The notes beneath the pieces are model-generated. The model ran no database searches, had not been told where the DNA came from, and saw nothing but the letters and a program-made list of their open reading frames with translations. A program made the translations under genes and the position numbers. Below, in pieces: positions 1-64,000 of a stretch of DNA of 64,000 nt. Position 1 is the stretch's first letter, and the number at the start of each line of letters is the position of its first letter. Source of the DNA: Tritonibacter scottomollicae (lineage in GTDB: Bacteria > Pseudomonadota > Alphaproteobacteria > Rhodobacterales > Rhodobacteraceae); assembly GCF_003003215.1 (NCBI RefSeq), contig NZ_PVUF01000002.1, forward strand, positions 248,001 through 312,000, written 5' to 3'.

Positions 1-406
1 AAAAGTCCGACAACAACTCCTCCAAACGCTCCCGGCGTTTGTGTTCGTCCGAAACCGCAATATCGAGCACGGCAGAAATATTGTCTTCCACCGACAGGCC
101 GCGAAAAATCGACATTTCCTGCGGCAGATAGCCGATGCCCAAACGTGCCCTGCGGTACATCGGCAGGGTGGTGACATTCTGACCGTCGATGGTGACGCTG
201 CCTGCTTCGGGAAAGACGAGGCCTGCAATCGTGTAGAAACTCGTGGTCTTGCCGGAACCGTTGGGGCCGAGCAACGCAACAACTTCGCCGCGGTTCAACT
301 CCATCGACACGTCGCGGATGACCACTTTCTTGCGGTAGCTCTTGCGCATCTTCTCAATACGCAAACCAGATGAGCCTGAGGTAACTTTCAGATCTGGACG
401 GGCCAT
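1..406 (-). CDS. lptB: LPS export ABC transporter ATP-binding protein LptB (partial, N-terminal part)
   Basis: ATPase of the LptB2FG inner-membrane complex that extracts lipopolysaccharide and pushes it onto LptC and LptA. The first 135 codons are visible; the gene runs off the left edge. The translation shows a Walker A motif GPNGSGKTT at about residues 47-55 and the Q-loop YLPQE near residue 95, where LptB proteins read FRGLSVEDN just after. A short N-terminal extension of about 13 residues precedes the usual start. The ATG at 406-404 overlaps the lptA stop codon by one base (TGATG), so the gene is the third of a tightly packed lptC-lptA-lptB operon. The context leaves little doubt about the call. 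Confidence 0.95.
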   Translation of the reverse strand, partial: MARPDLKVTSGSSGLRIEKMRKSYRKKVVIRDVSMELNRGEVVALLGPNGSGKTTSFYTIAGLVFPEAGSVTIDGQNVTTLPMYRRARLGIGYLPQEMSIFRGLSVEDNISAVLDIAVSDEHKRRERLEELLSDF

Positions 407-903
407 CAGTCGCCGCCGCTACCTGGCAAGGTGGTGCGCACGCGCCCGTTGAGGGTTGCGTTGCCTGTTGTCAAATTCACAGTCATTTGTTCCGCGCCCA
501 GGGTGTTGCCCTTCTGCGTGAGGAGGACATCGCCCCGCATCACGACCGTTCCGTTTTCTATGGTATAGTCTGCGGTTCTGGCTTCAGCCGCATCCTCACC
601 ACTGACCAACAGTACATTCCCGCGCGCTTCGAGCCGTTCGATCCCGTTGCCATCCGTTTTCCGGACCACCAACACATTATCAGCGCTCAGCCGCATCTCA
701 CCTTGAATGATCAGCACGTTTCCGGTCAGCAAGGCTGAACCGTCTTCCTGATTCACACTCAAATTGTCGGATGTGATATCAACAGGTTGCGACGTGTCTG
801 TTTGGAGAACGCCGAATGAGACCCCTGTCCCTTGTGCTATTGCGACAGGGGAAAGGAGCAGTGTTGTAAGGCCAAAAAGAATAACTAATGTCAGTCGTAG
901 CAC
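406..903 (-). CDS. lptA: LPS transport periplasmic protein LptA (OstA-like)
   Basis: Periplasmic bridge protein of the Lpt pathway that carries lipopolysaccharide between LptC and LptD. It has 165 residues, close to the family norm. An N-terminal signal peptide has a leucine-rich core and an AIAQG cleavage region near residue 24. The rest is a beta-rich OstA/LptA domain with the typical pattern of phrases such as DITSDNLSV near the start of the jellyroll and repeated GNV...GDV strands. It lies 3 bp downstream of lptC and overlaps the lptB start by one base, so it is surely co-transcribed with both. Confidence 0.93.
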   Translation of the reverse strand: MLRLTLVILFGLTTLLLSPVAIAQGTGVSFGVLQTDTSQPVDITSDNLSVNQEDGSALLTGNVLIIQGEMRLSADNVLVVRKTDGNGIERLEARGNVLLVSGEDAAEARTADYTIENGTVVMRGDVLLTQKGNTLGAEQMTVNLTTGNATLNGRVRTTLPGSGGD

Positions 904-906
904 GGG

Positions 907-1509
907 CTATCTTTCTACTTTTGCAGGATCGTACACCAGCTTTACGCCGTCCGTGAACTCAATATGTACGGGACCGTTCTGAGAATTTGTGAATATCCGC
1001 ATCGTGCCCGCTTCGAAATCTCCCAACGGGCCGGTTGCCGTGACGGTTCCGGGGCTGGTGATCTCCAGCCCGTCGAGCAGCGCATTCAGTGTTTCCGTTT
1101 CGACACGTGTGCCATCTGCCGTGATGATCCGAACATTCCCAGTCAGCACTGCGGTGTTCTTGTCCGGACGAACAGAACCCGCGTCTGACAGCATCAGGAT
1201 GCTGCGCCCGTCAGACGTGCGGATTTCGGCTTCGAGATCACTTGCCGATGCAGTGTTTCCTTCGCCACCCGGCAAGGCTTTGGTCGCTGCGATAGTGACT
1301 TCGTGCCCAGTCTTGGTTGTTCCGGTGAAGAATGGGGCAGTGACTTGTTGTCCGCGCAGACGACTTTCGAGGTCGACCTCCGCAAATGGTATCGCAGAAT
1401 CGGTTTCGATCCGACGTGAAATGAGAAACAGGGTCGAAAGCAGCGCAAGCGCCGCAAGCGGCAATGCGACCTTGAGATAGGCAACGATACGCGAATAGCG
1501 ATCCACCAT
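907..1509 (-). CDS. lptC: LPS export ABC transporter periplasmic protein LptC
   Basis: Bitopic inner-membrane protein that receives lipopolysaccharide from LptB2FG and hands it to LptA. The chosen ATG at 1509 gives 200 residues and has a strong ribosome binding site (AGAGGAGG, 8 bases upstream); an in-frame TTG at 1527 lies upstream of that site and is unlikely. One transmembrane helix covers about residues 13-35, followed by a beta-rich periplasmic domain of the LptC/YrbK type. It is the first gene of lptC-lptA-lptB on the minus strand. Sequence conservation in this family is low, so the call rests on fold-like pattern, length and context. Confidence 0.9.
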   Translation of the reverse strand: MVDRYSRIVAYLKVALPLAALALLSTLFLISRRIETDSAIPFAEVDLESRLRGQQVTAPFFTGTTKTGHEVTIAATKALPGGEGNTASASDLEAEIRTSDGRSILMLSDAGSVRPDKNTAVLTGNVRIITADGTRVETETLNALLDGLEITSPGTVTATGPLGDFEAGTMRIFTNSQNGPVHIEFTDGVKLVYDPAKVER

Positions 1510-1574
1510 GTCCGTGCCTCCTCTCAAACTCTGTTATGCGGGGGTCCCGTCAGGGACGTGAAACGTGATGTTGC

Positions 1575-2189
1575 TCAGGAATGGGCAAAGATGTCGGTGT
1601 CCGGCCATCCGGCCAGATCAAGCCGTGCGCGGGTGGGCAGGAAATCGAAACATGCCTGAGCCAAATCTCGGCGATCTTCTCGCTCCAGGCGGAGATCCAA
1701 TTCCTCGCGCAGCCTGTGCAGGTGGAGCACATCAGAGGCGGCATAATCACGTTGTGCCTGCGTCAGGGTCTCGGCGCCCCAATCGCTCATCTGCTGTTGT
1801 TTGGAGATGTCGAGGCCAAGCAGATCCTGTGTCAGGTTCTTAAGCCCGTGACGGTCCGTGTAAGTGCGCACCATGCGGCTGGCGATCTTGGTGCAGTACA
1901 CCGGGGCGGTCAGAGCCCCAAAGGTCTGATACAAGGCAGCGATATCGAAGCGCCCAAAGTGAAAGAGCTTCAGCACCTTGGGGTCTGTCAATATGCGTCT
2001 GAGGTTCGGCGCTTCGCTCTGCCCTTTGGCTATCTGAACCAGATGCGCATTGCCGTCGCCGCTGGACATCTGCACCACGCAAAGCCGGTCCCGATGCGGG
2101 TTGAGGCCCATGGTTTCGCAGTCGATGGCCACAACAGGTCCAAGGTCAAGGGTGTCGGGAAGATCATTCTGGTAAAGATGCGTGGCCAC
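1575..2189 (-). CDS. rnd: Ribonuclease D, short form
   Basis: 3'-5' exoribonuclease of the DEDDy group that trims tRNA and other structured RNA ends. Its 204 residues carry the exonuclease motifs: VAIDCET near residue 22 (first D and E), HFGRFDIA near 85 (second D) and a final YAASD near 160 that supplies the tyrosine and last aspartate. The E. coli enzyme is about 375 residues because it has C-terminal HRDC domains; these are absent here, as is usual in alphaproteobacteria. The start is GTG, preceded by AGGA at a good distance. The gene is 65 bp upstream of lptC on the same strand and may share its transcript. Confidence 0.9.
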   Translation of the reverse strand: MATHLYQNDLPDTLDLGPVVAIDCETMGLNPHRDRLCVVQMSSGDGNAHLVQIAKGQSEAPNLRRILTDPKVLKLFHFGRFDIAALYQTFGALTAPVYCTKIASRMVRTYTDRHGLKNLTQDLLGLDISKQQQMSDWGAETLTQAQRDYAASDVLHLHRLREELDLRLEREDRRDLAQACFDFLPTRARLDLAGWPDTDIFAHS

Positions 2190-2674
2190 GTGGCTGTCCT
2201 TGATCCTGCGAGGATTTCTAGGGTGCGGGTTAACGCCGACATAGGCGCTTTATGGTCTAAACTCAACAGGCGGTGAGATCAGTACCTGTGGTGAGTTTGC
2301 GCGTATTTTCTGCCGATCCTTTGCATGTCGCGCCGCAGAATGTCTAAGTCATGATCGGGTCGCCAACTGCGCCCGACATGCGAAATACGGGCACGAGTCT
2401 TGCAGGCCGGACATATGTGCATCGCAGGCTCGGCGGTCTATATCTGATCTTACAGCGACAGGCGTCTCTATCGGTTTCTTTGGCATACCCTATATAATTC
2501 ATAGCCTTATCCCGGTGTGTCTTGGGCAAGGTGAGGCGCATGATTTCCGCTTGTTCAAGACGTCTGATGCCAGGTTGACGGCTCGCAAACTCTCGACGAG
2601 GGCTTGCCAAGATACCGCGCCTTTGCTTTGTCCCGTTCTTGCCGGGGTTAACCGGCAACGCCATAGAGAGCAAA
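2190..2674. other. Intergenic region upstream of trkA
   Basis: This 485-bp stretch lies between the divergent rnd and trkA genes and holds no convincing gene. It must contain both promoters, although no strong -35/-10 pair stands out. The one clear structure is a hairpin directly before trkA (separate entry). Confidence 0.5.
2639..2658 (+). promoter_or_regulatory. Hairpin just upstream of the trkA ribosome binding site
   Basis: TTGCCGG and CCGGCAA form a perfect 7-bp stem around a GGTTAA loop. It lies 16 bp upstream of the proposed trkA ATG and only 6 bp from the AGAGAG ribosome binding site. It could be an operator or an RNA element that affects translation. This is structure seen in the sequence; function is inference. 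Confidence 0.4.
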
Positions 2675-3367
2675 ATGCGCATGCTGGGTGCAATACGCAA
2701 GAACCCGGACCGACGTCAGACCTTTGTGATCGTCGGCCTTGGAAATTTCGGATCGACCGTCGCCAAGGAACTGAGCCGCTTCGGCAATCATGTGATCGGA
2801 ATAGACTCCAATGAGGCGCGGGTCAGTCAATATGCTGATGAATTGTCTCAGGCATTGATCATCGACGCCCGCGACGATCTTGCCCTGCGACAGGCAGGAA
2901 TTGCGGATTGCGATGTGGCGTTGGTCGCAATGGGCTCCGATCTGGAAGCTTCCATCCTGGCGGCCATCAACCTCAAGACCCTCGGCGTGCCTGTGGTCTG
3001 GGCGAAGGCCACTACCAAGACCCATCACCGTATCCTCAGCAAGCTGAAGGTGGATCGGATCATCCACCCGGAGGTCGATGTGGGCATGCATATCGCACAG
3101 GTTCTGCACAATCCGCTGGTGCGTGACTACGTGAGCCTTGGCAACGGCTACCATGTGGTGAACTTCAAGATCCCACGGTCGCTGGAAGGCAAGGCGCTGG
3201 TGGATATCCCCTATGCTGCCGGCCACAACTTGCGCTGCATTGGCGTGATGCGCGGTACCGAGTTCCTCGGACACGATGGCTCTGACTGCACCCTCGCGCA
3301 GGACGATCTGTTGATCCTGCTCGGAAAACGCTCCGACTTGCGAAATTTTGCGGCCAGCCTATCTTGA
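2675..3367 (+). CDS. trkA: Potassium uptake regulatory subunit, TrkA/KtrA family
   Basis: Cytosolic gating subunit of a Trk/Ktr potassium uptake system. The 230-residue protein has one RCK-N (TrkA-N) Rossmann domain with the nucleotide-binding glycines GLGNFGSTVA near residue 20, and one TrkA-C domain from about residue 150. This single-RCK layout is KtrA-like, about half the length of E. coli TrkA. The ATG at 2675 has AGAGAG upstream; an in-frame TTG at 2639 lies inside a hairpin and is less likely. The stop overlaps the start of trkH by 3 bases (TTGA), showing translational coupling with the membrane partner. Confidence 0.9.
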   Translation: MRMLGAIRKNPDRRQTFVIVGLGNFGSTVAKELSRFGNHVIGIDSNEARVSQYADELSQALIIDARDDLALRQAGIADCDVALVAMGSDLEASILAAINLKTLGVPVVWAKATTKTHHRILSKLKVDRIIHPEVDVGMHIAQVLHNPLVRDYVSLGNGYHVVNFKIPRSLEGKALVDIPYAAGHNLRCIGVMRGTEFLGHDGSDCTLAQDDLLILLGKRSDLRNFAASLS

Positions 3368-4710
3368 AACGTCCCGCAGTAAAGGCCGCTCCACCGGTTG
3401 ATCGCGGATTGCCGCCGCCATTGGTGCTGGCACTCCTTTATTTCTCCAGCATCTTCATCGGCGCGCTGCTGTTGTGGATGCCGATGTCGCATACCGGCGC
3501 GGTCGGCTTTGGCGATGCGTTTTTCACCTCTGCCTCGGCGGTGACGGTGACGGGGCTGGCAGTGGTGGATACCGGCAGCGATCTCACGCTGATCGGGCAG
3601 GCCATTCTCGCGCTTCTGATCCAGCTTGGGGGACTGGGGCTGATGGCCTTTGCGGTGCTGCTGTTGTCGGCGCTGGGCCTGCCTGTTGGGCTGCCGCAAC
3701 GGCTGGTGCTGCGCGAGGACCTCAATCAGCGCACCCTCGGCGGTCTGGCGATCATCGTGCGCACCATCATGCTGGTGGCGCTGGTGTGCGAGCTGGCCGG
3801 GGCAGGGATTCTGTCCTTTGTGTTTGTGCCGGAACTGGGCTGGTCCTTGGGGCTATGGCATGCGGTGTTTCACAGCATCTCGGCCTTTAATAACGCAGGT
3901 TTTGCGCTCTATCCCGACAGTCTGTCGGGCTATGCAGATGACCCCATCATCAACATCACGATTCCGGCTTTGTTCATTCTTGGTGGTCTGGGCTTTATCG
4001 TGGTAGGCGATCTGGTCCGCGCACGTTCATGGCGGCGGCTCAGCCTGCACAGCAAGTTGATGCTGACGGGAACCCTGTCGTTGATCCTTGTTGGTTGGGC
4101 AGGTTTCGCCGCACTTGAGTGGACAAACCCCGCCACGCTTGGCGGTATGCCCGACACGGCCAGCCGCCTCTGGGCGAGTTGGTTTCAGGCGGTGACCCCG
4201 CGCACGGCTGGCTTCAACACGATCGACACCGGCGGGATGCACGACAGCACCTCCCTGATGACCATGTCGCTGATGCTGGTGGGAGGCGGAAGCACCTCCA
4301 CCGCAGGCGGTATCAAGGTGACCACGCTGATCGTGTTGTTGATCGGCACCGTTGCCTTCTTTCGCCGTCAAACCGCGCTGCATGTTTTTGGCCGCAGCCT
4401 CGGGGTGGAGGATGTGATGAAGGTCATGGCGCTGACCACCATCAGCATTTTCGTTGTTTTGGTGGGGATCTTCCTGATCTCCGTTTCACATGACGATGCA
4501 TTCCTCGATCTTGCATTTGAGGCCACGTCTGCCTTCGGCACCGTTGGACTGTCGCGTGGCGCAACCGGCGAGCTCGATGGTTTTGGTCGCGCAGTCATCA
4601 TTGCAATCATGTTCTTGGGGCGGGTCGGGCCGCTGACACTGGGCTTTTTCCTCGCCACGCACAGCAGGCCGCGCGTGCGCTATCCCAAGGGTGATGTGTA
4701 TCTGGGCTGA
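3364..4710 (+). CDS. trkH: Potassium uptake transmembrane subunit, TrkH/KtrB family
   Basis: Ion-conducting membrane subunit that pairs with the preceding RCK protein for K+ (or Na+-coupled K+) uptake. The 448 residues hold about eight or more transmembrane helices arranged as four M1-P-M2 repeats. Selectivity-filter regions can be recognised by phrases such as SAVTVTGLAVVD, SAFNNAGFALY, TPRTAGFNTID and SAFGTVGLSRG, each with the filter glycine after T(V/A)(T)G or N(A)G. Length matches KtrB better than long TrkH. The start is a TTG inside the trkA stop codon. The coupled arrangement supports a functional two-gene system. Confidence 0.92.
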   Translation: MKRPAVKAAPPVDRGLPPPLVLALLYFSSIFIGALLLWMPMSHTGAVGFGDAFFTSASAVTVTGLAVVDTGSDLTLIGQAILALLIQLGGLGLMAFAVLLLSALGLPVGLPQRLVLREDLNQRTLGGLAIIVRTIMLVALVCELAGAGILSFVFVPELGWSLGLWHAVFHSISAFNNAGFALYPDSLSGYADDPIINITIPALFILGGLGFIVVGDLVRARSWRRLSLHSKLMLTGTLSLILVGWAGFAALEWTNPATLGGMPDTASRLWASWFQAVTPRTAGFNTIDTGGMHDSTSLMTMSLMLVGGGSTSTAGGIKVTTLIVLLIGTVAFFRRQTALHVFGRSLGVEDVMKVMALTTISIFVVLVGIFLISVSHDDAFLDLAFEATSAFGTVGLSRGATGELDGFGRAVIIAIMFLGRVGPLTLGFFLATHSRPRVRYPKGDVYLG

Positions 4711-4751
4711 GACGTGACTTGGGTCCGCCATATTGCATTTTGGGAGTGTGA

Positions 4752-4780
4752 GGAATTCTCGCCATCACTGGCGGGATTCC
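4752..4780 (+). terminator. Possible terminator after trkH
   Basis: An imperfect hairpin pairs GGAATTCTCGCC with GGCGGGATTCC around ATCACT. It is followed by CTCCTCTTT, which is only weakly T-rich. Its place 42 bp after the trkH stop suits a transcription end. Confidence 0.4.
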
Positions 4781-4897
4781 GCTCCTCTTTCGGTTGAGAT
4801 CAATTCACCTCTGGAACGCTACGCGTGATCTGGGTAGGTGAGCGCGGCCCGGATTGTCCGGCGCATCACCATCCCTTATGATTTATAGGCTATTGTT

Positions 4898-5158
4898 ATG
4901 AAAACGAAACTTGTCGCACTTGCACTGACCGTTGCTTTCTCCGCACCTGCTTTGGCTGAAGAGTGCACCGCGGGACTCGCACAGGCGAAATCCATGGAAG
5001 TAAACGCAGGTCTGCAGAAGCTGGCGGCCAAAGATCCGCAGCGCATGCAGGAAGTGGCGACCGAGATGATGGAAAAATCCGCCATGTTCGAAAACGCCGA
5101 TGATCTCTCCGAAGTGTGCGAATACTACGATGGTCTGCTGGAAGAAATGAACTCCTAA
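4898..5158 (+). CDS. Small secreted protein of unknown function
   Basis: An 86-residue protein with a clear Sec signal peptide (MKTKLVALALTVAFSAPALA, cleavage after residue 20). The mature part of about 66 residues is acidic and helical, with two cysteines at about residues 23 and 75 that could form a disulphide. I do not recognise a family. It stands alone between trkH and the xylose locus, with a hairpin soon after its stop codon, so it is probably monocistronic. Codon use and GC resemble the neighbours. Confidence 0.75.
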   Translation: MKTKLVALALTVAFSAPALAEECTAGLAQAKSMEVNAGLQKLAAKDPQRMQEVATEMMEKSAMFENADDLSEVCEYYDGLLEEMNS

Positions 5159-5170
5159 GCCACCACGATA

Positions 5171-5197
5171 TGCCTGCGGAGTTTGTTTCCGCAGGCA
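5171..5197 (+). terminator. Hairpin after the small secreted gene
   Basis: TGCCTGCGGA and TCCGCAGGCA form a perfect 10-bp stem with a GTTTGTT loop, starting 12 bp after the stop codon at 5158. There is no T-run after it, so it may act as a factor-dependent terminator or as an mRNA 3' stabiliser. The rest of the 5159-5495 gap holds the xylB promoter. Confidence 0.5.
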
Positions 5198-5397
5198 CTC
5201 CCGCAGAAATGCGGATGTATTGGCGTCGCCACTGATTGACGCACCCGCGTGCCGCCCGCTTGCAGGCACTTCCGATACCGCAGGCTGTTGTCCTCATGAC
5301 ACCATGCGATGTTCGGCCAAATGCTCTTTCCACCAAAACCTGTTTCCTTAGCACCGGGCCACCGTGGAGATCCCTGTGCCGGTTGCTTGCTCGCTGA

Positions 5398-5426
5398 TTG
5401 ACAGGCTGTGCCAAACCTGTTTTATT
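5398..5426 (+). promoter_or_regulatory. Promoter of the xylBA operon
   Basis: A consensus -35 TTGACA (5398-5403) is followed after 17 bp by TTTATT (5421-5426) as the -10. The xylB ATG is 70 bp downstream, which leaves a normal leader. A palindrome starts within the -10 (next entry), as expected for a repressor-controlled sugar operon. Confidence 0.65.
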
Positions 5427-5443
5427 TTATTTGCCGAAATAAA
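5426..5443 (+). promoter_or_regulatory. Palindromic operator candidate for XylR
   Basis: TTTATTTGCCGAAATAAA is a 7-bp inverted repeat around GCCG. It begins at the last base of the -10 and covers the expected start point, a place where a bound ROK-family repressor would block transcription. The ROK regulator encoded at 12106-13320 is the obvious candidate. Binding is inference. Confidence 0.55.
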
Positions 5444-5495
5444 TATGCATACGACCCTGATGGGCGTGTGCATCTGGCGATTGGGAGGACATCGA

Positions 5496-6947
5496 ATGTT
5501 TCTGGGTCTTGACGTGGGGACGTCGGGGCTGCGCGCGTTGCTGGCCGATGAGGGTGGCAATGTCATTGGCGTGGCGGATGCAGCTTATGGGGTCTCACAC
5601 CCGCATACCGGGTGGAGCGAACAGGACCCGCAGGACTGGATCACCGCTTGCCAAACCGCGATTGCAGCTCTGCGTGGGAACCACCCGGCCGAACTGGCTG
5701 CTTTGCGCGGCATAGGCCTGAGCGGTCACATGCATGGGGCAACCCTGCTGGATGCGGCGGGTAAGGTTCTGCGCCCCTGTATTCTATGGAACGATACGCG
5801 TTCGGCTGCCGAGGCAGCCCAGCTGGATGGCGCAGAAGGCGTGCGGGATCTGTCGGGGAATATCGTGTTTCCGGGATTCACCGCGCCGAAACTGGCCTGG
5901 GTCGAGGCGCATGAGCCGGAGATTTTTGCTCAGGTCGCCAAGGTGCTGCTCCCCAAGGATTATCTGCGCTACTGGCTGACCGGCACATATGTCTCTGACA
6001 TGTCAGACAGCGCCGGGACGTCATGGCTTGATGTGGGCGCGCGGGATTGGTCGGACCAGCTGCTGGAAGTGTCCGGCATGCGCCGGGACCAGATGCCCGA
6101 ACTGGTCGAAGGCTCTGCCGCCAGTGGCGATTTGCGTGACGCGCTTCGCCGCGAATGGGGCATCGACGGCCCGGTGGTTGTCGCCGGGGGCGGTGGCGAC
6201 AATGCAGTTGCCGCCTGCGGGGCCGGGTGCTTCCGTGAAGGTGAGGGCTTTGTGAGCCTTGGCACCTCCGGCGTGCTCTTGGCAGCCAAATCTGCTTACA
6301 AACCTGACCCGGCCTCGGCTGTGCATACCTTCTGCCACGCGGTGCCGGATACGTGGTATCAGATGGGGGTGATCCTTGCGGCGACGGACTGTCTCAATTG
6401 GCTGTCGCGCACGCTTGGGCAGACCCCGGCGACGCTGGCGGGACTGCTGCCGACCCAGATCTCCGGCCCCTCTTCGGTGACGTTCTTGCCCTATCTCTCT
6501 GGCGAGCGTACGCCGCATAACGATGCCAGCATCCGCGCCACGCTTGCAGGGCTTGATATTGGCGATGGCCCGGCAGAGCTGACACAGGCGGTGATGGAGG
6601 GCGTGGCCTTTGCGCTGCGTGATTGCCTTGAGGCGTTGAAAGGCACCGATACCAACCTCACGCGCCTGCTCGCAGTGGGGGGCGGCACCCGCTCGCCCTA
6701 TTGGGTGGAGACCCTCGCCACCGTTCTTGGCGTATCCCTCGACATTCCTGACAAGGGCGAGTTTGGCGCGGCATTGGGCGCCGCCCGTCTGGCGATGACC
6801 GCCGCCGGCGCTGACATTTCCACCGTGATGACTGCACCGCCCATCGCCCACACCATTGATCCACGCAGCGATCTGACCGAGGCCTATGACGCCTCATACG
6901 CCCGGTATCGCGCGCTCTATCCCAACATGAAGGCACTGATGACATGA
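5496..6947 (+). CDS. xylB: Xylulokinase
   Basis: Phosphorylates D-xylulose to D-xylulose 5-phosphate, the second step of xylose catabolism, feeding the pentose phosphate pathway. The 483 residues show the FGGY carbohydrate-kinase fold: the N-terminal phosphate-binding loop [13 protein letters not shown], the substrate region [11 protein letters not shown] and CILWNDTRS typical of xylulokinases, [14 protein letters not shown] in the middle and [11 protein letters not shown] near the C-terminus. ATG 5496 has a GGGAGGA site 7 bp upstream; longer in-frame extensions would run back through the promoter. Its stop overlaps the xylA start by 4 bp (ATGA). Confidence 0.95.
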
Positions 6948-8254
6948 CCACCGGCTTCTTTGGCGACGTTTCCAAAATCCAATATGAAGGCGCAGACAGC
7001 ACCAACCCGCTGGCCTTCCGCCACTACAACCCCGACGAGGTGATCCTCGGCAAACGGATGGAAGAGCATCTGCGCTTTGCCACCTGCTACTGGCACAACT
7101 TTGTGTGGCCGGGCGGCGATCCTTTTGGTGGCCAGACCTTTGATCGCCCATGGTTCAAGGACACGATGGAGGCGGCCAAGCTCAAGGCCGATGTGGCGTT
7201 TGAGATGTTCACCCTGTTGCAGTCGCCCTACTACTGTTTCCACGACGCGGATGTGCGACCGGAGGGGGCGAATTTTGCGGAAAACACCCGCAACCTGAAT
7301 GAAATCGTCGAGTATTTCGCGCAAAAGCAGGAAGAAACCGGCGTCAAATTGCTCTGGGGCACCGCCAACCTGTTTTCCAACGCGCGGTTCATGTCGGGGG
7401 CGTCGACCAACCCGGACCCGGATGTCTTTGCCTTCTCGGCGGCGACCATCAAGACCTGCATGGATGCAACACATCGTCTCGGCGGCGAGAACTACGTGCT
7501 CTGGGGCGGTCGTGAGGGCTATGAAACCCTGCTGAACACCGATCTTGCGCAAGAAGACCAGCAGATGGGCCGCATGCTCAACATGGTGGTCGAGTACAAG
7601 CACAAGATCGGCTTCAAGGGTGCGATCCTTGTGGAGCCGAAACCACAGGAGCCCTCCAAGCACCAATACGATTATGATGCGGCGACGGTCTATGGCTTCC
7701 TCAAGCGCCACGGGTTGGAAAACGAGGTCAAACTGAACCTGGAGCAGGGACACGCGATCCTTGCGGGCCATTCGTTCGAGCATGAGATCGCCACCGCGCA
7801 GGCGCTGGGCATCTTTGGGTCCATCGACATGAACCGCAACGATTATCAGTCCGGCTGGGACACCGACCAGTTCCCGAACACCACCCCTGAGGTGGCGCTT
7901 GCCTATTACCACATCCTGAAACACGGAGGGTTCAGCACCGGCGGCACCAACTTCGATGCCAAACTGCGCCGCCAGTCCATCGACCCCGAAGATCTGTTGA
8001 TGGCGCACATCGGTGGCATGGATGTTTGCGCTCGTGGTTTTAAGGCCGCTGTCGCGATGGTCGAGGACGGCACATTGGATCAGTTCGTCACCGACCGCTA
8101 CGCTGGTTGGCAGGGCGCGAGCGCGCAGGATATGCTGAACGGAAAGCTGTCCCTTGAGAGCATAGCGGAAAAGGTTGAGGCCGAGGGCATCAACCCGAGG
8201 CCGCGGTCCGGCCGCCAGGAGTATCTGGAGAATGTCGTTAATCGGTTCGTCTGA
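6944..8254 (+). CDS. xylA: Xylose isomerase
   Basis: Converts D-xylose to D-xylulose in the cytosol using two divalent metal ions. The 436-residue length fits the class II (E. coli-like) enzyme. Signatures visible are the N-terminal [27 protein letters not shown] with the catalytic histidine, [16 protein letters not shown], the metal-ligand stretch [15 protein letters not shown], and [11 protein letters not shown]. It overlaps xylB by 4 bp and is followed without any gap by galM, so xylB-xylA-galM is one translationally coupled unit. Confidence 0.97.
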
Positions 8255-9268
8255 ATGAGTATGGCGCAGATCGTCAATCACGGCCTTCACCAAGGTCATA
8301 TACTGAAGGAGGTCTGTCTGCGAAGTGACAGGCTCAGCCTCAGTCTGTTGAACTTCGGTGCGGTGACGCGCGATCTGCGCCTGCATGACCAAGGCGAAAA
8401 CCGATCTCTTGTGCTCGGCTTTCGCAACCCTGCGGACTATTTGACCAATCCCGGATACATGGGGGTGATCGCGGGGCGCGTCGCGGGCCGGATCAAGAAT
8501 GCCCGCTTTGCGCTTGACGGGCAGATGGTGCGGTTGGCCGAAAACGAAGGAGGCAACCAGCTTCATGGTGGTCCCGCTGGGCTGTCTCATGTGCTGTGGG
8601 GTATCGAGCCGCTGACGTCTGCCAGCGCGCGTCTCACCTATCACTCACCCGAAGGGGAAAACGGCTATCCGGGTGCAGTAGATTTCACTGTCACCGTTAC
8701 GCTTGACGAGTTTTCGGTAGAATACGAGATGATCGCATCCGTTAGCCAGCCAACCCCGATCAGCCTTGCACAGCATAGCTACTACAATTTGTCGGGTGGT
8801 CAGCAGGCAATCTGGGATCATCGCTTGCAGGTTGATGCGACAGGCTATCTCGTGCTGGACGATACCAATGTGCCGAACGGCACAATCGCTGACCTGTCCG
8901 ATACCGGTTTTGACTTTCGTCTTGGGCGCAGTTTTGGAGAGCTGGACCCCGAACATCAGGGGTGTGATATCAACCTTGTCTTCGACACGGATCGCACACA
9001 GGCGCTCCCGGCGGCAAAGCTGACTGCGCCTGATGGCTTGCAAATGACGGTGACGACTGATCAGCCCGGCGCGCAGATTTATACAGCTGGTGGTTTGCCG
9101 ACACAGCCCGAGGGGCATTCAGGGCAGGTGCTGGGCCCCGCCATGGGGGTCTGCTTTGAACCGCAGGGCTTTCCAAACGCGGTAAACCAGCCAGATTTCC
9201 CGTCGGTGATCGTGTCGCCAGATGTGCCGTATGTTCAAAAGTTGCGTCTGGATTTCGGATGGATCTGA
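8255..9268 (+). CDS. galM: Aldose 1-epimerase (mutarotase)
   Basis: Interconverts alpha and beta anomers of aldoses; in this operon it would supply the right anomer of xylose to XylA. The 337 residues show the galactose mutarotase pattern: NFGAVTRDLRL near the N-terminus, NPGYMGVIAGRVAGRI, the substrate-binding NQLHGGPAGLSHVLW, SPEGENGYPG, the catalytic histidine in LAQHSYYNLSG, and a C-terminal GVCFEPQGFPNA containing the catalytic glutamate. The ATG follows the xylA stop directly. The stop overlaps the peroxidase-like gene by 10 bp. Confidence 0.93.
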   Translation: MSMAQIVNHGLHQGHILKEVCLRSDRLSLSLLNFGAVTRDLRLHDQGENRSLVLGFRNPADYLTNPGYMGVIAGRVAGRIKNARFALDGQMVRLAENEGGNQLHGGPAGLSHVLWGIEPLTSASARLTYHSPEGENGYPGAVDFTVTVTLDEFSVEYEMIASVSQPTPISLAQHSYYNLSGGQQAIWDHRLQVDATGYLVLDDTNVPNGTIADLSDTGFDFRLGRSFGELDPEHQGCDINLVFDTDRTQALPAAKLTAPDGLQMTVTTDQPGAQIYTAGGLPTQPEGHSGQVLGPAMGVCFEPQGFPNAVNQPDFPSVIVSPDVPYVQKLRLDFGWI

Positions 9269-10575
9269 GGGCGGTTGTGATCTGTGCTGGTGTTCTGGTC
9301 GTCTCTGCGGTTCGCGCTGACGAGCGGCCGGATCTCGGCCCGCGGCCAGTCTTCCCTGCCGTCGATATGGCCGCAGTCGAGCTGGGGCAGCTACTTTTTT
9401 ATGATCCGGTTCTTTCGGGAAACCGCAATATCGCATGTTCCACATGCCATCATCCGAAATTCGGCACGGGGGATGGTGTTGCGCTTGGGCTTGGTGAGGG
9501 CGGCATTGGCCTCGGCCCGGATCGTACGCCCGACCCCCTGAATATACCCGAACAACGCATTCCGCGGAATGCGCCGGGTCTTTGGAACCTCGGCGCGCCG
9601 GAATTCACCGTGATGTTCCATGATGGTAGGCTGGAAGATGATCCTGCGTTTCCCAATGGCATTCGCACTCCCTTGGGCGAGGACATGCTTTCCGGATTTG
9701 ACGACGCCCTTGCGGCGCAAGCCATGTTCCCGGTGCTCTCGGCGGATGAAATGGCGGGCCACTATTCGGAGAACGATGTGGCGCAGGCGGTGCGGTTGGG
9801 GCAGCTCTCCACGCCGGGTGGGGCTTGGGACCTGATAGCGGCGCGGATTGAGGCCATACCGGAATACCGGACGCGTTTCGATACGGTCTTGGCAGAGGGG
9901 GAGGCGATCACCTTTGCCGATATCGCCAATGTCCTTGCCGATTTCATCCGCTTCGAATGGCGCGCGGATATGAGTGCCTTTGATGCGTATATGTTGCAGC
10001 AGGGTGAACTGCTGCCCGATGCGCAGAGCGGCATGAAGCTGTTCTATGGCAAGGCGGCCTGCAGTCAGTGCCATTCCGGCTGGTTGCAGACAGATCACGA
10101 TTTTCACGCTCTTGCAGTGCCTCAGTTGGGGCCGGGCAAGGCCGCACGTTTCGAAGCCCACAACCGCGATGAGGGGCGTTTACGGGTGACCGGCGCAGCG
10201 GAGGATGCTTATGCCTTTCGTACGCCGTCGTTGCGCAATGTCAGCCTGACAGCGCCTTATGGACATTCCGGCGCGTTCGCGACGCTGGAGGCGATGGTTG
10301 AGCATCACCTGTCGCCCGAGGCCTCGCTGGAGAGTTTCGATATTGCGTCCGTTGTCTTGCCGCCGTTGGAGGGCAAGGACGACTGGCGCGTTCATCGCGC
10401 AGCGGCAGAGCGCGAGGCAGTACTTCGGGCGGTGGATCTGACGCCACAGCCGCTGTCTCCAGCCGAAGTGGATGATATCGTGGCGTTTTTGCGGGCACTG
10501 ACAGATGAGGACGCTGCAAAAGGTCGGCTGGGCGTCCCGGAGAGTGTGCCCAGTGGTTTGCCTGTGGACCGTTAG
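9259..10575 (+). CDS. Di-haem cytochrome c peroxidase / MauG-family protein
   Basis: Periplasmic di-haem protein. The 438 residues begin with a short signal peptide (cleavage near residue 20) and contain two c-type haem motifs: CSTCH at about residue 61 and CSQCH at about residue 271. A conserved tail RTPSLRNVSLTAPYGHSGAF is typical of bacterial di-haem peroxidases and MauG-like proteins. It may reduce peroxide or oxidise a substrate using cytochromes. The gene overlaps galM by 10 bp and so belongs to the xylose operon; its 3' end overlaps the convergent FG-GAP gene by 4 bp. What a haem peroxidase does in sugar use is not clear. Confidence 0.9.
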   Translation: MDLRAVVICAGVLVVSAVRADERPDLGPRPVFPAVDMAAVELGQLLFYDPVLSGNRNIACSTCHHPKFGTGDGVALGLGEGGIGLGPDRTPDPLNIPEQRIPRNAPGLWNLGAPEFTVMFHDGRLEDDPAFPNGIRTPLGEDMLSGFDDALAAQAMFPVLSADEMAGHYSENDVAQAVRLGQLSTPGGAWDLIAARIEAIPEYRTRFDTVLAEGEAITFADIANVLADFIRFEWRADMSAFDAYMLQQGELLPDAQSGMKLFYGKAACSQCHSGWLQTDHDFHALAVPQLGPGKAARFEAHNRDEGRLRVTGAAEDAYAFRTPSLRNVSLTAPYGHSGAFATLEAMVEHHLSPEASLESFDIASVVLPPLEGKDDWRVHRAAAEREAVLRAVDLTPQPLSPAEVDDIVAFLRALTDEDAAKGRLGVPESVPSGLPVDR

Positions 10576-12125
10576 GGGCGCTTGTCTTGCGGAGACAGAG
10601 TAATGTGCTGATTGGCGTGAAACGCCTGCCAGTTGCTCAGCGTACCATCCGGCCAAGTGACACGCAGATCAACGGTGTTGGCCTGGCCAAGGCCGAAGTG
10701 TAGATCCCCCAAATCCCCGCCCGCATGCCCGCCGCCAACAGTGATCTCGCGCGTGAGGGTCCGGTCTTGGGTTTTGACTTCGACAAACGCACCAATGGCG
10801 TCTGGGTTGGGGGCGGCTGCCCGCAGGCGTAGCAGCAGCCAGTTGCCGTCCAGATCGCTGGTATTTTCCCACACTTCCATCTGGGCGCGGCGATTGACGA
10901 CTGCGATGTCCAGCAACCCGTCACGGTTCAGGTCCACCAGAGCGCCGCCACGACCGCGATGCAAGCTGGCAACGCCGGCTGTGTCACCGACTTCTGAAAA
11001 CGTACCGTCCACATTCTGCAGCATCAGGTTGTTGGGATCTTTCTGCGCGGCGTCGGGCATCTGCTCGACATTGCCTTTGGTCACAAAAATATCGTCACGC
11101 CCATCATTGTTCACATCGCCGAAAGCGGCGTGCCAGCCGGTTGACGGGCGCCCATCTCCGCCAGTGTAGGGCCGATGGGCGGTGGTGCCGAAGCCGTAGG
11201 TCACGTCTTCCCAGACCGGACCCTTCGCTTTGGCGTCACGCAGCTGAAATTTCTGATCCCCCATCGAGGTCAGGTAGACATCCTGAAACCCGTCACCGTT
11301 TATGTCACGCGAGGCGATGCCCATGCCCCATAGAGCATATGGCCTCCAGCCTTCGTCGGTCGTGTACAGCCGCGGCGTGTCTTCCATTGCCCACATCTGT
11401 TCCTGCCCACCGCGCACGTAATAGTGCCGGTCATTGGACAGGCGCAGATCTGCGTGACCGGTTCGGTTCCAGTCGCTGAACAGGACCGACAACGCGCAGT
11501 AACCCGGAGCTAGGGATTGCCTGGCTTGGTATGTTTCGCCGTCCGGGCGATACAGAAGGGTGTCGTCGCAGGTGCCAAACGGACCGTTAGGGTCCTGGCG
11601 GTCCACGTAGGTGCCGAAGGCGAGCGTCGGCAGAGTATTGTCGCCCTCCCAGGTTGCGGAGAAGCCGGTGGTCCAGTGATCATCACTCACGAAACCGAGG
11701 TGATCGAAGGGCTGGAACTGGCATTCGCCGGTGCCTTGCATCAGGAGGTCCGGTCCCGCCCGCAGGATCGCAAGGTCGGTCCACCCGTCACCGTCAATAT
11801 CTAGCGGGTAGGCTCCGGTGACGCCGGTCAGGGCCAGGGATGCCGGTGTTTCGGCAGTAAATGCCACGGACGCGCCATTGGCGGGGGTGGTGTTCTGAAA
11901 CAGCTGCGCTGTGTTTTCGCCGCCGGCAGCGTAAAGTTCTGGCAGGCCATCGCCGTTGCAATCAAAAACTGCAAGGCCGCCCCCAACATAGTGCTCCCAG
12001 CCGCCGCCATATATGTGTTCGCTCATCGCGACCGGCGTGAAGCTTGGGGTCTGCGTATCGGCATTCGCCGCATGGACACATATGACCGCAGTTAGGGCAA
12101 TCCAGCTACGCGGCAGCATTGGCAA
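10572..12125 (-). CDS. Secreted FG-GAP/VCBS repeat protein with C-terminal ASPIC/UnbV domain (CRTAC1-like)
   Basis: A 517-residue exported protein with a signal peptide ending near ANA (about residue 22). Several calcium-binding FG-GAP/VCBS blades are visible as D-x-D/N-x-D-G motifs (DCNGDGLPE, DIDGDGWTD, DINGDGFQD, DVNNDGRDD, DLNRDGLLD), which predict a beta-propeller. The C-terminal about 80 residues (GAFVEVKT...RVTWPDG) match the ASPIC/UnbV domain. Similar proteins often sit next to MauG-type cytochromes, as here. It begins inside the last 20 bp of xylR on the same strand, so the pair is co-transcribed. The biochemical role is unknown. Confidence 0.82.
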   Translation of the reverse strand: MPMLPRSWIALTAVICVHAANADTQTPSFTPVAMSEHIYGGGWEHYVGGGLAVFDCNGDGLPELYAAGGENTAQLFQNTTPANGASVAFTAETPASLALTGVTGAYPLDIDGDGWTDLAILRAGPDLLMQGTGECQFQPFDHLGFVSDDHWTTGFSATWEGDNTLPTLAFGTYVDRQDPNGPFGTCDDTLLYRPDGETYQARQSLAPGYCALSVLFSDWNRTGHADLRLSNDRHYYVRGGQEQMWAMEDTPRLYTTDEGWRPYALWGMGIASRDINGDGFQDVYLTSMGDQKFQLRDAKAKGPVWEDVTYGFGTTAHRPYTGGDGRPSTGWHAAFGDVNNDGRDDIFVTKGNVEQMPDAAQKDPNNLMLQNVDGTFSEVGDTAGVASLHRGRGGALVDLNRDGLLDIAVVNRRAQMEVWENTSDLDGNWLLLRLRAAAPNPDAIGAFVEVKTQDRTLTREITVGGGHAGGDLGDLHFGLGQANTVDLRVTWPDGTLSNWQAFHANQHITLSPQDKRP

Positions 12126-13320
12126 GCTCCTTCACGGTGCGCGCCGTGACTTCCTCGATTCCATAGGCCGCGGCGCCCTTGGCCCACATCAGATCGCCCC
12201 AGTCATGCACGATGACCTCGGGCAAGGGCGCATCGACCTGCACCACCCATTGGCGCATCTCACCGATCACTTTGCCGGAATAAAGGTGGTCGAAGGACAG
12301 TCGCGCACCGGCCAGAATGATCTTTGTAGGGTCGAAGATATTGACAACATTCGCTAATCCCATTGCGAACATGCGCCGTGCCCTGTCGAGGATGGACAGC
12401 GCCATGGAGTCGCCCTTCTCTGCGGCCTGAAAAAGTGAGGCCAAGGTGCGGTGTCGTTCGCTGCCGCTGGAGATATTGGCCTCTCGCAACAATGCGTAGT
12501 CGCCCACATAGGCCTCCAGACAGCCGCGCTGGCCGCATTGGCACAAAGCGCCTTCCAGGTGGACCTTCGTATGACCAAACTCCGCGCCGCATCCACGTGT
12601 GCCGCGATAGATCTTCCCGTCGATTACGATACCCATGCCGACGCCATGCTCGATGGTGATGACGATGAAGTTGTCGCAGGTGCGCCCTTCACCGAACAGA
12701 TGTTCGGCCTTGGCCACAAGGTTTGCGTCGTTGTCGAGGAAGACCGGGCAGGGCAGCTCCCTGGCGATCGCCTCACCAAAGGGTACATTGCGCTCCTCCA
12801 GCGAGGAGGACCAATATATGAAGCTGCGCTCCGCATCGATCATGCCTGCAAGACCAAGCCCAACGCCAGACAGATCGTCAATCGTGAAGCCGCCCTTTTG
12901 ACACGTCAGCTCCAGCGCACGGCGGATTTGCGAACATAGGACGGGCACCGGCATGCGGCCCTGTGCAAGCGGCATCTCATGGCTCGCCAGTTCCTCGCCC
13001 ACAAAGTCTGTAATCACGGTGGAAATCACATGGTGAGACACCTTGAGGCCGGCGATCAGATGCGCGCCGCCGCGGATTTTCAGCGCAACGCGTGGGCGCC
13101 CGCGACGGGCTTCGGAGGAGCTCTCGGGGGCAACCTCTTCGATCAGGCCTGCAGCCAGAAGCTCTGCGGTGATCGCCGTAACCGTAGCAGGACTTACGCC
13201 CGTGGCCTTGGCAATGTCGATGCGGGCAATGCTCTCGGCCGCACGGATCACATCCAGTATCTGCTGACGCCCGCTTTCGCGCTGATCGCCGCTTGGCGAC
13301 AGCCGTCCTGATCGTGCCAA
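12106..13320 (-). CDS. xylR: ROK-family transcriptional repressor of xylose genes
   Basis: A 404-residue regulator with an N-terminal winged-helix domain (IARIDIAKATGVSPATVTAITAELLAAGLIE as recognition region, about residues 33-62) and a ROK sugar-kinase-like domain. The ROK zinc motif is visible as CGAEFGHTKVH...CQCGQRGCLEAYV. Absence of a convincing kinase ATP site together with the HTH marks it as a repressor of the NagC/XylR type. The start is TTG with TGGAGGAG upstream. Its position between xylBA-galM and the divergent xylFHG suggests that it controls both and responds to xylose; the palindrome at 5426 is a candidate site. Confidence 0.88.
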   Translation of the reverse strand: MARSGRLSPSGDQRESGRQQILDVIRAAESIARIDIAKATGVSPATVTAITAELLAAGLIEEVAPESSSEARRGRPRVALKIRGGAHLIAGLKVSHHVISTVITDFVGEELASHEMPLAQGRMPVPVLCSQIRRALELTCQKGGFTIDDLSGVGLGLAGMIDAERSFIYWSSSLEERNVPFGEAIARELPCPVFLDNDANLVAKAEHLFGEGRTCDNFIVITIEHGVGMGIVIDGKIYRGTRGCGAEFGHTKVHLEGALCQCGQRGCLEAYVGDYALLREANISSGSERHRTLASLFQAAEKGDSMALSILDRARRMFAMGLANVVNIFDPTKIILAGARLSFDHLYSGKVIGEMRQWVVQVDAPLPEVIVHDWGDLMWAKGAAAYGIEEVTARTVKELANAAA

Positions 13321-13423
13321 ATCGATGCTCCTCCACTACCAGCCCGGCCCAGACGCGCTAGGGTATGACACTCTGGGCAGGTTCCGGCAATCTCTCCCTT
13401 CGAGAGAGGATACATGATTTAAT

Positions 13424-13452
13424 TTGAAACTCAAAAAAAATATTGCTACACA
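13424..13452 (+). promoter_or_regulatory. Promoter candidate of xylFHG
   Basis: TTGAAA (13424-13429) is followed after 17 bp by TACACA (13447-13452). A short palindrome TTTGA-AAC-TCAAA (13423-13435) overlaps the -35 box and could be an operator, although it does not copy the palindrome upstream of xylB. The leader to the xylF ATG is about 50 bp. Confidence 0.4.
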
Positions 13453-13506
13453 TGAATCACCGTGCAGGTCAGCAAACGAATGGGCCGCACGCCAAGGGAG
13501 GAAAAT

Positions 13507-14535
13507 ATGAAATTCTTGAACGGACTTTCCGTTATCGCACTGAGTGCATTTGCAGCATCCTCGGCCTTTGCCGCGGATCTGACCGTCGGCGTAAGCTGGT
13601 CGAACTTTCAGGAAGAACGCTGGAAAACCGACGAAGCAGCCATCGTGGGCGCATTGGACGAAGCCGGGGCTGAGTATATCTCTGCCGACGCGCAATCCTC
13701 CTCTGCCAAGCAGCTTTCTGACATCGAAAGCCTGATTGCACAGGGCGTGGATGCGCTGATCATCCTCGCACAGGACGCCCAAGCCATCGGACCCGCGGTT
13801 CAAGCCGCAGCGGACGAAGGTATTCCGGTGGTCGCCTATGACCGCCTGATCGAAGACAATCGCGCCTTCTACCTGACCTTTGACAACGTCGAAGTAGGTC
13901 GCATGCAGGCGCGTGCCGTTTTCGAAGCGATGCCCAAGGGCAACTACGTGATGATCAAAGGCTCTCCCACCGACCCCAACGCAGATTTCCTGCGTGGCGG
14001 TCAACAGGAGGTCATCCAGGCCGCAGTCGACTCTGGTGACATCAATATCGTCGCGGAGGCCTACACTGATGGTTGGCTGCCCGCGAACGCGCAGCGCAAC
14101 ATGGAGCAAATCCTGACCGCGAACGACAACAACGTCGACGCGGTTGTGGCCTCCAATGACGGGACCGCTGGTGGTGTTGTCGCCGCGCTGACCGCGCAGG
14201 GCATGGAAGGCATCCCGGTCTCCGGCCAGGATGGCGATCACGCCGCACTGAACCGTGTCGCCAAGGGCACCCAGACTGTTTCCGTCTGGAAAGACGCCCG
14301 TGACCTCGGCGCGGCAGCGGGCGAGATCGCGGTGGCCATGGCAAGCGGCACCGCGATGGAAGAGATCGACGGCGCGACCTCCTGGACCTCTCCGGCGGGC
14401 ACCACCATGACCGCGAAGTTCCTGGCGCCGATGCCGGTGACCCAGGACAATCTCTCCGCAGTCGTGGACGCGGGCTGGATCACCCAGGAAGCGCTCTGCC
14501 AAGGTGTCGAAAGCGGCCCTGCACCCTGTAACTGA
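13507..14535 (+). CDS. xylF: D-xylose ABC transporter, periplasmic substrate-binding protein
   Basis: Captures xylose in the periplasm for the XylH/XylG importer. The 342-residue protein has a signal peptide ending AFAADL (cleavage near residue 21) and a type I periplasmic binding fold: VGVSWSNFQEERWKTDE at the mature N-terminus, the D-ribose/xylose-like DALIILAQDAQAIGPAV, VAYDRLIED, and SNDGTAGGVVAAL. ATG 13507 is chosen because GGGAGGA lies just upstream. It is divergent from xylR. A strong hairpin follows before xylH, which usually raises the level of the binding protein over the membrane parts. Confidence 0.94.
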   Translation: MKFLNGLSVIALSAFAASSAFAADLTVGVSWSNFQEERWKTDEAAIVGALDEAGAEYISADAQSSSAKQLSDIESLIAQGVDALIILAQDAQAIGPAVQAAADEGIPVVAYDRLIEDNRAFYLTFDNVEVGRMQARAVFEAMPKGNYVMIKGSPTDPNADFLRGGQQEVIQAAVDSGDINIVAEAYTDGWLPANAQRNMEQILTANDNNVDAVVASNDGTAGGVVAALTAQGMEGIPVSGQDGDHAALNRVAKGTQTVSVWKDARDLGAAAGEIAVAMASGTAMEEIDGATSWTSPAGTTMTAKFLAPMPVTQDNLSAVVDAGWITQEALCQGVESGPAPCN

Positions 14536-14555
14536 TCTTCGTATCACCACAACCG

Positions 14556-14581
14556 GGCGCTCCGGCATCTTCCGGAGCGCC
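14556..14581 (+). promoter_or_regulatory. Intercistronic hairpin between xylF and xylH
   Basis: GGCGCTCCGG and CCGGAGCGCC make a perfect 10-bp stem with loop CATCTT. No T-run follows, so it is more likely an mRNA stabiliser or partial attenuator than a full terminator. It would let xylF mRNA accumulate above xylHG. Confidence 0.6.
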
Positions 14582-14620
14582 TATCCCACCTCATAAAATC
14601 GCTGATTACTGGAGCCGGAT

Positions 14621-15919
14621 ATGACCGACACCACGTCTCAGCCAATCACCCCCCAAACCAAACGCAATATCTTCCAGCAACTTGAGCTGGATGTGCGGCT
14701 ATTGGGTATGATTGGTGCCTTCATCATTCTTTGCATCGGGTTCAACCTGGTGACCGATGGGCGCTTCCTGACGCCGCGCAACATCTTCAATCTGACGATC
14801 CAGACTGTTTCCGTGGCGATCATGGCTTCGGGCATGGTGTTCGTGATCGTCACCCGCCACATCGACCTGAGTGTCGGGGCCTTGCTGGCCACCTGCTCGG
14901 CGGTGATGGCAATGACCCAGACCGAATTTGTGCCGCATGTGCTTGGACTTGGCCTCAATCACCCGATCACATGGGTCGTTGCTGTTCTGGTTGGTTTGGT
15001 GACCGGCACGCTGATCGGGGCGTTTCATGGTTGGATGGTCGGCTACCTGACAATCCCTGCCTTCATCGTTACGCTGGGCGGGTTCTTGGTCTGGCGCAAC
15101 GTGGCCTGGTACCTGACCGACGGCCAGACGATCGGCCCGTTGGATTCCACCTTCATGATGTTCGGGGGCATCAATGGCACTCTCGGTGTCTCGCTCAGCT
15201 GGATCCTCGGCATCGTGGCGACCGTGCTTGCACTATTGACCCTCTGGAACAGCCGTCGCGCCAAGCTCGCGCATGAATTCCCGGTAAAACCTCTCTGGGC
15301 CGAGGCGGTTATGGCTGTCATCGTCTCCGGCGCGATCCTCGGGTTTGTCGGCATCCTCAACGCTTATGAAATCCCCAGCCGCCGTTTGGCGCGCCTGTTC
15401 GAAGCCCGCGGCGAGGTCATGCCCGAAGGTCTGACCATGGGCTACGGCCTGCCGATTTCGGTGCTGATCCTGATCGCGGTCGCGGTGGTCATGACCATCG
15501 TTGCCCGCCGCACCCGGCTGGGCCGCTACATCTTTGCCACGGGCGGCAACCCCGACGCGGCAGAGCTGTCGGGCATCAACACCCGCCTGCTGACAGTGAA
15601 GATCTTTGCAATCATGGGCTTTCTCTGCGCCCTGTCTGCGGTCGTGGCCTCAGCCCGTCTCGCCAACCATTCCAACGACATCGGCACACTGGACGAGTTG
15701 CGGGTGATTGCGGCGGCGGTCATTGGCGGCACTGCGCTGTCGGGTGGCTTTGGCACCATCTACGGCGCCATCCTCGGCGCGCTGATCATGCAGAGCCTGC
15801 AGTCCGGCATGGCCATGGTCGGTGTCGACGCGCCGTTCCAGAATATCGTCGTCGGCTCAGTGCTGGTCGCAGCCGTCTTCATCGACATCGTCTATCGCAA
15901 ACGCGTGGGGGCCAAGTAA
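14621..15919 (+). CDS. xylH: D-xylose ABC transporter, permease
   Basis: Inner-membrane channel of the xylose importer. The 432 residues carry about ten hydrophobic helices and the conserved sugar-permease signatures: VIVTRHIDLSVGALLA in the third helix region and, near the C-terminus, AAAVIGGTALSGGFGTIYGAILGALIM. The family is the ribose/xylose/arabinose permease group (BPD_transp_2). It is slightly longer than E. coli XylH (393) owing to an N-terminal tail and a loop with GEVMPEGL. The TAA stop overlaps the xylG ATG by one base. Confidence 0.94.
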   Translation: MTDTTSQPITPQTKRNIFQQLELDVRLLGMIGAFIILCIGFNLVTDGRFLTPRNIFNLTIQTVSVAIMASGMVFVIVTRHIDLSVGALLATCSAVMAMTQTEFVPHVLGLGLNHPITWVVAVLVGLVTGTLIGAFHGWMVGYLTIPAFIVTLGGFLVWRNVAWYLTDGQTIGPLDSTFMMFGGINGTLGVSLSWILGIVATVLALLTLWNSRRAKLAHEFPVKPLWAEAVMAVIVSGAILGFVGILNAYEIPSRRLARLFEARGEVMPEGLTMGYGLPISVLILIAVAVVMTIVARRTRLGRYIFATGGNPDAAELSGINTRLLTVKIFAIMGFLCALSAVVASARLANHSNDIGTLDELRVIAAAVIGGTALSGGFGTIYGAILGALIMQSLQSGMAMVGVDAPFQNIVVGSVLVAAVFIDIVYRKRVGAK

Positions 15920-16701
15920 TGACCACTCCCAAAGAACTCCGCGCCCAAGGCGCAACTCCGATGGTGGAGATGAACAATATCTCCATCTCTTTCGGCGGCA
16001 TCAAGGCGGTGGACGACGTCTCGGTCGATCTACATCCCGGCGAGGTCGTTGGCCTGCTTGGCCACAACGGCGCCGGCAAGTCGACACTTATCAAGGTGCT
16101 ATCAGGCGCCTACAAGATGGACAGCGGCGAGATCCGCATCAACGGCAACAAGGTGGAGATCACCAACCCCCGTGATGCCCGCAGCCACAATATCGAGACG
16201 ATCTATCAGACATTGGCGCTGGCGGATAATCTCGATGCGGCCTCCAACCTGTTTCTGGGGCGCGAGATCGTCACCGCAACGGGTCTGGTGAACGATGCTG
16301 CGATGGAGGCCGAGTGCCGCAAGATCATGGGCCGTCTGAACCCGAATTTTCGCAAGTTCAACGAACCGGTCTCGGCGCTTTCGGGTGGGCAGCGGCAATC
16401 GGTGGCGATCGCCCGCGCTGTCTATTTTAACGCCAAGATCCTGATCATGGACGAGCCTACTGCGGCGCTAGGACCGCATGAAACGCAGATGGTGGCGGAG
16501 CTGATCCAGCAGCTGAAGGCACAAGGCATCGCGATCTTCCTGATCGATCATGATGTACACGCGGTGATGGAGCTGTGTGACCGGGCGTCGGTGATGAAGA
16601 ACGGTCAACTGGTCGGCACCGTGGACATCGATGATGTGACCGATGACGATCTTTTGTCGATGATCATTCTGGGTAAAAAACCAGGCCAAGATACGGCATA
16701 G
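15919..16701 (+). CDS. xylG: Sugar ABC transporter ATP-binding protein, single-domain type
   Basis: ATPase that drives xylose import with XylH. The 260 residues hold a single ABC domain: Walker [10 protein letters not shown] at about residue 48, signature [15 protein letters not shown], Walker [14 protein letters not shown], and the H-loop in [11 protein letters not shown]. coli XylG and most sugar importers of this class have two fused ABC domains (about 500 residues); a one-domain ATPase, working as a homodimer, is the FrcA-like form known in alphaproteobacteria. The gene ends the xylFHG operon. IS debris starts directly after the stop codon, so anything once downstream may have been lost. 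Confidence 0.9.
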
Positions 16702-16734
16702 CCCAGAAGGCAGTCCGGATCAAAATCTGGGCTG

Positions 16735-17030
16735 CCTGTCATAGGCGCCGTCCGCGGGAACCGATCCAACGCTCTGATCGAGTGGGATTTGATCGCATAG
16801 CTCGCCAGCATCGGCGCGTCACCCACATTGCTGGTCGTGACCTCCACCGCTCGAACTACCAGCGTTTCTTCGTCAATTCCATGTGTATATTTGCCAGATG
16901 CGGTGCTTGTAGGCCGCGTTTGCGGGTCGGTGGCGCTCTCCATGCCACTTCTGGCTCAAACCAGATCGTCAGTGATCCGCGCCGCTTCAAAGCGTCATTG
17001 TAAGCCGACCGGTTCGTGGTTTTTGTACGT
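16735..17030 (-). pseudogene. Remnant of an IS5-type transposase with internal deletion and frameshift
   Basis: Reading the minus strand from about 17030, the translation gives the N-terminal phrases AYNDALKRRGSLTIWFEPE and RAPPTRKRG of a common rhodobacterial IS5-family DDE transposase. It then jumps, at about 16895-16920, directly to GIDEETLVVRAVEVTTSNVG, which is normally more than 80 residues further on. A one-base deletion after APML shifts the frame, after which ELCDQIPLDQ and SVPADGAYD continue the same protein. The catalytic core and the C-terminus are missing. It is a dead fragment. The family call is from memory of the motif order. Confidence 0.7.
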
Positions 17031-17087
17031 CGTAGGGGCCCAACAGCTCATGTCATCCAGCTATCATACTGGATTCATGCAGTGTAT

Positions 17088-17548
17088 TACTCGAGAACCT
17101 GCTCAAGGCCGTCCCCAGTCGAACTTACACGATCCTGACTGAGCCATTGGAACGCCATTGGTCCGAGAGACGATGGCGAGGGGCATCAAGTTCGCCGAAC
17201 AGCGTCGCAACCGGAACACAGCATACCCCCGGCAGATGCGCTTTGACATGATCTGCGACGTGAATGGGATCGAGTAGAACTGATAAAGGTGAACTATCCG
17301 TGGACCAATGGCCAAGTCGAGCGGATGAACGAACGATTAAGGAAGCGACAGTCAAACGTTACCATTACGACAGCTATCATCAGCTGCGCATGCACCTCAC
17401 CGATGTCATGGCCGCATACAACTTCGCATGCAGGCTAAAGACCCTGAACGGCCTCACACCCAACGAATACACCTGCAAAGTCGGGGCTCCAGAGCCAAGT
17501 CGATTTATCATCAATCCGACCCACCAGATGCCGGGACTGAACAGCTAG
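17088..17548 (+). pseudogene. Remnant of an IS481-type (integrase-core) transposase, C-terminal part
   Basis: Plus-strand pieces of an integrase-core transposase appear in order but in different frames: a piece like LENLLKAVPSRTYTILT (from 17091), KFAEQRRNRNTA...RQMRFDMICDVNGIE (to about 17269, then a stop), YPWTNGQVERMNERL (about 17290-17335) and TIKEATVKRYHYDSYHQLR...NGLTPNEY...HQMPGLNS up to the stop at 17546-17548. At least three frameshifts or small deletions break it. The N-terminal half is absent. Its last 38 bp overlap the end of the convergent AraC-family gene. Confidence 0.75.
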
Positions 17549-18734
17549 GCGCGGCAGAGTGTCGTAAGGCAGAAGGCGTTACGCCAAGGTGCTTCTTGAA
17601 GGCAGAGTAGAAGGATGATTTTGAATTGAACCCCACGTCATATGCGATTGCCAGAATGGTATCAGTGCTGTCTCGCACCCGGTTGGCGGCGTCTTCAACG
17701 CGCCAGCGATTTACGTAGTCAAAAAACGTGCTTCCTATCGTTTCATTTAGGGTCTGGGAAAGATGATTGGACGTAACCCCAATGTGTTTTGAAAGGTCCC
17801 ACAACGACAGATTTGGATTGCGGTACAAATGGTCATTTTCCATCGCCAAGTTGATCTTGCGGGCCAGGCGCTGCGCTTGTTCGTCAGACAAAGCAGAGCG
17901 TACATACTTTGGGGCGGCTTCTGCAGCCTTAACCTCCTTCGCTGCAGCTGATGCAGACAAGCAGGCAAGACCGGGTTTCTGACGCAGCCCCCAAAGTGCA
18001 AGGAGCCAGATTGTCCCAGCGCTGAATGTCAGATCAACAACAGGCGATTCCACCAACCTGGCAGGAAGAATATGTATGCCCGATAAGGCGGCCAGTGAAT
18101 CGTCGATGTCAAAAATCAAAAACGCCATCAGGGCAACAATGATCCACCAGAGCCAGTGAAGTTCTCGCTCTTCGGTGCTGGCGAACAGATCTTTGAGCCG
18201 GGTGGTGTAAGATGTGAGCAGTCGAACGATCAAAAATAGGTAAATGAGAATCTGAGCGTAAAACATGATTGTCAGCGCCCAAACTCCGAAAATACCAACC
18301 GGCATCAAAGGATGATCAACTGTCTCACTGCGCTCGAAGGACTGATACACATCGTTTGGCAGCATCAGGAAGAGAAACATTAACACGAACGCGCAGAGCG
18401 CTGGCGCGGCGTGCCACCCCTTGTATTTGATATCAAGATGGCTGGCTTCAGTCGTCAAGCCGCGCACATACATCCAGAACAGCGGTACCTGCAGTAGGGC
18501 GAAGGGCATGCTAAGCGGCAAATAATATCTGGATACCTGCCTGATATCATAGACATTTGCGACCGCATCTAGAACCAATGTCAGGGATGAGATGCCTTGC
18601 GACAGGAAGAATAGCCCCAAGGGCCAGTACGCTTGTCGATACTCTTTTTGAGCGAATAAAAGGCTGGCGCAAAACAATGACAAGCCGACCATGAAGCTGC
18701 CAAAGCTAAGATGCAATAATTCTGCGCTTTTCAT
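17511..18734 (-). CDS. Membrane-anchored AraC-family transcriptional regulator
   Basis: A 407-residue protein whose first about 250 residues form seven or eight hydrophobic helices, followed by a linker rich in alanine and lysine and a C-terminal AraC/XylS double helix-turn-helix (SLWDLSKHIGVTSNHLSQTLNE and ILAIAYDVGFNSKSSFYSAFKKHLGVTPS). Such proteins sense a signal in or across the membrane and bind DNA directly. ATG 18734 is chosen; reading further upstream would run through IS66 debris. The last about 12 codons are antisense to the end of the IS481-type remnant, so the original C-terminus was probably replaced when that element landed. The HTH itself is complete. The target genes are unknown. 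Confidence 0.8.
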   Translation of the reverse strand: MKSAELLHLSFGSFMVGLSLFCASLLFAQKEYRQAYWPLGLFFLSQGISSLTLVLDAVANVYDIRQVSRYYLPLSMPFALLQVPLFWMYVRGLTTEASHLDIKYKGWHAAPALCAFVLMFLFLMLPNDVYQSFERSETVDHPLMPVGIFGVWALTIMFYAQILIYLFLIVRLLTSYTTRLKDLFASTEERELHWLWWIIVALMAFLIFDIDDSLAALSGIHILPARLVESPVVDLTFSAGTIWLLALWGLRQKPGLACLSASAAAKEVKAAEAAPKYVRSALSDEQAQRLARKINLAMENDHLYRNPNLSLWDLSKHIGVTSNHLSQTLNETIGSTFFDYVNRWRVEDAANRVRDSTDTILAIAYDVGFNSKSSFYSAFKKHLGVTPSALRHSAAPSCSVPASGGSD

Positions 18735-18884
18735 AATCGGCTCATTTAATTCAGCAATGATATGACTGATCGGTTGGCGCACAGCCTCCCTGCTCAGACG
18801 CATCATAGAGTGTGTTGATAGGGACCGCCATTGATAGCGGATATCGTGTCGGCAGATACGCGGCTTTACGACGCCGGCGGCGCT

Positions 18885-19069
18885 GCCGAGCAGACACTGG
18901 AGAAGGGCCCGTCCACCGGGCATCTCTTTGTGTTTCGTGGCCGGCAAGGTGACCGATCAAGATGATCTGGTGGGACCCACAAGCTTGGCTGGCAGACGCG
19001 CTCGCTCGCATTCCAAGCGATAAGATTAATCGTGTCGACGATCTGCTGCGATGGAAAACCGCTTTATAG
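18885..19069 (+). pseudogene. IS66 remnant: tnpB fragment fused to the tnpC tail
   Basis: The plus strand reads AEQTLEKGPSTGHLFVFRG, a typical internal part of IS66 TnpB (IS66 Orf2). A one-base shift then gives IKMIWWD, still TnpB. This runs straight into PQAWLADALARIPSDKINRV and DDLLRW, which is the extreme C-terminus of the IS66 TnpC transposase, ending at the TAG at 19067-19069. So the end of tnpB and nearly all of tnpC have been deleted. It is a dead fragment between the AraC-family gene and the next membrane protein. Confidence 0.75.
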
Positions 19070-19136
19070 AGCCAGCAAGGCCGGTGGCCTACATTGATCA
19101 GATCATTTTGCACATCAATTATCTGTCCTTGCGTAC

Positions 19137-19166
19137 AGGCAAGGACGCGTGAATCTGTCCTTGCCT
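19137..19166 (+). repeat. Perfect hairpin with a nearby direct repeat
   Basis: AGGCAAGGAC and GTCCTTGCCT form a 10-bp stem with a 10-base loop, about 100 bp upstream of the membrane-protein gene. The 12-mer ATCTGTCCTTGC occurs twice, at 19121 and 19153. These may be an operator pair or the relic of an IS end; nothing decides between them. Confidence 0.4.
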
Positions 19167-19263
19167 TTGGTACCGGACGATCGCCCAGCAGCTTGGCGGC
19201 TACATCTACTTCATCCTGACCGCCTGGTCTTTGACAGACCCACCAAATATTGGAGTAGAGTGA

Positions 19264-19965
19264 ATGAGCACAATTTCGGACAGTCACATCGATGTCCTAG
19301 AGCCTGCGCTGTTAGAGACACGTCGCAAGCTAAGATCTGTCGCAATTGAATTTCTGGCCCTGACGGGGCTGCTGGTGGGCGTCGTTCTTGCCGTGATGAT
19401 TGATTTGAAACTCCTCAAGACTTCCGTGTCAGAAGCATCTCTCACTGAAGCGCTGCAAGCTGTGCTTGTGCTGGCTTCCGCGCTCATATTTATCTGGCGT
19501 GCGATGCGTGAGGTCGAGGCGCGGGGGTACCTGATCGGGCTTGCAACACTATTTACCTGCATGTTCATACGGGAAAACGATGCGTACCTTGATCAGGTTT
19601 ACCATGGCTTTTGGGCGGTGCCGGTGGGCATTGCCGCGGTAGCTGGCGCCGTGTTGATAGGGCGGTATAAAGCCACCTTAGTCGAACCACTTACGAGTCA
19701 AATCGAAGAACGTCACTCGACTTTCATGTTTATGGGGCTCTTGATTGTTCTGGTGTTCAGCCGCTTGTTTGGCACAGGTGCTCTTTGGCAGGCGGCCATG
19801 GGGGCGGAGTACAACGCAACATTCAAAACCATCGTGCAGGAAGGCTTGGAACTGCTCGGCTACGCGCTGATCGTTTTTGGTTCTGTCCTGTCGTTGACGT
19901 ATTGCAGATTTGAGCGGCGGCACCCTGAGGCAAACCCCACGAATGGGATCGCTGCTTCGATCTGA
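19264..19965 (+). CDS. Polytopic membrane protein of unknown function
   Basis: A 233-residue protein with about six hydrophobic segments (roughly residues 28-48, 62-80, 88-104, 114-132, 152-170 and 195-218) and a charged N-terminal 25 residues. No catalytic motif is recognised. ATG 19264 has TGGAGTAGAG upstream, a good ribosome binding site. It is oriented away from the AraC-family regulator, with IS66 debris between them, so a former regulatory link is possible but not shown. Confidence 0.65.
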   Translation: MSTISDSHIDVLEPALLETRRKLRSVAIEFLALTGLLVGVVLAVMIDLKLLKTSVSEASLTEALQAVLVLASALIFIWRAMREVEARGYLIGLATLFTCMFIRENDAYLDQVYHGFWAVPVGIAAVAGAVLIGRYKATLVEPLTSQIEERHSTFMFMGLLIVLVFSRLFGTGALWQAAMGAEYNATFKTIVQEGLELLGYALIVFGSVLSLTYCRFERRHPEANPTNGIAASI

Positions 19966-20638
19966 CCACACTGTCAGACACCGCACGACAACCAAGTCAG
20001 TCCGGACAAAAAATCACCGTTCTGCGCTATGGGCAGCTTAGTGATTACCACGCGGCACAATGCGAACATCCTCTGTGGATTGCGCCCGCATAGCACGGAT
20101 TAAACGTGGCTGAATGCCTTTGCGTCTTCTTGTGTCCGGCTCGGCTGTGAAGTTTTGACCGCTGGCCCTGATGGGATCCGCAGATCAGGTTGCTTACTGC
20201 TTTGCGAGCAAAAACACCGACTACATTTGACGGAGTATCCTGGTCGTTGCTGCTGAAGGATACTCCATCACGTCATTGGCTTTGCTAACGCGTTGTTTAT
20301 TGGGTGTTCAGGTGAGCGAAACTGAAGGTCCGCTCTCGGGCATCTTTCGGGTTTGTTGGCTCTTTCAACGGAGGCTTCGCCGCGCTTCGTATGAATGTCG
20401 CGATTGGGCTTGGAGCCGCCGATTGCACCCGCAGCAAAGGTTCGGCGCGGGTGCGGTAGTTATAGCTCACTTGAGACTTTCACCGCACAGGGCCCGAAAG
20501 TCAGGTTCTTGCTTCGAGCTCATTCAAACTATTCGCCAACACAGACCTGAGCACCCTTGTGCAGCGGCACATAAAAACCCTTGATAGGGAGGGGGTATGA
20601 AAACCGCCAAAACGTGCAAACTTATGGTGCAATGGCAC
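19966..20638. other. Intergenic region left of the transposon, with a dispersed repeat
   Basis: About 670 bp without a convincing gene. At about 20370-20410 it holds a 41-bp stretch around TTCGCCGCGCTTCGTATGAA that is about 78% identical to 57126-57166 (TTTCGCTGCACCTCGCATGA). Such degenerate intergenic repeats appear to recur in this genome. The region would be the ancestral DNA downstream of the tRNA-Arg gene before transposon insertion. Confidence 0.4.
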
Positions 20639-20643
20639 GAACA
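20639..20643. repeat. Left target-site duplication GAACA
   Basis: GAACA lies immediately outside the left 28-bp terminal repeat. The same five bases in the same orientation lie immediately outside the right repeat at 59377-59381. Five-base duplications are the norm for Tn7-like elements. Confidence 0.8.
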
Positions 20644-20671
20644 AGTCAGAGAAAGCATATGAATGCGCAAA
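20644..20671 (+). repeat. Left terminal inverted repeat and first TnsB-site candidate
   Basis: 28 bases starting AGTCAGAGAAAGCATATG and ending ATGCGCAAA. They are the exact reverse complement of 59349-59376. Confidence 0.85.
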
Positions 20672-20742
20672 ATCAATCGCTTCCGATTCGGCACCAGGAA
20701 TCCATAAACATTTTCAACAACTTGCCGGACGCGATTTCCAGA

Positions 20743-20767
20743 GTGAAAGCATATATCTGCGCAGAAA
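20743..20767 (+). repeat. Second TnsB-site candidate, left end
   Basis: This stretch reads GTGAAAGCATATATCTGCGC followed by AGAAA. It keeps GAAAGCATAT and TGCGCA of the terminal repeat at the same spacing and orientation. A weaker third copy (GAAACC...CCTGCGCATCA) follows at 20764-20785. Confidence 0.65.
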
Positions 20768-20836
20768 CCAAAAACCTGCGCATCATCAGCGGCTTAGCTG
20801 GTGCGGGCATCCGGGCGCCAGCATCCAGGCATGAAA

Positions 20837-20864
20837 AAACCCGCGCCGAAGCGCGGGTTTCTCA
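20837..20864 (-). terminator. Terminator of the tnsA-tniA-tniB operon
   Basis: A perfect 10-bp stem pairs AAACCCGCGC with GCGCGGGTTT. Read on the minus strand the loop is TTCG and the stem runs into TTTTTTC, a textbook intrinsic terminator. It lies 23 bp after the tniB stop and inside the left end. Confidence 0.88.
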
Positions 20865-20886
20865 AAGACTGAATTGTCCTGGAAGA

Positions 20887-21876
20887 TCAGGTGCCGATGG
20901 CGGCCCGGAACGGCTTGTCCCTCCGGAACATCCTCTCGTAGCTGTCATGCGTGAACGGCGTCGCCAGCTGGTTCATTCCGGTTTTCTCGCACCAGGCCGC
21001 CACGAAATCCGACCGCTCAACCCCCCCTTCCCTCCTGGCAACGGCAAGCGCCACGGCATCGACGACCATGTCGATGACCAGGCCCCACCTGAATGCGCCA
21101 GCAGTCGCGAGGCGGTGCAGGAAATCTCCCGTCGGTAGGCTTGCATCTACATAAAGCCCCGCGCTGATGGCGTAGCTGCCGACGATTTCGTTGAGGGTTT
21201 CATAGTCCTGTGCCGGATGCCCGGGCGCACTGCTCAAATCGATTTCCTGGAACTCGATCCTGGTCATCAGCCGATCGAGTTGTGGCTCGCGTTGCACATA
21301 ACCTCCCAGTTCCGGAACACCCGAAAGGATCAACATGAGTGGCCAGTCGTGTGACTTCATCAGGGTCTTGAAGGCGTCCAGGACGCTCAGAACCTCGGCA
21401 TCCGACTTTCCGCGCATGATATGCTGGGCTTCGTCGTAGTAGATCCCGACGACGCCCTGGAGCTTGGCCTGCTTGACGACCAGATCCCAGATCTCAAACT
21501 GGGTTCGGCGCGTCTTGTTCGTAATCGGATAGCCCAAGGCGTGAAGTGTCTTGCGGCCAAGATCCTTCCAGGACCCTTTCGCCTCAAGCACGCAGCTTGC
21601 AAACCGCGCATCCTTGCCGTCAGGCATGCGAACAGCGCTCTCGTTGAAGCGATTCAACATGTCCGAGATCTCGGCTGTCTTGCCAGAACCAGACAGCCCC
21701 GTCACAAGGAGGCTACGTGCCTCGAAGCCCTTCCCGGACTGCAGGCGCCCCAGGTGGCGACTGAAGAGCTGCGCGAAGGTCTGCTGAAGTTCCTCGCCCC
21801 TGGCCAGCGGGAAATGCCGCTGGGCGAGATCCGCATTCAGGTTTGCCAATGAGCGAATGATGAAGGGGTTGGTCAC
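20887..21876 (-). CDS. tniB: Transposition AAA+ ATPase TniB (TnsC-like)
   Basis: Regulator ATPase that links target selection by TniQ/TnsD to the transposase. The 329 residues carry Walker A GLSGSGKT at residues 60-67 and Walker B VVGIYYDEAQH near 140, the typical TniB signature. A sensor-like SGVPELG follows, with a C-terminal helical part (GAFRWGLVIDMVVDAVA). Length matches TniB/TnsC of Tn5053/Tn7-like elements. The GTG start overlaps the tniA stop by 4 bp. It is the last gene of the operon and is followed by a strong terminator. Confidence 0.93.
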   Translation of the reverse strand: MTNPFIIRSLANLNADLAQRHFPLARGEELQQTFAQLFSRHLGRLQSGKGFEARSLLVTGLSGSGKTAEISDMLNRFNESAVRMPDGKDARFASCVLEAKGSWKDLGRKTLHALGYPITNKTRRTQFEIWDLVVKQAKLQGVVGIYYDEAQHIMRGKSDAEVLSVLDAFKTLMKSHDWPLMLILSGVPELGGYVQREPQLDRLMTRIEFQEIDLSSAPGHPAQDYETLNEIVGSYAISAGLYVDASLPTGDFLHRLATAGAFRWGLVIDMVVDAVALAVARREGGVERSDFVAAWCEKTGMNQLATPFTHDSYERMFRRDKPFRAAIGT

Positions 21877-24116
21877 AGTTTGCTATCCTTGATGGGGCCG
21901 AAGGTCATGGTCTTGATGTCGTCAGGGTCTGGCGCCGAAGTTGCCCCCGTCTCTGGGGTCCCATCCGCCTGTCCAGCGGACCGCGGCGACGATGTACTTG
22001 CCCTGGGAGGCGTCGAAGCGGATGGCGGTTTAGACGGAGCCGTACCGGCCGGGCGTGCCGGCACCACACCCGACGCGCGCCCCCTGCTCATGAGCTGCCC
22101 GGGAGCAGCAGTGCCGCCGATGTAGGCGGCGGGGCGCGCTTCCACTTGGTGAAGCTTGTCAGCGCGACGCCTGAGCTGCTCGATTTTCCGGTAGCTCAGG
22201 GGATCACGAGAATCTGGGAAGAAGCCGGATTCGGTTGCGCGGCGCTGCATGGCTTCGCTCAGGTTCTCCTCATGAAGAACACGCAGGCTGGGATTGGATG
22301 CCATTGCGTTCTCCATGATCTCAATGGCCTCTTCGAGCGATTGATCCTTGAAAATCGTCATGCTCAAACGGGTCTCCGCGACCTCCTCGTCACCCTCTGC
22401 GGTGACATAGACCTTGCGAAGATCGTCTGGATCGAGATGCACGGTGACCTCTTTCGCGGTGCCGGCCGCCAAGTCTTGAAGTGCCTTCGAGTTGAACGGG
22501 ATGTTGAATGCCCTCACGCCTTCGGATGTCGTGGTTGCCCGGACTTTTTCTCCAAGGTGCAAACAACGGCTTCGCTGGGAGGGCGCCTCAATAGGCCCAT
22601 AGCGCCGCAGGGCTTCTTCCCGTTTCTGACGAGGGGTCGCGCCAAACATCCCAGTGCCACGGTGCGGACGGAAGGGGTATTCATCGACGAAGTACCGCGT
22701 GATCGTTCCGTAGAGCTGATCGTGGCTGAGTTCGGCAGATCCCTTGGGATCATAGCCGGTCAGCTCTCCCGGACGGCTGCCCGTATATCCAGGCTGGAAG
22801 TTCAGAACATCCCATTGCGTCGTACCGAAAAGCCGCTCGACCATTTGCTTATCCATTGGCTGATAGGCACGCGCTGTCATGACGGTCATCCCCATGCCAA
22901 GCTGGCTGGCGTAGACTTCGGCATTTCGAGTTGCAGTGCCATTGTCCGCCAGGGCGAGGCCCAGCCGCACCGGAGGAGCGGGGTCCTGCTTGCACCCGTA
23001 CCGCACCTTCTCTTTAGTCTTGTCGCGCGTCGCCATGCGAAGCAGAGCCTTGCTGTGGTCAGCGTCGGCTGTCTCTGAAATGATCCAGCCAAGTACCTCG
23101 CGGGTCGCGACATCGAGGATCACATGGAGCCAGCAGCGGCGGATCTCGTTGTCCGCAAGCTCCTGAGGGGCTTCCTTAGGGTTGATCACCTCAGCACGCA
23201 CGACACCGTCCCCGGAGGTGAAAATCGACAGCAGGCACTGGTCCCATTCGAACTTCTCGCCAAACGCCAAGGCACGCACGTCGGTCGACCCAGCTCCCTT
23301 GGTGTTAGTCCCGTGCCGCGTCCCACCTCGACCGAGCACGGCGACGACATCTGAAATCGCTTTCGCGCGCGTACGGACCGTCGTGATCGAGGGGAAATTG
23401 ATCTCTTGCGCCATCTCTCTCGCAGAGCGGTGGAAAACCTTTGTCGCCAGCTTGAAAACGGATGCCAGCTTCGGCTGTCTGAGATCAAGCCAACGGTTCA
23501 GGACATAGTCGATGAACCGCTCTTGCCATTCGCAGAGCCTGGGCTCCCGACGCCCCTTCATGCGATCACGATCTGCCAGGACCACCGGGTTCTGCTCGAA
23601 GCGATAGTAAACGTCGCGGTAGTTGGCCAAGGTGCGCCCTTGCGGGACGTCAAAGCCGCTTGCGAGCTTCCCGCCGCGGCGTGTCCCGAGGAAATTGTGT
23701 CCCGGTGCGATCTCTTCCGCGCGGGTCAGCAGTAGACGGCGATGTGTACCGCCCTTGTTCATACTGCGCTGGGTGAGCTTCACGCCCTCGGCGCGCAGCT
23801 CGTCTTGGGCGATAACGAGGGCGAGACGCGCTTGGACAATTCGCTGGTCTTTGTCCGACAGCTGCTCGACGAACTCGAGGCCGTCGGTATGCTCGAGCAA
23901 TGCCATCCGCTTTTCGACATCAGCCGGCTTGATGATTTCGCAATCCCGGTTCCGAATTGCAGTCTCAACCCGCTCCAGCGAAAGCGTGAAACACTCGCCG
24001 GTTTCCTTGCATTCCACCGCATAGCCGCTCTCCTCGCGAACCGACACAGTCAGTTCGCGACCATCCAGCTGGAGGATAGATCCCCTGGGGATGTTGTAGA
24101 GCGGTTGCGAAGTCAT
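21873..24116 (-). CDS. tniA: Transposase TniA/TnsB (DDE, Mu-type integrase core)
   Basis: Catalyses 3'-end cleavage and strand transfer of the transposon. The 747 residues show the expected order: N-terminal DNA-binding region, an rve/DDE core with the first aspartate in FEWDQC (about residue 292), the second in LALADNGTA (about 390) and the glutamate in QMVERLFGT (about 426), then a Mu-transposase C-terminal beta domain and a proline/serine/alanine-rich tail that in TnsB proteins contacts TnsC. It overlaps tnsA and tniB by 4 bp each, so the three proteins are made together. Confidence 0.93.
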   Translation of the reverse strand: MTSQPLYNIPRGSILQLDGRELTVSVREESGYAVECKETGECFTLSLERVETAIRNRDCEIIKPADVEKRMALLEHTDGLEFVEQLSDKDQRIVQARLALVIAQDELRAEGVKLTQRSMNKGGTHRRLLLTRAEEIAPGHNFLGTRRGGKLASGFDVPQGRTLANYRDVYYRFEQNPVVLADRDRMKGRREPRLCEWQERFIDYVLNRWLDLRQPKLASVFKLATKVFHRSAREMAQEINFPSITTVRTRAKAISDVVAVLGRGGTRHGTNTKGAGSTDVRALAFGEKFEWDQCLLSIFTSGDGVVRAEVINPKEAPQELADNEIRRCWLHVILDVATREVLGWIISETADADHSKALLRMATRDKTKEKVRYGCKQDPAPPVRLGLALADNGTATRNAEVYASQLGMGMTVMTARAYQPMDKQMVERLFGTTQWDVLNFQPGYTGSRPGELTGYDPKGSAELSHDQLYGTITRYFVDEYPFRPHRGTGMFGATPRQKREEALRRYGPIEAPSQRSRCLHLGEKVRATTTSEGVRAFNIPFNSKALQDLAAGTAKEVTVHLDPDDLRKVYVTAEGDEEVAETRLSMTIFKDQSLEEAIEIMENAMASNPSLRVLHEENLSEAMQRRATESGFFPDSRDPLSYRKIEQLRRRADKLHQVEARPAAYIGGTAAPGQLMSRGRASGVVPARPAGTAPSKPPSASTPPRASTSSPRSAGQADGTPETGATSAPDPDDIKTMTFGPIKDSKL

Positions 24117-24853
24117 GCGTTCAGCGCGACCCGGGAGGGGTAGTCGATGACCCCATGCATGTCCGTCCAGAGCACATTGTGGCCGATGAGCCGCATCGCC
24201 GCCTGGTAGCAGCGACCCGGCTCAAAGTCGCAATTCTTGATTAGGTCGCTCAGGTACCAGTAGTTGGTCATGCGCGCGGCGTCTTCGACGATCTTGTCGG
24301 CTTCGGCATCTGCAAGCTGCAGATAGTCCCAGATACGGCGAAGGTTATCGCGGTATGCCCGCGTGTAATCATCGGTGCAGACAACCATGCAGTCGTCAGC
24401 GAAGTCCTCGGTGACCGCGGCGAAGATGTCGTCGATCTCGTCCTGGGTTTCGCGCTTCGCCAAGCTAGTCGCGTTGCGGACGAAGACCGCGCGCCGGTAC
24501 CCATCCCTGAACGTCAGCCGCAAGTCGAACCGATGGGTCCGCACCTTCCGCTTCTGCCGACAGTAGAAGCTAAGCGGAGGAAGCTGTACCTCCAGCCCAT
24601 AGAGCTCGGGGCTGCGAAGGGCATCCAGGGCAACGGCGTATTCGGACTCGCCATCGAAATGGTAAACCTGCCGGATGCCGCCGGTCATTGGAGTTGCAAT
24701 CGCGGCCGACACACGCTTGACAGTGTCGCTGCGCGTCAACGGATTGCGGTCACCAGCATAGGGCAGAACCCCGTGGATCGGCGCCACCACCAGGGCTGCT
24801 TGTTTCTTCTTGGGTGCCGGTTGGTCCTGCAACCAGTCTTCGTAATTCGACAT
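24113..24853 (-). CDS. tnsA: TnsA-like endonuclease
   Basis: Expected to cut the 5' ends of the transposon so that it moves by cut-and-paste. The 246 residues show a TnsA-type N-terminal nuclease region: GESEYAVALDALRSP with glutamate 71, HRFDLRLTF with aspartate 110 and the next strand AVFVRNATSLAK. In Tn7 TnsA the lysine of a QxK motif occupies this last strand; here arginine 126 stands at that place and the nearest lysine is residue 133. The C-terminal half is alpha-helical and could bind TniB. ATG 24853 has GGAGA upstream. First gene of the transposition operon. The call rests on position and on these motifs. Confidence 0.82.
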   Translation of the reverse strand: MSNYEDWLQDQPAPKKKQAALVVAPIHGVLPYAGDRNPLTRSDTVKRVSAAIATPMTGGIRQVYHFDGESEYAVALDALRSPELYGLEVQLPPLSFYCRQKRKVRTHRFDLRLTFRDGYRRAVFVRNATSLAKRETQDEIDDIFAAVTEDFADDCMVVCTDDYTRAYRDNLRRIWDYLQLADAEADKIVEDAARMTNYWYLSDLIKNCDFEPGRCYQAAMRLIGHNVLWTDMHGVIDYPSRVALNA

Positions 24854-25950
24854 GCCGTCTCCGTTCCCGGAAACGAGGCGCTTCCGGGGTAGTCATCTTT
24901 TCATCCTGGAGCTCAGACCGCGCTTGCCCAGACCGATTTCGGCCTCTAGCTTGGCAAGTGACACACGGGCGATCCTTGCCCCAACTTCCAGGCGCGCACC
25001 CGAGGGTGCGCGTTTTCTTTTGCGCAGGACGTGGGCGTCATGGACCGCCGACCTTGCACAAGGGGAAGGTCCGCGAATCCGCTGAAAATCCAAAACAGAA
25101 AAATGCGCCCGGCCTTCAAGGCCCTTTCCGAAATGGCGTCAACCCCCTGAAAATGCGAAAAAATATCATCTGAATTTTCTTCAGGTGACCAGTTCAGGGC
25201 CTGAGAACATCACGTTTCCGGGGCCGAACGCACGATGGCCGACATGTTCTCGCAAGGTCATGAGCAGGACATCGCGAGAAAAAAGTCGCCACGCGACTTG
25301 GAGGGATCAGCCTCTGGGGCAACGAGACTTCCGACAACTCGCCCCACAGCTGCACGGCAGGTAAGCGCCCGGTTCGAACTGAGGAGCCGGTTGAACGCCC
25401 ACTGACATTGGGTTTGCACTTTCAGAAATCTGTGCCCGCTGTGGAACAGATTCACAAGACTGCAAACCTCGCTACAAACTTTTCAGAAACTCTCAGAGCA
25501 ACGCGCTCTGGCGCCCATGCTGGTTTCGTCGACGATCTAGTAAACTTAACAAATCAATTAATTGAAGAATAATTCGCAGTCCAATCTACATTAAGGTGAA
25601 AAGTACTACTGCTTAGAGTGCTCAAGCGTACTCTGACATAACGTCCTGAAAACGAGCGAATTGGGCCCCGCGCACATGGGCTAGTGGCGTTGCAGCCGGA
25701 CTGCGGTAAACGGGTTTCAAGATGTATGCCCCCTGTGCCCTCGGAACAGCAGGCCGAAGCTGCCTCCTTTCAACTCGCCCGAAGGGTAGCGGAACGGCGC
25801 TGCCCCCGAAAGCCTTAGAAAAAATGCGAAAAATAAACTAGTTTCAACACACTAGACATTACCATCAAAGTATGCGCGGATATGACGGGCTCGGGTGCCG
25901 GACGCACTTTATCGCCTCAGCGATCCAAGCAGAATTAGCAGGAGGCCGCT
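24854..25950. other. 1.1-kb non-coding region between tnsA and the first cargo gene
   Basis: No credible gene is seen on either strand. It must contain the tnsA promoter. It holds a plus-strand terminator at 24993-25021 with no gene in front of it, short hairpins (for example AATCTGT...ACAGATT near 25431-25453) and two copies of a motif AATGCGAAAAA (near 25150 and 25822). The right half is AT-richer. No CRISPR-like repeat is present. Confidence 0.5.
24993..25021 (+). terminator. Intrinsic terminator on the plus strand without an upstream gene
   Basis: CGCGCACC and GGTGCGCG pair perfectly around CGAG and are followed by TTTTCTTTT. The strand is opposite to tnsA and nothing codes for protein between 24854 and here, so it may end a short untranslated RNA of about 100-150 bases or an antisense transcript leaving the tnsA region. 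Confidence 0.7.
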
Positions 25951-26370
25951 ATGCAAGACCAAGAGCGCAGAATTGATGATGAAGCCCGGCGCATCATGGT
26001 AGCGTTTCCCGAGGTTTTTGGGAAACCACCATGGAGGATTGAGGAGACAAATCTGGCCTGGGGCTTAAGCTGTGGCAAGGGTTGGTATCCCCTGATTGAA
26101 AGCCTGAGCGCGGATCTGACAACGATTGTCCAACAGGATGATCTAAGCCGTTTTCAGGCACGGCAGGTCAAGCAAAAGCTGGGTAAGTTGCGGTTCTATT
26201 CAAAGGGCGGAAACGACCGCACTGCTGACCGCATACTTCAAGCTGAATTTGAGGCCGCTAGCAAATGCGAACACTGTGGAATGCACACTGCTGAGCTCAA
26301 GAGTCTGGGCGGGTGGCTGACAACCACCTGTGATGATTGCGCCGCCATTCTTCTGAAGTCGCGCTCGTGA
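25951..26370 (+). CDS. Hypothetical protein with a C-terminal zinc-binding pattern
   Basis: A 139-residue protein. The middle part LSCGKGWYPLIESL and RQVKQKLGKLRFYSKG resembles a small family of phage- and plasmid-type hypotheticals that begin with a CGxGW motif and continue to KxKxGxLRFY. At the end, CEHCGMHTAEL (about residue 110) and TTTCDDCA (about 128) give two CxxC pairs that could bind zinc. ATG 25951 has AGGAGG upstream. It is the first cargo gene and stands alone. Function unknown. Confidence 0.65.
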   Translation: MQDQERRIDDEARRIMVAFPEVFGKPPWRIEETNLAWGLSCGKGWYPLIESLSADLTTIVQQDDLSRFQARQVKQKLGKLRFYSKGGNDRTADRILQAEFEAASKCEHCGMHTAELKSLGGWLTTTCDDCAAILLKSRS

Positions 26371-26973
26371 AGCTCCATTCGCTGCATGTTCTGGAATTTA
26401 GCCTGGGGCAAGCCCATTTCATGAGTGCGATCAGCCAACCGGTCAGTATTCCTTTGTCGATAGACATAACCGTAGTGCTCGCCGACATGCACCAAGACAA
26501 TTACCCGATGCCTCTAAAAGTATGATGGGGCGGAAAGCGGAAGTTCGCTGCGGACCGCATTAACGACTGATCTGCGCAGGAAGCGGAAGGAGCTAAGATG
26601 CGAGGCTTTTCGTCGTGATCCTCATCTAGTCTGCCGAAACTAATAAGACACGCCCCGCATGTGGGCCTGAGACTACCAGAGATCGGATGACCAAGCGGGG
26701 GCCCTGAACTCAGCAATCGTACCGCCGGGTGCGAGAGATGAAAACTCCGCGCGTCTGGTGACTGCTCAACTTGCACCGATCGGCGTAAATTCCAATAGGG
26801 CTTCGGTCACGAGTGGATGAAAGACCAATAGCAGGTTAGCACCCTCCATCAGCCGGTGGCTGTGAAGGAGGGACTCGAAAGACGCCTTGGGCGCTCCTAG
26901 ATTGCATCAACCGCGCTGCCTGAGGTAGCCTTACTCCGGCCCTATACTTCCCTTTGATCACATTGAGGTTCAT
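26371..26973. other. Intergenic region with a dispersed GGGGCGGAAAG repeat
   Basis: About 600 bp without a convincing gene. At 26527-26553 it reads GGGGCGGAAAG...TTCGCTGCGGA, which recurs at 54855-54882. Before the next gene there is TTGAGG at 26963-26968, which serves as its ribosome binding site. Confidence 0.4.
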
Positions 26974-29772
26974 TTGTCTGAATTTATCCGAAAGCGAGTA
27001 CTTAAAGATCTCATTGATGAGATCCTAGATCTTGATGCAATTGCACTCGAATTGGTTGGGCATCGGGTAATCGAATGTATCGAGGGTCAACGACTTGTAC
27101 ATCATGGTATAAATAAGGACTATAAGCCAGTTGGGTATACAGTCGACAGCTTCACCCAAGATTTCACGACGGTGGGCGAGTACAGTACAGAAAAGGATTA
27201 CTTTGAGGATCAGTCCGGCCGCAAGAAGCTTAATTCTTTCAGAAAAATTGAAAACGATATCAATCATGCCTTGAAGATGGCGGATCAGATTGCGCTTCGT
27301 AAAATCTACCTCGTCTCGACCTGCGAAGAACCACCCAGCTTCCGGGGGAGTTTCAATAAAACAGATCTGTCGATTGCTCACTCGGATAAAATCGAGTTTC
27401 TGGATGGCCGTCAGTTGGCCGAGAGAATTTTGGAGTTTTCAATCGAAAACCCAAGTGACGCGGAATTTTTCCGCTACTTCTTACCTGATTTCTCCCAAAA
27501 TCTGGACAGCTATGAGTATTATGGCCGCGTTCCCACTAGTTGTCCTGGCCACCATCTTGAGCCTTTAATCCTTGACGCCATTAGGGCGCACTTCGCCGCG
27601 ACTGCGAAGGTCTGCGTGCTTTATGGATTGAGCGGATCTGGAAAAACGCAAGCAGCAATTGACTTTGTGCATGCGGAACTCCCTCAGTTCGGAAACTACA
27701 TTTGGATTTCAGGAAGCGACTGGGCGGAAAACACCCCACTTACAGCGATCAAGCGTTCACGTGGTGGTGTCCCGATAAATGTGGCAGGTGTATTCAACCG
27801 CACGAAGACCATTCTGGTTATTGATGACTTAGGCCGATCCACCTCTGAGAACATGTTTTCGGAATTAGAACGAGGTTTCGAAATTGGCAGTAGAGTGATC
27901 GTCACATCTCAGATTGGCGATCCAAATAGCGAGATCCATCTGCCAGTTCCAAAGTTCTCAACCGCTACCGCTTTCGCGATCCTTGGGGAAGATGAAAAAA
28001 CGGCAAATGATGACTTAGCTCGGTTCATTGAAGCCTGCCGTTTCTGCCCTTTGATCCTTTCAGTCACTCGCGAGGTCGCGAATACAGAGGGTGTCGACAA
28101 GCAGGAGCTTTACGAAGAGGTTTTGGCTCTTCCGGAGGTGGCTGAAGACTTTGACGGCCGTTCCGTTATGGACCGGCTACTTCAACGCCTTAGTGAGAAC
28201 AATCGAGATGCATTGTCCAAGATAGCAACCAGTGGCTGTACCAGATTTGACTCGAGGTTTCTGACGCGCTTCATTGGCGCCAACGCTCGCGCATCCCTAC
28301 AGCGTTTGGGAATTGTAACGCGCGCCGGAGCGTCGTCCGCATTGACCGTCCACGATTTGATATGCAGCGCAATGCGACGTGGTGCCAAGATGGATGGTTC
28401 AGATCTGGCGATAGAAATCGTCAGATTGGTCGAGAAGCTCCAAGGAGAAATGCTCCCAAGCGTTCTTCGACAAATCCACCTTTCGGCGGATCAACTTCTG
28501 GAGGCTCATAGATCACGTGAGAAGCCGCCTGTCGACTGGTTAACATATTCGCTTCTTCAGATTGAAAGCGGTGACAAGCTGGGATTGGCACCAGGTGCTC
28601 ACCTTGACCCTATTCACGACAAGATGACGTTGCCGGAGCTACTTTGTGTCATCGACCTTAGGGAAGCCCATTCGTATAGCCTGCCGCACGACCAGCGATT
28701 GGCGTACTATGTAGCATGCAGTGAAGAATATGGTCGGATAGCTGCGCTCTCAACCAATCACGAAATCAGAGTAGAGCTCCTTCATCACCAGGGAAAGTCG
28801 CTTCGTAGAAGCGGCAAGCTCGAACCTGCTGTGGAGTGCTTCCGCGAGGTCCTCGAAGGGAGGCCCAACTGGCACGCGACCTACGGCCAAATTGCGCACG
28901 CCGGCTCGCAAAAAGGAGCGTCGGATGACATACGCAAGTTCGGTGAAGAGGCGGAGAGGTTCCTAATCTGCGCGATTATGAACGACATCGATAAAGTACC
29001 GTTACGTGTATCTCTTGCGTCGATTGGACGCCTGCGATCCTATCCCGCTCTGCGCGACGAATTGCAGAAGTCGCCAGATGCGGTCAAGCAGCTTGCAGAA
29101 TTAGTGACCTTGGCTGCCCTGTCAGGCTTCCAACAGTTTTATGAAGGATTCTTGGCATTCACGAGTCTTTTTTCCTACCATCATGGAGAGCATCCTGTTG
29201 CGATCGCCCAGTTCTTTGGAGATTTGCTCGCGATTTACCCTGAGGCGGTCGAGGAGCGACAGTGGTCCAATGTTTGCGAGGCGTTATCCAACACGGCTAC
29301 CGCTGCGTCTATTGCCGGAAAAACTGAATTGTCTACTAAACTAAATGCAACTGCTTGCGTCTTCGCGGATGCACTTTCGGCTAAAGGCAATATGAATAAC
29401 TATGTGCTGCGACTAGTCGCCAAGACCTACATTGGTTCCGGGCAAGCTGACAAGGCGTGTGCTCTTCTCGAGACCGTACCCGATGAAAGCAAGGATCATT
29501 GGGTTCTCTATCAGGAAGCCAAAGCTCAACTAGATGAAAAGCTTGTGAGCCGCGCGCTCTCTACGTCTAAACTGGCATTGGCGTTGGCAGAGAAAGACCA
29601 AAGGGCGACGGGGCGGTTAGGGTCGTACTTGGATCTCATAAGCCGATGCCACGAAGGGGACGGCGACATTCGAAATGCGTTGATCGCAGCGCGGGATGCT
29701 GCTGCTCGGACGTCTCACGGAAAATATCGAGAGCAACTGGAGAAACGAATAATGGAACTGGAAGCCAAGTGA
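26974..29772 (+). CDS. STAND-type NTPase with possible N-terminal nuclease and C-terminal repeats (Avs-like architecture)
   Basis: A 932-residue protein. Residues 1 to about 170 could be a PD-(D/E)xK-type nuclease: GYTVDSF (D58) followed by GEYSTEK (E69, E73, K74), the core spacing of that fold. Then comes a P-loop NTPase with Walker A LYGLSGSGKT (about 216-225) and Walker B ILVIDDLG (about 280), a winged-helix-like region, and from about residue 550 alpha-helical TPR-like repeats. Effector-NTPase-repeat order is that of antiviral STAND proteins (Avs), which sense a phage protein with the repeats and trigger the nuclease. Start is TTG with TTGAGG upstream. Lower GC than the transposition genes suggests separate origin. 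The defence role is inferred. Confidence 0.7.
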   Translation: MSEFIRKRVLKDLIDEILDLDAIALELVGHRVIECIEGQRLVHHGINKDYKPVGYTVDSFTQDFTTVGEYSTEKDYFEDQSGRKKLNSFRKIENDINHALKMADQIALRKIYLVSTCEEPPSFRGSFNKTDLSIAHSDKIEFLDGRQLAERILEFSIENPSDAEFFRYFLPDFSQNLDSYEYYGRVPTSCPGHHLEPLILDAIRAHFAATAKVCVLYGLSGSGKTQAAIDFVHAELPQFGNYIWISGSDWAENTPLTAIKRSRGGVPINVAGVFNRTKTILVIDDLGRSTSENMFSELERGFEIGSRVIVTSQIGDPNSEIHLPVPKFSTATAFAILGEDEKTANDDLARFIEACRFCPLILSVTREVANTEGVDKQELYEEVLALPEVAEDFDGRSVMDRLLQRLSENNRDALSKIATSGCTRFDSRFLTRFIGANARASLQRLGIVTRAGASSALTVHDLICSAMRRGAKMDGSDLAIEIVRLVEKLQGEMLPSVLRQIHLSADQLLEAHRSREKPPVDWLTYSLLQIESGDKLGLAPGAHLDPIHDKMTLPELLCVIDLREAHSYSLPHDQRLAYYVACSEEYGRIAALSTNHEIRVELLHHQGKSLRRSGKLEPAVECFREVLEGRPNWHATYGQIAHAGSQKGASDDIRKFGEEAERFLICAIMNDIDKVPLRVSLASIGRLRSYPALRDELQKSPDAVKQLAELVTLAALSGFQQFYEGFLAFTSLFSYHHGEHPVAIAQFFGDLLAIYPEAVEERQWSNVCEALSNTATAASIAGKTELSTKLNATACVFADALSAKGNMNNYVLRLVAKTYIGSGQADKACALLETVPDESKDHWVLYQEAKAQLDEKLVSRALSTSKLALALAEKDQRATGRLGSYLDLISRCHEGDGDIRNALIAARDAAARTSHGKYREQLEKRIMELEAK

Positions 29773-30034
29773 GTGGCATGACAATGGCCTACAAAGGTCG
29801 CGTGTCGTGGGGGGCGCCGTTATTCATAGCAGCTGTTTATTTTTTGGCTTGATGGCCCCGAGAGATCGCCTCGTGACTCATTTTGCCAATTCGCATAAAT
29901 CGGAACAAAAGTCAGCTTAACGACCGACTTGTCTGATGTAGAAATTGCCAACTTTATGGATGTCCACCGGCGCGATGGGCTGACACCGGTCATGCGCCGC
30001 GCCTAGAGCGAAGGGCCGCTCTGGGCCGATGGCT

Positions 30035-30640
30035 CTACTTTCGAAAAATTTGCATAGTGCCAGGCAGGATTGGCTCCGCTCCAACTGAAAACCCGTTAGC
30101 TGCCAGGAGTGCATCTCTTGTTTGTTTCTCGCAAGTCGCTAGGATCATAAAAGCTTGCTGAAGCGATGAGCCTGGAAAATGGGAGTTTGCTGAATGGCCA
30201 TGCATTTTTTTCAGCATCGAAATCACGATGGCGCTTAGCGAATAAAATGGCTCATGCGCTAAGTCACGTTCGACGGAATCTTGGTACAAAATACAATATA
30301 ATCTTTCCATCACTTCTAGCTTTTCACCCCCTTCTGCATCTATTGGCAGAGACATATTCGGGCGGCGGTTGAAATCTTTGTGACATTCTTTGTGACACTG
30401 CCTACATAGTGTGATCCCATTGCCTGGATCAAACTGTGCCGGACTAGCTATCACTTTTCTGAAAATGTGATGAGCTGCCAATCCATTCACTTCATGACAG
30501 TCGACACACCTTTGGCCGTCACGATAGCGCACGAAATCACTCCATTTGGAAAGGCAATAGGATCGTGAACGCCCTTCGCTGACTGCCTTTTGGAGCTTAG
30601 ATAGTTTCGAATTAAGCAACTGAATATCTGGTTCAATCAT
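30035..30640 (-). CDS. HNH endonuclease
   Basis: A 201-residue protein. An HNH nuclease domain is visible at about residues 38-95: CVDCHEVNG with a CxxC pair, AAHHIFRK with the catalytic histidines, NGITLC with the asparagine, and CRQCHKECHKDF with the second CxxC and the final histidine. The first 35 residues are helical and basic; the last about 90 residues are helical without a known motif. It could be a stand-alone restriction-type nuclease or a mobile-element nuclease. It is divergent from the NAD salvage genes (310 bp between). Confidence 0.8.
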   Translation of the reverse strand: MIEPDIQLLNSKLSKLQKAVSEGRSRSYCLSKWSDFVRYRDGQRCVDCHEVNGLAAHHIFRKVIASPAQFDPGNGITLCRQCHKECHKDFNRRPNMSLPIDAEGGEKLEVMERLYCILYQDSVERDLAHEPFYSLSAIVISMLKKMHGHSANSHFPGSSLQQAFMILATCEKQTRDALLAANGFSVGAEPILPGTMQIFRK

Positions 30641-30951
30641 TCCAACCTCTCTATTGCCTTACTATATGCAGACCTCTTGACTGCCCCAAGCTCCGTTTTG
30701 CCTAACGCAGCTGCCCGAAAAAACCACACGGGGCCACCCCACCAACGTCGGCTCTGGTGAGTCTGCGCTGCAGCAGAGAGGCGCGGGACAGATGTCTCCT
30801 TTGGGCCGGTCGCGACATGCAAATTGGATAGGAGCAACCGTAGTAGTCTCGCATTTATTCTTGCCAAACCAATCTTTATTGGGATAGAGAGTTTGTATTG
30901 CATGCTGGGAGGTCCAGCTTGCTTCAATATACCAGAGCGGAGGACGCACTG
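30641..30951. other. Divergent intergenic region between the HNH gene and nadM
   Basis: A 311-bp gap expected to hold promoters for both flanking genes. No consensus promoter was recognised, only GCGGAGGA before nadM. Part of it looks like the degenerate dispersed repeats seen elsewhere in the window. Confidence 0.35.
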
Positions 30952-32067
30952 ATGAAAGACCCTGACGCGCGGGTTCTCGCCGTTATGATCGGCCGAGTGA
31001 ACCCTGTCACCAAAGCCCACATTCAAATCTTGGAAACCGCTGCGCGCGCCGCCGATGACGTGCTTTTGCTTGTCGGCAGCGCCTACCGTTCGCGCAGTTT
31101 CCGCAATCCCCTGACTTTCGACGAACGCAAAGCTCTTGTGCGCAAGGTCGCGACGGGGCTGGATGCGCGCCTCGACGTGCTGCCGCTGATTGACACGCTC
31201 TATTCTGACCGCGCTTGGGCGGCCAATGTGCGCATGGCGGTCAAGGCCTATATCCGCGCGCGCAACTGGGAGGAAGACGGCGTCAAGGTCGTGCTCACCG
31301 GCTTCGAAAAGGACAAATCCTCGCGTTATCTCAAGTGGTTTCCGGAATGGGAGGCGCTGCCCATTGAGCCGCTCAAACACGGTGGGCGGGTGATCAATGC
31401 AACCGACCTGCGGCGCGCCCTGTTTCTGGATGAACCGCAGGCGGACTTGATCGACAGCTTCGGCGCGGCCCCTGTCGCGGCTTTTAAGGGGTGGATCGAC
31501 GCTAACCCTGACGCGGTCCAGACCGTGCGCGACGAAGCTCTCTATATTCAGCGCTACCGCGAACAGACAGCGGCGGCCGAACAGGTCTTTGGCTACCCGA
31601 TCCCGATCAACACCGCCGATGCGGTGGTGGTGCAGTCCGGTCATGTGCTGATGGTGCGGCGCGGTGTGCAGCCCGGCAAGGGCACGCTGGCGCTGCCCGG
31701 CGGACACCTCAACCGCGACGAGACCGCCGATCAAGCTGCGATCCGCGAATTGCGCGAGGAGACACGCCTGGACGTGCCGCCGGGCCTTTTGGCCAACCGC
31801 ATTAGAGCGAGGCAAGTCTTTGATCACCCCGAGCGGTCCGAACGAGGCTGGGTCAGGACCGAGGCCTTTCTCTTCCAACTCGAAGACCGCAATCCGATGG
31901 AGAAAGTCAAGGGCGCGGACGACGCGATCAAGGCACTCTGGGTGCCGCTCGATCAGATTACGCCCGATGAGATATTCGAGGATCACTTCGACATTCTCCA
32001 GCACTTCATTCCCGAAATCGCGGTGTCCTACAGCTCGATCCTGATGGCGCAGCTGCAGGCACTCTGA
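30952..32067 (+). CDS. nadM: Bifunctional nicotinamide-nucleotide adenylyltransferase / Nudix hydrolase
   Basis: Joins NMN and ATP to NAD+, with a C-terminal Nudix domain that in related proteins cleaves ADP-ribose. The 371 residues start with a nucleotidyltransferase domain: MIGRVNPVTKAHIQILE holds the (H/T)xGH-type motif as TKAH, so alanine replaces the usual glycine, and KHGGRVINATDLRRALF matches the adenylyltransferase C-part. The Nudix box is GGHLNRDETADQAAIRELRE followed by ET, near residues 240-262. ATG 30952 has GCGGAGGA upstream. It lies 102 bp before nadV; together they turn nicotinamide into NAD+ in two steps. Phages carry the same pair to restore NAD+ destroyed by host defence. 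Confidence 0.9.
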   Translation: MKDPDARVLAVMIGRVNPVTKAHIQILETAARAADDVLLLVGSAYRSRSFRNPLTFDERKALVRKVATGLDARLDVLPLIDTLYSDRAWAANVRMAVKAYIRARNWEEDGVKVVLTGFEKDKSSRYLKWFPEWEALPIEPLKHGGRVINATDLRRALFLDEPQADLIDSFGAAPVAAFKGWIDANPDAVQTVRDEALYIQRYREQTAAAEQVFGYPIPINTADAVVVQSGHVLMVRRGVQPGKGTLALPGGHLNRDETADQAAIRELREETRLDVPPGLLANRIRARQVFDHPERSERGWVRTEAFLFQLEDRNPMEKVKGADDAIKALWVPLDQITPDEIFEDHFDILQHFIPEIAVSYSSILMAQLQAL

Positions 32068-32169
32068 GATCCGGCCGTCCGCGCCGGGCCCAATCTGGGC
32101 ACAAGCGGGCGAACCTAGGGGGCGGGAGGTCCGTCCCCCGAACACGTCCATCCGAGGAGGAACAGGACA

Positions 32170-33597
32170 ATGACTATGACGAAACCCTTTGGGGCACTCT
32201 TTGACGATGCGCTCGATCCCGAGAACATCCTTTTCGATACCGACAGCTACAAACTCTCGCACTATGCTCAATACCCAGAAGGGACTGAGGCTGTGTCCTC
32301 TTATATCGAGGCGCGCAGCCCCTTTGGCGAGATCGATCGGCTGGTCTTTTTCGGCTTGCAGGTGGAGCTGGCGCGCCTAAGCGGTCCGGTCGTGACGCAA
32401 GCCGCGCTGGATCAGGCAGTGCCGGTTCTGAGGGCGCACGGCTTTGATATCTACGTGCAAGGCTGGCAGCAGATCATCGACGAGTTCGGCGGCTGTCTGC
32501 CCATCGAGATCGACGCTCTGCCGGAGGGGACGCTCGTCCCTGTGCGCATCCCGCAACTGCGCATCCGCAATACCGCCCCGGGCTTTGGATGGCTGGTCGG
32601 CTTACTCGAAACGCGGTTGCTGCGTGCGGTGTGGTATCCGACGACGGTGGCCTCGGTCTCGCACTACTTGGTCAACGCCATCCGGCAAAGGCTGGTGCAG
32701 ACCGACGGTAGCGATGCGGGCGCGGAGTTCAAGCTGCACGACTTCGGCGCACGCGGAGCATCGAGCCGCGAGAGCGCCGCGCTTGGTGGGCTCGCGCACC
32801 TTGTGGCCTCGCGCGGCACCGACACCGTTCCGGCGCTGGTGCTGGCGCGCAACCTCTATGGCGCTGACATGGCGGGCTTCTCGATCCCCGCGACGGAGCA
32901 CTCGACCATGACGGCGCTTGGTCCCGATGGAGAACTGGCACAGATGGAGCGCTTTCTCGACGCCAATCCGACGGGCATCATCGCTTGCGTCTCGGACAGC
33001 TACGATCTGTTCCGTGCGATCCGAGACTATTGGGGCGACGCTTTGAAGGCAAAGGTCATGGCGCGGCAGGGCACGCTGGTGGTCCGGCCTGACTCTGGTG
33101 ATCCGATCGAGATCGTGCCCGACGTGATCGAGGCCTTGATGGCTCGGTTCGGCTGCGAGATGACCGCACAGGGCTACCGCCTGTTGCCGCCACAGGTGCG
33201 CGTGATCCAAGGCGACGGGATCAACCCGAAGTCGCTGGTCGAGATCATGGAGGCGATGATCGCCCGCCGTCTCGCCATCGGCAACATTGCCTTCGGCATG
33301 GGGGGCGCGCTGCTGCAAAAGGTCGACCGCGACAGCTTTGGCTATGCCATGAAGGCCTCGGCCATTCGAATTGACGGGCAGTGGAGCGACGTCTTCAAAG
33401 ATCCGGTGACGGCAGGCGGGGCAAAGACCTCCAAGCGCGGACGGCAAGGCGTCTTCCTGTCGGACAGCGGCGCCATGGTGGCCCGACGGCAGGAAAACAT
33501 CCCCCCTGGCGCCGACGCCCTGAGGCCAGTGTTCCGTGATGGCCGCATCCTGCGCGTCTGGACGCTGGAGGAGGTGCGCGCAGCGGCTGGCGCGTGA
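32170..33597 (+). CDS. nadV: Nicotinamide phosphoribosyltransferase
   Basis: Makes NMN from nicotinamide and PRPP. The 475-residue protein is full length for the NAMPT/NadV family. Signatures include LFDTDSYKLSHYAQYPEG at the N-terminus, IEARSPFGEIDRLVFFGLQ, HDFGARGASSRESAALGG, the catalytic histidine in ATEHSTMTALG, CVSDSYDLF, LVVRPDSGDP and IQGDGINP for PRPP binding, and a C-terminal SKRGRQGVFL. ATG 32170 has GAGGAGGAACAGG before it. With nadM it forms a two-gene NAD+ salvage unit in an island of likely defence genes. A terminator follows. Confidence 0.93.
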   Translation: MTMTKPFGALFDDALDPENILFDTDSYKLSHYAQYPEGTEAVSSYIEARSPFGEIDRLVFFGLQVELARLSGPVVTQAALDQAVPVLRAHGFDIYVQGWQQIIDEFGGCLPIEIDALPEGTLVPVRIPQLRIRNTAPGFGWLVGLLETRLLRAVWYPTTVASVSHYLVNAIRQRLVQTDGSDAGAEFKLHDFGARGASSRESAALGGLAHLVASRGTDTVPALVLARNLYGADMAGFSIPATEHSTMTALGPDGELAQMERFLDANPTGIIACVSDSYDLFRAIRDYWGDALKAKVMARQGTLVVRPDSGDPIEIVPDVIEALMARFGCEMTAQGYRLLPPQVRVIQGDGINPKSLVEIMEAMIARRLAIGNIAFGMGGALLQKVDRDSFGYAMKASAIRIDGQWSDVFKDPVTAGGAKTSKRGRQGVFLSDSGAMVARRQENIPPGADALRPVFRDGRILRVWTLEEVRAAAGA

Positions 33598-34020
33598 CCT
33601 AAGACAAGTGATCCGCCCCGATTTATTGTGGGCGGATCACCTCTTTAGCGCTGCGGTTGGTGCATGCGCCGAGAGAAAAACGCGGACGAATTGGCGTTTC
33701 CGGATTTCGAGAAACGTATTCTAAATTCAGATGTGCCTGAGCTGACGTCGCAACGGGTCTCGATCAGGACGTTCGCCCCGTCGTCGCTGCCCGCGCGAAT
33801 GGCAGGTCTAAAGATGCCGCTCCGCGGCGCACGCCATTACAAGGAACGGCAGCAATGGGCCGAGCAAAGCTTCAGCAACCTTTGAAAAGGGAAGCCTCAT
33901 CCCGGCCAAGTCTTCCCATGTCCCAAAATGCCGAAGGAGCCGGTCTGGACCCATTGGCTACCTCGGTGCTGGCGTTCGAGCGGAGTCGCCAGACGAAATA
34001 GGGTGAGCGCGCTGGCAGTT
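33598..34020. other. Intergenic region between the convergent nadV and helicase genes
   Basis: About 420 bp between two stop codons. Apart from the nadV terminator near its left edge, nothing coding is supported; a 73-codon open frame at 33664 lacks a ribosome binding site and family features. Confidence 0.45.
33608..33640 (+). terminator. Terminator after nadV
   Basis: GTGATCCGCCC and GGGCGGATCAC make a perfect 11-bp stem with an 11-base AT-rich loop, 10 bp after the nadV stop. CTCTTT follows. Confidence 0.75.
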
Positions 34021-37000
34021 TCACTCATCTATGATGTCGAAGTCATCTTCTTCGGATGAAGGCTTGCTGCGTCTTTGTAACTTCGGCGCACCTGCCCTCT
34101 TCTTTCCTAGAGCGTAGTCCGCCATGGAGGGAGACGGATGGCCGGGAAACCCTTCCTCGAAGCCCTGCACCATCTCCTTGTAGCTGAAGCCCAATGCAGA
34201 CATCTTGCAAAGCTCGCGCCCATCGGTCCCGTCCTTGAGCACGAGGCCGCCACCCTTGGGCGCCACTTCAAGACCCCGTTCTTTGAAGCTGTCGATAAAT
34301 TCGCCCCACGATCGGCTTTTGTTGTAGATGCGCTGCGCAAGCGAAGCGAGCGCATCCGCATCATCCGGCGTGACGGCTTTCGCAAGCTGCCCGCCCCGGA
34401 TCTCCGTGCAGCCTGCCGGATTGGCCCGAGAGACGACACTCTCGACAGCTGTGTCGGGCAACGTTGCGGCAGAAGGTACTTGTCCCGGTGGGGCAAAAAC
34501 CAGCTCGGGAAGGACGGTCTCCCAAGCATCTCGACGCGCGTAGTGCGCATACTTCTCGTCACCATCCGACTTGCGCCACTGGACCACAGCTCCAACCGCA
34601 CCCGAGAGCAGGATCTGCCCCGTCGGATGCTCCCATGACTTCGACATGCGTCCTACGAGGCGGCCATGCCGGTCCAGCAACTCCCAGTTGGAGGCTCGGC
34701 GGTCCAGGTGCAACGGGTCACCCACCCGGCATTCCTGGATTGCACTGTGAACCTCGTGCCGATCTCCCTGGCGACCGGCATATGACAGGTCGGCATGCTT
34801 TAGGTTCGGCAGATGGTAGACCCTCGAAGGTAGTCCTCCAGCCGGGAAATGCGGCTCGACCTGTCTCTCAACGACGCAGGGAGTGCCGGGCTTCAGGAAC
34901 GCATGCTCGCCCGAAGCCATAACGATCAGGCCCTTTTGGGCACGCGTCATCGCGACGTAGAATAGTCGGCGCGGAGCATCACGGTCTTCATTCTTCGATG
35001 CCCGGTCCCAACCGCCATCCAGAATAGCCACATGATCGAACTCAAGCCCCTTGGCCCGGTGCGCCGTCAGCAGGAGCAGCCCGCGTTGCTCGCCCCGTGT
35101 CTCACGGGACCATTCGGCCAGCCATTCGACGATATCGGGCACAGGCATAGTCTTTGTCTTCAGCTCTCTCGCCAGCTCGGCGATACCTTCTGCCAACAGG
35201 TCGACCCACTTGTTGCCTGATTGCTCGTTAAGGAGCTCGATGATGTCGGCAACGCCCAGCAGCTCGCCCTGTCGCCGACCCAAACTTGCCACAAGCGCCT
35301 GCGTCTCGCGCAGTCGCCAGATGTTTGGCAAGTCCTGATTGGCCATTTCGACCATGATACCCTGCTTTTCAGCATAGGTCCGGACAGCGCCAAGCCTCTT
35401 CCAGTCACGAGAGATGATGGCGGTACGGGCCCAGGACCACTCCGGATCCAATTTCGACAGCCGCACCATTTCGTCGACGGCAGCGATCGCCTGTGGCACA
35501 TCGCCGGAGGGGACATTCAGAAGCTGAACCCGGCCCTGTCCAACTCCATCCACCTTTGCGAGGACGCCCCCCTCGGGATCACGCCTGCGATCTGCGTTGA
35601 TCCTGATCTCATGATCAACCTTCATTCGATCCGGCGCCGCAGAAATCACCGCATTGGCCGCCGCAATGATGTGGTCGGTGGAACGATAGTTCTCGACCAG
35701 GAACGCCGGCCGCGCCTTGTAGTCTTCTTCGAACTGGCGGATGAACCCGACGGACGCGCCATTGAAGGCATAGATGTTCTGATCGTCGTCCCCGACGGCG
35801 AACAGGCTGAGCTTCAGGTCGGCATCCTCGAGAGATCTGCCCGCGACTGCCGAGATGAGCTGATACTCTTCCGGCCCGATGTCCTGGTACTCGTCCACGA
35901 GAATCCAGCGATAGCCCTGGATCAGGGTCTCGCGCTGCGCTTCGGCTTCGGATTTCGACAGCCCTTCGCCCTCGAGCTGGCGCACCGCCTCCATTACGAT
36001 GCCATCGAAATCTTCGGTCTCGGCCCGCTGGCCCACAAAACTGGCCCCCACAAGCTTCATCGCCAGCGCATGACAGGTCGAGACGGTGACGCCAATGGCA
36101 TCGTCGCCGACCAGAGACCGCAGCCGCACGCGGATTTCGGCCGCTGCGTGCCGGTTGTAGGCGAGAACCAGAATGCCTCGCGGATCCTCGCGCTTCATAC
36201 GCAGCAGATAGGCGATCCGATGTACCAGTACCCGCGTCTTGCCTGACCCCGGTCCCGCCAGGACCAGAACATTCGTCCGGTCCCGGTCATCTGTCACGAT
36301 CTCCTGCTGGACCTTGTTGCCCAGCTTCTCGACGATCGCCTCCCAAGAGGCGCTGGTGGTCTGCCGTCGGACCTCGCGGCCCATGCCTGGCATCCACCGC
36401 TTCATGAACTGCTCCTTGTTGAGCAGGAAGTAGTCCTCCGACAGGCGTGACGCATCGCTCATCGCCCGCAGCCCGGTTTCGGCATAGGTCGCCATGACAT
36501 GGGTCTGGAGTGTCTGCTCGCCGTAGTGGTCTTCCAGCGGCGCGAAATGCGCCTGGGTGAACTGCCCCCCTGCCGGATCGAGATAGACCGTCATGGCAGA
36601 GCGGAACACCGTAAGCCCCTTTCCGAGCGTCATCACGCCCTGCTCATGCAGCCACATAAGCGCCCGCTCCATGAGCTTGGTCATGTCACCAATGCCACTG
36701 TTCTTAAGGATGGCATCCTGGTTCAGCTGTGCCAGCAGGTCACCGACCGTCGTCTCGACCTGGAGATCCTTGCCCCGCACCCCCTTGTCGAGACGGCCTG
36801 TAAGATAGTTCAGGAGCAGTTCGGCCGCTTGCCACCGCAAGTTTGCCGTTGCCCGAACTGTTTTCCAGGGCCGCACCAGAGTGACCATCAGCGTATTGCG
36901 ACTGACCCTCCGCAGAGAGATGTTCCCGCGACCGCCGTCCTGGCTTCGGCCATCCTGGGCAATCCCCCGCACCAGCCTGTCGACCGCATCGGGCCTGACA

Positions 37001-39588
37001 TCCGGGTGGTTCTTGTCGCGCAAACGCTGACAGGTTTCAGAAAGGTTCAGCGGAACCGGGGTTCGGTCATCTATGTCCGGCGCCAGCTCCTGCATCAGTG
37101 CGATCAGATCGCCCTCCAGCGCAGAAGCCTGAGCCAGTCTCTGTGCTGAGGAACTGGCAACACCAACGTGGACAAAAACCGTCATCGCAACGTCGTTGCG
37201 CGCGATGCCCAGCATTTCCAGCGTCGACATGGCCTTTGGCAGCGCACCGGGTGATATCCCCGCCACACCGCAAAGCTCATCGGTCGACACGCCTTCGTCA
37301 GCCGGGGCGGAGACCAGATGCGCCACGATGGCCAGAAGCTGGTTGCGATGCGCTAGCGTCAGGTCTGCCCCGGCCAACCGCTGCTTCGCCTCATCCACAG
37401 ACCGCACCCGCAGGGACGACGGGAACACCTGAACCCGGTTCTCTTCCCGCGATACAAGATGCGCTTCCTCCAGCCACGACACAGCGGTCTTGACGCGGGT
37501 GTCGTCCGTGGCGCTGTCGCGCTCGAACTCCTGGTCTTTCTCGGACCGGACGATCTCACCAGAAGTCGCAACGACCTTGCCGGTCTTTTTCGTCCGCTCG
37601 TCGATCCGGCGCAGCGCCTTGAGGATTGCCCCGATTTCATGCCGGGCGAGGCGCGAACTGGCCGTCAGCCGGAATTGCCGTTCCACATCATCAGCCGCGA
37701 ACAACAGGACGCAATGGGCGTCCTCCCGGTCCCGTCCGGCGCGCCCGGCCTCCTGTAGGTAGTTCTCCAAAGACCCTGGGATATCGGCGTGGACGACCAA
37801 GCGGATGTCGGGCTTGTCGATCCCCATCCCGAAGGCGTTGGTCGCGGCAATCACGCGCAGCTCGCCCACCCGGAACTGTTCCTGCACGACCTGCTTGTCG
37901 TCCGCGCTCATCCCGGCATGGAAATGCGCCGCATCCACACCCTGAGACTTCAGGAACTCGGCCACCCGCTCGGTTTCCTTGCGCGAGGAACAATAAACCA
38001 CCGCCCCAGAGCGCCCCTCGGCGGGAAGCAGTGCGTCGAGGACCTTCATCACGTCCGACAATTTGGATGCCTTGTTCGTCGGTCGCACTTCGAACGCCAG
38101 GTTTGTCCGCGAGGCGCCCCCGTCAAGCGGCAGCAGCTCGACCCCGGCCTTCGACTGGAAGTGTTCGATGATATCCGCAACCACCTCGGGCTTTGCGGTC
38201 GCGGTGAGGCAGAGCACAGGCGCGGGTGGTTGATCCCCGGAGAACTCCCTGATGAAGCGGCCGAGATAGCGATAGTCCGGCCGGAAATCATGCCCCCACT
38301 TCGACACGCAGTGCGCCTCGTCAATCGCCCAAAGCCCCACTTCGCGCTGCGCCAGCACGCTACGGATCGAGGTGCTGCGAAGCTGCTCAGGAGAGATGAT
38401 GAGGATCCCGGCGTCGCCCATCCGGACCTTGTCGAGCGCATCCTGACGTTCCGGCATGGACATCATGCCATTGATCGTGACCGAGCAGGAGATACCGGCA
38501 CGCTCCATCCCCTGCACCTGATCCGCCATCAAAGCGACCAGGGGAGAAATCACCACCGTCAGCGCACCGATCTTGTCGAACCGTGACAGCGCCGGCACCT
38601 GGTAGCACAGCGACTTGCCCGTCCCTGTCGGCAGGATCCCCAGTAGGCTGTTGCCAGACATGGCCTCGTCGACGATGCGTTCCTGCAGCGGGCGTCCCTC
38701 CGGGTCCACCGGCTTGGGGCGGAAGCTGGGGAACCCGAACCACCTTTCCAGGGCGCGCACCGGATCGCTCTGCTCGGCGCACCAGGTGCAGGCCGGTTCC
38801 TTGCAGGAGGTGTCCCGCAGGTGCCTGACGATCAGAGATGCCTCGCGGAACTGCGACCTCACCCAGGGAGGCATGACGGAGTCGCCGCCTGCCACCGTAA
38901 TCCAAGAGAGGGCATAGGCCATCGGCCAGCCGTTCTGAGGGCTGCTGAGGCGACGCAGCGTCTGTTCGACACGCAACCCGCACGCTCGCCCGTCGAGCAA
39001 CCGGGTGATCGCGGCAGCAGCCTCGTCATAGCTTGGACAACTCTTGCCGCGCAGATAGGAAAACACCGCATCAAAGCCGCCGGCGCGTTCCATGCGCGTG
39101 GTCAGATAATGGTAGGCAACCAGCGCGTCGGGCGCATCCTCCGCCAGCTTTGCAAAAGCATCCAACTGATTGGCGAGTACCTCGAAAACAAGGCGCGCGT
39201 CCAATTCGGGATCATTCACATGCCCGGTAGCAAGGCGCCCGTCGTGGTAGTGCTTCACGAGGTGGTGGTATGGGTTCCGCGGGAAGGCGAGTGGGTTCAG
39301 CCACAGGGTATCGATTGGTGCCTGAATGATCTGGCCAAGACGGGGCCGTTTCGCGATCAGATGTTCGAGGTCGTGCTTCAGGAAGTTATGACCAATGGGA
39401 TGGGCCACATCACCGACCTGCGCTTCGAGCTGATCGAGGAACTCTTCGGAAATCCCTTCCATCGACTTCAGCACCGGCCGTTCATCACCGCGCACGGCCG
39501 CTATACCAAAGATCTTTGCCTTGGAAGGATCGACCTCGAGATCGATTGACAGGCACCGGGACAAAAGTTGGTTGTGACGCGTTTCCAT
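34021..39588 (-). CDS. Giant fusion: DnaQ-like exonuclease, RecQ helicase and UvrD helicase
   Basis: A protein of about 1855 residues with three enzymes in a row. Residues about 10-165 look like a DEDD 3'-5' exonuclease (SIDLEVD, PIGHNFLKHDLEHL, a final DPELDARLVF). RecQ follows: Walker A LPTGTGKSLCYQ near 326, DEAHCVSKWGHDFRPDYRYL near 426, and FGMGIDKPDIR with EAGRAGRD. A UvrD/Rep helicase starts near 1110: GPGSGKTRVLVHR, VDEYQDIGPEEYQ, VGDDDQNIYAFNG, TAHRAKGLEFDHV and FYVAMTRAQ. The tail ends in an acidic EEDDFDIIDE. The proposed ATG is 39588; a GTG at 39711 would overlap the upstream stop by 4 bp but adds 41 atypical residues. It follows the DUF4011 helicase gene and probably acts with it. 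Confidence 0.85.
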   Translation of the reverse strand: METRHNQLLSRCLSIDLEVDPSKAKIFGIAAVRGDERPVLKSMEGISEEFLDQLEAQVGDVAHPIGHNFLKHDLEHLIAKRPRLGQIIQAPIDTLWLNPLAFPRNPYHHLVKHYHDGRLATGHVNDPELDARLVFEVLANQLDAFAKLAEDAPDALVAYHYLTTRMERAGGFDAVFSYLRGKSCPSYDEAAAAITRLLDGRACGLRVEQTLRRLSSPQNGWPMAYALSWITVAGGDSVMPPWVRSQFREASLIVRHLRDTSCKEPACTWCAEQSDPVRALERWFGFPSFRPKPVDPEGRPLQERIVDEAMSGNSLLGILPTGTGKSLCYQVPALSRFDKIGALTVVISPLVALMADQVQGMERAGISCSVTINGMMSMPERQDALDKVRMGDAGILIISPEQLRSTSIRSVLAQREVGLWAIDEAHCVSKWGHDFRPDYRYLGRFIREFSGDQPPAPVLCLTATAKPEVVADIIEHFQSKAGVELLPLDGGASRTNLAFEVRPTNKASKLSDVMKVLDALLPAEGRSGAVVYCSSRKETERVAEFLKSQGVDAAHFHAGMSADDKQVVQEQFRVGELRVIAATNAFGMGIDKPDIRLVVHADIPGSLENYLQEAGRAGRDREDAHCVLLFAADDVERQFRLTASSRLARHEIGAILKALRRIDERTKKTGKVVATSGEIVRSEKDQEFERDSATDDTRVKTAVSWLEEAHLVSREENRVQVFPSSLRVRSVDEAKQRLAGADLTLAHRNQLLAIVAHLVSAPADEGVSTDELCGVAGISPGALPKAMSTLEMLGIARNDVAMTVFVHVGVASSSAQRLAQASALEGDLIALMQELAPDIDDRTPVPLNLSETCQRLRDKNHPDVRPDAVDRLVRGIAQDGRSQDGGRGNISLRRVSRNTLMVTLVRPWKTVRATANLRWQAAELLLNYLTGRLDKGVRGKDLQVETTVGDLLAQLNQDAILKNSGIGDMTKLMERALMWLHEQGVMTLGKGLTVFRSAMTVYLDPAGGQFTQAHFAPLEDHYGEQTLQTHVMATYAETGLRAMSDASRLSEDYFLLNKEQFMKRWMPGMGREVRRQTTSASWEAIVEKLGNKVQQEIVTDDRDRTNVLVLAGPGSGKTRVLVHRIAYLLRMKREDPRGILVLAYNRHAAAEIRVRLRSLVGDDAIGVTVSTCHALAMKLVGASFVGQRAETEDFDGIVMEAVRQLEGEGLSKSEAEAQRETLIQGYRWILVDEYQDIGPEEYQLISAVAGRSLEDADLKLSLFAVGDDDQNIYAFNGASVGFIRQFEEDYKARPAFLVENYRSTDHIIAAANAVISAAPDRMKVDHEIRINADRRRDPEGGVLAKVDGVGQGRVQLLNVPSGDVPQAIAAVDEMVRLSKLDPEWSWARTAIISRDWKRLGAVRTYAEKQGIMVEMANQDLPNIWRLRETQALVASLGRRQGELLGVADIIELLNEQSGNKWVDLLAEGIAELARELKTKTMPVPDIVEWLAEWSRETRGEQRGLLLLTAHRAKGLEFDHVAILDGGWDRASKNEDRDAPRRLFYVAMTRAQKGLIVMASGEHAFLKPGTPCVVERQVEPHFPAGGLPSRVYHLPNLKHADLSYAGRQGDRHEVHSAIQECRVGDPLHLDRRASNWELLDRHGRLVGRMSKSWEHPTGQILLSGAVGAVVQWRKSDGDEKYAHYARRDAWETVLPELVFAPPGQVPSAATLPDTAVESVVSRANPAGCTEIRGGQLAKAVTPDDADALASLAQRIYNKSRSWGEFIDSFKERGLEVAPKGGGLVLKDGTDGRELCKMSALGFSYKEMVQGFEEGFPGHPSPSMADYALGKKRAGAPKLQRRSKPSSEEDDFDIIDE

Positions 39589-39707
39589 AGACTTATGAGT
39601 AACGATGAGAACGCGCCGAACAAAGCCCCTTAATTTTGCGGTGGGGCCCGAACAGGATGACGCGCCTGATGCGGCGGGCAGTGGCGCGACCGCCCTACCG
39701 CTCATCC

Positions 39708-42700
39708 TCACTCACTGGCAGTGGATCGCCATCCCAGGCACTCCGACAGGTATGAACGCGCGTCGGCCGACAATCTGGCAATACCGGCGTGGCGCGCCAG
39801 ATCGAGAACGGGATCCTCGCTCCTGCTCAGCTCGGACACATGGCGATCATAAAGCTCCGCGATCTCCGTGCGGGAAATATCCCGGATGGAGCGATCCAGT
39901 CCCGACCGGAAATCGACCCGGTCGGCTTTCGTTCCTACCGCCCAAAGGAAATCGACCCCATTCTCGGGATGCAGCTCAACCTGGCCAAGCCCCCTGGAGA
40001 TCTGCTCCGAGATCCGCCTCCCCGTCCGTTGCCAGCCATGCAGTCCGGAGACCCGCTTGCCCAGCAAGGCTATCGGCATGGGCCCTTCGCGCTCGACCAC
40101 GCCCGCGATCAGGCGCTCAAGGACGGGAATGTAGTCCGCATCGTAGAACCTTTCGGGATCGGGGCTGGCTTCACTCGAACCAGTTTCTCCGACCTCCGGC
40201 CTGGCAGCTGACGGCGCTGCACGGGCAAACTGTGCCTCCTGCCGGACAGGCTCTGACGGTGCGATGTCTCCTTCAACGCCAACCTCCGCGACCGGCAGCT
40301 CGACCTCAGCGGCCTCTGCTTCCTCGGCCTCATGTGAGACCTCGATCTCATCGGCATCTTCGGCGAGCATGGCGTCGCGTACCGCGTCTTCTTCGGCCCG
40401 CTTGGCGCGATCCGCCTCGAGGTGCTCCGACAGCGCAGTGTGGATGCGTTCGGCCACAGCCGCAGGATTGCGGAACCAGTCGGTCGACCAGATCCGGAAG
40501 ATCGTCCAGCCAAGGTTTTCGAGCACCGCTTGCCGCACCTTGTCCCGGTCCCGCGCCGTGGCGGAGCCGTGATAAGTCGCCCCGTCACACTCGATCCCGG
40601 CAAGGTAGACGCCCGCGTGATCCGGATGCACGACGCCCAGGTCGATGCGGAAGCCCGACACCCCGATCTGCGGACGCAGCTCCCAGCCCTTCGCCTCGAT
40701 GGCTGCCTTTATCGCTGCCTCAAAGACGTTTTCGACCGGCCCAAGCGACCCATCGTCCTGCGCCGGAAGCGCCACGGGACCACGTGCTGCAAAATCGAGG
40801 AAGCCCTTCAGGTGCTTCACCCCGATGGCCTTGGTGCGTGTCAGGTCGATCTGATCGGCCCTGATCGAAGCAAATACGTGCAACTCCGCCCGAGCGCGCG
40901 TCACCGCCACGTTCAGGCGCTTCTCGCCGCCGTCTCCGTTGAGAGCACCGAAGGCCATCGAAAGCTTGCCTGCGTGGTCAGGGCCGAAGGTGATCGAGAA
41001 CAGCATCACGTCCCGCTCGTCCCCCTGAATGTTCTCAAGGTTCTTGACGATGACCGGCTCTTCCCGCGCATCCTCGAAGAACCATTCCAGATCCGGATTC
41101 TTCCGCCGCTCCTCGTCCAGCAGGTCGAGGATCAGCCCCTGCTGCTCGGCGTTGAAGGTGATGACACCAAGTGTCAGCCGCTCATTTTCAGGCCAAGTCA
41201 GCCATTCGTTCAGGCGGCGCACCGTCATGCGCACGATGGAGCGGGCTTCGGCCTCGTTGGTCCGGCCCTGGCCCCGGGCATAGACGCCATCGACCTGATG
41301 CAGGCTCACCGCTTCCGACGCCGTTGCCGGTGACGGGAAGGTCACCAGCCGACCGCCGTAGTAATGCCAGTTGGAGAAGGCGATGAGCGCCTCGTCCCGG
41401 CTGCGATAGTGCCAATCGAGCTGCTGCGTCGGGATGCCTGCCGCGGCGACCTCATCCAGAATGGACGCCAGATCCCGCTCTGCCTCGGGCAGTTCGTCCT
41501 CACCGGCGTCGCTGCGTCCGAAGAAGTTCGTCGGGGGAAGTTGCTTCGGGTCGCCGACGATGATCGCCTGCTTGCCCCGCGCGATCGCACCAATCGCGTC
41601 CCAGGTGGTGATCTGGGACGCCTCGTCGAAGATCACCACGTCGAAAGCCGCCTGCCCCGCAGGGAGATACTGCGCCACCGAAAGCGGGGACATCAATACG
41701 CAGGGGGCCAGCTTGGTGAAGGCGTCGGGCATTTCCGAGATCAGCTCCCGGATCGGCATGCTGGGCCGCTGAAGCCCAAGCTGATGCCGCAGCGTGCCAA
41801 GTTCAGAACGGCGCGCGACGGCATCCTGGGCTGGCAAGCCATGCTGAATGCGAGACAGGACCTGCCCGGCTGCCATCTCCGTTGCGCGGTCATCCAATTC
41901 CCGGAAGCGCTTGATCGCGTCCTCGTGCGACCAATGGGAGAAGCCGCGCAATTCTGGCTGCGCATCCATGGCCTGCGGCAACCACCAGGCCGCATAGGCC
42001 GAGGCGAAGGCTGCATCGACATCGCCCTCGATCCGGCCTTCTTCGACTGCATGGACGAGGGCCTCAAGCCCTGCGCCACTGGCTTGTGTGCGGACTTCGA
42101 CCCACCGGGTCCAATCCTGCAGGTGCTCCTTGTTGTCCTGGACGGCCTGCAGAGATGCGAGCAGGTCCGACAGCGCCATTTCCTCCGGCGAGGTATGCGC
42201 CGTCTGCGCGAAGGCCCCGGCATGCTCCTGCCAGCTTTCATGTTTGCGATGGAAGAGCGTGATCGCGTTCCGCAGGTCACCGCCGTTCCGCTCGGCAAGA
42301 TTCTGGCGGGCCAGATCCCAACGGTCCGGATCGGCGACCGCGGGCGCGATCTCGGCGAATACCGTCTTCATCGCCCGCGCCTGATCCATCCAGTCAGAAA
42401 GACGTACCGGATCCGTTTCCACGCCCTTGACCACCGGACACCCGGTGAGCGGAGTTGCCTCGACCTCGGCTCGAGCGCGCTTGGCGTCTGCCAGCGCGAC
42501 GATATCGGATTGGGGATCGGCCTTTCCGCCCTCAGCATAGGTCTGCAAGAGCTTGCGCACCGAGGATTTGGCAAAGATCGAGAACGGCCACATCTTCGTC
42601 TGTGCGAGTCGCCAGTTGGCATCAAGCTGATCCAGCGGAATGCTTTCCAGCCGCGCCATCGGATAGCTCGCAGAGGTTCGACCGGCTGCGGCGGTGTAGG

Positions 42701-45560
42701 CGGCAAGCTTGTCCGTCAGCATCTCTGCCTGCGCCTGCATCTCGACGACATCCCGCGTCAGCGACCAGCTTACATCCTCGCCAGTCTCGGGGATCGACGC
42801 GAGGCGCGCCAGCGGCGCGACCTCGGAAGCCTCCCCCGCGCCCGCCCAGGTCAGCCCGGCATGGCGCGCGAGCGCCTCGGCGGCCTCTGCCAGTTCACGG
42901 GTGGCCGTGCCCAGCTTCGCGCCTCGTTCTAGGAGTTCCGCCTGCCAGCCAAAGGACCACTCCTCCGCCTGGACCAGCGGCAGCGGTTTACGGCCCGCAA
43001 TGATCTCCTCGCATCGGCCAAGGGCTTTGGCCAACTTCCGCAGGTGCATGTAGCTTTCCGCATCATGCGCATCTTTGTTCGCGAAGGTCAGACTGAACGG
43101 CTGCTCGTGACTGGCAGCCATCCCGATCGCCTGGAAGACGCTGAAGCCTTGCGTCCCCTTCTTGTGCAACGCCGTGACGTAGGCGTTCAGCTGTTCGCGG
43201 GTGACCGTCAGGTCATCCGTCACCTTTATCCACTCACCCCTCGTGCCGATCACTGCCCGCGCCCAGCTGCGGCCCAGCTGAGACAGCACCGATTTCCGGT
43301 CGGCCTTGTTGGAGTGCAGCTCCAGCACAGCATCGCCAAGCCCATGCGACGCAAGCCGCCGCTGCACCACGTCCAGCGCCGCCGACTTCTCGGCCACGAA
43401 GAGAACCGTCTTCTGCATGGCGAGGCATTGCGAGATGATATTGGCGATGGTCTGGCTCTTGCCGGTGCCCGGCGGCCCGATCAGAACGAAGTCATGCCCC
43501 TCCTGCGCGGCCAGGACGGCAGCGAGTTGGGAGGAGTCAGCGGGTAGCGGTGTGAAGAGGTCGCGCGGCGCCAGCCTGCGGTCCACGTCGACCGCGACCG
43601 GCAGCCCCGGCGTCCCTTCGGCCAGGAAAGGCTCGGTCGGGTTGTCCACCAGATGCTTGACCAGCGCGCTCTCGCGCAGGCTGTCGGTCCGCTCTACAAG
43701 GTCCTTCCACATCAGGAACTTTGCAAAGGAGAAGGTCGAAAGCGCCAGCTCCTCTACCACCTCGAAACCGGCAACATCACGCACCTTGCGGCGCATGATC
43801 TCGAAGATGCGTGGCAGGTCGAAACCGCTGTCATCCCGCGGCAGATCACCCTCCAGCTCGGGCACCTTCAAATCAAAGTCCCGCTTGAGAAACTCCAGCA
43901 GCGTGGTGTTGAAGCGCACGTCGTCCTCGTGATGCTCGATCACGAACTCCGACTGCGCGGACTTGCGGGAGATCTTCACCGGCACCAGCAGCAGCGGCGC
44001 CCGGTAGCTGCGCGTGTCCCCTTCGGACTTCTTCCAGCGCAGGAAGCCAGCCGCCAGGAACAGGGTGTTCGTGCCGCCTTCCTGCATGTCGCTTTTGGCG
44101 CGCCGGTGCAGCTCGAGCAGCCGGCGCTCGCTTTCCTTGCGGGTCAGCGGGACCGCAATCTGGCCCTTTGCGAAGGCATCCTTCGCGACTTCCTCAAGAA
44201 GCTTGGGTTCTTCCTTCGCCAGAAGGTCGCGCGTGCCGACCGGATCCTCGTCCTTCAACGCCAGCGCGCGGAACTTCTTGCCGTCGGCCAACTGATCCTC
44301 CAGTGCCGAGACATCAGGGCACAGGAAGGGGAGCGTCTGCTTGCTGTCCTTGAAGTTCAGCAGCCGGTTGCGCAGCGACAGGTCCAGAAGCTTGCGTTGC
44401 CAGCGAGAGATCCGGTCCGCTGGCGTCGAGGCTTCATCCTCGATCAGTTCGCCGGGCAGCAGGCCCAGATCCAGCGGGCGCGGCAGGGCTGCCGGACTTG
44501 CAGCGACGTCTTCCGCCTCGGCCTCCAACTCGGAGCGATGGCTGGCGAGCGGGCGAATCCGGGCCGCCCGGGCACGCCGGATGTCGACTGCCATGACAAA
44601 GCTGTGCTCATTGCGCTCGGAGGTCAGCTCGCGCGCCGTATCAACCGCCTGCTCGAACCCGACGCTGGGTTTCTTCGTCAGCAAGGTGGTCTCCATGACC
44701 ACGAACTCGCGCGCATCGATGGCCTTCCGGACCGTCATCACGTCGGGCTCGCTGATGGTCCCGAAATCCCGCTCCGTGAGCCAGACCCCGGTCCAGGCAT
44801 GCCCGTCGGAGAAGAGCACGACGGGGTTGAGACCAGCGGCTTCGAAGCAGCCGGCCAGCAGAAGAGCACTATCCAGACAGGTGGCCAGTCCTTCAGACTT
44901 GATGCGGCCGGGGTCGCGCACCTTCTGGCCGCGCAACTCGAAACTCGCCGGAGGTACCGCGTAGGTAAGCCCCATGCCGGTCGCGGCCGACCAGATCGCC
45001 CCGGCCAGCATCCATGTACGGGACGGGTCGCGGGTCTGGTAGCCATCCATGGCACCGCTCTGTCCGGCCCCCTCCAGTAGCCGGCTGGCCTCCTTGAGGA
45101 CACCAGCGACAACCGAGTCATTGGGAGAGACGAAGGCCGCAAGCAGATGCGCCATGTCGCCGACACCACCCCACTCGTCTCGGGCCAGCATCTCGATCGG
45201 GCGCTGCTCCTGCAGCAGCTCCGTCTCGCCGTGCTTGACGACGAACTGCAGCTCTCCCCACTCTGCCTCATTGAGACCGCCGAGGATCACCGTATCCAGA
45301 GGCGTTTCCAGGTCGCGCAGCTCTTGTCGTTGCCCCGGCGCCAGTCGATCCACCGTCCAGTTCTTCGGGCGGATCAGACCGGGACTGCAAGTCAGTTCGA
45401 GAGTGATATTCTCCAGCGGCTCATCTGAAAGGTTCTCCAACACGACACTTTTCAGAACCGAGACACCGTTCTGGGACGATGCAAAGTTTACTTTATGAGC
45501 GACGGACAACTCCAGAACGAGCTGGTCACGCGCCTCTTCCCCAAAAGTATCAAACGACAT
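39708..45560 (-). CDS. DUF4011-helicase-Vsr-DUF3320 protein with N-terminal transglutaminase-like domain
   Basis: About 1950 residues. A transglutaminase-like region lies near residues 220-260 (GLATCLDSALLLAGC and SDGHAWTGVWL supply the Cys and His). Next is DUF4011 (RWQRKLLDLSLRNRLLNFKD, about 387), then a superfamily 1 helicase with Walker A GPPGTGKSQTIANI (about 697), VVIFDEASQIT (about 1312) and RLNVAVTRARAELHVF. A Vsr/MTES-type nuclease follows (FRIDLGVVHPDHAGVYLAGI with ECDG and FRIWSTDWF, about 1660), an acidic spacer, and DUF3320 at the end. This architecture is known as a single-gene phage-defence protein in large-scale screens (DUF4011-helicase-Vsr). ATG 45560 follows AGGGGCAGGTAG; GTG 45599 is an alternative. 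Role in defence is inferred from family. Confidence 0.85.
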   Translation of the reverse strand: MSFDTFGEEARDQLVLELSVAHKVNFASSQNGVSVLKSVVLENLSDEPLENITLELTCSPGLIRPKNWTVDRLAPGQRQELRDLETPLDTVILGGLNEAEWGELQFVVKHGETELLQEQRPIEMLARDEWGGVGDMAHLLAAFVSPNDSVVAGVLKEASRLLEGAGQSGAMDGYQTRDPSRTWMLAGAIWSAATGMGLTYAVPPASFELRGQKVRDPGRIKSEGLATCLDSALLLAGCFEAAGLNPVVLFSDGHAWTGVWLTERDFGTISEPDVMTVRKAIDAREFVVMETTLLTKKPSVGFEQAVDTARELTSERNEHSFVMAVDIRRARAARIRPLASHRSELEAEAEDVAASPAALPRPLDLGLLPGELIEDEASTPADRISRWQRKLLDLSLRNRLLNFKDSKQTLPFLCPDVSALEDQLADGKKFRALALKDEDPVGTRDLLAKEEPKLLEEVAKDAFAKGQIAVPLTRKESERRLLELHRRAKSDMQEGGTNTLFLAAGFLRWKKSEGDTRSYRAPLLLVPVKISRKSAQSEFVIEHHEDDVRFNTTLLEFLKRDFDLKVPELEGDLPRDDSGFDLPRIFEIMRRKVRDVAGFEVVEELALSTFSFAKFLMWKDLVERTDSLRESALVKHLVDNPTEPFLAEGTPGLPVAVDVDRRLAPRDLFTPLPADSSQLAAVLAAQEGHDFVLIGPPGTGKSQTIANIISQCLAMQKTVLFVAEKSAALDVVQRRLASHGLGDAVLELHSNKADRKSVLSQLGRSWARAVIGTRGEWIKVTDDLTVTREQLNAYVTALHKKGTQGFSVFQAIGMAASHEQPFSLTFANKDAHDAESYMHLRKLAKALGRCEEIIAGRKPLPLVQAEEWSFGWQAELLERGAKLGTATRELAEAAEALARHAGLTWAGAGEASEVAPLARLASIPETGEDVSWSLTRDVVEMQAQAEMLTDKLAAYTAAAGRTSASYPMARLESIPLDQLDANWRLAQTKMWPFSIFAKSSVRKLLQTYAEGGKADPQSDIVALADAKRARAEVEATPLTGCPVVKGVETDPVRLSDWMDQARAMKTVFAEIAPAVADPDRWDLARQNLAERNGGDLRNAITLFHRKHESWQEHAGAFAQTAHTSPEEMALSDLLASLQAVQDNKEHLQDWTRWVEVRTQASGAGLEALVHAVEEGRIEGDVDAAFASAYAAWWLPQAMDAQPELRGFSHWSHEDAIKRFRELDDRATEMAAGQVLSRIQHGLPAQDAVARRSELGTLRHQLGLQRPSMPIRELISEMPDAFTKLAPCVLMSPLSVAQYLPAGQAAFDVVIFDEASQITTWDAIGAIARGKQAIIVGDPKQLPPTNFFGRSDAGEDELPEAERDLASILDEVAAAGIPTQQLDWHYRSRDEALIAFSNWHYYGGRLVTFPSPATASEAVSLHQVDGVYARGQGRTNEAEARSIVRMTVRRLNEWLTWPENERLTLGVITFNAEQQGLILDLLDEERRKNPDLEWFFEDAREEPVIVKNLENIQGDERDVMLFSITFGPDHAGKLSMAFGALNGDGGEKRLNVAVTRARAELHVFASIRADQIDLTRTKAIGVKHLKGFLDFAARGPVALPAQDDGSLGPVENVFEAAIKAAIEAKGWELRPQIGVSGFRIDLGVVHPDHAGVYLAGIECDGATYHGSATARDRDKVRQAVLENLGWTIFRIWSTDWFRNPAAVAERIHTALSEHLEADRAKRAEEDAVRDAMLAEDADEIEVSHEAEEAEAAEVELPVAEVGVEGDIAPSEPVRQEAQFARAAPSAARPEVGETGSSEASPDPERFYDADYIPVLERLIAGVVEREGPMPIALLGKRVSGLHGWQRTGRRISEQISRGLGQVELHPENGVDFLWAVGTKADRVDFRSGLDRSIRDISRTEIAELYDRHVSELSRSEDPVLDLARHAGIARLSADARSYLSECLGWRSTASE

Positions 45561-45806
45561 TCTTGCGCTACCTGCCCCTTTAATCCCCAAGCCAGTCACT
45601 CATACGAGAATGTGTCTGTCAATTGCACCGTCGTTTCACCAAAGAATTGAAAAGCGTGCCTATGCTCCCGCGATCTGGCGAAGTTGCGGCAGGAAGTTTC
45701 AGGCGCTCAGCCCCCGGAAGTTTCAGATTGTCAGGTCAGAACCAACAGAATTTGGAGCATATCTTATCCCTCATACCCACTAGAAGAATCTGGAAGACGC
45801 CCACGC

Positions 45807-47411
45807 CTACGCAAACGGTTGCCGCGACCGAACGCTCTGCTCACTTCCTGCCGATGCTCGCACAAGTGTCACCTGATAGCAGAAGGGTGCAGTTTCGGTA
45901 ATTTCCACGATATCTCCGGCACGCGCACCGTTGTCCGCAAAGAAGCTGCGTACCCAGGATCGGTCACGGAAGATCTTCTTGGTCAGGTCGATATCGGTGA
46001 CGGCCGGAAGCGCTCCGCCCCAATTGATGGTCAGGGTCCGCGCGGCTGCACTTGCCCTATTGCTCCCGCCAAGGGCTTCCTTCGGGAAAGAGCTGATGCA
46101 ATCGCGCAAGTAGAAGTGATTGTTATTGAGGTTGCCCTGCGTCAGCACGCTCCGCCCAACGAGACCGCGGATTGGTGTATCAGCCTCGGGCGTCTGGTCT
46201 CCCAGAGGTGATGACAGCTCGGAACGGACGTTGGCGGCCGCACGCGGCGAGCTCCCGGCATCTTCCTCGTCTATGACATCGAAATCCTCCACGACAGCCC
46301 GCGCGCCGCCTTCCGCCCTCAGCACGACTTCCGCCGCGGCGCGCGCGTCTTCGCCGGCATCGTGGTGCTCGAACTTCAGACCAAGGTGCTGCTTGAGCGA
46401 GGCAAGGCCATGCCCGCCGTTTCCCTTCAGCTCGGGCCATGCCGCGCGGGCGACGGTCACGCTGTTCTGCCAGTTCCAGCCCGGCTCCTGCCGGTCAAGC
46501 GTGGCACAGGCGGCGCGAATCGCACTGCGGTCGAACCCGGAATGCTGATAGACCGGGCAACCCGCGAGCCGTTCCTCCAACAGGTCAAGGACCTCTCCGA
46601 TCGTGGGCGCCCCGACCACCATGCCAGGCGTGATGCCGTGCAACCCGCTGAAAACCCAGTGATCCATTCCAGGGTCGACAAGGGTTACCCAGGTCTCGAT
46701 GCGGTCATCGGGCAGAACGCAGGCAATCCCTACCTGGCAAATGCTTGCGCGATCATGGTTTGCGGTCTCCACATCGAGGGCGAAGAACCGGAAGGGGCCA
46801 TCGGGCAGTTTCGGCAGCGCGTCGTTCGCGGAAGCGACATCGCGGGGTCCGGCTGCCTGGACATCCTCACGGGACCGCGCAAGCTGGCGCCCCAGGGCCG
46901 CGCGCTCGAAGGGGCTGAGGTCCAGCTCTTCGATCAGGGCATCGACAAGGGTCGTCGGCTCCTCGTAGGGGTCCATTCCGCGGCGGTTCCAGGCGATCAT
47001 GTCCTGGGGCGCAAGCGCGATGACCCGGGCCTCGATGCCGGCGATATCCGCATCATCCGGCAGCGGCACCCAGACGGCCGCACAATGGCGCGCGATGAAG
47101 GCATTGCGCAGGGCCTTGGCGATGTCCCCATCTGCCTTCGTGGCCGGGTCATTGCGCAACCGCCACATCCGCCCGGTGTTGTACATGCGCGAGAAGTAGT
47201 GGCTGGTGCTTTCGGACCCGGTTCGGTGGCGCTGATGGATGCGCTTGCGGAAGGTCTCGGACGCCGAAGAGGTTGAACCAATGTAGCGGAAGGCTCCGGT
47301 GTGGTCGAAGAGCCCGTAGATGCCACGCGCATCATCAGGCGTTTCAGAGGTCGGTCGCGGGGTCGCCGCACGCAGCATTGCTAGGATCTCGGCTGCGGTA
47401 GGGATAGTCAT
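45807..47411 (-). CDS. GIY-YIG nuclease fused to a DnaQ-like 3'-5' exonuclease
   Basis: A 534-residue protein. Residues about 30-95 show a GIY-YIG nuclease: GIYGLFDHTG, FRYIGSTSSASETFRKRIHQ and a later HYFSRM. A DEDDh exonuclease follows at about 205-370: FFALDVETANHDRASICQVG (D and E), YQHSGFDRSAI and HHDAGEDARAAAEV. A linker contains the acidic VEDFDVIDEED. The last about 80 residues (SWVRSFFADNGARAGDIVEI) resemble a small barrel-like DNA-binding module; that is a guess. ATG 47411 has TGAGG upstream; the in-frame codon at 47438 has none. It is the first of three co-directional giant nuclease/helicase genes, about 250 bp before the DUF4011 gene. Confidence 0.8.
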   Translation of the reverse strand: MTIPTAAEILAMLRAATPRPTSETPDDARGIYGLFDHTGAFRYIGSTSSASETFRKRIHQRHRTGSESTSHYFSRMYNTGRMWRLRNDPATKADGDIAKALRNAFIARHCAAVWVPLPDDADIAGIEARVIALAPQDMIAWNRRGMDPYEEPTTLVDALIEELDLSPFERAALGRQLARSREDVQAAGPRDVASANDALPKLPDGPFRFFALDVETANHDRASICQVGIACVLPDDRIETWVTLVDPGMDHWVFSGLHGITPGMVVGAPTIGEVLDLLEERLAGCPVYQHSGFDRSAIRAACATLDRQEPGWNWQNSVTVARAAWPELKGNGGHGLASLKQHLGLKFEHHDAGEDARAAAEVVLRAEGGARAVVEDFDVIDEEDAGSSPRAAANVRSELSSPLGDQTPEADTPIRGLVGRSVLTQGNLNNNHFYLRDCISSFPKEALGGSNRASAAARTLTINWGGALPAVTDIDLTKKIFRDRSWVRSFFADNGARAGDIVEITETAPFCYQVTLVRASAGSEQSVRSRQPFA

Positions 47412-47853
47412 GTCGTGCCTCAATCCTTCTCGATACACTGCCAGGCGATACCGCTAACAATGCCCCAGATACCCTCCTCGTTCGGGCGCCGCCAGCGCGG
47501 GATCGCACTTTGCATTCAGCCGTGATGCAGGAAAACGCGATTCGGCCAATGCCGTCAGATTCGGGGTAAATTAACACCTCCGATCCGTATTTCGCGAGCA
47601 TGGCTGCGTCGGGTTTTGCGAAAAACTCTGAAATCTGGCCTTCAGAGCGTTTGCGAATAATATTTTGAAAACCGATTACGGCCCGCAGCTCTTGGCCTCC
47701 GGTAGAACCGCGACCTTTGCGAAAAAATTGTGGGCGCTGCGAGGGGCTTGCGCACGTGAAAAGGCTGCGACAGACCTAACAGAAATGCCGATGGATCAGT
47801 CTCTTAGATGGCCCGTCAGGCGTCAATGCCCACTCTCTCTTGCGGGGGGGGGA
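47412..47853. other. Divergent intergenic region before the metallophosphoesterase
   Basis: About 440 bp between divergent genes, expected to hold both promoters. The metallophosphoesterase frame stays open back to 47665 but the part before 47854 lacks family similarity, and a run of eight G's at 47844-47851 serves as the likely ribosome binding site. Confidence 0.4.
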
Positions 47854-49023
47854 ATGTCGGTCGTCCAGGAGCCCAAGTTGCCGAACCCCACCGTTATCGA
47901 AATCCCGGACAATGGCGGAGCGGTCGCAGTAATAGCCGACCTCCACCTCAAGTCCTATTTCTGGAATGGAAGCAACCCGCTCGAGTTTCATGGCCTCGAA
48001 GATCGGCTGTTCCAGCAAAACGTCGACGCCTTGATCGTCGCGGGTGACCTGTCCGACACCTTCGGCCCGGCTCTGGAATACGCGCTCGGATATCTGACCC
48101 GCTATGTACCCGCCGATCGCATCTACATCGTCCCCGGAAACCACGACTACTATTCTGGGCGGCTGGACGACGAGAACCGGCTCCGTGCCCTAGTTCACGC
48201 TAGCGGCAGTTGGTTCGCGCAGAAGACCGAACTCCGCCACCGCAGCGACCGATTTCTCTGCGCCACGTTATGGACGGACTTTGACCTACTGGGGGATCAG
48301 GAGGCTGCCAAGAACTTCGCCCGTCGATTCATGCGCGACTTCGACATGATCTCCATCGAAGCGCCCGGTCATGTGTCGCTTGACCCGGACGAGGTGCTGC
48401 CGCGCCGCATAGTCCCGGTTACACCTGAGGACATAATCGCCGTGCATCGGGAACACCGCGCTTGGCTGGAAGAACGACTGGCGACCCCACATTTCGCCGG
48501 CAATGGCAGGACCTTCGTGATCACGCATCATGGCCCGCACCCGTCCGCCGCAGGCCCAATCTCTGGTCTCACGCCAGCCTTTCATTCAAACCTGACCGAA
48601 GTCCTCGAGCGGAGCGACATCGACTCTTGGTTCTTCGGGCATTCGCACCGGAGGCTATCCTCGATAGTTGCTGGCACACGCATTCAGAACATCTCGATCG
48701 GCTATCCGGACGAAGATCATGGCGACGACGAGGATGATTTGGCGGAGGTCTGCTTTATTGCGCCGGCGCTGGACACGCAATCCTCGAATGAGCTTAGAGG
48801 TCTGCCGGCCAATCGACAGGAACTCGAGCAGGACTTCGAGTACGCGCTTCGGTGTAGCGAAACCGGCGTTCCTGTCCTGGTGGACGAACTCGCACCCGAA
48901 ACGCGCGCCCTTCTGCGCTACGCACTAAGGGGATGCGCCTGCCCCGTGGAACCAGAAGGAGACGCATACTACGCAACTGATGTCATCGTCGCGCTCAGCC
49001 AGACACGGCCAGGTTCTGAATGA
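47854..49023 (+). CDS. Calcineurin-like metallophosphoesterase
   Basis: A 389-residue phosphoesterase with all five metal-binding blocks: ADLHLKSYF (DxH) near residue 30, VAGDLSD (GDx2D) near 68, VPGNHDYYSG (GNHD), ITHHGPHPS and FFGHSHRRL (GHxH). The substrate could be DNA, RNA or a nucleotide. The C-terminal about 90 residues are acidic and specific to this protein. ATG 47854 is used because the G-rich run before it is a fair ribosome binding site. It opens a four-gene operon in which every junction is a 4-bp overlap, including an internal TniQ gene, so a role in transposition or element maintenance is possible. Confidence 0.82.
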   Translation: MSVVQEPKLPNPTVIEIPDNGGAVAVIADLHLKSYFWNGSNPLEFHGLEDRLFQQNVDALIVAGDLSDTFGPALEYALGYLTRYVPADRIYIVPGNHDYYSGRLDDENRLRALVHASGSWFAQKTELRHRSDRFLCATLWTDFDLLGDQEAAKNFARRFMRDFDMISIEAPGHVSLDPDEVLPRRIVPVTPEDIIAVHREHRAWLEERLATPHFAGNGRTFVITHHGPHPSAAGPISGLTPAFHSNLTEVLERSDIDSWFFGHSHRRLSSIVAGTRIQNISIGYPDEDHGDDEDDLAEVCFIAPALDTQSSNELRGLPANRQELEQDFEYALRCSETGVPVLVDELAPETRALLRYALRGCACPVEPEGDAYYATDVIVALSQTRPGSE

Positions 49024-49286
49024 TGCCGTTTGATGCGATCATTTCGATCTCGGGGATGCTGGCCTGCTTAGTTGGCCTTTTCCATGTCGTCATCGCCTAC
49101 CTGCGGACGACGCGCTCGGCTGAACCTGATCCCGAGCGCGTAAGACGCTTCGTGGAAAGCGCCCCGCCGATCCCCGGCCACCTGCTTTACGCTCATCAGG
49201 ATCGATGCCCCGAAGCGAGGCCCTCTCGCACGGAAGAGGCTGAGCTTGGTGAGAACGACCAAAAAGACCACGAGGCCCCGCGTTGA
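49020..49286 (+). CDS. Small single-pass membrane protein
   Basis: An 88-residue protein with one strong transmembrane helix at about residues 6-27 and a polar, charged cytosolic tail rich in E, D and R. No family is recognised. It overlaps the metallophosphoesterase stop (ATGA) and the TniQ start (TTGA), so it is truly expressed with them. It may anchor the phosphoesterase at the membrane; that is conjecture. Confidence 0.6.
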   Translation: MMPFDAIISISGMLACLVGLFHVVIAYLRTTRSAEPDPERVRRFVESAPPIPGHLLYAHQDRCPEARPSRTEEAELGENDQKDHEAPR

Positions 49287-51151
49287 CTACACCACTCCCC
49301 CTCGCGCCCGATCTCCAGGATCGGGAAACTGCTTTCTCCTTCGTATCTCGCCTCGCCGCGATGAACGGCGTGGATACTGCGGGCTTCTGTACCGACATGG
49401 GGCTGCCATTCACCAAGATGATTGACGGCAAGCCCGATGTCCTGGCCCGTCTGGCAGATCTCAGCGCGACTGATGTCGAGGAGCTGCGGAGTTGGTCTCC
49501 GCGCCACCTGGGCAACCGGGAGCATGAGTTCCGCGGCAATCGCGTTCATGCCAAGGCCATCAAGGAAAGCACCGTCCGGGGTTGCCCTGCCTGTCTGCGG
49601 GAGGATGCGGAAGCCGCCCCAGACAGTTTTGAAGGCGACATGTACATCAGGGGCCACTGGCTCTTCCGGCCTGTGACACTTTGCCTGAAGCATCACCATC
49701 CCCTCGTTCCGCTATGGGCCGAGGCCAATGTCAGCCGACGCTACGACGCTGCCGCTCGCTTGGCCGAGATCGCGCCCGGCGTATGGGCTGGAAAACTGAA
49801 CAAAGAGCTTCGCGCCCCCAACCCGTTCGATGAATGGATTGAGGCCCGCCTGGCGGGCACCCTCACGGAGAGCTGGCTGGATCAGTTCGATCTCTACGCC
49901 GCCGCGCATTTTTGTGAACTCCTTGGGCGCGCCATTTGGGCGGTCAGATACCCGAAGTGGAAGAAGTTCGGCCCGGAACTTGCCTGGATGTCCTTCGAGA
50001 TGGGCTTCCGCTTCGCGACGGAAGGGGAAGCGACAGTCCGCGATACCCTGATGCAGCTGCAGGAGACCATTGGCGAGCCGACCGACGGCCCCAAGAAGAA
50101 CGCGCTCTATGACCGGCTCGCGTTCGACCTCTTGGGCGAGGCCTACGCACCCTTCCGGGAACTTCTCCGTGACCACATCGCAAGCACCTGGCCACTTGGC
50201 CCGGGCGACGATCTCATGGGTGAGCCTGTGCTGGAGCGAAAGGTCCACTCGGTCCGCACCGCCGCCCGCGAGCTTGGCATGGATCCCCGGCGCCTGCGCA
50301 AGCTGCTGGTCGATGTCGATCTCGTCCAGCCCGTCGAGACCGGCCGCGATGACCAATGGGAGCTGTTCGATGTCAAGGCAGCGCAGCCGCATCTCGAACG
50401 GATCAACACCCTGGTGTCCGCAAAGGACTTCCAGGAAGCATTGAACATGTCACGCTCGCAGTTCGAGCTCTTGCGAAAAGAGGGGCATTTCCCGCCCGTG
50501 ATCGACGGTGGAGACCACAAGCCACTCTGGGACGTCCGTGCCGCGCACCTGCATCTGGAAAGCCTGTTGACCGGTGCCGAGCCAATCTATGTAACCATGC
50601 ACGGCTGGGACGACATCCCGACGACCGCGCGAAGCCTCGAGGTCTCCCCCAGCACAGTCCTGAAGCTGCTCGAGGACGGCAAGGTTCAGCGGATCGGCCG
50701 ACACACCAACCGTGATGGCTACGCCAGCATCGTCGTCACGAAAGGCGAGATCGAACGCCTTCTGGAACGCCCCGAGGCGCCGGGTCTCAGTATCGACGTC
50801 TTCGCTCGCCAGTGCGGTCTTACCCGCTCCGCCGCCATGCGGCTGGTGCGCGAGGGGCATGTCCCGTCCACGGAAGGCCGACACCCCAAGACCAAGGCAC
50901 GGCAGCGCTTCCTGGCGCCAGGCGACCTCGCCGCTTTCCATGAGCAGTTCGTGACCCTGCGCGGCCTGGCCGTCGAGCTTGGCATGCCCTGGCAGGCGCT
51001 CCGGCCCAAGCTGGCGGCCGCGGGTCTCAAGCCTTTCAGTCCAGACGGGCAGGACTACGGCGCGGTTTTCGAGCGCAATGTCGCTACCGCAGCTGACCTT
51101 GAAACCACGAAACCAAGAAGCCTTCTAAACAAGGGGAAAGACGGGGAATGA
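49283..51151 (+). CDS. tniQ: TniQ-family target-selection protein (internal copy)
   Basis: A 622-residue protein. The N-terminal TniQ domain is clear: RETAFSFVSRLAAMNGVD, VRGCPACLRED near residue 100 with a CxxC pair, and GHWLFRPVTLCLKHHHPLVP with the second zinc pair (CxxH). The C-terminal two thirds hold several excisionase-like helix-turn-helix units (AARELGMDPRRLRKLL, TARSLEVSPSTVLKLL, FARQCGLTRSAAMRLV), which would read DNA. Total length fits TnsD-like proteins that recognise a chromosomal site. Start is TTG overlapping the previous stop. It lies 24 kb from tniB and about 8 kb from the right end, and is a paralogue of the protein at 57420-59264. Its target is unknown. Confidence 0.88.
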   Translation: MTTPLPLAPDLQDRETAFSFVSRLAAMNGVDTAGFCTDMGLPFTKMIDGKPDVLARLADLSATDVEELRSWSPRHLGNREHEFRGNRVHAKAIKESTVRGCPACLREDAEAAPDSFEGDMYIRGHWLFRPVTLCLKHHHPLVPLWAEANVSRRYDAAARLAEIAPGVWAGKLNKELRAPNPFDEWIEARLAGTLTESWLDQFDLYAAAHFCELLGRAIWAVRYPKWKKFGPELAWMSFEMGFRFATEGEATVRDTLMQLQETIGEPTDGPKKNALYDRLAFDLLGEAYAPFRELLRDHIASTWPLGPGDDLMGEPVLERKVHSVRTAARELGMDPRRLRKLLVDVDLVQPVETGRDDQWELFDVKAAQPHLERINTLVSAKDFQEALNMSRSQFELLRKEGHFPPVIDGGDHKPLWDVRAAHLHLESLLTGAEPIYVTMHGWDDIPTTARSLEVSPSTVLKLLEDGKVQRIGRHTNRDGYASIVVTKGEIERLLERPEAPGLSIDVFARQCGLTRSAAMRLVREGHVPSTEGRHPKTKARQRFLAPGDLAAFHEQFVTLRGLAVELGMPWQALRPKLAAAGLKPFSPDGQDYGAVFERNVATAADLETTKPRSLLNKGKDGE

Positions 51152-51501
51152 AATACCTCATCACAACATATGACCGCAATGATGTGACTGATCATGCCAA
51201 CTACTGCGAGGCTCATCAAATCCCATGCATATACGCGCTGGTTCTGGGCGAAAAATGCACTGTCTTCGTTCACTGCGAAAAACTTACTGGCCCCCGGAGC
51301 GAAGCCATCAAAGCCCATGAGGCCGAGTTTGCGGAATTTATCGCTCGTCTCGACAACACCTACGCGAAGCCCGCTTGGGTTCAGCCAACCCTGCCAATGT
51401 CATTCTGGTATCACGACCTGCCTGCTTCAGCTGCGGAGGACGTGGCGGAAGAGACATATGAATTCTTGAGAACGATCCTGGCTCCGTTCGACGACAAGTA
51501 G
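51148..51501 (+). CDS. Hypothetical protein, last gene of the phosphoesterase-TniQ operon
   Basis: A 117-residue soluble protein with no recognised motif. It has a mixed alpha/beta look (MKYLITTYDRND, IYALVLGEKCTVFVH) and an acidic end. The ATG overlaps the TniQ stop by 4 bp, so translation is coupled. It may be a partner of that TniQ. Confidence 0.6.
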   Translation: MKYLITTYDRNDVTDHANYCEAHQIPCIYALVLGEKCTVFVHCEKLTGPRSEAIKAHEAEFAEFIARLDNTYAKPAWVQPTLPMSFWYHDLPASAAEDVAEETYEFLRTILAPFDDK

Positions 51502-51733
51502 GTGACGAGCGGCTTCGCCACGCGAGGCATACCACTTGCGAGACAGACCAGGCCACTTGGCCAGCATTGCGGTCGAGCTGAAACGGGATCCCCCAAAGCC
51601 CTCGGTCACCCCGCTTCACGGCATGACGAGCGCAAACCGCGATGCAGTCTTTGCATCGGGCTTCATCCCTGGCCGGCGGTGTCACGCCCACCACACATTG
51701 CACTCCCGACAACGAACTAAGGAGAAGACTCAC

Positions 51734-52108
51734 ATGGACTATTCACCTGACGACTGGGTGATCCTGAACGTTTCGTTTGCGACGCGGGACAGAGCTTTCA
51801 CTCAGCTCAGAGTGTTGGGCGGCTGGCGAGGCGGGTATCTCAGTGGAGATGCATGGCGCATAAACTCTGGTATCCAAGCCGTTCATGCGGATGACGTCGA
51901 ATACCGCTTCCTTGGTCGATCAGGTTCTGTCTATCTATGCCCTCGCGACGGATATCGTATGTCACGCATCATGGCGTCTGGCTTAGCCGAGCTGAAGCGT
52001 CAACCGACCGTTGTCGATGCAGAAATTCTTGAAGACCGGAATTGGCTTGAACCGGGGCTCCTTGAAGCACTTCTCTCGAGGGCGGCTGACGATACAGCGG
52101 CGAGGTGA
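51734..52108 (+). CDS. Hypothetical protein
   Basis: A 124-residue protein beginning MDYSPDDWVILNV, with LRVLGGWRGGYLSGDAWRIN as its most conserved-looking part, followed by short beta strands and an acidic C-terminus. I have the impression that similar short proteins occur in roseobacters and plasmids, without a known function. ATG 51734 has AAGGAGAAG upstream; the frame is open further 5' but without a ribosome site. The next 296 bp (52109-52404) show no gene. Confidence 0.6.
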   Translation: MDYSPDDWVILNVSFATRDRAFTQLRVLGGWRGGYLSGDAWRINSGIQAVHADDVEYRFLGRSGSVYLCPRDGYRMSRIMASGLAELKRQPTVVDAEILEDRNWLEPGLLEALLSRAADDTAAR

Positions 52109-52404
52109 CTTCACCTCGATACCTTCGTACGTCAGCGAAGTCTGCTTGATGCGCAGGTGGGAGACCTCAGCCAGAAGTGCCGCTGCTTCCGGCTCTGGGA
52201 TGAAGCCGGTCGCGCTTGGCGATGGATTTGACCGGTCCAGCCCAAGGCGGGCGGTTCGGCCCTTGGCCGACCGCCGCGGTGCAGATACAGCAGACCAGCC
52301 ATTCGTGCATCGCGCAGCATTTTCGGAGACTGAAGGTCGGCAGGGCGGACGAAGCAGACATTGAAAGTGACGAACTATTGCTGTTTGCCATCGAATGAGA
52401 CCGG

Positions 52405-53001
52405 ATGATCAGCCGATCTTTCTGCTGTAGCTTGAATTCTCCTGAAGGATTAGAAGTTGCGGAGCGACGCGATTGCGAAAGGCTCGAAATGCACGCTTGG
52501 CTTCTACAAAAGTATATCGCTCTCTTAGAGAGAGTTTACCCCGGTGCGTCCCAACTCTTGACTTCGAAATTTGATGAGCTGTCTGAAAATCAGAAGCTGT
52601 TCTTCCGTAAGTTAGCAACTGCCATAAGCATTTTCCATGCTCTCTCTGGAATGCTTAGGGTGTTGGCGGCTTTATTACTCTTGCTGGTCGGTAACGTACT
52701 GATATTTCAAAACTATGGTGCCGAGGACACGCAGAGGTTTGGCTCAATCTGGATCTCAGTTAGCGTCGCAGTTATTTTCCTAGATATATCTCCATTTACG
52801 CTGCTCATGACCAGAGACATCGATGGCAGGTCAATATTCCCCGAAGAGATTTCCGCCGAGGCAGTCCGCATACACGAAAAACTCAAACCCGCACATGATG
52901 CGCTCCGGAGAACAGTGGAGCTATCAATGCTTGTACTCGGAACACTGATGTCGGGGTATGGTGATTTGGTTCATCTTTGGGCTGTTCAAGTACTAGCTTG
53001 A
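52405..53001 (+). CDS. Membrane protein of unknown function
   Basis: Up to 198 residues; a start at 52489 (MHAWLLQKYIALLE, with GAAAGG upstream) gives 170 and may be the true one. Two close transmembrane helices lie at about residues 80-100 and 113-133, with a charged segment after them and a weaker hydrophobic stretch near the C-terminus. No family is recognised. Base composition is more AT-rich than the neighbours, as in the STAND and OLD genes, which suggests late acquisition. An IS1182-type element lies about 135 bp downstream. Confidence 0.5.
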   Translation: MISRSFCCSLNSPEGLEVAERRDCERLEMHAWLLQKYIALLERVYPGASQLLTSKFDELSENQKLFFRKLATAISIFHALSGMLRVLAALLLLLVGNVLIFQNYGAEDTQRFGSIWISVSVAVIFLDISPFTLLMTRDIDGRSIFPEEISAEAVRIHEKLKPAHDALRRTVELSMLVLGTLMSGYGDLVHLWAVQVLA

Positions 53002-53132
53002 ACCACCGATATGTTGGCAAACCCTTGCAACTGCAGCATCCGACAATTTGGGCTCCAAGCCGCCTTGCGGCGCTGCGGCAGCAAGGTTGCAGCGAATTCG
53101 CACCAGATCCAAGCGGCCAGATGACGCCAGCC

Positions 53133-53136
53133 AGCC
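53133..53136. repeat. AGCC target duplication, left of the IS1182-type element
   Basis: AGCC directly precedes the left inverted repeat and recurs directly after the right one at 54800-54803. A 4-bp duplication is usual for this family. Confidence 0.8.
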
Positions 53137-54799
53137 GAGGGTGTGTGGAAACTCTTTTGATATTTCGGCTTTCAGGGTTTTCTACTGGTTTCTTTTGGGT
53201 TTTCCGGTTTCTGGGCTATTTCGGGGCACATTTCGCCGGAGGGAGGCGGAAACCGAGCTCTCAGGGCGTTTTCTGCGGTGTAATTCGAGCCGGACGCCCG
53301 GGTTTAGGCCGGGATGGCGGTCAGAAGCCCACGTACCCCGATCAAGGAAATCATCCGTTTGATGTTATAGGCGAGGACATGGAATGCCATCTCGGTTCGG
53401 ACGTTCTTGAGCGTTCGCATCCGGAAGTGCGTCGCTCCCATCCAGGCCTTGATCGTGCCGAACGGGTGCTCGACGGTCGAGCGGCGGAGGCCCATCAGGG
53501 CCGGGGCGCGGATCAGGCGGTCGCGCATCTCGTCGACCAGATGTTCGTGCTCCCATCGGGTGATCCGGCGCTCCTTGCCCGTGGTGCAGCGCGCCTTGAC
53601 GGGGCAGCTCAGACAGGCGGTGGTCCAGTATCGCCGCGCCACCAGGCCGCCCTCTTCAGTCGTGTAGCGATATGACAGCGTCTCGCCTGCCGGGCATTGG
53701 TAGTTATCCGCATCCGCGTCATAGGCAAAGTCGGCCTTCACATACTTGCCCTTCTTGCGGTTGCCCGAGGTCTCAGGCCGGGGGAGGGTCGTGGTGATGC
53801 CATCCTCGTGACAGGCCAGAATTTCCCGGCCGCTGAAATATCCCTTGTCTGCCACCGCGCTCATTTCGTCGCGCACGAGAGCGGCCTTCGCCGCCTTGGC
53901 CATCGGCGACAGTTGTTCACGGTCGTGCCCGGCATTGATCACGTCATGCGTGACAATCAGATGGGTCTCGGTATCCACCGCCGACTGGGCGTTGTAGCCA
54001 ACAAAACCGCTGCCTTTGGCGCTGGTGGCCATCGAGCGGCAATCCGGATCAGTCAGAGAGATCTGACTGTCCGGGCACTGTCTGAGCGCCTCACCCATGT
54101 CCACCAGGCGCTCGATCTCCTGCCGGATGCGCTCGCAGCGTTGCGCCAGGTTGGCGATCTTCTCGGCCCGGACCTCACCCTCTTCCTGACGGTCGATCCG
54201 GACCATTTCATCAAGATAACGCTGAATGCTCGCGACCAGATGGGCGGTGCGGCTGGCGATCTTGCCCTTGGTGAAATTCTTATCTCGATTGTTGACCGCT
54301 TTGAATTTGGAGCCATCAATGGCGACGCAATCCCCCTTCAGCACCCCGATCCGGCGACAGAGCTCGACGAATTGCGCACAGGTTCGCCGAATGGCGGGGC
54401 CGTTATCGCGGCGAAAATCGGCGATCGTCTTGTGGTCCGGAGCTAACCGCCCGGTCAGCCACATCACCTCGACATTGCGACCAGCCTCCCGCTCCAGCGC
54501 GCGGCTGGAGGGCACGCGATTCAGATAGCCGTAGATGAACAGCTTCAGCAGCACCGATGGATGATACCCAGGCCGCCCTGTCCGCGCCGGCAAGGTTCTC
54601 AGGAAACCGATCTCTCCAAGATCAATCTCCTCCACAAAGAGATCAATCACGCGAACCGGATTGTCCTCTTCGATCCAGTCCTCAAGCCGGTCTGGAAAAA
54701 GCGTAACCTGACCCCGCTCCACACTCTCGATATATCCCGACATGCCTGCCTCCAGCCTTTGCATAAAATATACATCATCTGGAGTTTCCACACACCCTC
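53137..54799 (-). mobile_element. Intact IS1182-type insertion sequence, 1663 bp
   Basis: The ends are a perfect 18-bp inverted repeat, GAGGGTGTGTGGAAACTC at 53137-53154 and its reverse complement at 54782-54799. AGCC is duplicated outside both. The single transposase gene is full length without stops. It sits inside the transposon cargo, so it arrived after the Tn7-like element was formed. Confidence 0.88.
53304..54743 (-). CDS. IS1182-family transposase
   Basis: A 479-residue DDE transposase. N-terminal part: RVIDLFVEEIDLGEIGF, RPGYHPSVLLKLFIYGYLN, and PDHKTIADFRRDN. The catalytic core begins with CVAIDGSKFKAVNN (first D), continues through AVADKGYFSGREIL (second D) and ends with RRSTVEHPFGTIKAWMG (E). 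A zinc-like CLSCPVKARC lies before the last block, typical of IS1182. ATG 54743 is the family-like start (MSGYIESVERGQ); the frame stays open for another 16 codons upstream. Reading frame and terminal repeats are intact, so the element is probably active. Confidence 0.92.
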   Translation of the reverse strand: MSGYIESVERGQVTLFPDRLEDWIEEDNPVRVIDLFVEEIDLGEIGFLRTLPARTGRPGYHPSVLLKLFIYGYLNRVPSSRALEREAGRNVEVMWLTGRLAPDHKTIADFRRDNGPAIRRTCAQFVELCRRIGVLKGDCVAIDGSKFKAVNNRDKNFTKGKIASRTAHLVASIQRYLDEMVRIDRQEEGEVRAEKIANLAQRCERIRQEIERLVDMGEALRQCPDSQISLTDPDCRSMATSAKGSGFVGYNAQSAVDTETHLIVTHDVINAGHDREQLSPMAKAAKAALVRDEMSAVADKGYFSGREILACHEDGITTTLPRPETSGNRKKGKYVKADFAYDADADNYQCPAGETLSYRYTTEEGGLVARRYWTTACLSCPVKARCTTGKERRITRWEHEHLVDEMRDRLIRAPALMGLRRSTVEHPFGTIKAWMGATHFRMRTLKNVRTEMAFHVLAYNIKRMISLIGVRGLLTAIPA

Positions 54800-55039
54800 A
54801 GCCCAAAGGCGACATTCGTTCTGCAGTTGCATCTGATTGCCCTGCCTACTGGCAGGGGCGGAAAGGGGTCATTCGCTGCGGAGCTCATGAAGGTCTGCAG
54901 TGCCCCATTTTCCTTTTTTAAGTGCAACGACGCTCGACAAAAGGCACCACCGCAGTCAAACTTATGTCGGAGCGGACAGACCTTAAGTTGCAGTCTTCCC
55001 AATTGCAGAAATTTAGCGAGAACGTATGGAGCGTTGCGT

Positions 55040-56830
55040 TTGGAACTTATTAAAGAAATTGAAATTCGTTATTTTCGGAGTTTTTATAAATTTCGGCTGA
55101 AAGACCTCGGCGACCTAAGCATTATTTTTGGGAAGAATGACTCAGGGAAGAGTAATGTGGTCCGCGCCCTAAACTTGTTCTTCGCAGGCCGCCCAGAACA
55201 CTCTCACCCATTCGACTTCCCTATCGATTTCTGTGAACAAAGACTCTCGGAATCAGAGGTCGCCGACGATGTTCGGAAATTCCTTTATGTAAAAGTGACT
55301 TTCAATACGCCCTCGTCCTACAGAAAGTCACTCGGAGCCACCTTCTCGATAAAACGACAATGGACTGTCTCTCGCGGCGCCGACTACAACGAAGAAATTT
55401 CGCGACACATTCCAAAGCAGAAGCACTATCTTGTTACCCGACTGCTCAACAAAATTAAATTCATCTATATCCCCGCCATTAAGGATCTTAGTATTTTTGA
55501 AATGCTGCTCGCCAGCATCCACGAAACAATCTCCGAATCCGCTGATTTCACCAAGGCCATCGGCGACTTTTCGAACCAATTGCAGAAAATGACAAGCGAG
55601 ATGTTTAAGGGTCTTCCTGAAGAAGTATCTTCAAGCACCAAAATCGGCGCACCAACTCAATTGAGTCAGTTGTTCCAGACACTCGACTTTGAAACACTCG
55701 CCAATGGCGAATTGACGCCCAAGTCTCTCACCCGTCAGCGAGGAGATGGCGTCAAGGTTCGGCACATTCCAGAATTGCTGAATTTCATTTCTGAGAAAGA
55801 CAAATTTGATTTCCATATCTGGGGCTTTGAAGAACCTGAGAACTCTCTCGATTTCGTTGCCTCACAGTCCGAAGCTTCTCGAATGCTGGCGTTGGCAAAG
55901 GGTGATCGCGTCCAGGTGATAATGACCACTCACAGCCCATCCTTCTACCTGCTGGATGACCCTTCTGTGGCGAAGTATTATGTCAGCAAGAATTCAAAGG
56001 GGCTTTCCACTCCCACACAGGGGAAGGACTTGAAAGAATTTGACGCCCAAAGTGCGCTTCAAGATGGTTTCTACCTCCCGGCGGTGGCGGAAGCCGTCAA
56101 GCAAGTCGCCGAGATTGAGGCCCGCGCCAAGCAAGCCGAGGAGGCTGCGACAAATCTAGCGCAGGAACTCGCGGAGATCACAACGCCCGTCGTTTTGACC
56201 GAAGGCCGAACCGACGCCAAGATTTTGCTTTTAGCATGGGAAAAGCGGCGCGGAGGAACGCCGCCATTTCAAATACGGAGTTGTGAAACGGGCGGGGAAC
56301 AGGCCGGTTCAGGAAACGGCGGCGCGGGCAGCTTGGCTCTGCGCGTCAAGGCCATCGCGGCCGATCACCCCAACACCGTCGTTGCGCTGTTCGATAGAGA
56401 CCCTGAAGGCATCGCAGCATACAAGCTAGACAAGAATTTCGTGGAGTTCGATGTTGTAGGCCACAAAGCAAAGCGCGGAATGCATGGCAAATCCTACGCA
56501 GCTCTTCTGCCTGCGCCAGATTTCAGAGATGATTGCGCAGCGTACCAGAATCTGCCGATTGAATTCTTGTTTCGTGACGAACACTTAGGGAAATCCGTGG
56601 ATGGAAAGCGACTCGCCCTCAAAGGCAAGAAGGCCAGCACTATGGTAGGAACCCAGAAGGTAGAGAAACCACTTGATGACGTGACACATTTTAAAGACGT
56701 TGGAAATGGGAAAACTGACTTCGCAGAAGTGATTGTTCCGAGCTTTGACGCTGAAGCATTCGATGCATTTGATCAAGTTTTTTCGATTATCGAAGGGTTA
56801 ATTGCGTTTGAAGCTGCTCGTGTTGATTGA
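55040..56830 (+). CDS. OLD-family ATP-dependent nuclease (ABC ATPase plus TOPRIM)
   Basis: A protein of about 596 residues. The N-terminal ATPase half has EIRYFRSFYKF, Walker A FGKNDSGKSN at about 30-38, Walker B IWGFEEPEN near 275 and the H-loop MTTHSPSFYLL. The C-terminal TOPRIM nuclease half shows VLTEGRTDAKILLLAW (glutamate) and VVALFDRDPEG (DxD). These are the parts of OLD and GajA-type nucleases used in phage defence. The start is taken as TTG 55040 (GGAG 9 bp before); the ATGs upstream are out of frame or in repeat DNA. No GajB-like helicase or toxin gene follows, so it may be a one-gene OLD system. AT-richer than its neighbours. Confidence 0.82.
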   Translation: MELIKEIEIRYFRSFYKFRLKDLGDLSIIFGKNDSGKSNVVRALNLFFAGRPEHSHPFDFPIDFCEQRLSESEVADDVRKFLYVKVTFNTPSSYRKSLGATFSIKRQWTVSRGADYNEEISRHIPKQKHYLVTRLLNKIKFIYIPAIKDLSIFEMLLASIHETISESADFTKAIGDFSNQLQKMTSEMFKGLPEEVSSSTKIGAPTQLSQLFQTLDFETLANGELTPKSLTRQRGDGVKVRHIPELLNFISEKDKFDFHIWGFEEPENSLDFVASQSEASRMLALAKGDRVQVIMTTHSPSFYLLDDPSVAKYYVSKNSKGLSTPTQGKDLKEFDAQSALQDGFYLPAVAEAVKQVAEIEARAKQAEEAATNLAQELAEITTPVVLTEGRTDAKILLLAWEKRRGGTPPFQIRSCETGGEQAGSGNGGAGSLALRVKAIAADHPNTVVALFDRDPEGIAAYKLDKNFVEFDVVGHKAKRGMHGKSYAALLPAPDFRDDCAAYQNLPIEFLFRDEHLGKSVDGKRLALKGKKASTMVGTQKVEKPLDDVTHFKDVGNGKTDFAEVIVPSFDAEAFDAFDQVFSIIEGLIAFEAARVD

Positions 56831-57419
56831 AGCCTGCCTACGTTCCTTAGTTAAAGTCGTGACCTTTAGAATATGCAGCTATAGTGGTCCGCGTTTTGAA
56901 CCATAGTTTCTACTTTTGAATTGCAGGACATGGCTGTGATCGGTCATCCGCCGCACATCGCACGAATGACCGGAAAGGGCCGGTCTGGTTCCGATGGGCG
57001 AAGACGGTTCGCAACTTTGCAGCGGCAGCTTCCTGCGCTTCGCTGCCCCTGGTGCTGACCGCAGCATACGAAAGAGCAGCCGCCGCTTACTGAATGGCAG
57101 CTTTCGGGAACTCGTCGCCTTACAGCAGAGGTTTCGCTGCACCTCGCATGAATGTCGTAGTTGGGCTGACACCTGCTATTCACCGAGTGGGATTTCAAAG
57201 TCCGCTTTCGCGGCATAGCCCATTCCGGCTGCTGATCAGACTGTTCTGACAGGTTTATGAAAGTACTGGGCTGGAAGCTCCTATCATCATGGATGATCGC
57301 TGCCCTGCATGGTGGCGGCGCAATCTCTCTGGTTTGTGTGACGCTCTCGGGCATCGGTTGCGGGCACGCCCAGGAAGGGGCATGTGGAAGGTCAATCTCA
57401 ACTCCTGTATCGGCATGAT
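56831..57419. other. Intergenic region with degenerate repeats before the right-end TniQ
   Basis: About 590 bp without a convincing gene. It contains the stretch 57126-57166 that resembles 20370-20410. A G-rich AGGAAGGGG at 57372-57380 precedes an alternative GTG start for the next gene. Confidence 0.4.
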
Positions 57420-59264
57420 ATGGTTTACCAGCTGCCCCTTACCGTCACACCACTCCCCCGCGAGACATTTCCCTCGTTCTTTGCTCGGCTCGCTGCCGCC
57501 AACGGCACCGACGCCATCAGCTTCGCGATGGATATGGGGGGCAGCCTGAAGCGCGTGGTTCATCAGGATGCGGAAATGGTCAAATTGGTGGGCCAACTCG
57601 CGGGGATCACTGATGAGGAGATGACCACACTCCTGTCGTGGACGGGGGAGCCTCTGGGCGATGTTCGGATGCAGTATCGCGGAGAGGTGTTTGTCTCACG
57701 CGCGGTCAGGAATCCCGTGGTGCGTGGCTGCTTGCGGTGTCTTGCAGAGCAAGCAGCCGCGCCCGGTGTTCCCCTCGCAAACATGGCCATGCAAGGGCAT
57801 TGGCTGTGCCGTGGCGTCGACATCTGCATAACTCATCAGCAGCCTCTTGTCCCGCTCTGGACAGAAGGCAATCCCGTACGTCGTGAAGACATGGGCGCAC
57901 ACCTGCGCACACTGTTGCCAGACCTGACATCAATGACAGCAAAGACTGAATGCGTCGCGGTCAGCGCCTACGATGCCTGGCTCGACAAGCGACTATCCGA
58001 GAACCAAGATCTGACATGGCTGCGGACCCAGACCAGCTTCGCGGGCATGACCATGTGTCTGGCGCTCGGCGAAGATATTCTCCGGCATCAAAGTCTGACC
58101 CCCAATGACCGCGCGGCCAAGGCAGCCGGATTCGGTGTCATCAGCTCCGGGCCGGACGCAATACGCGCCACGGTGCGCAGTCTTCTCCGCAGGGACGACG
58201 GCACGCTCACAATCTCAAAATCCCCCCTGAAGAGCCTATCTTACACACTTGTCGAGGCCTACCCGGACAGCATGGAATTCGACGACTTCCGGCAAATCAT
58301 TCGTGATGAACTGATGACCTTCTGGCCCATCGCGCCGGGAGACACACTCCTAGGGCAAGTGGTGGAGACGCGCCGCTTCCATACCATCGCCAGTGCTGCT
58401 GAAGAGACAGGACTGCACAAAGGGCTGCTTCAGGACATACTGACCGCTGAGGGCGTCTTCGACCCGACACAATGTCAGCAGACGCACCCCCGGACCTTCG
58501 ACGCAGAGGCCTACGCGGCCTTCCTTGCGGAAATCCCGCATCTCGTTCCCGGGTCCGACATAATGACGGAACTCAGCGCGACCGAAACGGAGTTCGAAGC
58601 ACTTTGTGCAGAGGGCGTGCTGCGACCATACCTCAAGACTGCGAAGGTCCTGAACAGGTGGCGGCGGGCTGATGCCACTGCATTGCGCGAAACGCTGACG
58701 TCGCGCCTCAGAAAGAAACAGGCCTCGCGGAACGCCGACACACTCCTGATGACCAGGCGCGCGCTTGGGGTGCGGCTCACCGCGCTGATCGCAGCCATTC
58801 AGGACGGGCGACTGGCCGCCTTCCGCCACGATGATCAGGAAGGTTTTCATGCGATCAGGGTCGATCGAATGGACGTCGAGGCACTGATCAAGACCTTGCC
58901 GCCAGACGTGCTCATCGATCGGCCTGAAACCAAGGTGATCAGTGCCAGCGTCTTCGGAAAGCAGATCGGTCTGGTCGAACCGAAATACATGGTGCGGCTT
59001 GTCGCGACAGGTCACAGTCCGGGCACGGAGATCACGAACTCGGTCACGAAGCGCAAGCAATGGTCACTTGCGGAAGATGACATTGCTGCCTTCCACAAGC
59101 GATTCACGACAACCGCGCTGCTCGCGAGGAAGGCAGGCGTTCACCGTCGGACGATCACCAGCCAAGTCCAGCACCATGGCACGCAGCCATTCTCCGCTGG
59201 CGACGAGGTCTTCGAGGGCATCTACCTGCTCTCAGATGTTCAAGAAATCACGAAAACCAATTGA
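57420..59264 (+). CDS. tniQ: TniQ/TnsD-like target-selection protein at the transposon right end
   Basis: About 614 residues from ATG 57420 (MVYQLPLTVTPLPRETFPSF); GTG 57384 would add 12 residues and has a closer ribosome site. The TniQ domain is clear: FPSFFARLAAANGTD, VVRGCLRCLAEQA with CxxC, and GHWLCRGVDICITHQQPLVP with the second zinc pair. The long C-terminal part has helix-turn-helix units (TIASAAEETGLHKGLL, FGKQIGLVEPKYMVRLV, LARKAGVHRRTITSQV). It ends 112 bp from the right end, which itself lies 8 bp from tRNA-Arg, so this protein is the best candidate for the factor that recognises the tRNA gene, in the way TnsD recognises glmS for Tn7. Confidence 0.88.
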   Translation: MVYQLPLTVTPLPRETFPSFFARLAAANGTDAISFAMDMGGSLKRVVHQDAEMVKLVGQLAGITDEEMTTLLSWTGEPLGDVRMQYRGEVFVSRAVRNPVVRGCLRCLAEQAAAPGVPLANMAMQGHWLCRGVDICITHQQPLVPLWTEGNPVRREDMGAHLRTLLPDLTSMTAKTECVAVSAYDAWLDKRLSENQDLTWLRTQTSFAGMTMCLALGEDILRHQSLTPNDRAAKAAGFGVISSGPDAIRATVRSLLRRDDGTLTISKSPLKSLSYTLVEAYPDSMEFDDFRQIIRDELMTFWPIAPGDTLLGQVVETRRFHTIASAAEETGLHKGLLQDILTAEGVFDPTQCQQTHPRTFDAEAYAAFLAEIPHLVPGSDIMTELSATETEFEALCAEGVLRPYLKTAKVLNRWRRADATALRETLTSRLRKKQASRNADTLLMTRRALGVRLTALIAAIQDGRLAAFRHDDQEGFHAIRVDRMDVEALIKTLPPDVLIDRPETKVISASVFGKQIGLVEPKYMVRLVATGHSPGTEITNSVTKRKQWSLAEDDIAAFHKRFTTTALLARKAGVHRRTITSQVQHHGTQPFSAGDEVFEGIYLLSDVQEITKTN

Positions 59265-59327
59265 AATCAGAGCAATAGGGCCCGCGTGCCAAAACTCTGG
59301 ACAAGCGAAAAACGTGCTTGACAGCCC

Positions 59328-59348
59328 TTGCGCAGGCTTATGCTGTCG
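59328..59348 (-). repeat. Second TnsB-site candidate, right end
   Basis: Read on the minus strand it is CGACAGCATAAGCCTGCGCA plus A. It keeps the A-AGCATA and TGCGCAA parts of the terminal repeat and points the same way. It adjoins the terminal copy directly. Confidence 0.65.
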
Positions 59349-59376
59349 TTTGCGCATTCATATGCTTTCTCTGACT
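59349..59376 (-). repeat. Right terminal inverted repeat
   Basis: 28 bases that are the exact reverse complement of 20644-20671. On the plus strand they end in TTTCTCTGACT, then the duplicated GAACA. Confidence 0.85.
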
Positions 59377-59381
59377 GAACA
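59377..59381. repeat. Right target-site duplication GAACA
   Basis: Same five bases and same orientation as 20639-20643. Eight bases separate it from the encoded CCA end of the tRNA gene. Confidence 0.8.
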
Positions 59382-59389
59382 TAGGGAAA

Positions 59390-59466
59390 TGGTGACCCCG
59401 GCAGGATTCGAACCTGCAACCTGCCCCTTAGGAGGGGGCTGCTCTATCCAGTTGAGCCACGGGGCC
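59390..59466 (-). tRNA. tRNA-Arg (anticodon CCU)
   Basis: The minus strand folds into a full cloverleaf. The acceptor stem pairs GGCCCCG with CGGGGTC (one G-U pair). The D arm contains GCTCAACTGGATAGAGC. The anticodon stem GCCCC/GGGGC holds the loop CTCCTAA, giving anticodon CCT. The T arm GCAGG-TTCGAAT-CCTGC is perfect. Discriminator A and an encoded CCA complete the 3' end at 59390. The 3' end faces the transposon, whose right junction lies 8 bp beyond it, so the gene is intact and the element inserted downstream of it. Confidence 0.97.
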
Positions 59467-59562
59467 GTTGGGGGAGGCGATAGCAAATAGCCATTCCCAC
59501 CACAAGCTTCATGCCGCGCGCGCAAGGGCCATTGTGTCCCTCTGCGGGACTGGCTAACCTCG

Positions 59563-60615
59563 ATGCAACAAAGCAAAGAGGCCAAGCACGTGACCAACGA
59601 CTCCAAGCGTCCGCTGACGCTGCGCGATGTTTCCGACGCCACCGGTGTGTCGGAAATGACCGTCAGCCGTGTACTTCGCAACCGGGGGGATGTGTCAGAG
59701 AAGACCCGTCAGAAAGTGTTGCTTGCCGCAAAGGAACTTGGCTACGTTCCCAACAAGATCGCCGGCGCTCTGGCCTCCAAGCGGGTGAACTTGGTGGCCG
59801 TGATCATTCCATCGCTGTCCAACATGGTCTTTCCGGAGGTCCTGACAGGGATCAACCGAGTGCTGGAGGATACCGAGTTACAGCCCGTGGTCGGTGTCAC
59901 TGACTATCAGCCTGAGAAAGAAGAAAAAGTTCTCTACGAGATGCTGTCCTGGCGGCCGTCCGGTGTGATCATCGCAGGTTTGGAGCATACCGACCCAGCG
60001 CGCGCGATGCTGGCGGCTGCTGGCATCCCCGTGGTCGAGATCATGGATACCGACGGGAACCCTGTGGATTCCATGGTCGGGATTTCCCATCGTCGTGCAG
60101 GGCGAGAGATGGCCAAGGCAATCCTCAAGGCGGGGTACCGCCATATCGGCTTCATGGGTACCAAAATGCCGCTGGACCATCGCGCCCGCAAACGGTTCGA
60201 AGGGTTCACCGAAGCGCTGGCGAAAGAGGGTATCGAGATCGAGGATCGCGAGTTTTACTCCGGCGGTTCAGCGCTTGCGAAGGGGCGTGAAATGACGCAG
60301 GCGATGCTTGAACGCTCGCCTGAACTCGATTTTCTGTATTACTCCAACGACATGATTGGCGCCGGCGGGCTGTTGTCCTTGATAGATCAGGGAATCGACG
60401 TGCCTGGCCAGATTGGCCTCGCAGGCTTCAACGGGGTCGAATTGCTAGCGGGTTTGCCGCGTCAGCTGGCTACGATGGATGCGTGCCGTCAGGAAATCGG
60501 CATGAAGGCCGCGCAGATCATCGCGGCGCAACTCGAAGATCCGGATGTGGAGCTTGAGAAGCATGTGACGCTGACGCCGACGATTTCATACGGCGATACG
60601 CTGAAAAGACGCTGA
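59563..60615 (+). CDS. LacI-family transcriptional regulator
   Basis: Sugar- or sugar-acid-responsive regulator. The 350 residues start with a LacI-type HTH (LTLRDVSDATGVSEMTVSRVL, then the hinge PNKIAGALASKR), followed by a periplasmic-binding-protein-like effector domain (LVAVIIPSLSNMVFPEVL, SNDMIGAGGLLSL, GFNGVELLAG), in the style of GntR-type LacI proteins. ATG 59563 is given; GTG 59590 with AGAGG upstream would also fit. It is convergent with a TRAP transporter operon and is the likely regulator of it. It lies about 100 bp from the tRNA and is chromosomal, outside the transposon. Confidence 0.88.
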   Translation: MQQSKEAKHVTNDSKRPLTLRDVSDATGVSEMTVSRVLRNRGDVSEKTRQKVLLAAKELGYVPNKIAGALASKRVNLVAVIIPSLSNMVFPEVLTGINRVLEDTELQPVVGVTDYQPEKEEKVLYEMLSWRPSGVIIAGLEHTDPARAMLAAAGIPVVEIMDTDGNPVDSMVGISHRRAGREMAKAILKAGYRHIGFMGTKMPLDHRARKRFEGFTEALAKEGIEIEDREFYSGGSALAKGREMTQAMLERSPELDFLYYSNDMIGAGGLLSLIDQGIDVPGQIGLAGFNGVELLAGLPRQLATMDACRQEIGMKAAQIIAAQLEDPDVELEKHVTLTPTISYGDTLKRR

Positions 60616-60636
60616 TTCAAATCGTTTGGATGAAGA

Positions 60637-60672
60637 AAAACGCGCGACCCTGATGGGGCGCGCGTTTCTTTG
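60637..60672. terminator. Bidirectional terminator between the LacI gene and the TRAP operon
   Basis: CGCGCGACCC and GGGGCGCGCG form a stem around TGAT, flanked by AAAAA on the left and TTTCTTTG on the right. It can end transcription of both convergent units. Confidence 0.85.
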
Positions 60673-60688
60673 TTGGATGTGTGCACCG

Positions 60689-62194
60689 TCAGTAGAGCAG
60701 CATCAGGGGCAAGAGTGTGATCACAGGGAACAACACCAAGATCACCACCCGGATCAGATCGGATCCGACGAAGAACATGACTGCCTTGTACGTGTCCACC
60801 ATGCGCGATTTGGGATCCATCGCATTGATGACAAAGAGGTTCATTCCCACGGGCGGCGTGATGAGGCCAACCTCGACGACGATGAGCGTCAGAATGCCAA
60901 ACCAGATGGCGACATATTCAGTCTCCAACCGGTTTGCGATGCCTTGCGTCACGCGAATGCCGAGTTCTTTCATTTGCTCGCGGGTCAGCTCTGCGCCATT
61001 GGCGATCGCGTCCTGAATCGAGACGAGCATTTCTGCACCCATGCCCTCCGGCACACCATTTCGAAGGACCTCCATCGCGGCCTCCGCCTGCATGGCAGGG
61101 AGCGATACGAGGCCGAAATCCATTGCCGAGATCACCGGATAGAAAATCGGGATTGTCAGCAGGATCATCGAAAGGCTGTCCATCAGGCAACCCAGGAATA
61201 GGTAGAACACAAGGATCAGTGCGAGGACCATCCATGGGCTGAGGCCTTGCGCGACCACGAAGTTTGCCAGTTCCTGTGGCACCTGCGTCAAAGCGAGGAA
61301 GCCGTTGTAGAAGGCGGCACCCAGCACAATGAAGAAGATCATCGCGGTGGAGCGTGCGGTGACCAGAAAGCTATCGGTCAGCGTGCTGCGAGTCAGGCCT
61401 CCGTTGGCCAACGCGATCAACCCGGTTCCCAACGCGCCCACTGCCGCACCTTCGGTCGGGGTGAACCAACCGGCGTAGATACCACCCACCACAAGGCCAA
61501 AAACCAGAAGCACCGGCCAGACTGCGATCAGCAGCGCAAACCGTTCGCGCCACGGGATCGGTTCCCGGGTGCCCGCGCTTTCAGGGAAGAGGCGCACGTA
61601 GACGGAGATTGCGATGACATACCCGATTGCTGCCAGAAGGCCGGGAATGAAGGCCGCGAGGAACAGCTTGGCGATATTCTGTTCGGTCAGAATGGCGTAA
61701 ATCACCAAAACCACAGAGGGCGGGATCAGGATGCCGAGGGTGCCGCCGGCCGCCAGTGTAGCGGTGGAAAACCCGCTGGCGTATCCATAGTTCTTCAGCT
61801 CGGGCAGGGCGACGCGTCCCATGGTGGCGGCGGTCGCCAGTGAGGAGCCGCAAATCGCGCCAAAGCCGGCACAGGCACCGATGGCGGCCATGGCCACGCC
61901 GCCTTTGCGGTGGCCGATAAAGCCTTCGGCGGCCTTGAACAGAGCCGTGGACATGCCGCCGAGGGTCGCGAATTGCCCCATCAGGAAAAACATCGGAATG
62001 ATCGACAGCGAATAGGAGGAGAAGGTCGAGTAGGTCTCGTTCTTCAGGCGGCCAAAAGCCACCAGGGTGTCGCCAGTGACGGCAACCAAACCGCCCAGCC
62101 CGACCAGGAACATTGCCAGACCGATCGGAACACGCAGGAAGATCAACCCCATCAGAACGGGGAAAGACCAGATACCGATTTCGAGTGCGCTCAT
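60689..62194 (-). CDS. dctM: TRAP transporter large permease, DctM type
   Basis: Twelve-helix membrane subunit that moves a carboxylate-type solute together with sodium. The 501 residues match DctM: N-terminal VPIGLAMFLVGLGG, SYSLSIIPMFFLMGQFA, the conserved GFGAICGSSLATAATMGRVALPE, GTLGILIPPSVVLVIY and a C-terminal GLITPPVGMNLFVIN. ATG 62194 overlaps the dctQ stop by 4 bp; longer frames upstream run into dctQ. Substrate cannot be named from the sequence. Confidence 0.94.
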   Translation of the reverse strand: MSALEIGIWSFPVLMGLIFLRVPIGLAMFLVGLGGLVAVTGDTLVAFGRLKNETYSTFSSYSLSIIPMFFLMGQFATLGGMSTALFKAAEGFIGHRKGGVAMAAIGACAGFGAICGSSLATAATMGRVALPELKNYGYASGFSTATLAAGGTLGILIPPSVVLVIYAILTEQNIAKLFLAAFIPGLLAAIGYVIAISVYVRLFPESAGTREPIPWRERFALLIAVWPVLLVFGLVVGGIYAGWFTPTEGAAVGALGTGLIALANGGLTRSTLTDSFLVTARSTAMIFFIVLGAAFYNGFLALTQVPQELANFVVAQGLSPWMVLALILVFYLFLGCLMDSLSMILLTIPIFYPVISAMDFGLVSLPAMQAEAAMEVLRNGVPEGMGAEMLVSIQDAIANGAELTREQMKELGIRVTQGIANRLETEYVAIWFGILTLIVVEVGLITPPVGMNLFVINAMDPKSRMVDTYKAVMFFVGSDLIRVVILVLFPVITLLPLMLLY

Positions 62195-62772
62195 GATTGT
62201 GTCTCCACGCCGTCCTGGACGAGGATCCGGCCAGTAAGGGCTTCGATGCTGCGAACAGCGGCCATGTATATTCCGACGATTGCGGCCACTACAGCGGCCA
62301 CAAGGCTCGTGCCATAGGCCCACCAGGTGGGGAATTCCAACAGGAACGACGTCTCGCCATTTTCGAATTTGCTGACCGTTCCAGCGCCAAGTCGCCAGGC
62401 AATCAGAACCAGCACAAGGGCGAAGATAATCTCGGTCACCATGCGCAGTATCCGGTTTGCCCTAGGCGGAAAGCTATTGGCAAAGACATCAACCGCTGCA
62501 TGACCTGCAGTAATCTGGCACAGCGGAATGAACGAGAAGATCGCGAAAGCAACGCCCGCTTCGACCAGTTCGAAATCCCCGTTCACGGGGCCGACATGCG
62601 CCGTCATCCAGTCCGCGAATTGGGGCATCATGGCTTCAATCCCGTCGCTGTGAAACACGCCGTTCAGCAGGCGCCCGGCGATCGAGATACAGGTCAGAAG
62701 AATGAGAAGTGTCAGGACCGCGCCGCCGATCATCGCCATGATCCGCGCCAGCCCCATCATGTAGTTATGCAT
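62191..62772 (-). CDS. dctQ: TRAP transporter small permease, DctQ type
   Basis: Small membrane subunit with four helices that binds the large permease. The 193-residue protein starts MHNYMMGLARIMAMIGGAVLT (ATG 62772, AAAGG upstream). It shows the DctQ features: a loop with helices around residue 85 (VAFAIFSFIPLCQITAGHAAVDVF) and a final helix after EFPTWWAYGTSLVA. It sits between dctP (90 bp) and dctM (4-bp overlap). Confidence 0.9.
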   Translation of the reverse strand: MHNYMMGLARIMAMIGGAVLTLLILLTCISIAGRLLNGVFHSDGIEAMMPQFADWMTAHVGPVNGDFELVEAGVAFAIFSFIPLCQITAGHAAVDVFANSFPPRANRILRMVTEIIFALVLVLIAWRLGAGTVSKFENGETSFLLEFPTWWAYGTSLVAAVVAAIVGIYMAAVRSIEALTGRILVQDGVETQS

Positions 62773-62862
62773 GCCTTTGCCCACCTTTGGCTTTATACAG
62801 CACCATTGCATGCGACGGGGCCCGCTGCACAGGCAGGCGGACCCCGTCAATGGATGTCTCGA

Positions 62863-63909
62863 TTAGTTCTCGTACTGCGGCGTGTATTTTTCGATCAGCA
62901 TGGTTGCCTCATCCAGAAGCGCCTGACCGTCGATTCCGCGCTCGGTCATGTCAGCCAGCCAGTTGTCGTAGATGGGCTGGGACCGCTCGCGCCATACGGC
63001 GGTCTGTTCTGCGTCCAGAGTGATGACGTTGTTGCCAAGATCCAGCGCATTCTCACGGGCGGGCATGTCGGAATCCGCCATGGTGCCGCCAGCAAAAACA
63101 GACATTTCAAGGCCGGAGTTGTCATCGATGACTTTCTGCAGGTCATCCGGCAGGCTGTCATACTTCTCTTTGTTCATCGCCAGAACAAAGGTCAGGGTAT
63201 AAAGCGCGCGCCCTTCGAACTCGGTGTGGTTTTCGACCAGCTCCGGAACCTTCAGAGAGGTGGTGACTTCCCACGGAATCGTTGTCCCGTCGATCACACC
63301 CTTCGACAGGGCTTCGGGGATGGCTGGCACGGGCATGCCAACGGGGGTCGCGCCCATTTCCGTCAGGAGCGCGTTCACGGAGCGCGAGCCGCCGCGAATT
63401 TTCACGCCTTCGAGATCTTCTGGCGTCTCGACCGGGTCAGATGTGTGGAACATGCCTGGGCCGTGCACCCATCCCGCCAGGATTTTGAAATCCTTGAACT
63501 CGCTGTCCAGCCAATGGGATTCCATCATATCCCAATACGCGTGGCTGACGGCGCGCGCGTTGGTCATCATGAAGGGCAATTCGAAGACTTCGGTCGACGG
63601 AAAACGGCCCGGCGTGTAGCCGACGACGGTCCAGACGATATCGGCAACACCGTCCTGCGCTTGGTCGATCAGCTCTGGCGGCTTGCCACCCAGCTGCATC
63701 GACGGGTAGCGGTCAATCTTGATCCGATCACCAGACGCCTCTTCGACCTTGTCGGCCCAGACATCCAGGATCAGCTTTGGTACGTTCGCCTGCGCGGGCA
63801 GGAACTGGTGCATCTTTAGTGTCACCTCCTGTGCGGCAACGGGCAATGCGCCCATGGCGGACATTGCCAGTGCGGTGGCGGCACCGAGAATTGCTCTGCG
63901 AGTGGTCAT
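62863..63909 (-). CDS. dctP: TRAP transporter substrate-binding protein, DctP type
   Basis: Periplasmic solute receptor. The 348 residues have a signal peptide with a twin arginine-like start (MTTRRAILGAATALAMSAMG, cleavage after VAAQ). The mature part is typical DctP: LKMHQFLPAQANVPKL, IDRYPSMQLGGKPPELIDQA, ELPFMMTNARAVSHAYW, LEGVKIRGGSRSVNALL with the conserved solute-binding arginine, and GATPVGMPVPAIPEALSKGV. ATG 63909 has GGGAGGAAACG before it. First gene of the operon; regulation by the neighbouring LacI-type protein is likely. The 91 bp to the window edge hold the start of the promoter region. Confidence 0.94.
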   Translation of the reverse strand: MTTRRAILGAATALAMSAMGALPVAAQEVTLKMHQFLPAQANVPKLILDVWADKVEEASGDRIKIDRYPSMQLGGKPPELIDQAQDGVADIVWTVVGYTPGRFPSTEVFELPFMMTNARAVSHAYWDMMESHWLDSEFKDFKILAGWVHGPGMFHTSDPVETPEDLEGVKIRGGSRSVNALLTEMGATPVGMPVPAIPEALSKGVIDGTTIPWEVTTSLKVPELVENHTEFEGRALYTLTFVLAMNKEKYDSLPDDLQKVIDDNSGLEMSVFAGGTMADSDMPARENALDLGNNVITLDAEQTAVWRERSQPIYDNWLADMTERGIDGQALLDEATMLIEKYTPQYEN

Positions 63910-64000
63910 GCGTTTCCTCCCTTTGACCGGGACCATTTACGGCTCCTCAACGGCAACCTTACCGCATGAGATCTCGATGTCGCGCCCGTTTTTTGAGCAC

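Follow-up and report, generated by a model that had tools for sequence, protein, structure and literature searches.

A Tn7-like element beside tRNA-Arg(CCU) carrying two TniQ proteins, probable selectors of tRNA-Arg and nrdJ sites

Introduction

Targeting of tRNA genes and the presence of two TniQ proteins in one element are both known among Tn7-like transposons. The termini of these transposons typically read TGT..ACA, and since exceptions are reported (PMC11406308, consulted in part), this is a typical feature and not a strict requirement. The element described here ends in AG..CT, as does a related element of Roseovarius amoyensis. Neither a pairing of tRNA-Arg and nrdJ selectors nor the nrdJ site itself was found in the literature searched.

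Results

Ends of the element and insertion point

The window, i.e. the whole 64-kb stretch of DNA analysed, contains a Tn7-like element of 38.7 kb (20644-59376) adjoining a tRNA-Arg(CCU) gene. The following features delimit it.

20639..20643, no strand: GAACA, left copy of the target duplication (sequence)
20644..20671, + strand: left terminal inverted repeat; holds the outermost TnsB-like site (sequence)
20745..20764, + strand: putative internal TnsB-like site, left end (sequence, matrix)
20764..20783, + strand: putative internal TnsB-like site, left end (sequence, matrix)
59328..59347, - strand: putative internal TnsB-like site, right end, 22 bp from the outer site (sequence, matrix)
59349..59376, - strand: right terminal inverted repeat (sequence)
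59377..59381, no strand: GAACA, right copy of the target duplication (sequence)
59390..59466, - strand: tRNA-Arg(CCU), inferred attachment gene (ARAGORN)

The terminal repeat AGTCAGAGAAAGCATATGAATGCGCAAA, direct on the left and reversed on the right, is identical at 28 of 28 positions, and a search of the whole window for exact inverted 20-mers returned nine seeds, all from this pair. The perfect 28-bp repeat and the GAACA at both junctions described in the initial annotation were thus recovered, as were the extra motif copies inside each end, giving three putative TnsB-like sites on the left and two on the right. These five scored 23.1 to 27.9 bits, against 13.4 for the next best position of the window, with a 20-base matrix made from the same five sites, so that the scoring is circular. 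The right GAACA ends 8 bp from the 3' end of the tRNA gene, the distance given before; distances from terminus to tRNA below add the 5-bp duplication.

tRNA genes are common integrase sites, and in genome G007 a Phage_integrase gene adjoins a tRNA-Arg 3' remnant. An island placed here by a tyrosine integrase, with the Tn7-like genes as passengers, is nevertheless highly improbable. None of the 20 element ORFs scanned matched an integrase, and the ends bear TnsB-like arrays and a 5-bp duplication. The other mark of such islands, a duplicated tRNA 3' end, was not found either: a query of the tRNA and right flank matched the source genome only here and, weakly, in C5, and hence no second copy was seen at the left boundary, where a very short one could escape. 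An integrase-borne island was rejected, being contradicted by the inverted repeat and the duplication.

Left flank and empty site

Outside the element, directly to its left, lies one further feature.

20530..20638, no strand: right end of a second, older Tn7-like family ('B type'), apparent relic (terminus ..TGGCA at 20637)

Stretches of this segment recur at 79-85% identity in other contigs, and B-type ends lie 11-14 bp from a tRNA-Arg gene in G012, in C45 of G004, in C82 of G009 and in C23 of the source genome. Because the segment resembles a right end from a different Tn7-like family, the arrangement looks like a tandem insertion. Queries with the TnsA, TnsB, TnsC and TniQ of the window matched nothing in 1-20638 or in the 60 kb further left, where a divergent transposase could escape, and the contig gave no TniQ match beyond the element's two; the B-type end is therefore read as a relic.

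When the flanks were joined through one GAACA, as the initial annotation had proposed, they aligned to the congener G012 without a break across the junction, at 84% over 200 nt. The uninserted site was thereby found; the sequence left of 20639, which looks like a transposon end, is not plain chromosome. A plain chromosomal empty site was dropped, since the left flank recurs as another transposon's end, and for the same reason the G012 junction of B-type end and tRNA served for comparison.

Transposition genes

Inside the ends, tnsA, tnsB, tnsC and a TniQ-domain protein are all present.

20887..21876, - strand: tnsC, AAA+ ATPase with Walker A motif GLSGSGKT (over cut-off for Pfam AAA_22 and TniB)
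21873..24116, - strand: tnsB, DDE transposase; D292, D391 and E427 assigned by motif (Pfam; PseTnsAB structure match)
24113..24853, - strand: tnsA-like nuclease subunit; Arg126 in place of the Lys of related TnsAs (chained profile matches, alignment)

TnsB matched Mu-transpos_C over and rve under the Pfam cut-off, as well as the PseTnsAB structures 30jv/9t7l (E 2.4e-11); a TnsB scan of viral contigs gave no match. TnsA was identified through an intermediate, a profile of six family TnsAs matching an ORF of L100 (9.7e-9), which in turn matched PF08722 over cut-off. Its AlphaFold model (mean pLDDT 34.9) was set aside.

Arg replaces the usual Lys in all six family TnsAs, two distant TnsAs having Lys, and relatives are often decayed. 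The tnsB of S. pallidus (G020) and that of R. amoyensis are each spread over two frames, which has probably left these two comparison elements inactive; the tnsC frame is shorter in A. mangrovi, and G004 carries a deletion. These observations would suit a once-mobile element that is now fixed, for instance by a TnsA inactivated through the Lys to Arg change. We consider this unlikely, as tnsA, tnsB and tnsC are full-length open frames both in the window and in P. sedimentorum. That the family has moved follows from insertions with different duplications.

Two TniQ proteins and their relatives

A large TniQ beside the right junction had been noted and was confirmed (TniQ2, at the tRNA-side end); a second candidate selector about 6 kb away, TniQ1, and its link to nrdJ had been missed.

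49283..51151, + strand: TniQ1, 622 aa, nrdJ-type selector by relationship (PF06527, 78 bits)
57384..59264, + strand: TniQ2, 626 aa, tRNA-Arg-type selector by relationship (PF06527, 67 bits)

Among the same-family elements seen, only that of the window holds both types. The search with TniQ2 covered 120 genomes. In a tree of 31 TniQ rows, TniQ2 falls in a clade of 15 (support 100/100), of which 11 lie near tRNA-Arg, one near tRNA-Gln and three in loci without a recognised target; all 10 rows labelled nrdJ fall outside it. A genus scan found a tRNA-Arg gene in 12 of 30 loci (9 genes); once these 12, and a further four loci belonging to three tRNA-group genes, were removed, none of the remaining 14 had any tRNA. 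Compared by sequence with solved structures, TniQ2 gave only two weak matches, both carbonic anhydrases (E 0.015 and 0.053).

Right ends of the same family were found beside tRNA-Arg genes. The spacing between terminus and tRNA 3' end is variable, with 13, 10, 20 and 16 bases in four genomes and 13 and 17 in two contigs of a viral collection. The R. amoyensis element has CCATA on both sides, its left end lying on one contig and its right end, next to tRNA-Arg(CCU), on a second; a site in G010 (L005) that lacks the insertion was compared with it by eye. Together with the G012 empty site and the grouping of tRNA-associated TniQs, these right ends uphold the earlier description of a protein-targeted, tRNA-directed Tn7-like transposon of about 38.7 kb.

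Same-family elements in G018, G020 and G022 have a TniQ that shares 91-93% identity with TniQ1. In two of these three genomes a right end lies 16-21 bp downstream of the nrdJ stop codon, nrdJ being the gene of the B12-dependent ribonucleotide reductase; in G022 it faces another transposon's end, not nrdJ. In G020 both ends are on one contig and the right one begins 16 bp beyond the nrdJ stop codon. A matching duplication was absent in two of the four elements with both ends seen (G020, GACTC/ATAGG; G018, ATGTC/CTATG). The ends of the G018 element are on different contigs.

TniQ1 sits in a conserved block within the cargo, not at an end, and two-pathway Tn7-like elements usually combine one chromosomal with one mobile-DNA selector (PMC11406308, in the part available). 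Both points favour TniQ2 as sole chromosomal selector, TniQ1 serving another pathway (e.g. plasmids) or being a leftover, with its occurrence in elements at nrdJ incidental. This is improbable given that the G020 element lies at nrdJ with no TniQ other than TniQ1 between its ends (tblastn), and that TniQ1-like proteins of other elements occur at the nrdJ 3' end in G013 (35%) and G062 (L183, 41.5%).

Cargo genes

Further genes of the element are as follows.

26974..29772, + strand: 932-aa TPR protein (weak TPR matches)
30035..32271, - strand: HNH-like 201-aa and 544-aa proteins (HNH_2 below cut-off; second without match)
34021..39711, - strand: 1896-aa RecQ-UvrD helicase (domain matches; A. mangrovi homologue)
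39708..45599, - strand: 1963-aa DUF4011/MTES_1575 protein, predicted ProA-type anti-phage (NF058533 match)
45807..47438, - strand: DEDDh exonuclease-domain protein (RNase_T over cut-off)
47665..49286, + strand: calcineurin-like phosphoesterase and 88-aa ORF, co-travelling with TniQ1 (Pfam; comparison)
51148..52108, + strand: two ORFs, 117 and 190 aa, co-travelling with TniQ1 (comparison)
53304..54791, - strand: IS transposase (DDE_Tnp_1_6/DUF772) within the cargo (candidate ends 53121-53154/54782-54815)
54827..56830, + strand: AAA_15 ATPase, AriA/GajA-like (domain matches)

The suggested defence-type character of the cargo is consistent with these matches: the ProA-type protein scores 2104 bits with NF058533 (curated cut-off 1500), and the other matches are weaker. 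Residues 29-709 of the helicase are 97.5% identical in A. mangrovi, and the 117-aa ORF beside TniQ1 is only 35% identical in G018. No Cas effector occurred among the Pfam matches of the 20 element ORFs, and PADLOC on 14 ORFs gave, among the matches listed, only generic Cas-labelled ones (the helicase as a possible alternative Cas3, DEDDh, TniQ).

Discussion

The locus is probably one Tn7-like element with two chromosomal selectors, TniQ2 for tRNA-Arg and TniQ1 for nrdJ. TniQ2 would bind tRNA-Arg genes in their 3' part and guide the element to a point some 10-20 bp past the tRNA 3' end, the right end, which carries TniQ2, being turned towards the tRNA. TnsC would connect TniQ2 to TnsAB, which would make the 5-bp duplication. 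TniQ1 would be the second selector, for the nrdJ 3' end, common to the nrdJ-dwelling relatives; we infer that the gain of TniQ2 at the right end opened the tRNA-Arg site.

One other end type is found beside nrdJ in G013, with a TniQ nearer TniQ1, and beside tRNA-Arg(UCU) in G005, with a TniQ of the tRNA clade. The best reading is that TniQ modules pass from one transposase lineage to another and carry their target along. More tentatively, and with slightly less than even confidence, the element may home to nrdJ or tRNA-Arg by whichever is free, different Tn7-like transposases swapping TniQs and landing sites and building tandem arrays at a small shared set of genes.

The element is a natural test of landing-site swapping among Tn7-like elements. 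Since one transposase here apparently serves two natural selectors, and a second end type shows the same two alternatives, the part of TniQ that sets the target could be tested by swaps. The nrdJ 3' end and tRNA-Arg, two apparent landing sites in Rhodobacteraceae, could serve for placing DNA without breaking genes.

With Tn7 (tnsABCD at glmS) the element shares TnsA, TnsB, TnsC and a TniQ-domain selector, the 5-bp duplication, multiple TnsB-type sites at each end and insertion past a conserved gene's 3' end (in part PMC11406308). It differs in that tRNA-Arg and nrdJ replace glmS, in its two large TniQs, in its AG..CT termini and in that the scanned ORFs gave no TnsE match. Type I-B2 and I-D CASTs likewise have two TniQ-family proteins, one homing beside a tRNA (PMC10293859 and PMC11406308, available portions). 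Here, in contrast, the matches seen include no Cas effector, TnsA and TnsB are separate and not fused, and both selectors appear, judging from sequence, to be for chromosomal sites. CyCAST is reported to insert 30-33 nt from the tRNA (same two sources, same portions); the element of the window lies nearer. Dual tniQ-tnsD Tn7-like elements also have two TniQ/TnsD genes each, which are in tandem as far as PMC10293859, consulted in part, describes them, whereas here they stand about 6 kb apart, one of them at the target-side end.

Ends of the element and the adjoining tRNA gene

The element is bounded by a perfect 28-bp inverted repeat, from which all nine exact inverted 20-mer seeds of the window derive. 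This repeat, the GAACA on the outer side of each copy, further motif copies inside the ends, the tRNA-Arg(CCU) gene 8 bp past the right GAACA and a large TniQ at the right junction had all been described in the initial annotation and were found as claimed. The internal motif copies are at 20745 and 20764 on the left and at 59328 on the right. The G+C content of the element is not distinctive (0.59 versus 0.58 and 0.59). The main point of that annotation, a Tn7-like transposon next to the tRNA gene, was right; added here are a second putative selector and a link between each selector and a site of its own.

Features of the window
20530-20638: putative right end of an older Tn7-like family (B type)
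20644-20671 and 59349-59376: 28-bp inverted repeat
24113-24853, minus strand: tnsA
49283-51151: TniQ1
53121-54815: insertion sequence with DDE transposase
57384-59264: TniQ2, adjoining the right end
59390-59466, minus strand: tRNA-Arg(CCU)

Transposition genes and cargo

The order from the left end is tnsC, tnsB, tnsA, cargo, TniQ1, cargo with the insertion sequence, TniQ2 and right end. The three tns genes all lie on the minus strand and are thus transcribed outward, to the left end. TnsB matched TnsAB structures. TnsA had no Pfam or NCBIfam match above cut-off; a profile of six family TnsAs retrieved an ORF (L100) that is itself above cut-off for TnsA. Arg126 of TnsA is present in all six family members and is aligned in two distant TnsAs with a Lys, which we take to be the catalytic one; this residue may be relevant to cut-and-paste versus copy-in transposition.

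A 1963-aa cargo protein matched the NCBIfam anti-phage ProA model with 2104 bits (cut-off 1500). Judged by such matches, it and a RecQ-UvrD helicase, a DEDDh exonuclease-domain protein and an AriA/GajA-like ATPase are putative defence proteins. The insertion sequence lies directly ahead of the AAA ATPase gene.

TniQ2 and tRNA-Arg

TniQ2-like matches were found in 13 of 18 genomes of the genus (34 rows, 30 with a locus). A tRNA-Arg gene was called at 12 of the 30 loci, representing nine TniQ2-like genes, one of which (G013 C36) is absent from all trees. For a tenth gene (G012) the tRNA is about 2.8 kb away. An eleventh, G007 C26 with two loci, points towards the 3' remnant of a tRNA-Arg gene, behind which an integrase gene follows, and a twelfth (G000 C44) runs to the contig end. 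None of the other 14 loci has a tRNA, and eight of these lie 0.1-37 kb downstream of nrdJ, the B12-dependent ribonucleotide reductase gene, on the same contig. A family-wide sample of 120 genomes gave TniQ2 matches in ten (threshold 1e-60; 12 rows). After exclusion of three rows of G000 and one sharing coordinates with the TniQ1 of S. bermudensis, the eight new loci lie beside tRNA-Arg (three), tRNA-Gln (one), the nrdJ 3' end (one) or nothing recognised (three).

On two contigs of the viral collection, TniQ2 (98-99% identical) and the right end lie next to the 3' half only of tRNA-Arg(CCU), as if another element had later entered the tRNA or half of it were sufficient. Beyond the half tRNA lie pentapeptide and TIR genes on one (L175) and a Shedu gene on the other (L176).

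TniQ1 and nrdJ

TniQ1 shares 91-93% identity with proteins of Alloyangia mangrovi, Salipiger pallidus and S. bermudensis, with the same gene neighbours. One S. pallidus contig holds both ends, tnsABC and TniQ1, and tblastn found no other TniQ between these ends. Its right end starts 16 bp beyond the stop codon of a gene identified as adenosylcobalamin-dependent ribonucleotide reductase (NrdJ_Z, 592 bits, cut-off 400); in A. mangrovi a right end starts 21 bp beyond the nrdJ stop codon. TniQ1-like proteins of other elements (35% and 41.5%) are found at the nrdJ 3' end of genomes G013 and G062.

Near-identical end sequence is present at nrdJ and at tRNA-Arg(UCU) in the G013/G005 pair, accompanied in each case by a TniQ from the corresponding group, which is the pattern of the window family again in another end type. 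Against this pattern, TniQ1, the G013/G062 pair and the tRNA clade do not form a clean two-sister split in the tree, and one G005 TniQ (L161), near an A-like end, is beside neither nrdJ nor tRNA-Arg. From position and relationship, we infer that TniQ1 selects nrdJ and TniQ2 selects tRNA-Arg.

Short repeated motifs follow the nrdJ stop codon in many of 18 genomes (L127-L144), including the nrdJ of the own genome (C16); by eye, they resemble various Tn7-like ends.

TniQ tree

The tree comprises 31 rows, seven having been dropped (fragments, long branches) and the broken L181 left out. TniQ2 falls in a 15-row clade (support 100/100) with 11 tRNA-Arg rows (counting the G007 remnant and the distant G012 tRNA), one tRNA-Gln row and three without assigned target; all ten nrdJ-labelled rows lie outside it. 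Because several rows are near copies of one another, the counts overstate the number of independent events. The nrdJ label covers adjoining genes or those within some tens of kb on the contig (for A. mangrovi, a right end lies at nrdJ on another contig) and is therefore weaker than the tRNA label. Four changes are required on the tree for nrdJ and four for tRNA-Arg. Judged by eye, three or more kinds of end occur among the elements that hold members of the TniQ2 clade: types A and B, and one of TGT..ACA type (G007, G009).

Same-family elements elsewhere

TnsB relatives (67-92% by best segment) define six same-family loci. Poseidonocella sedimentorum has full-length open tnsA, tnsB and tnsC; tnsB is broken into two frames in S. 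pallidus and Roseovarius amoyensis (L034, L035), and A. mangrovi tnsC has a shorter frame. The S. bermudensis and Roseivivax halodurans loci are fragments or cut by contig ends, the latter being a tail fragment only.

The right end was searched in 24 genomes, with matches in ten. Ten long matches, together with one from the tRNA search (G010 C19), have the following neighbours.

Outer neighbours of long right-end matches
tRNA-Arg(CCU): 3 (window, G004, R. amoyensis)
tRNA-Arg(UCU): 1 (G010)
nrdJ 3' end: 2 (A. mangrovi, S. pallidus)
NDUS4-type gene side: 3 (G011, G007, G009)
another transposon end: 2 (S. pallidus, S. bermudensis)

The homologous elements that the initial annotation had proposed to seek beside tRNA-Arg(CCU) are represented by right ends in G004 and R. 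amoyensis. A decayed copy by tRNA-Arg(CCU) in G004 (L063:17832-18229) has tnsB fragments directly ahead of a start-less TniQ2.

The NDUS4-type gene, assigned by a Pfam run for G011 alone, is perhaps a third landing site. The right end lies beyond its stop codon, by about 48 bp in G011 and about 240 bp in G007 and G009; in the own genome (C34), about 500 bp separate a truncated right end from a gene of this type. Same-family right ends or relics were seen close to it at L116, L115, L118 and L126, where the gene beyond is presumably uvrB.

The duplication matches at both ends in the window (GAACA) and, across two contigs, in R. amoyensis (CCATA); comparison of both ends in A. mangrovi and S. pallidus gave none. 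At one S. pallidus locus (L093:9226-9228), a left end meets the right end of another copy with one base between and no matching duplication.

Left flank and empty site

Upon the proposed search for the empty site, the flanks joined through one GAACA did match G012 (200-nt alignment, 84% identical, single gap not at the junction), but the left flank resembles a transposon end. Its last 50-110 bases have 79-85% identical stretches in other contigs. Four of these stretches, which contain GTGCAAGCTTATG-like units, terminate in ..TGGCA at a distance of 11 or 14 bp from tRNA-Arg, the anticodon being CCU in G012 and UCU in G004 C45, G009 C82 and own-genome C23. With the element removed, the window has 14 bp between this terminus and tRNA-Arg. 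We read the left flank as a probable right end of another Tn7-like family. Given this older end and the gap-free junction to G012, the element would have inserted into the space separating that end from the tRNA.

Comparison with known Tn7-like elements

In the literature searched, which is thin in subscription journals, no paper on Tn7-like elements and nrdJ was found, and ribonucleotide reductase is mentioned in none of the Tn7-like papers among the matches listed. Nor did this literature, to which the cyanobacterial I-D paper does not belong, yield one joining TniQ, tRNA-Arg and transposon. According to published work, I-B2 and I-D elements home beside tRNA genes, CyCAST inserting 30-33 nt downstream of the tRNA (PMC10293859), and tRNA-downstream positions are safe sites for Tn7-like elements (PMC8649781). 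Published work also reports two TniQ/TnsD genes per element (1,048 tandem loci; PMC10293859), exchange of TniQ partners among Tn7-like elements and some non-TGT ends (PMC11406308).
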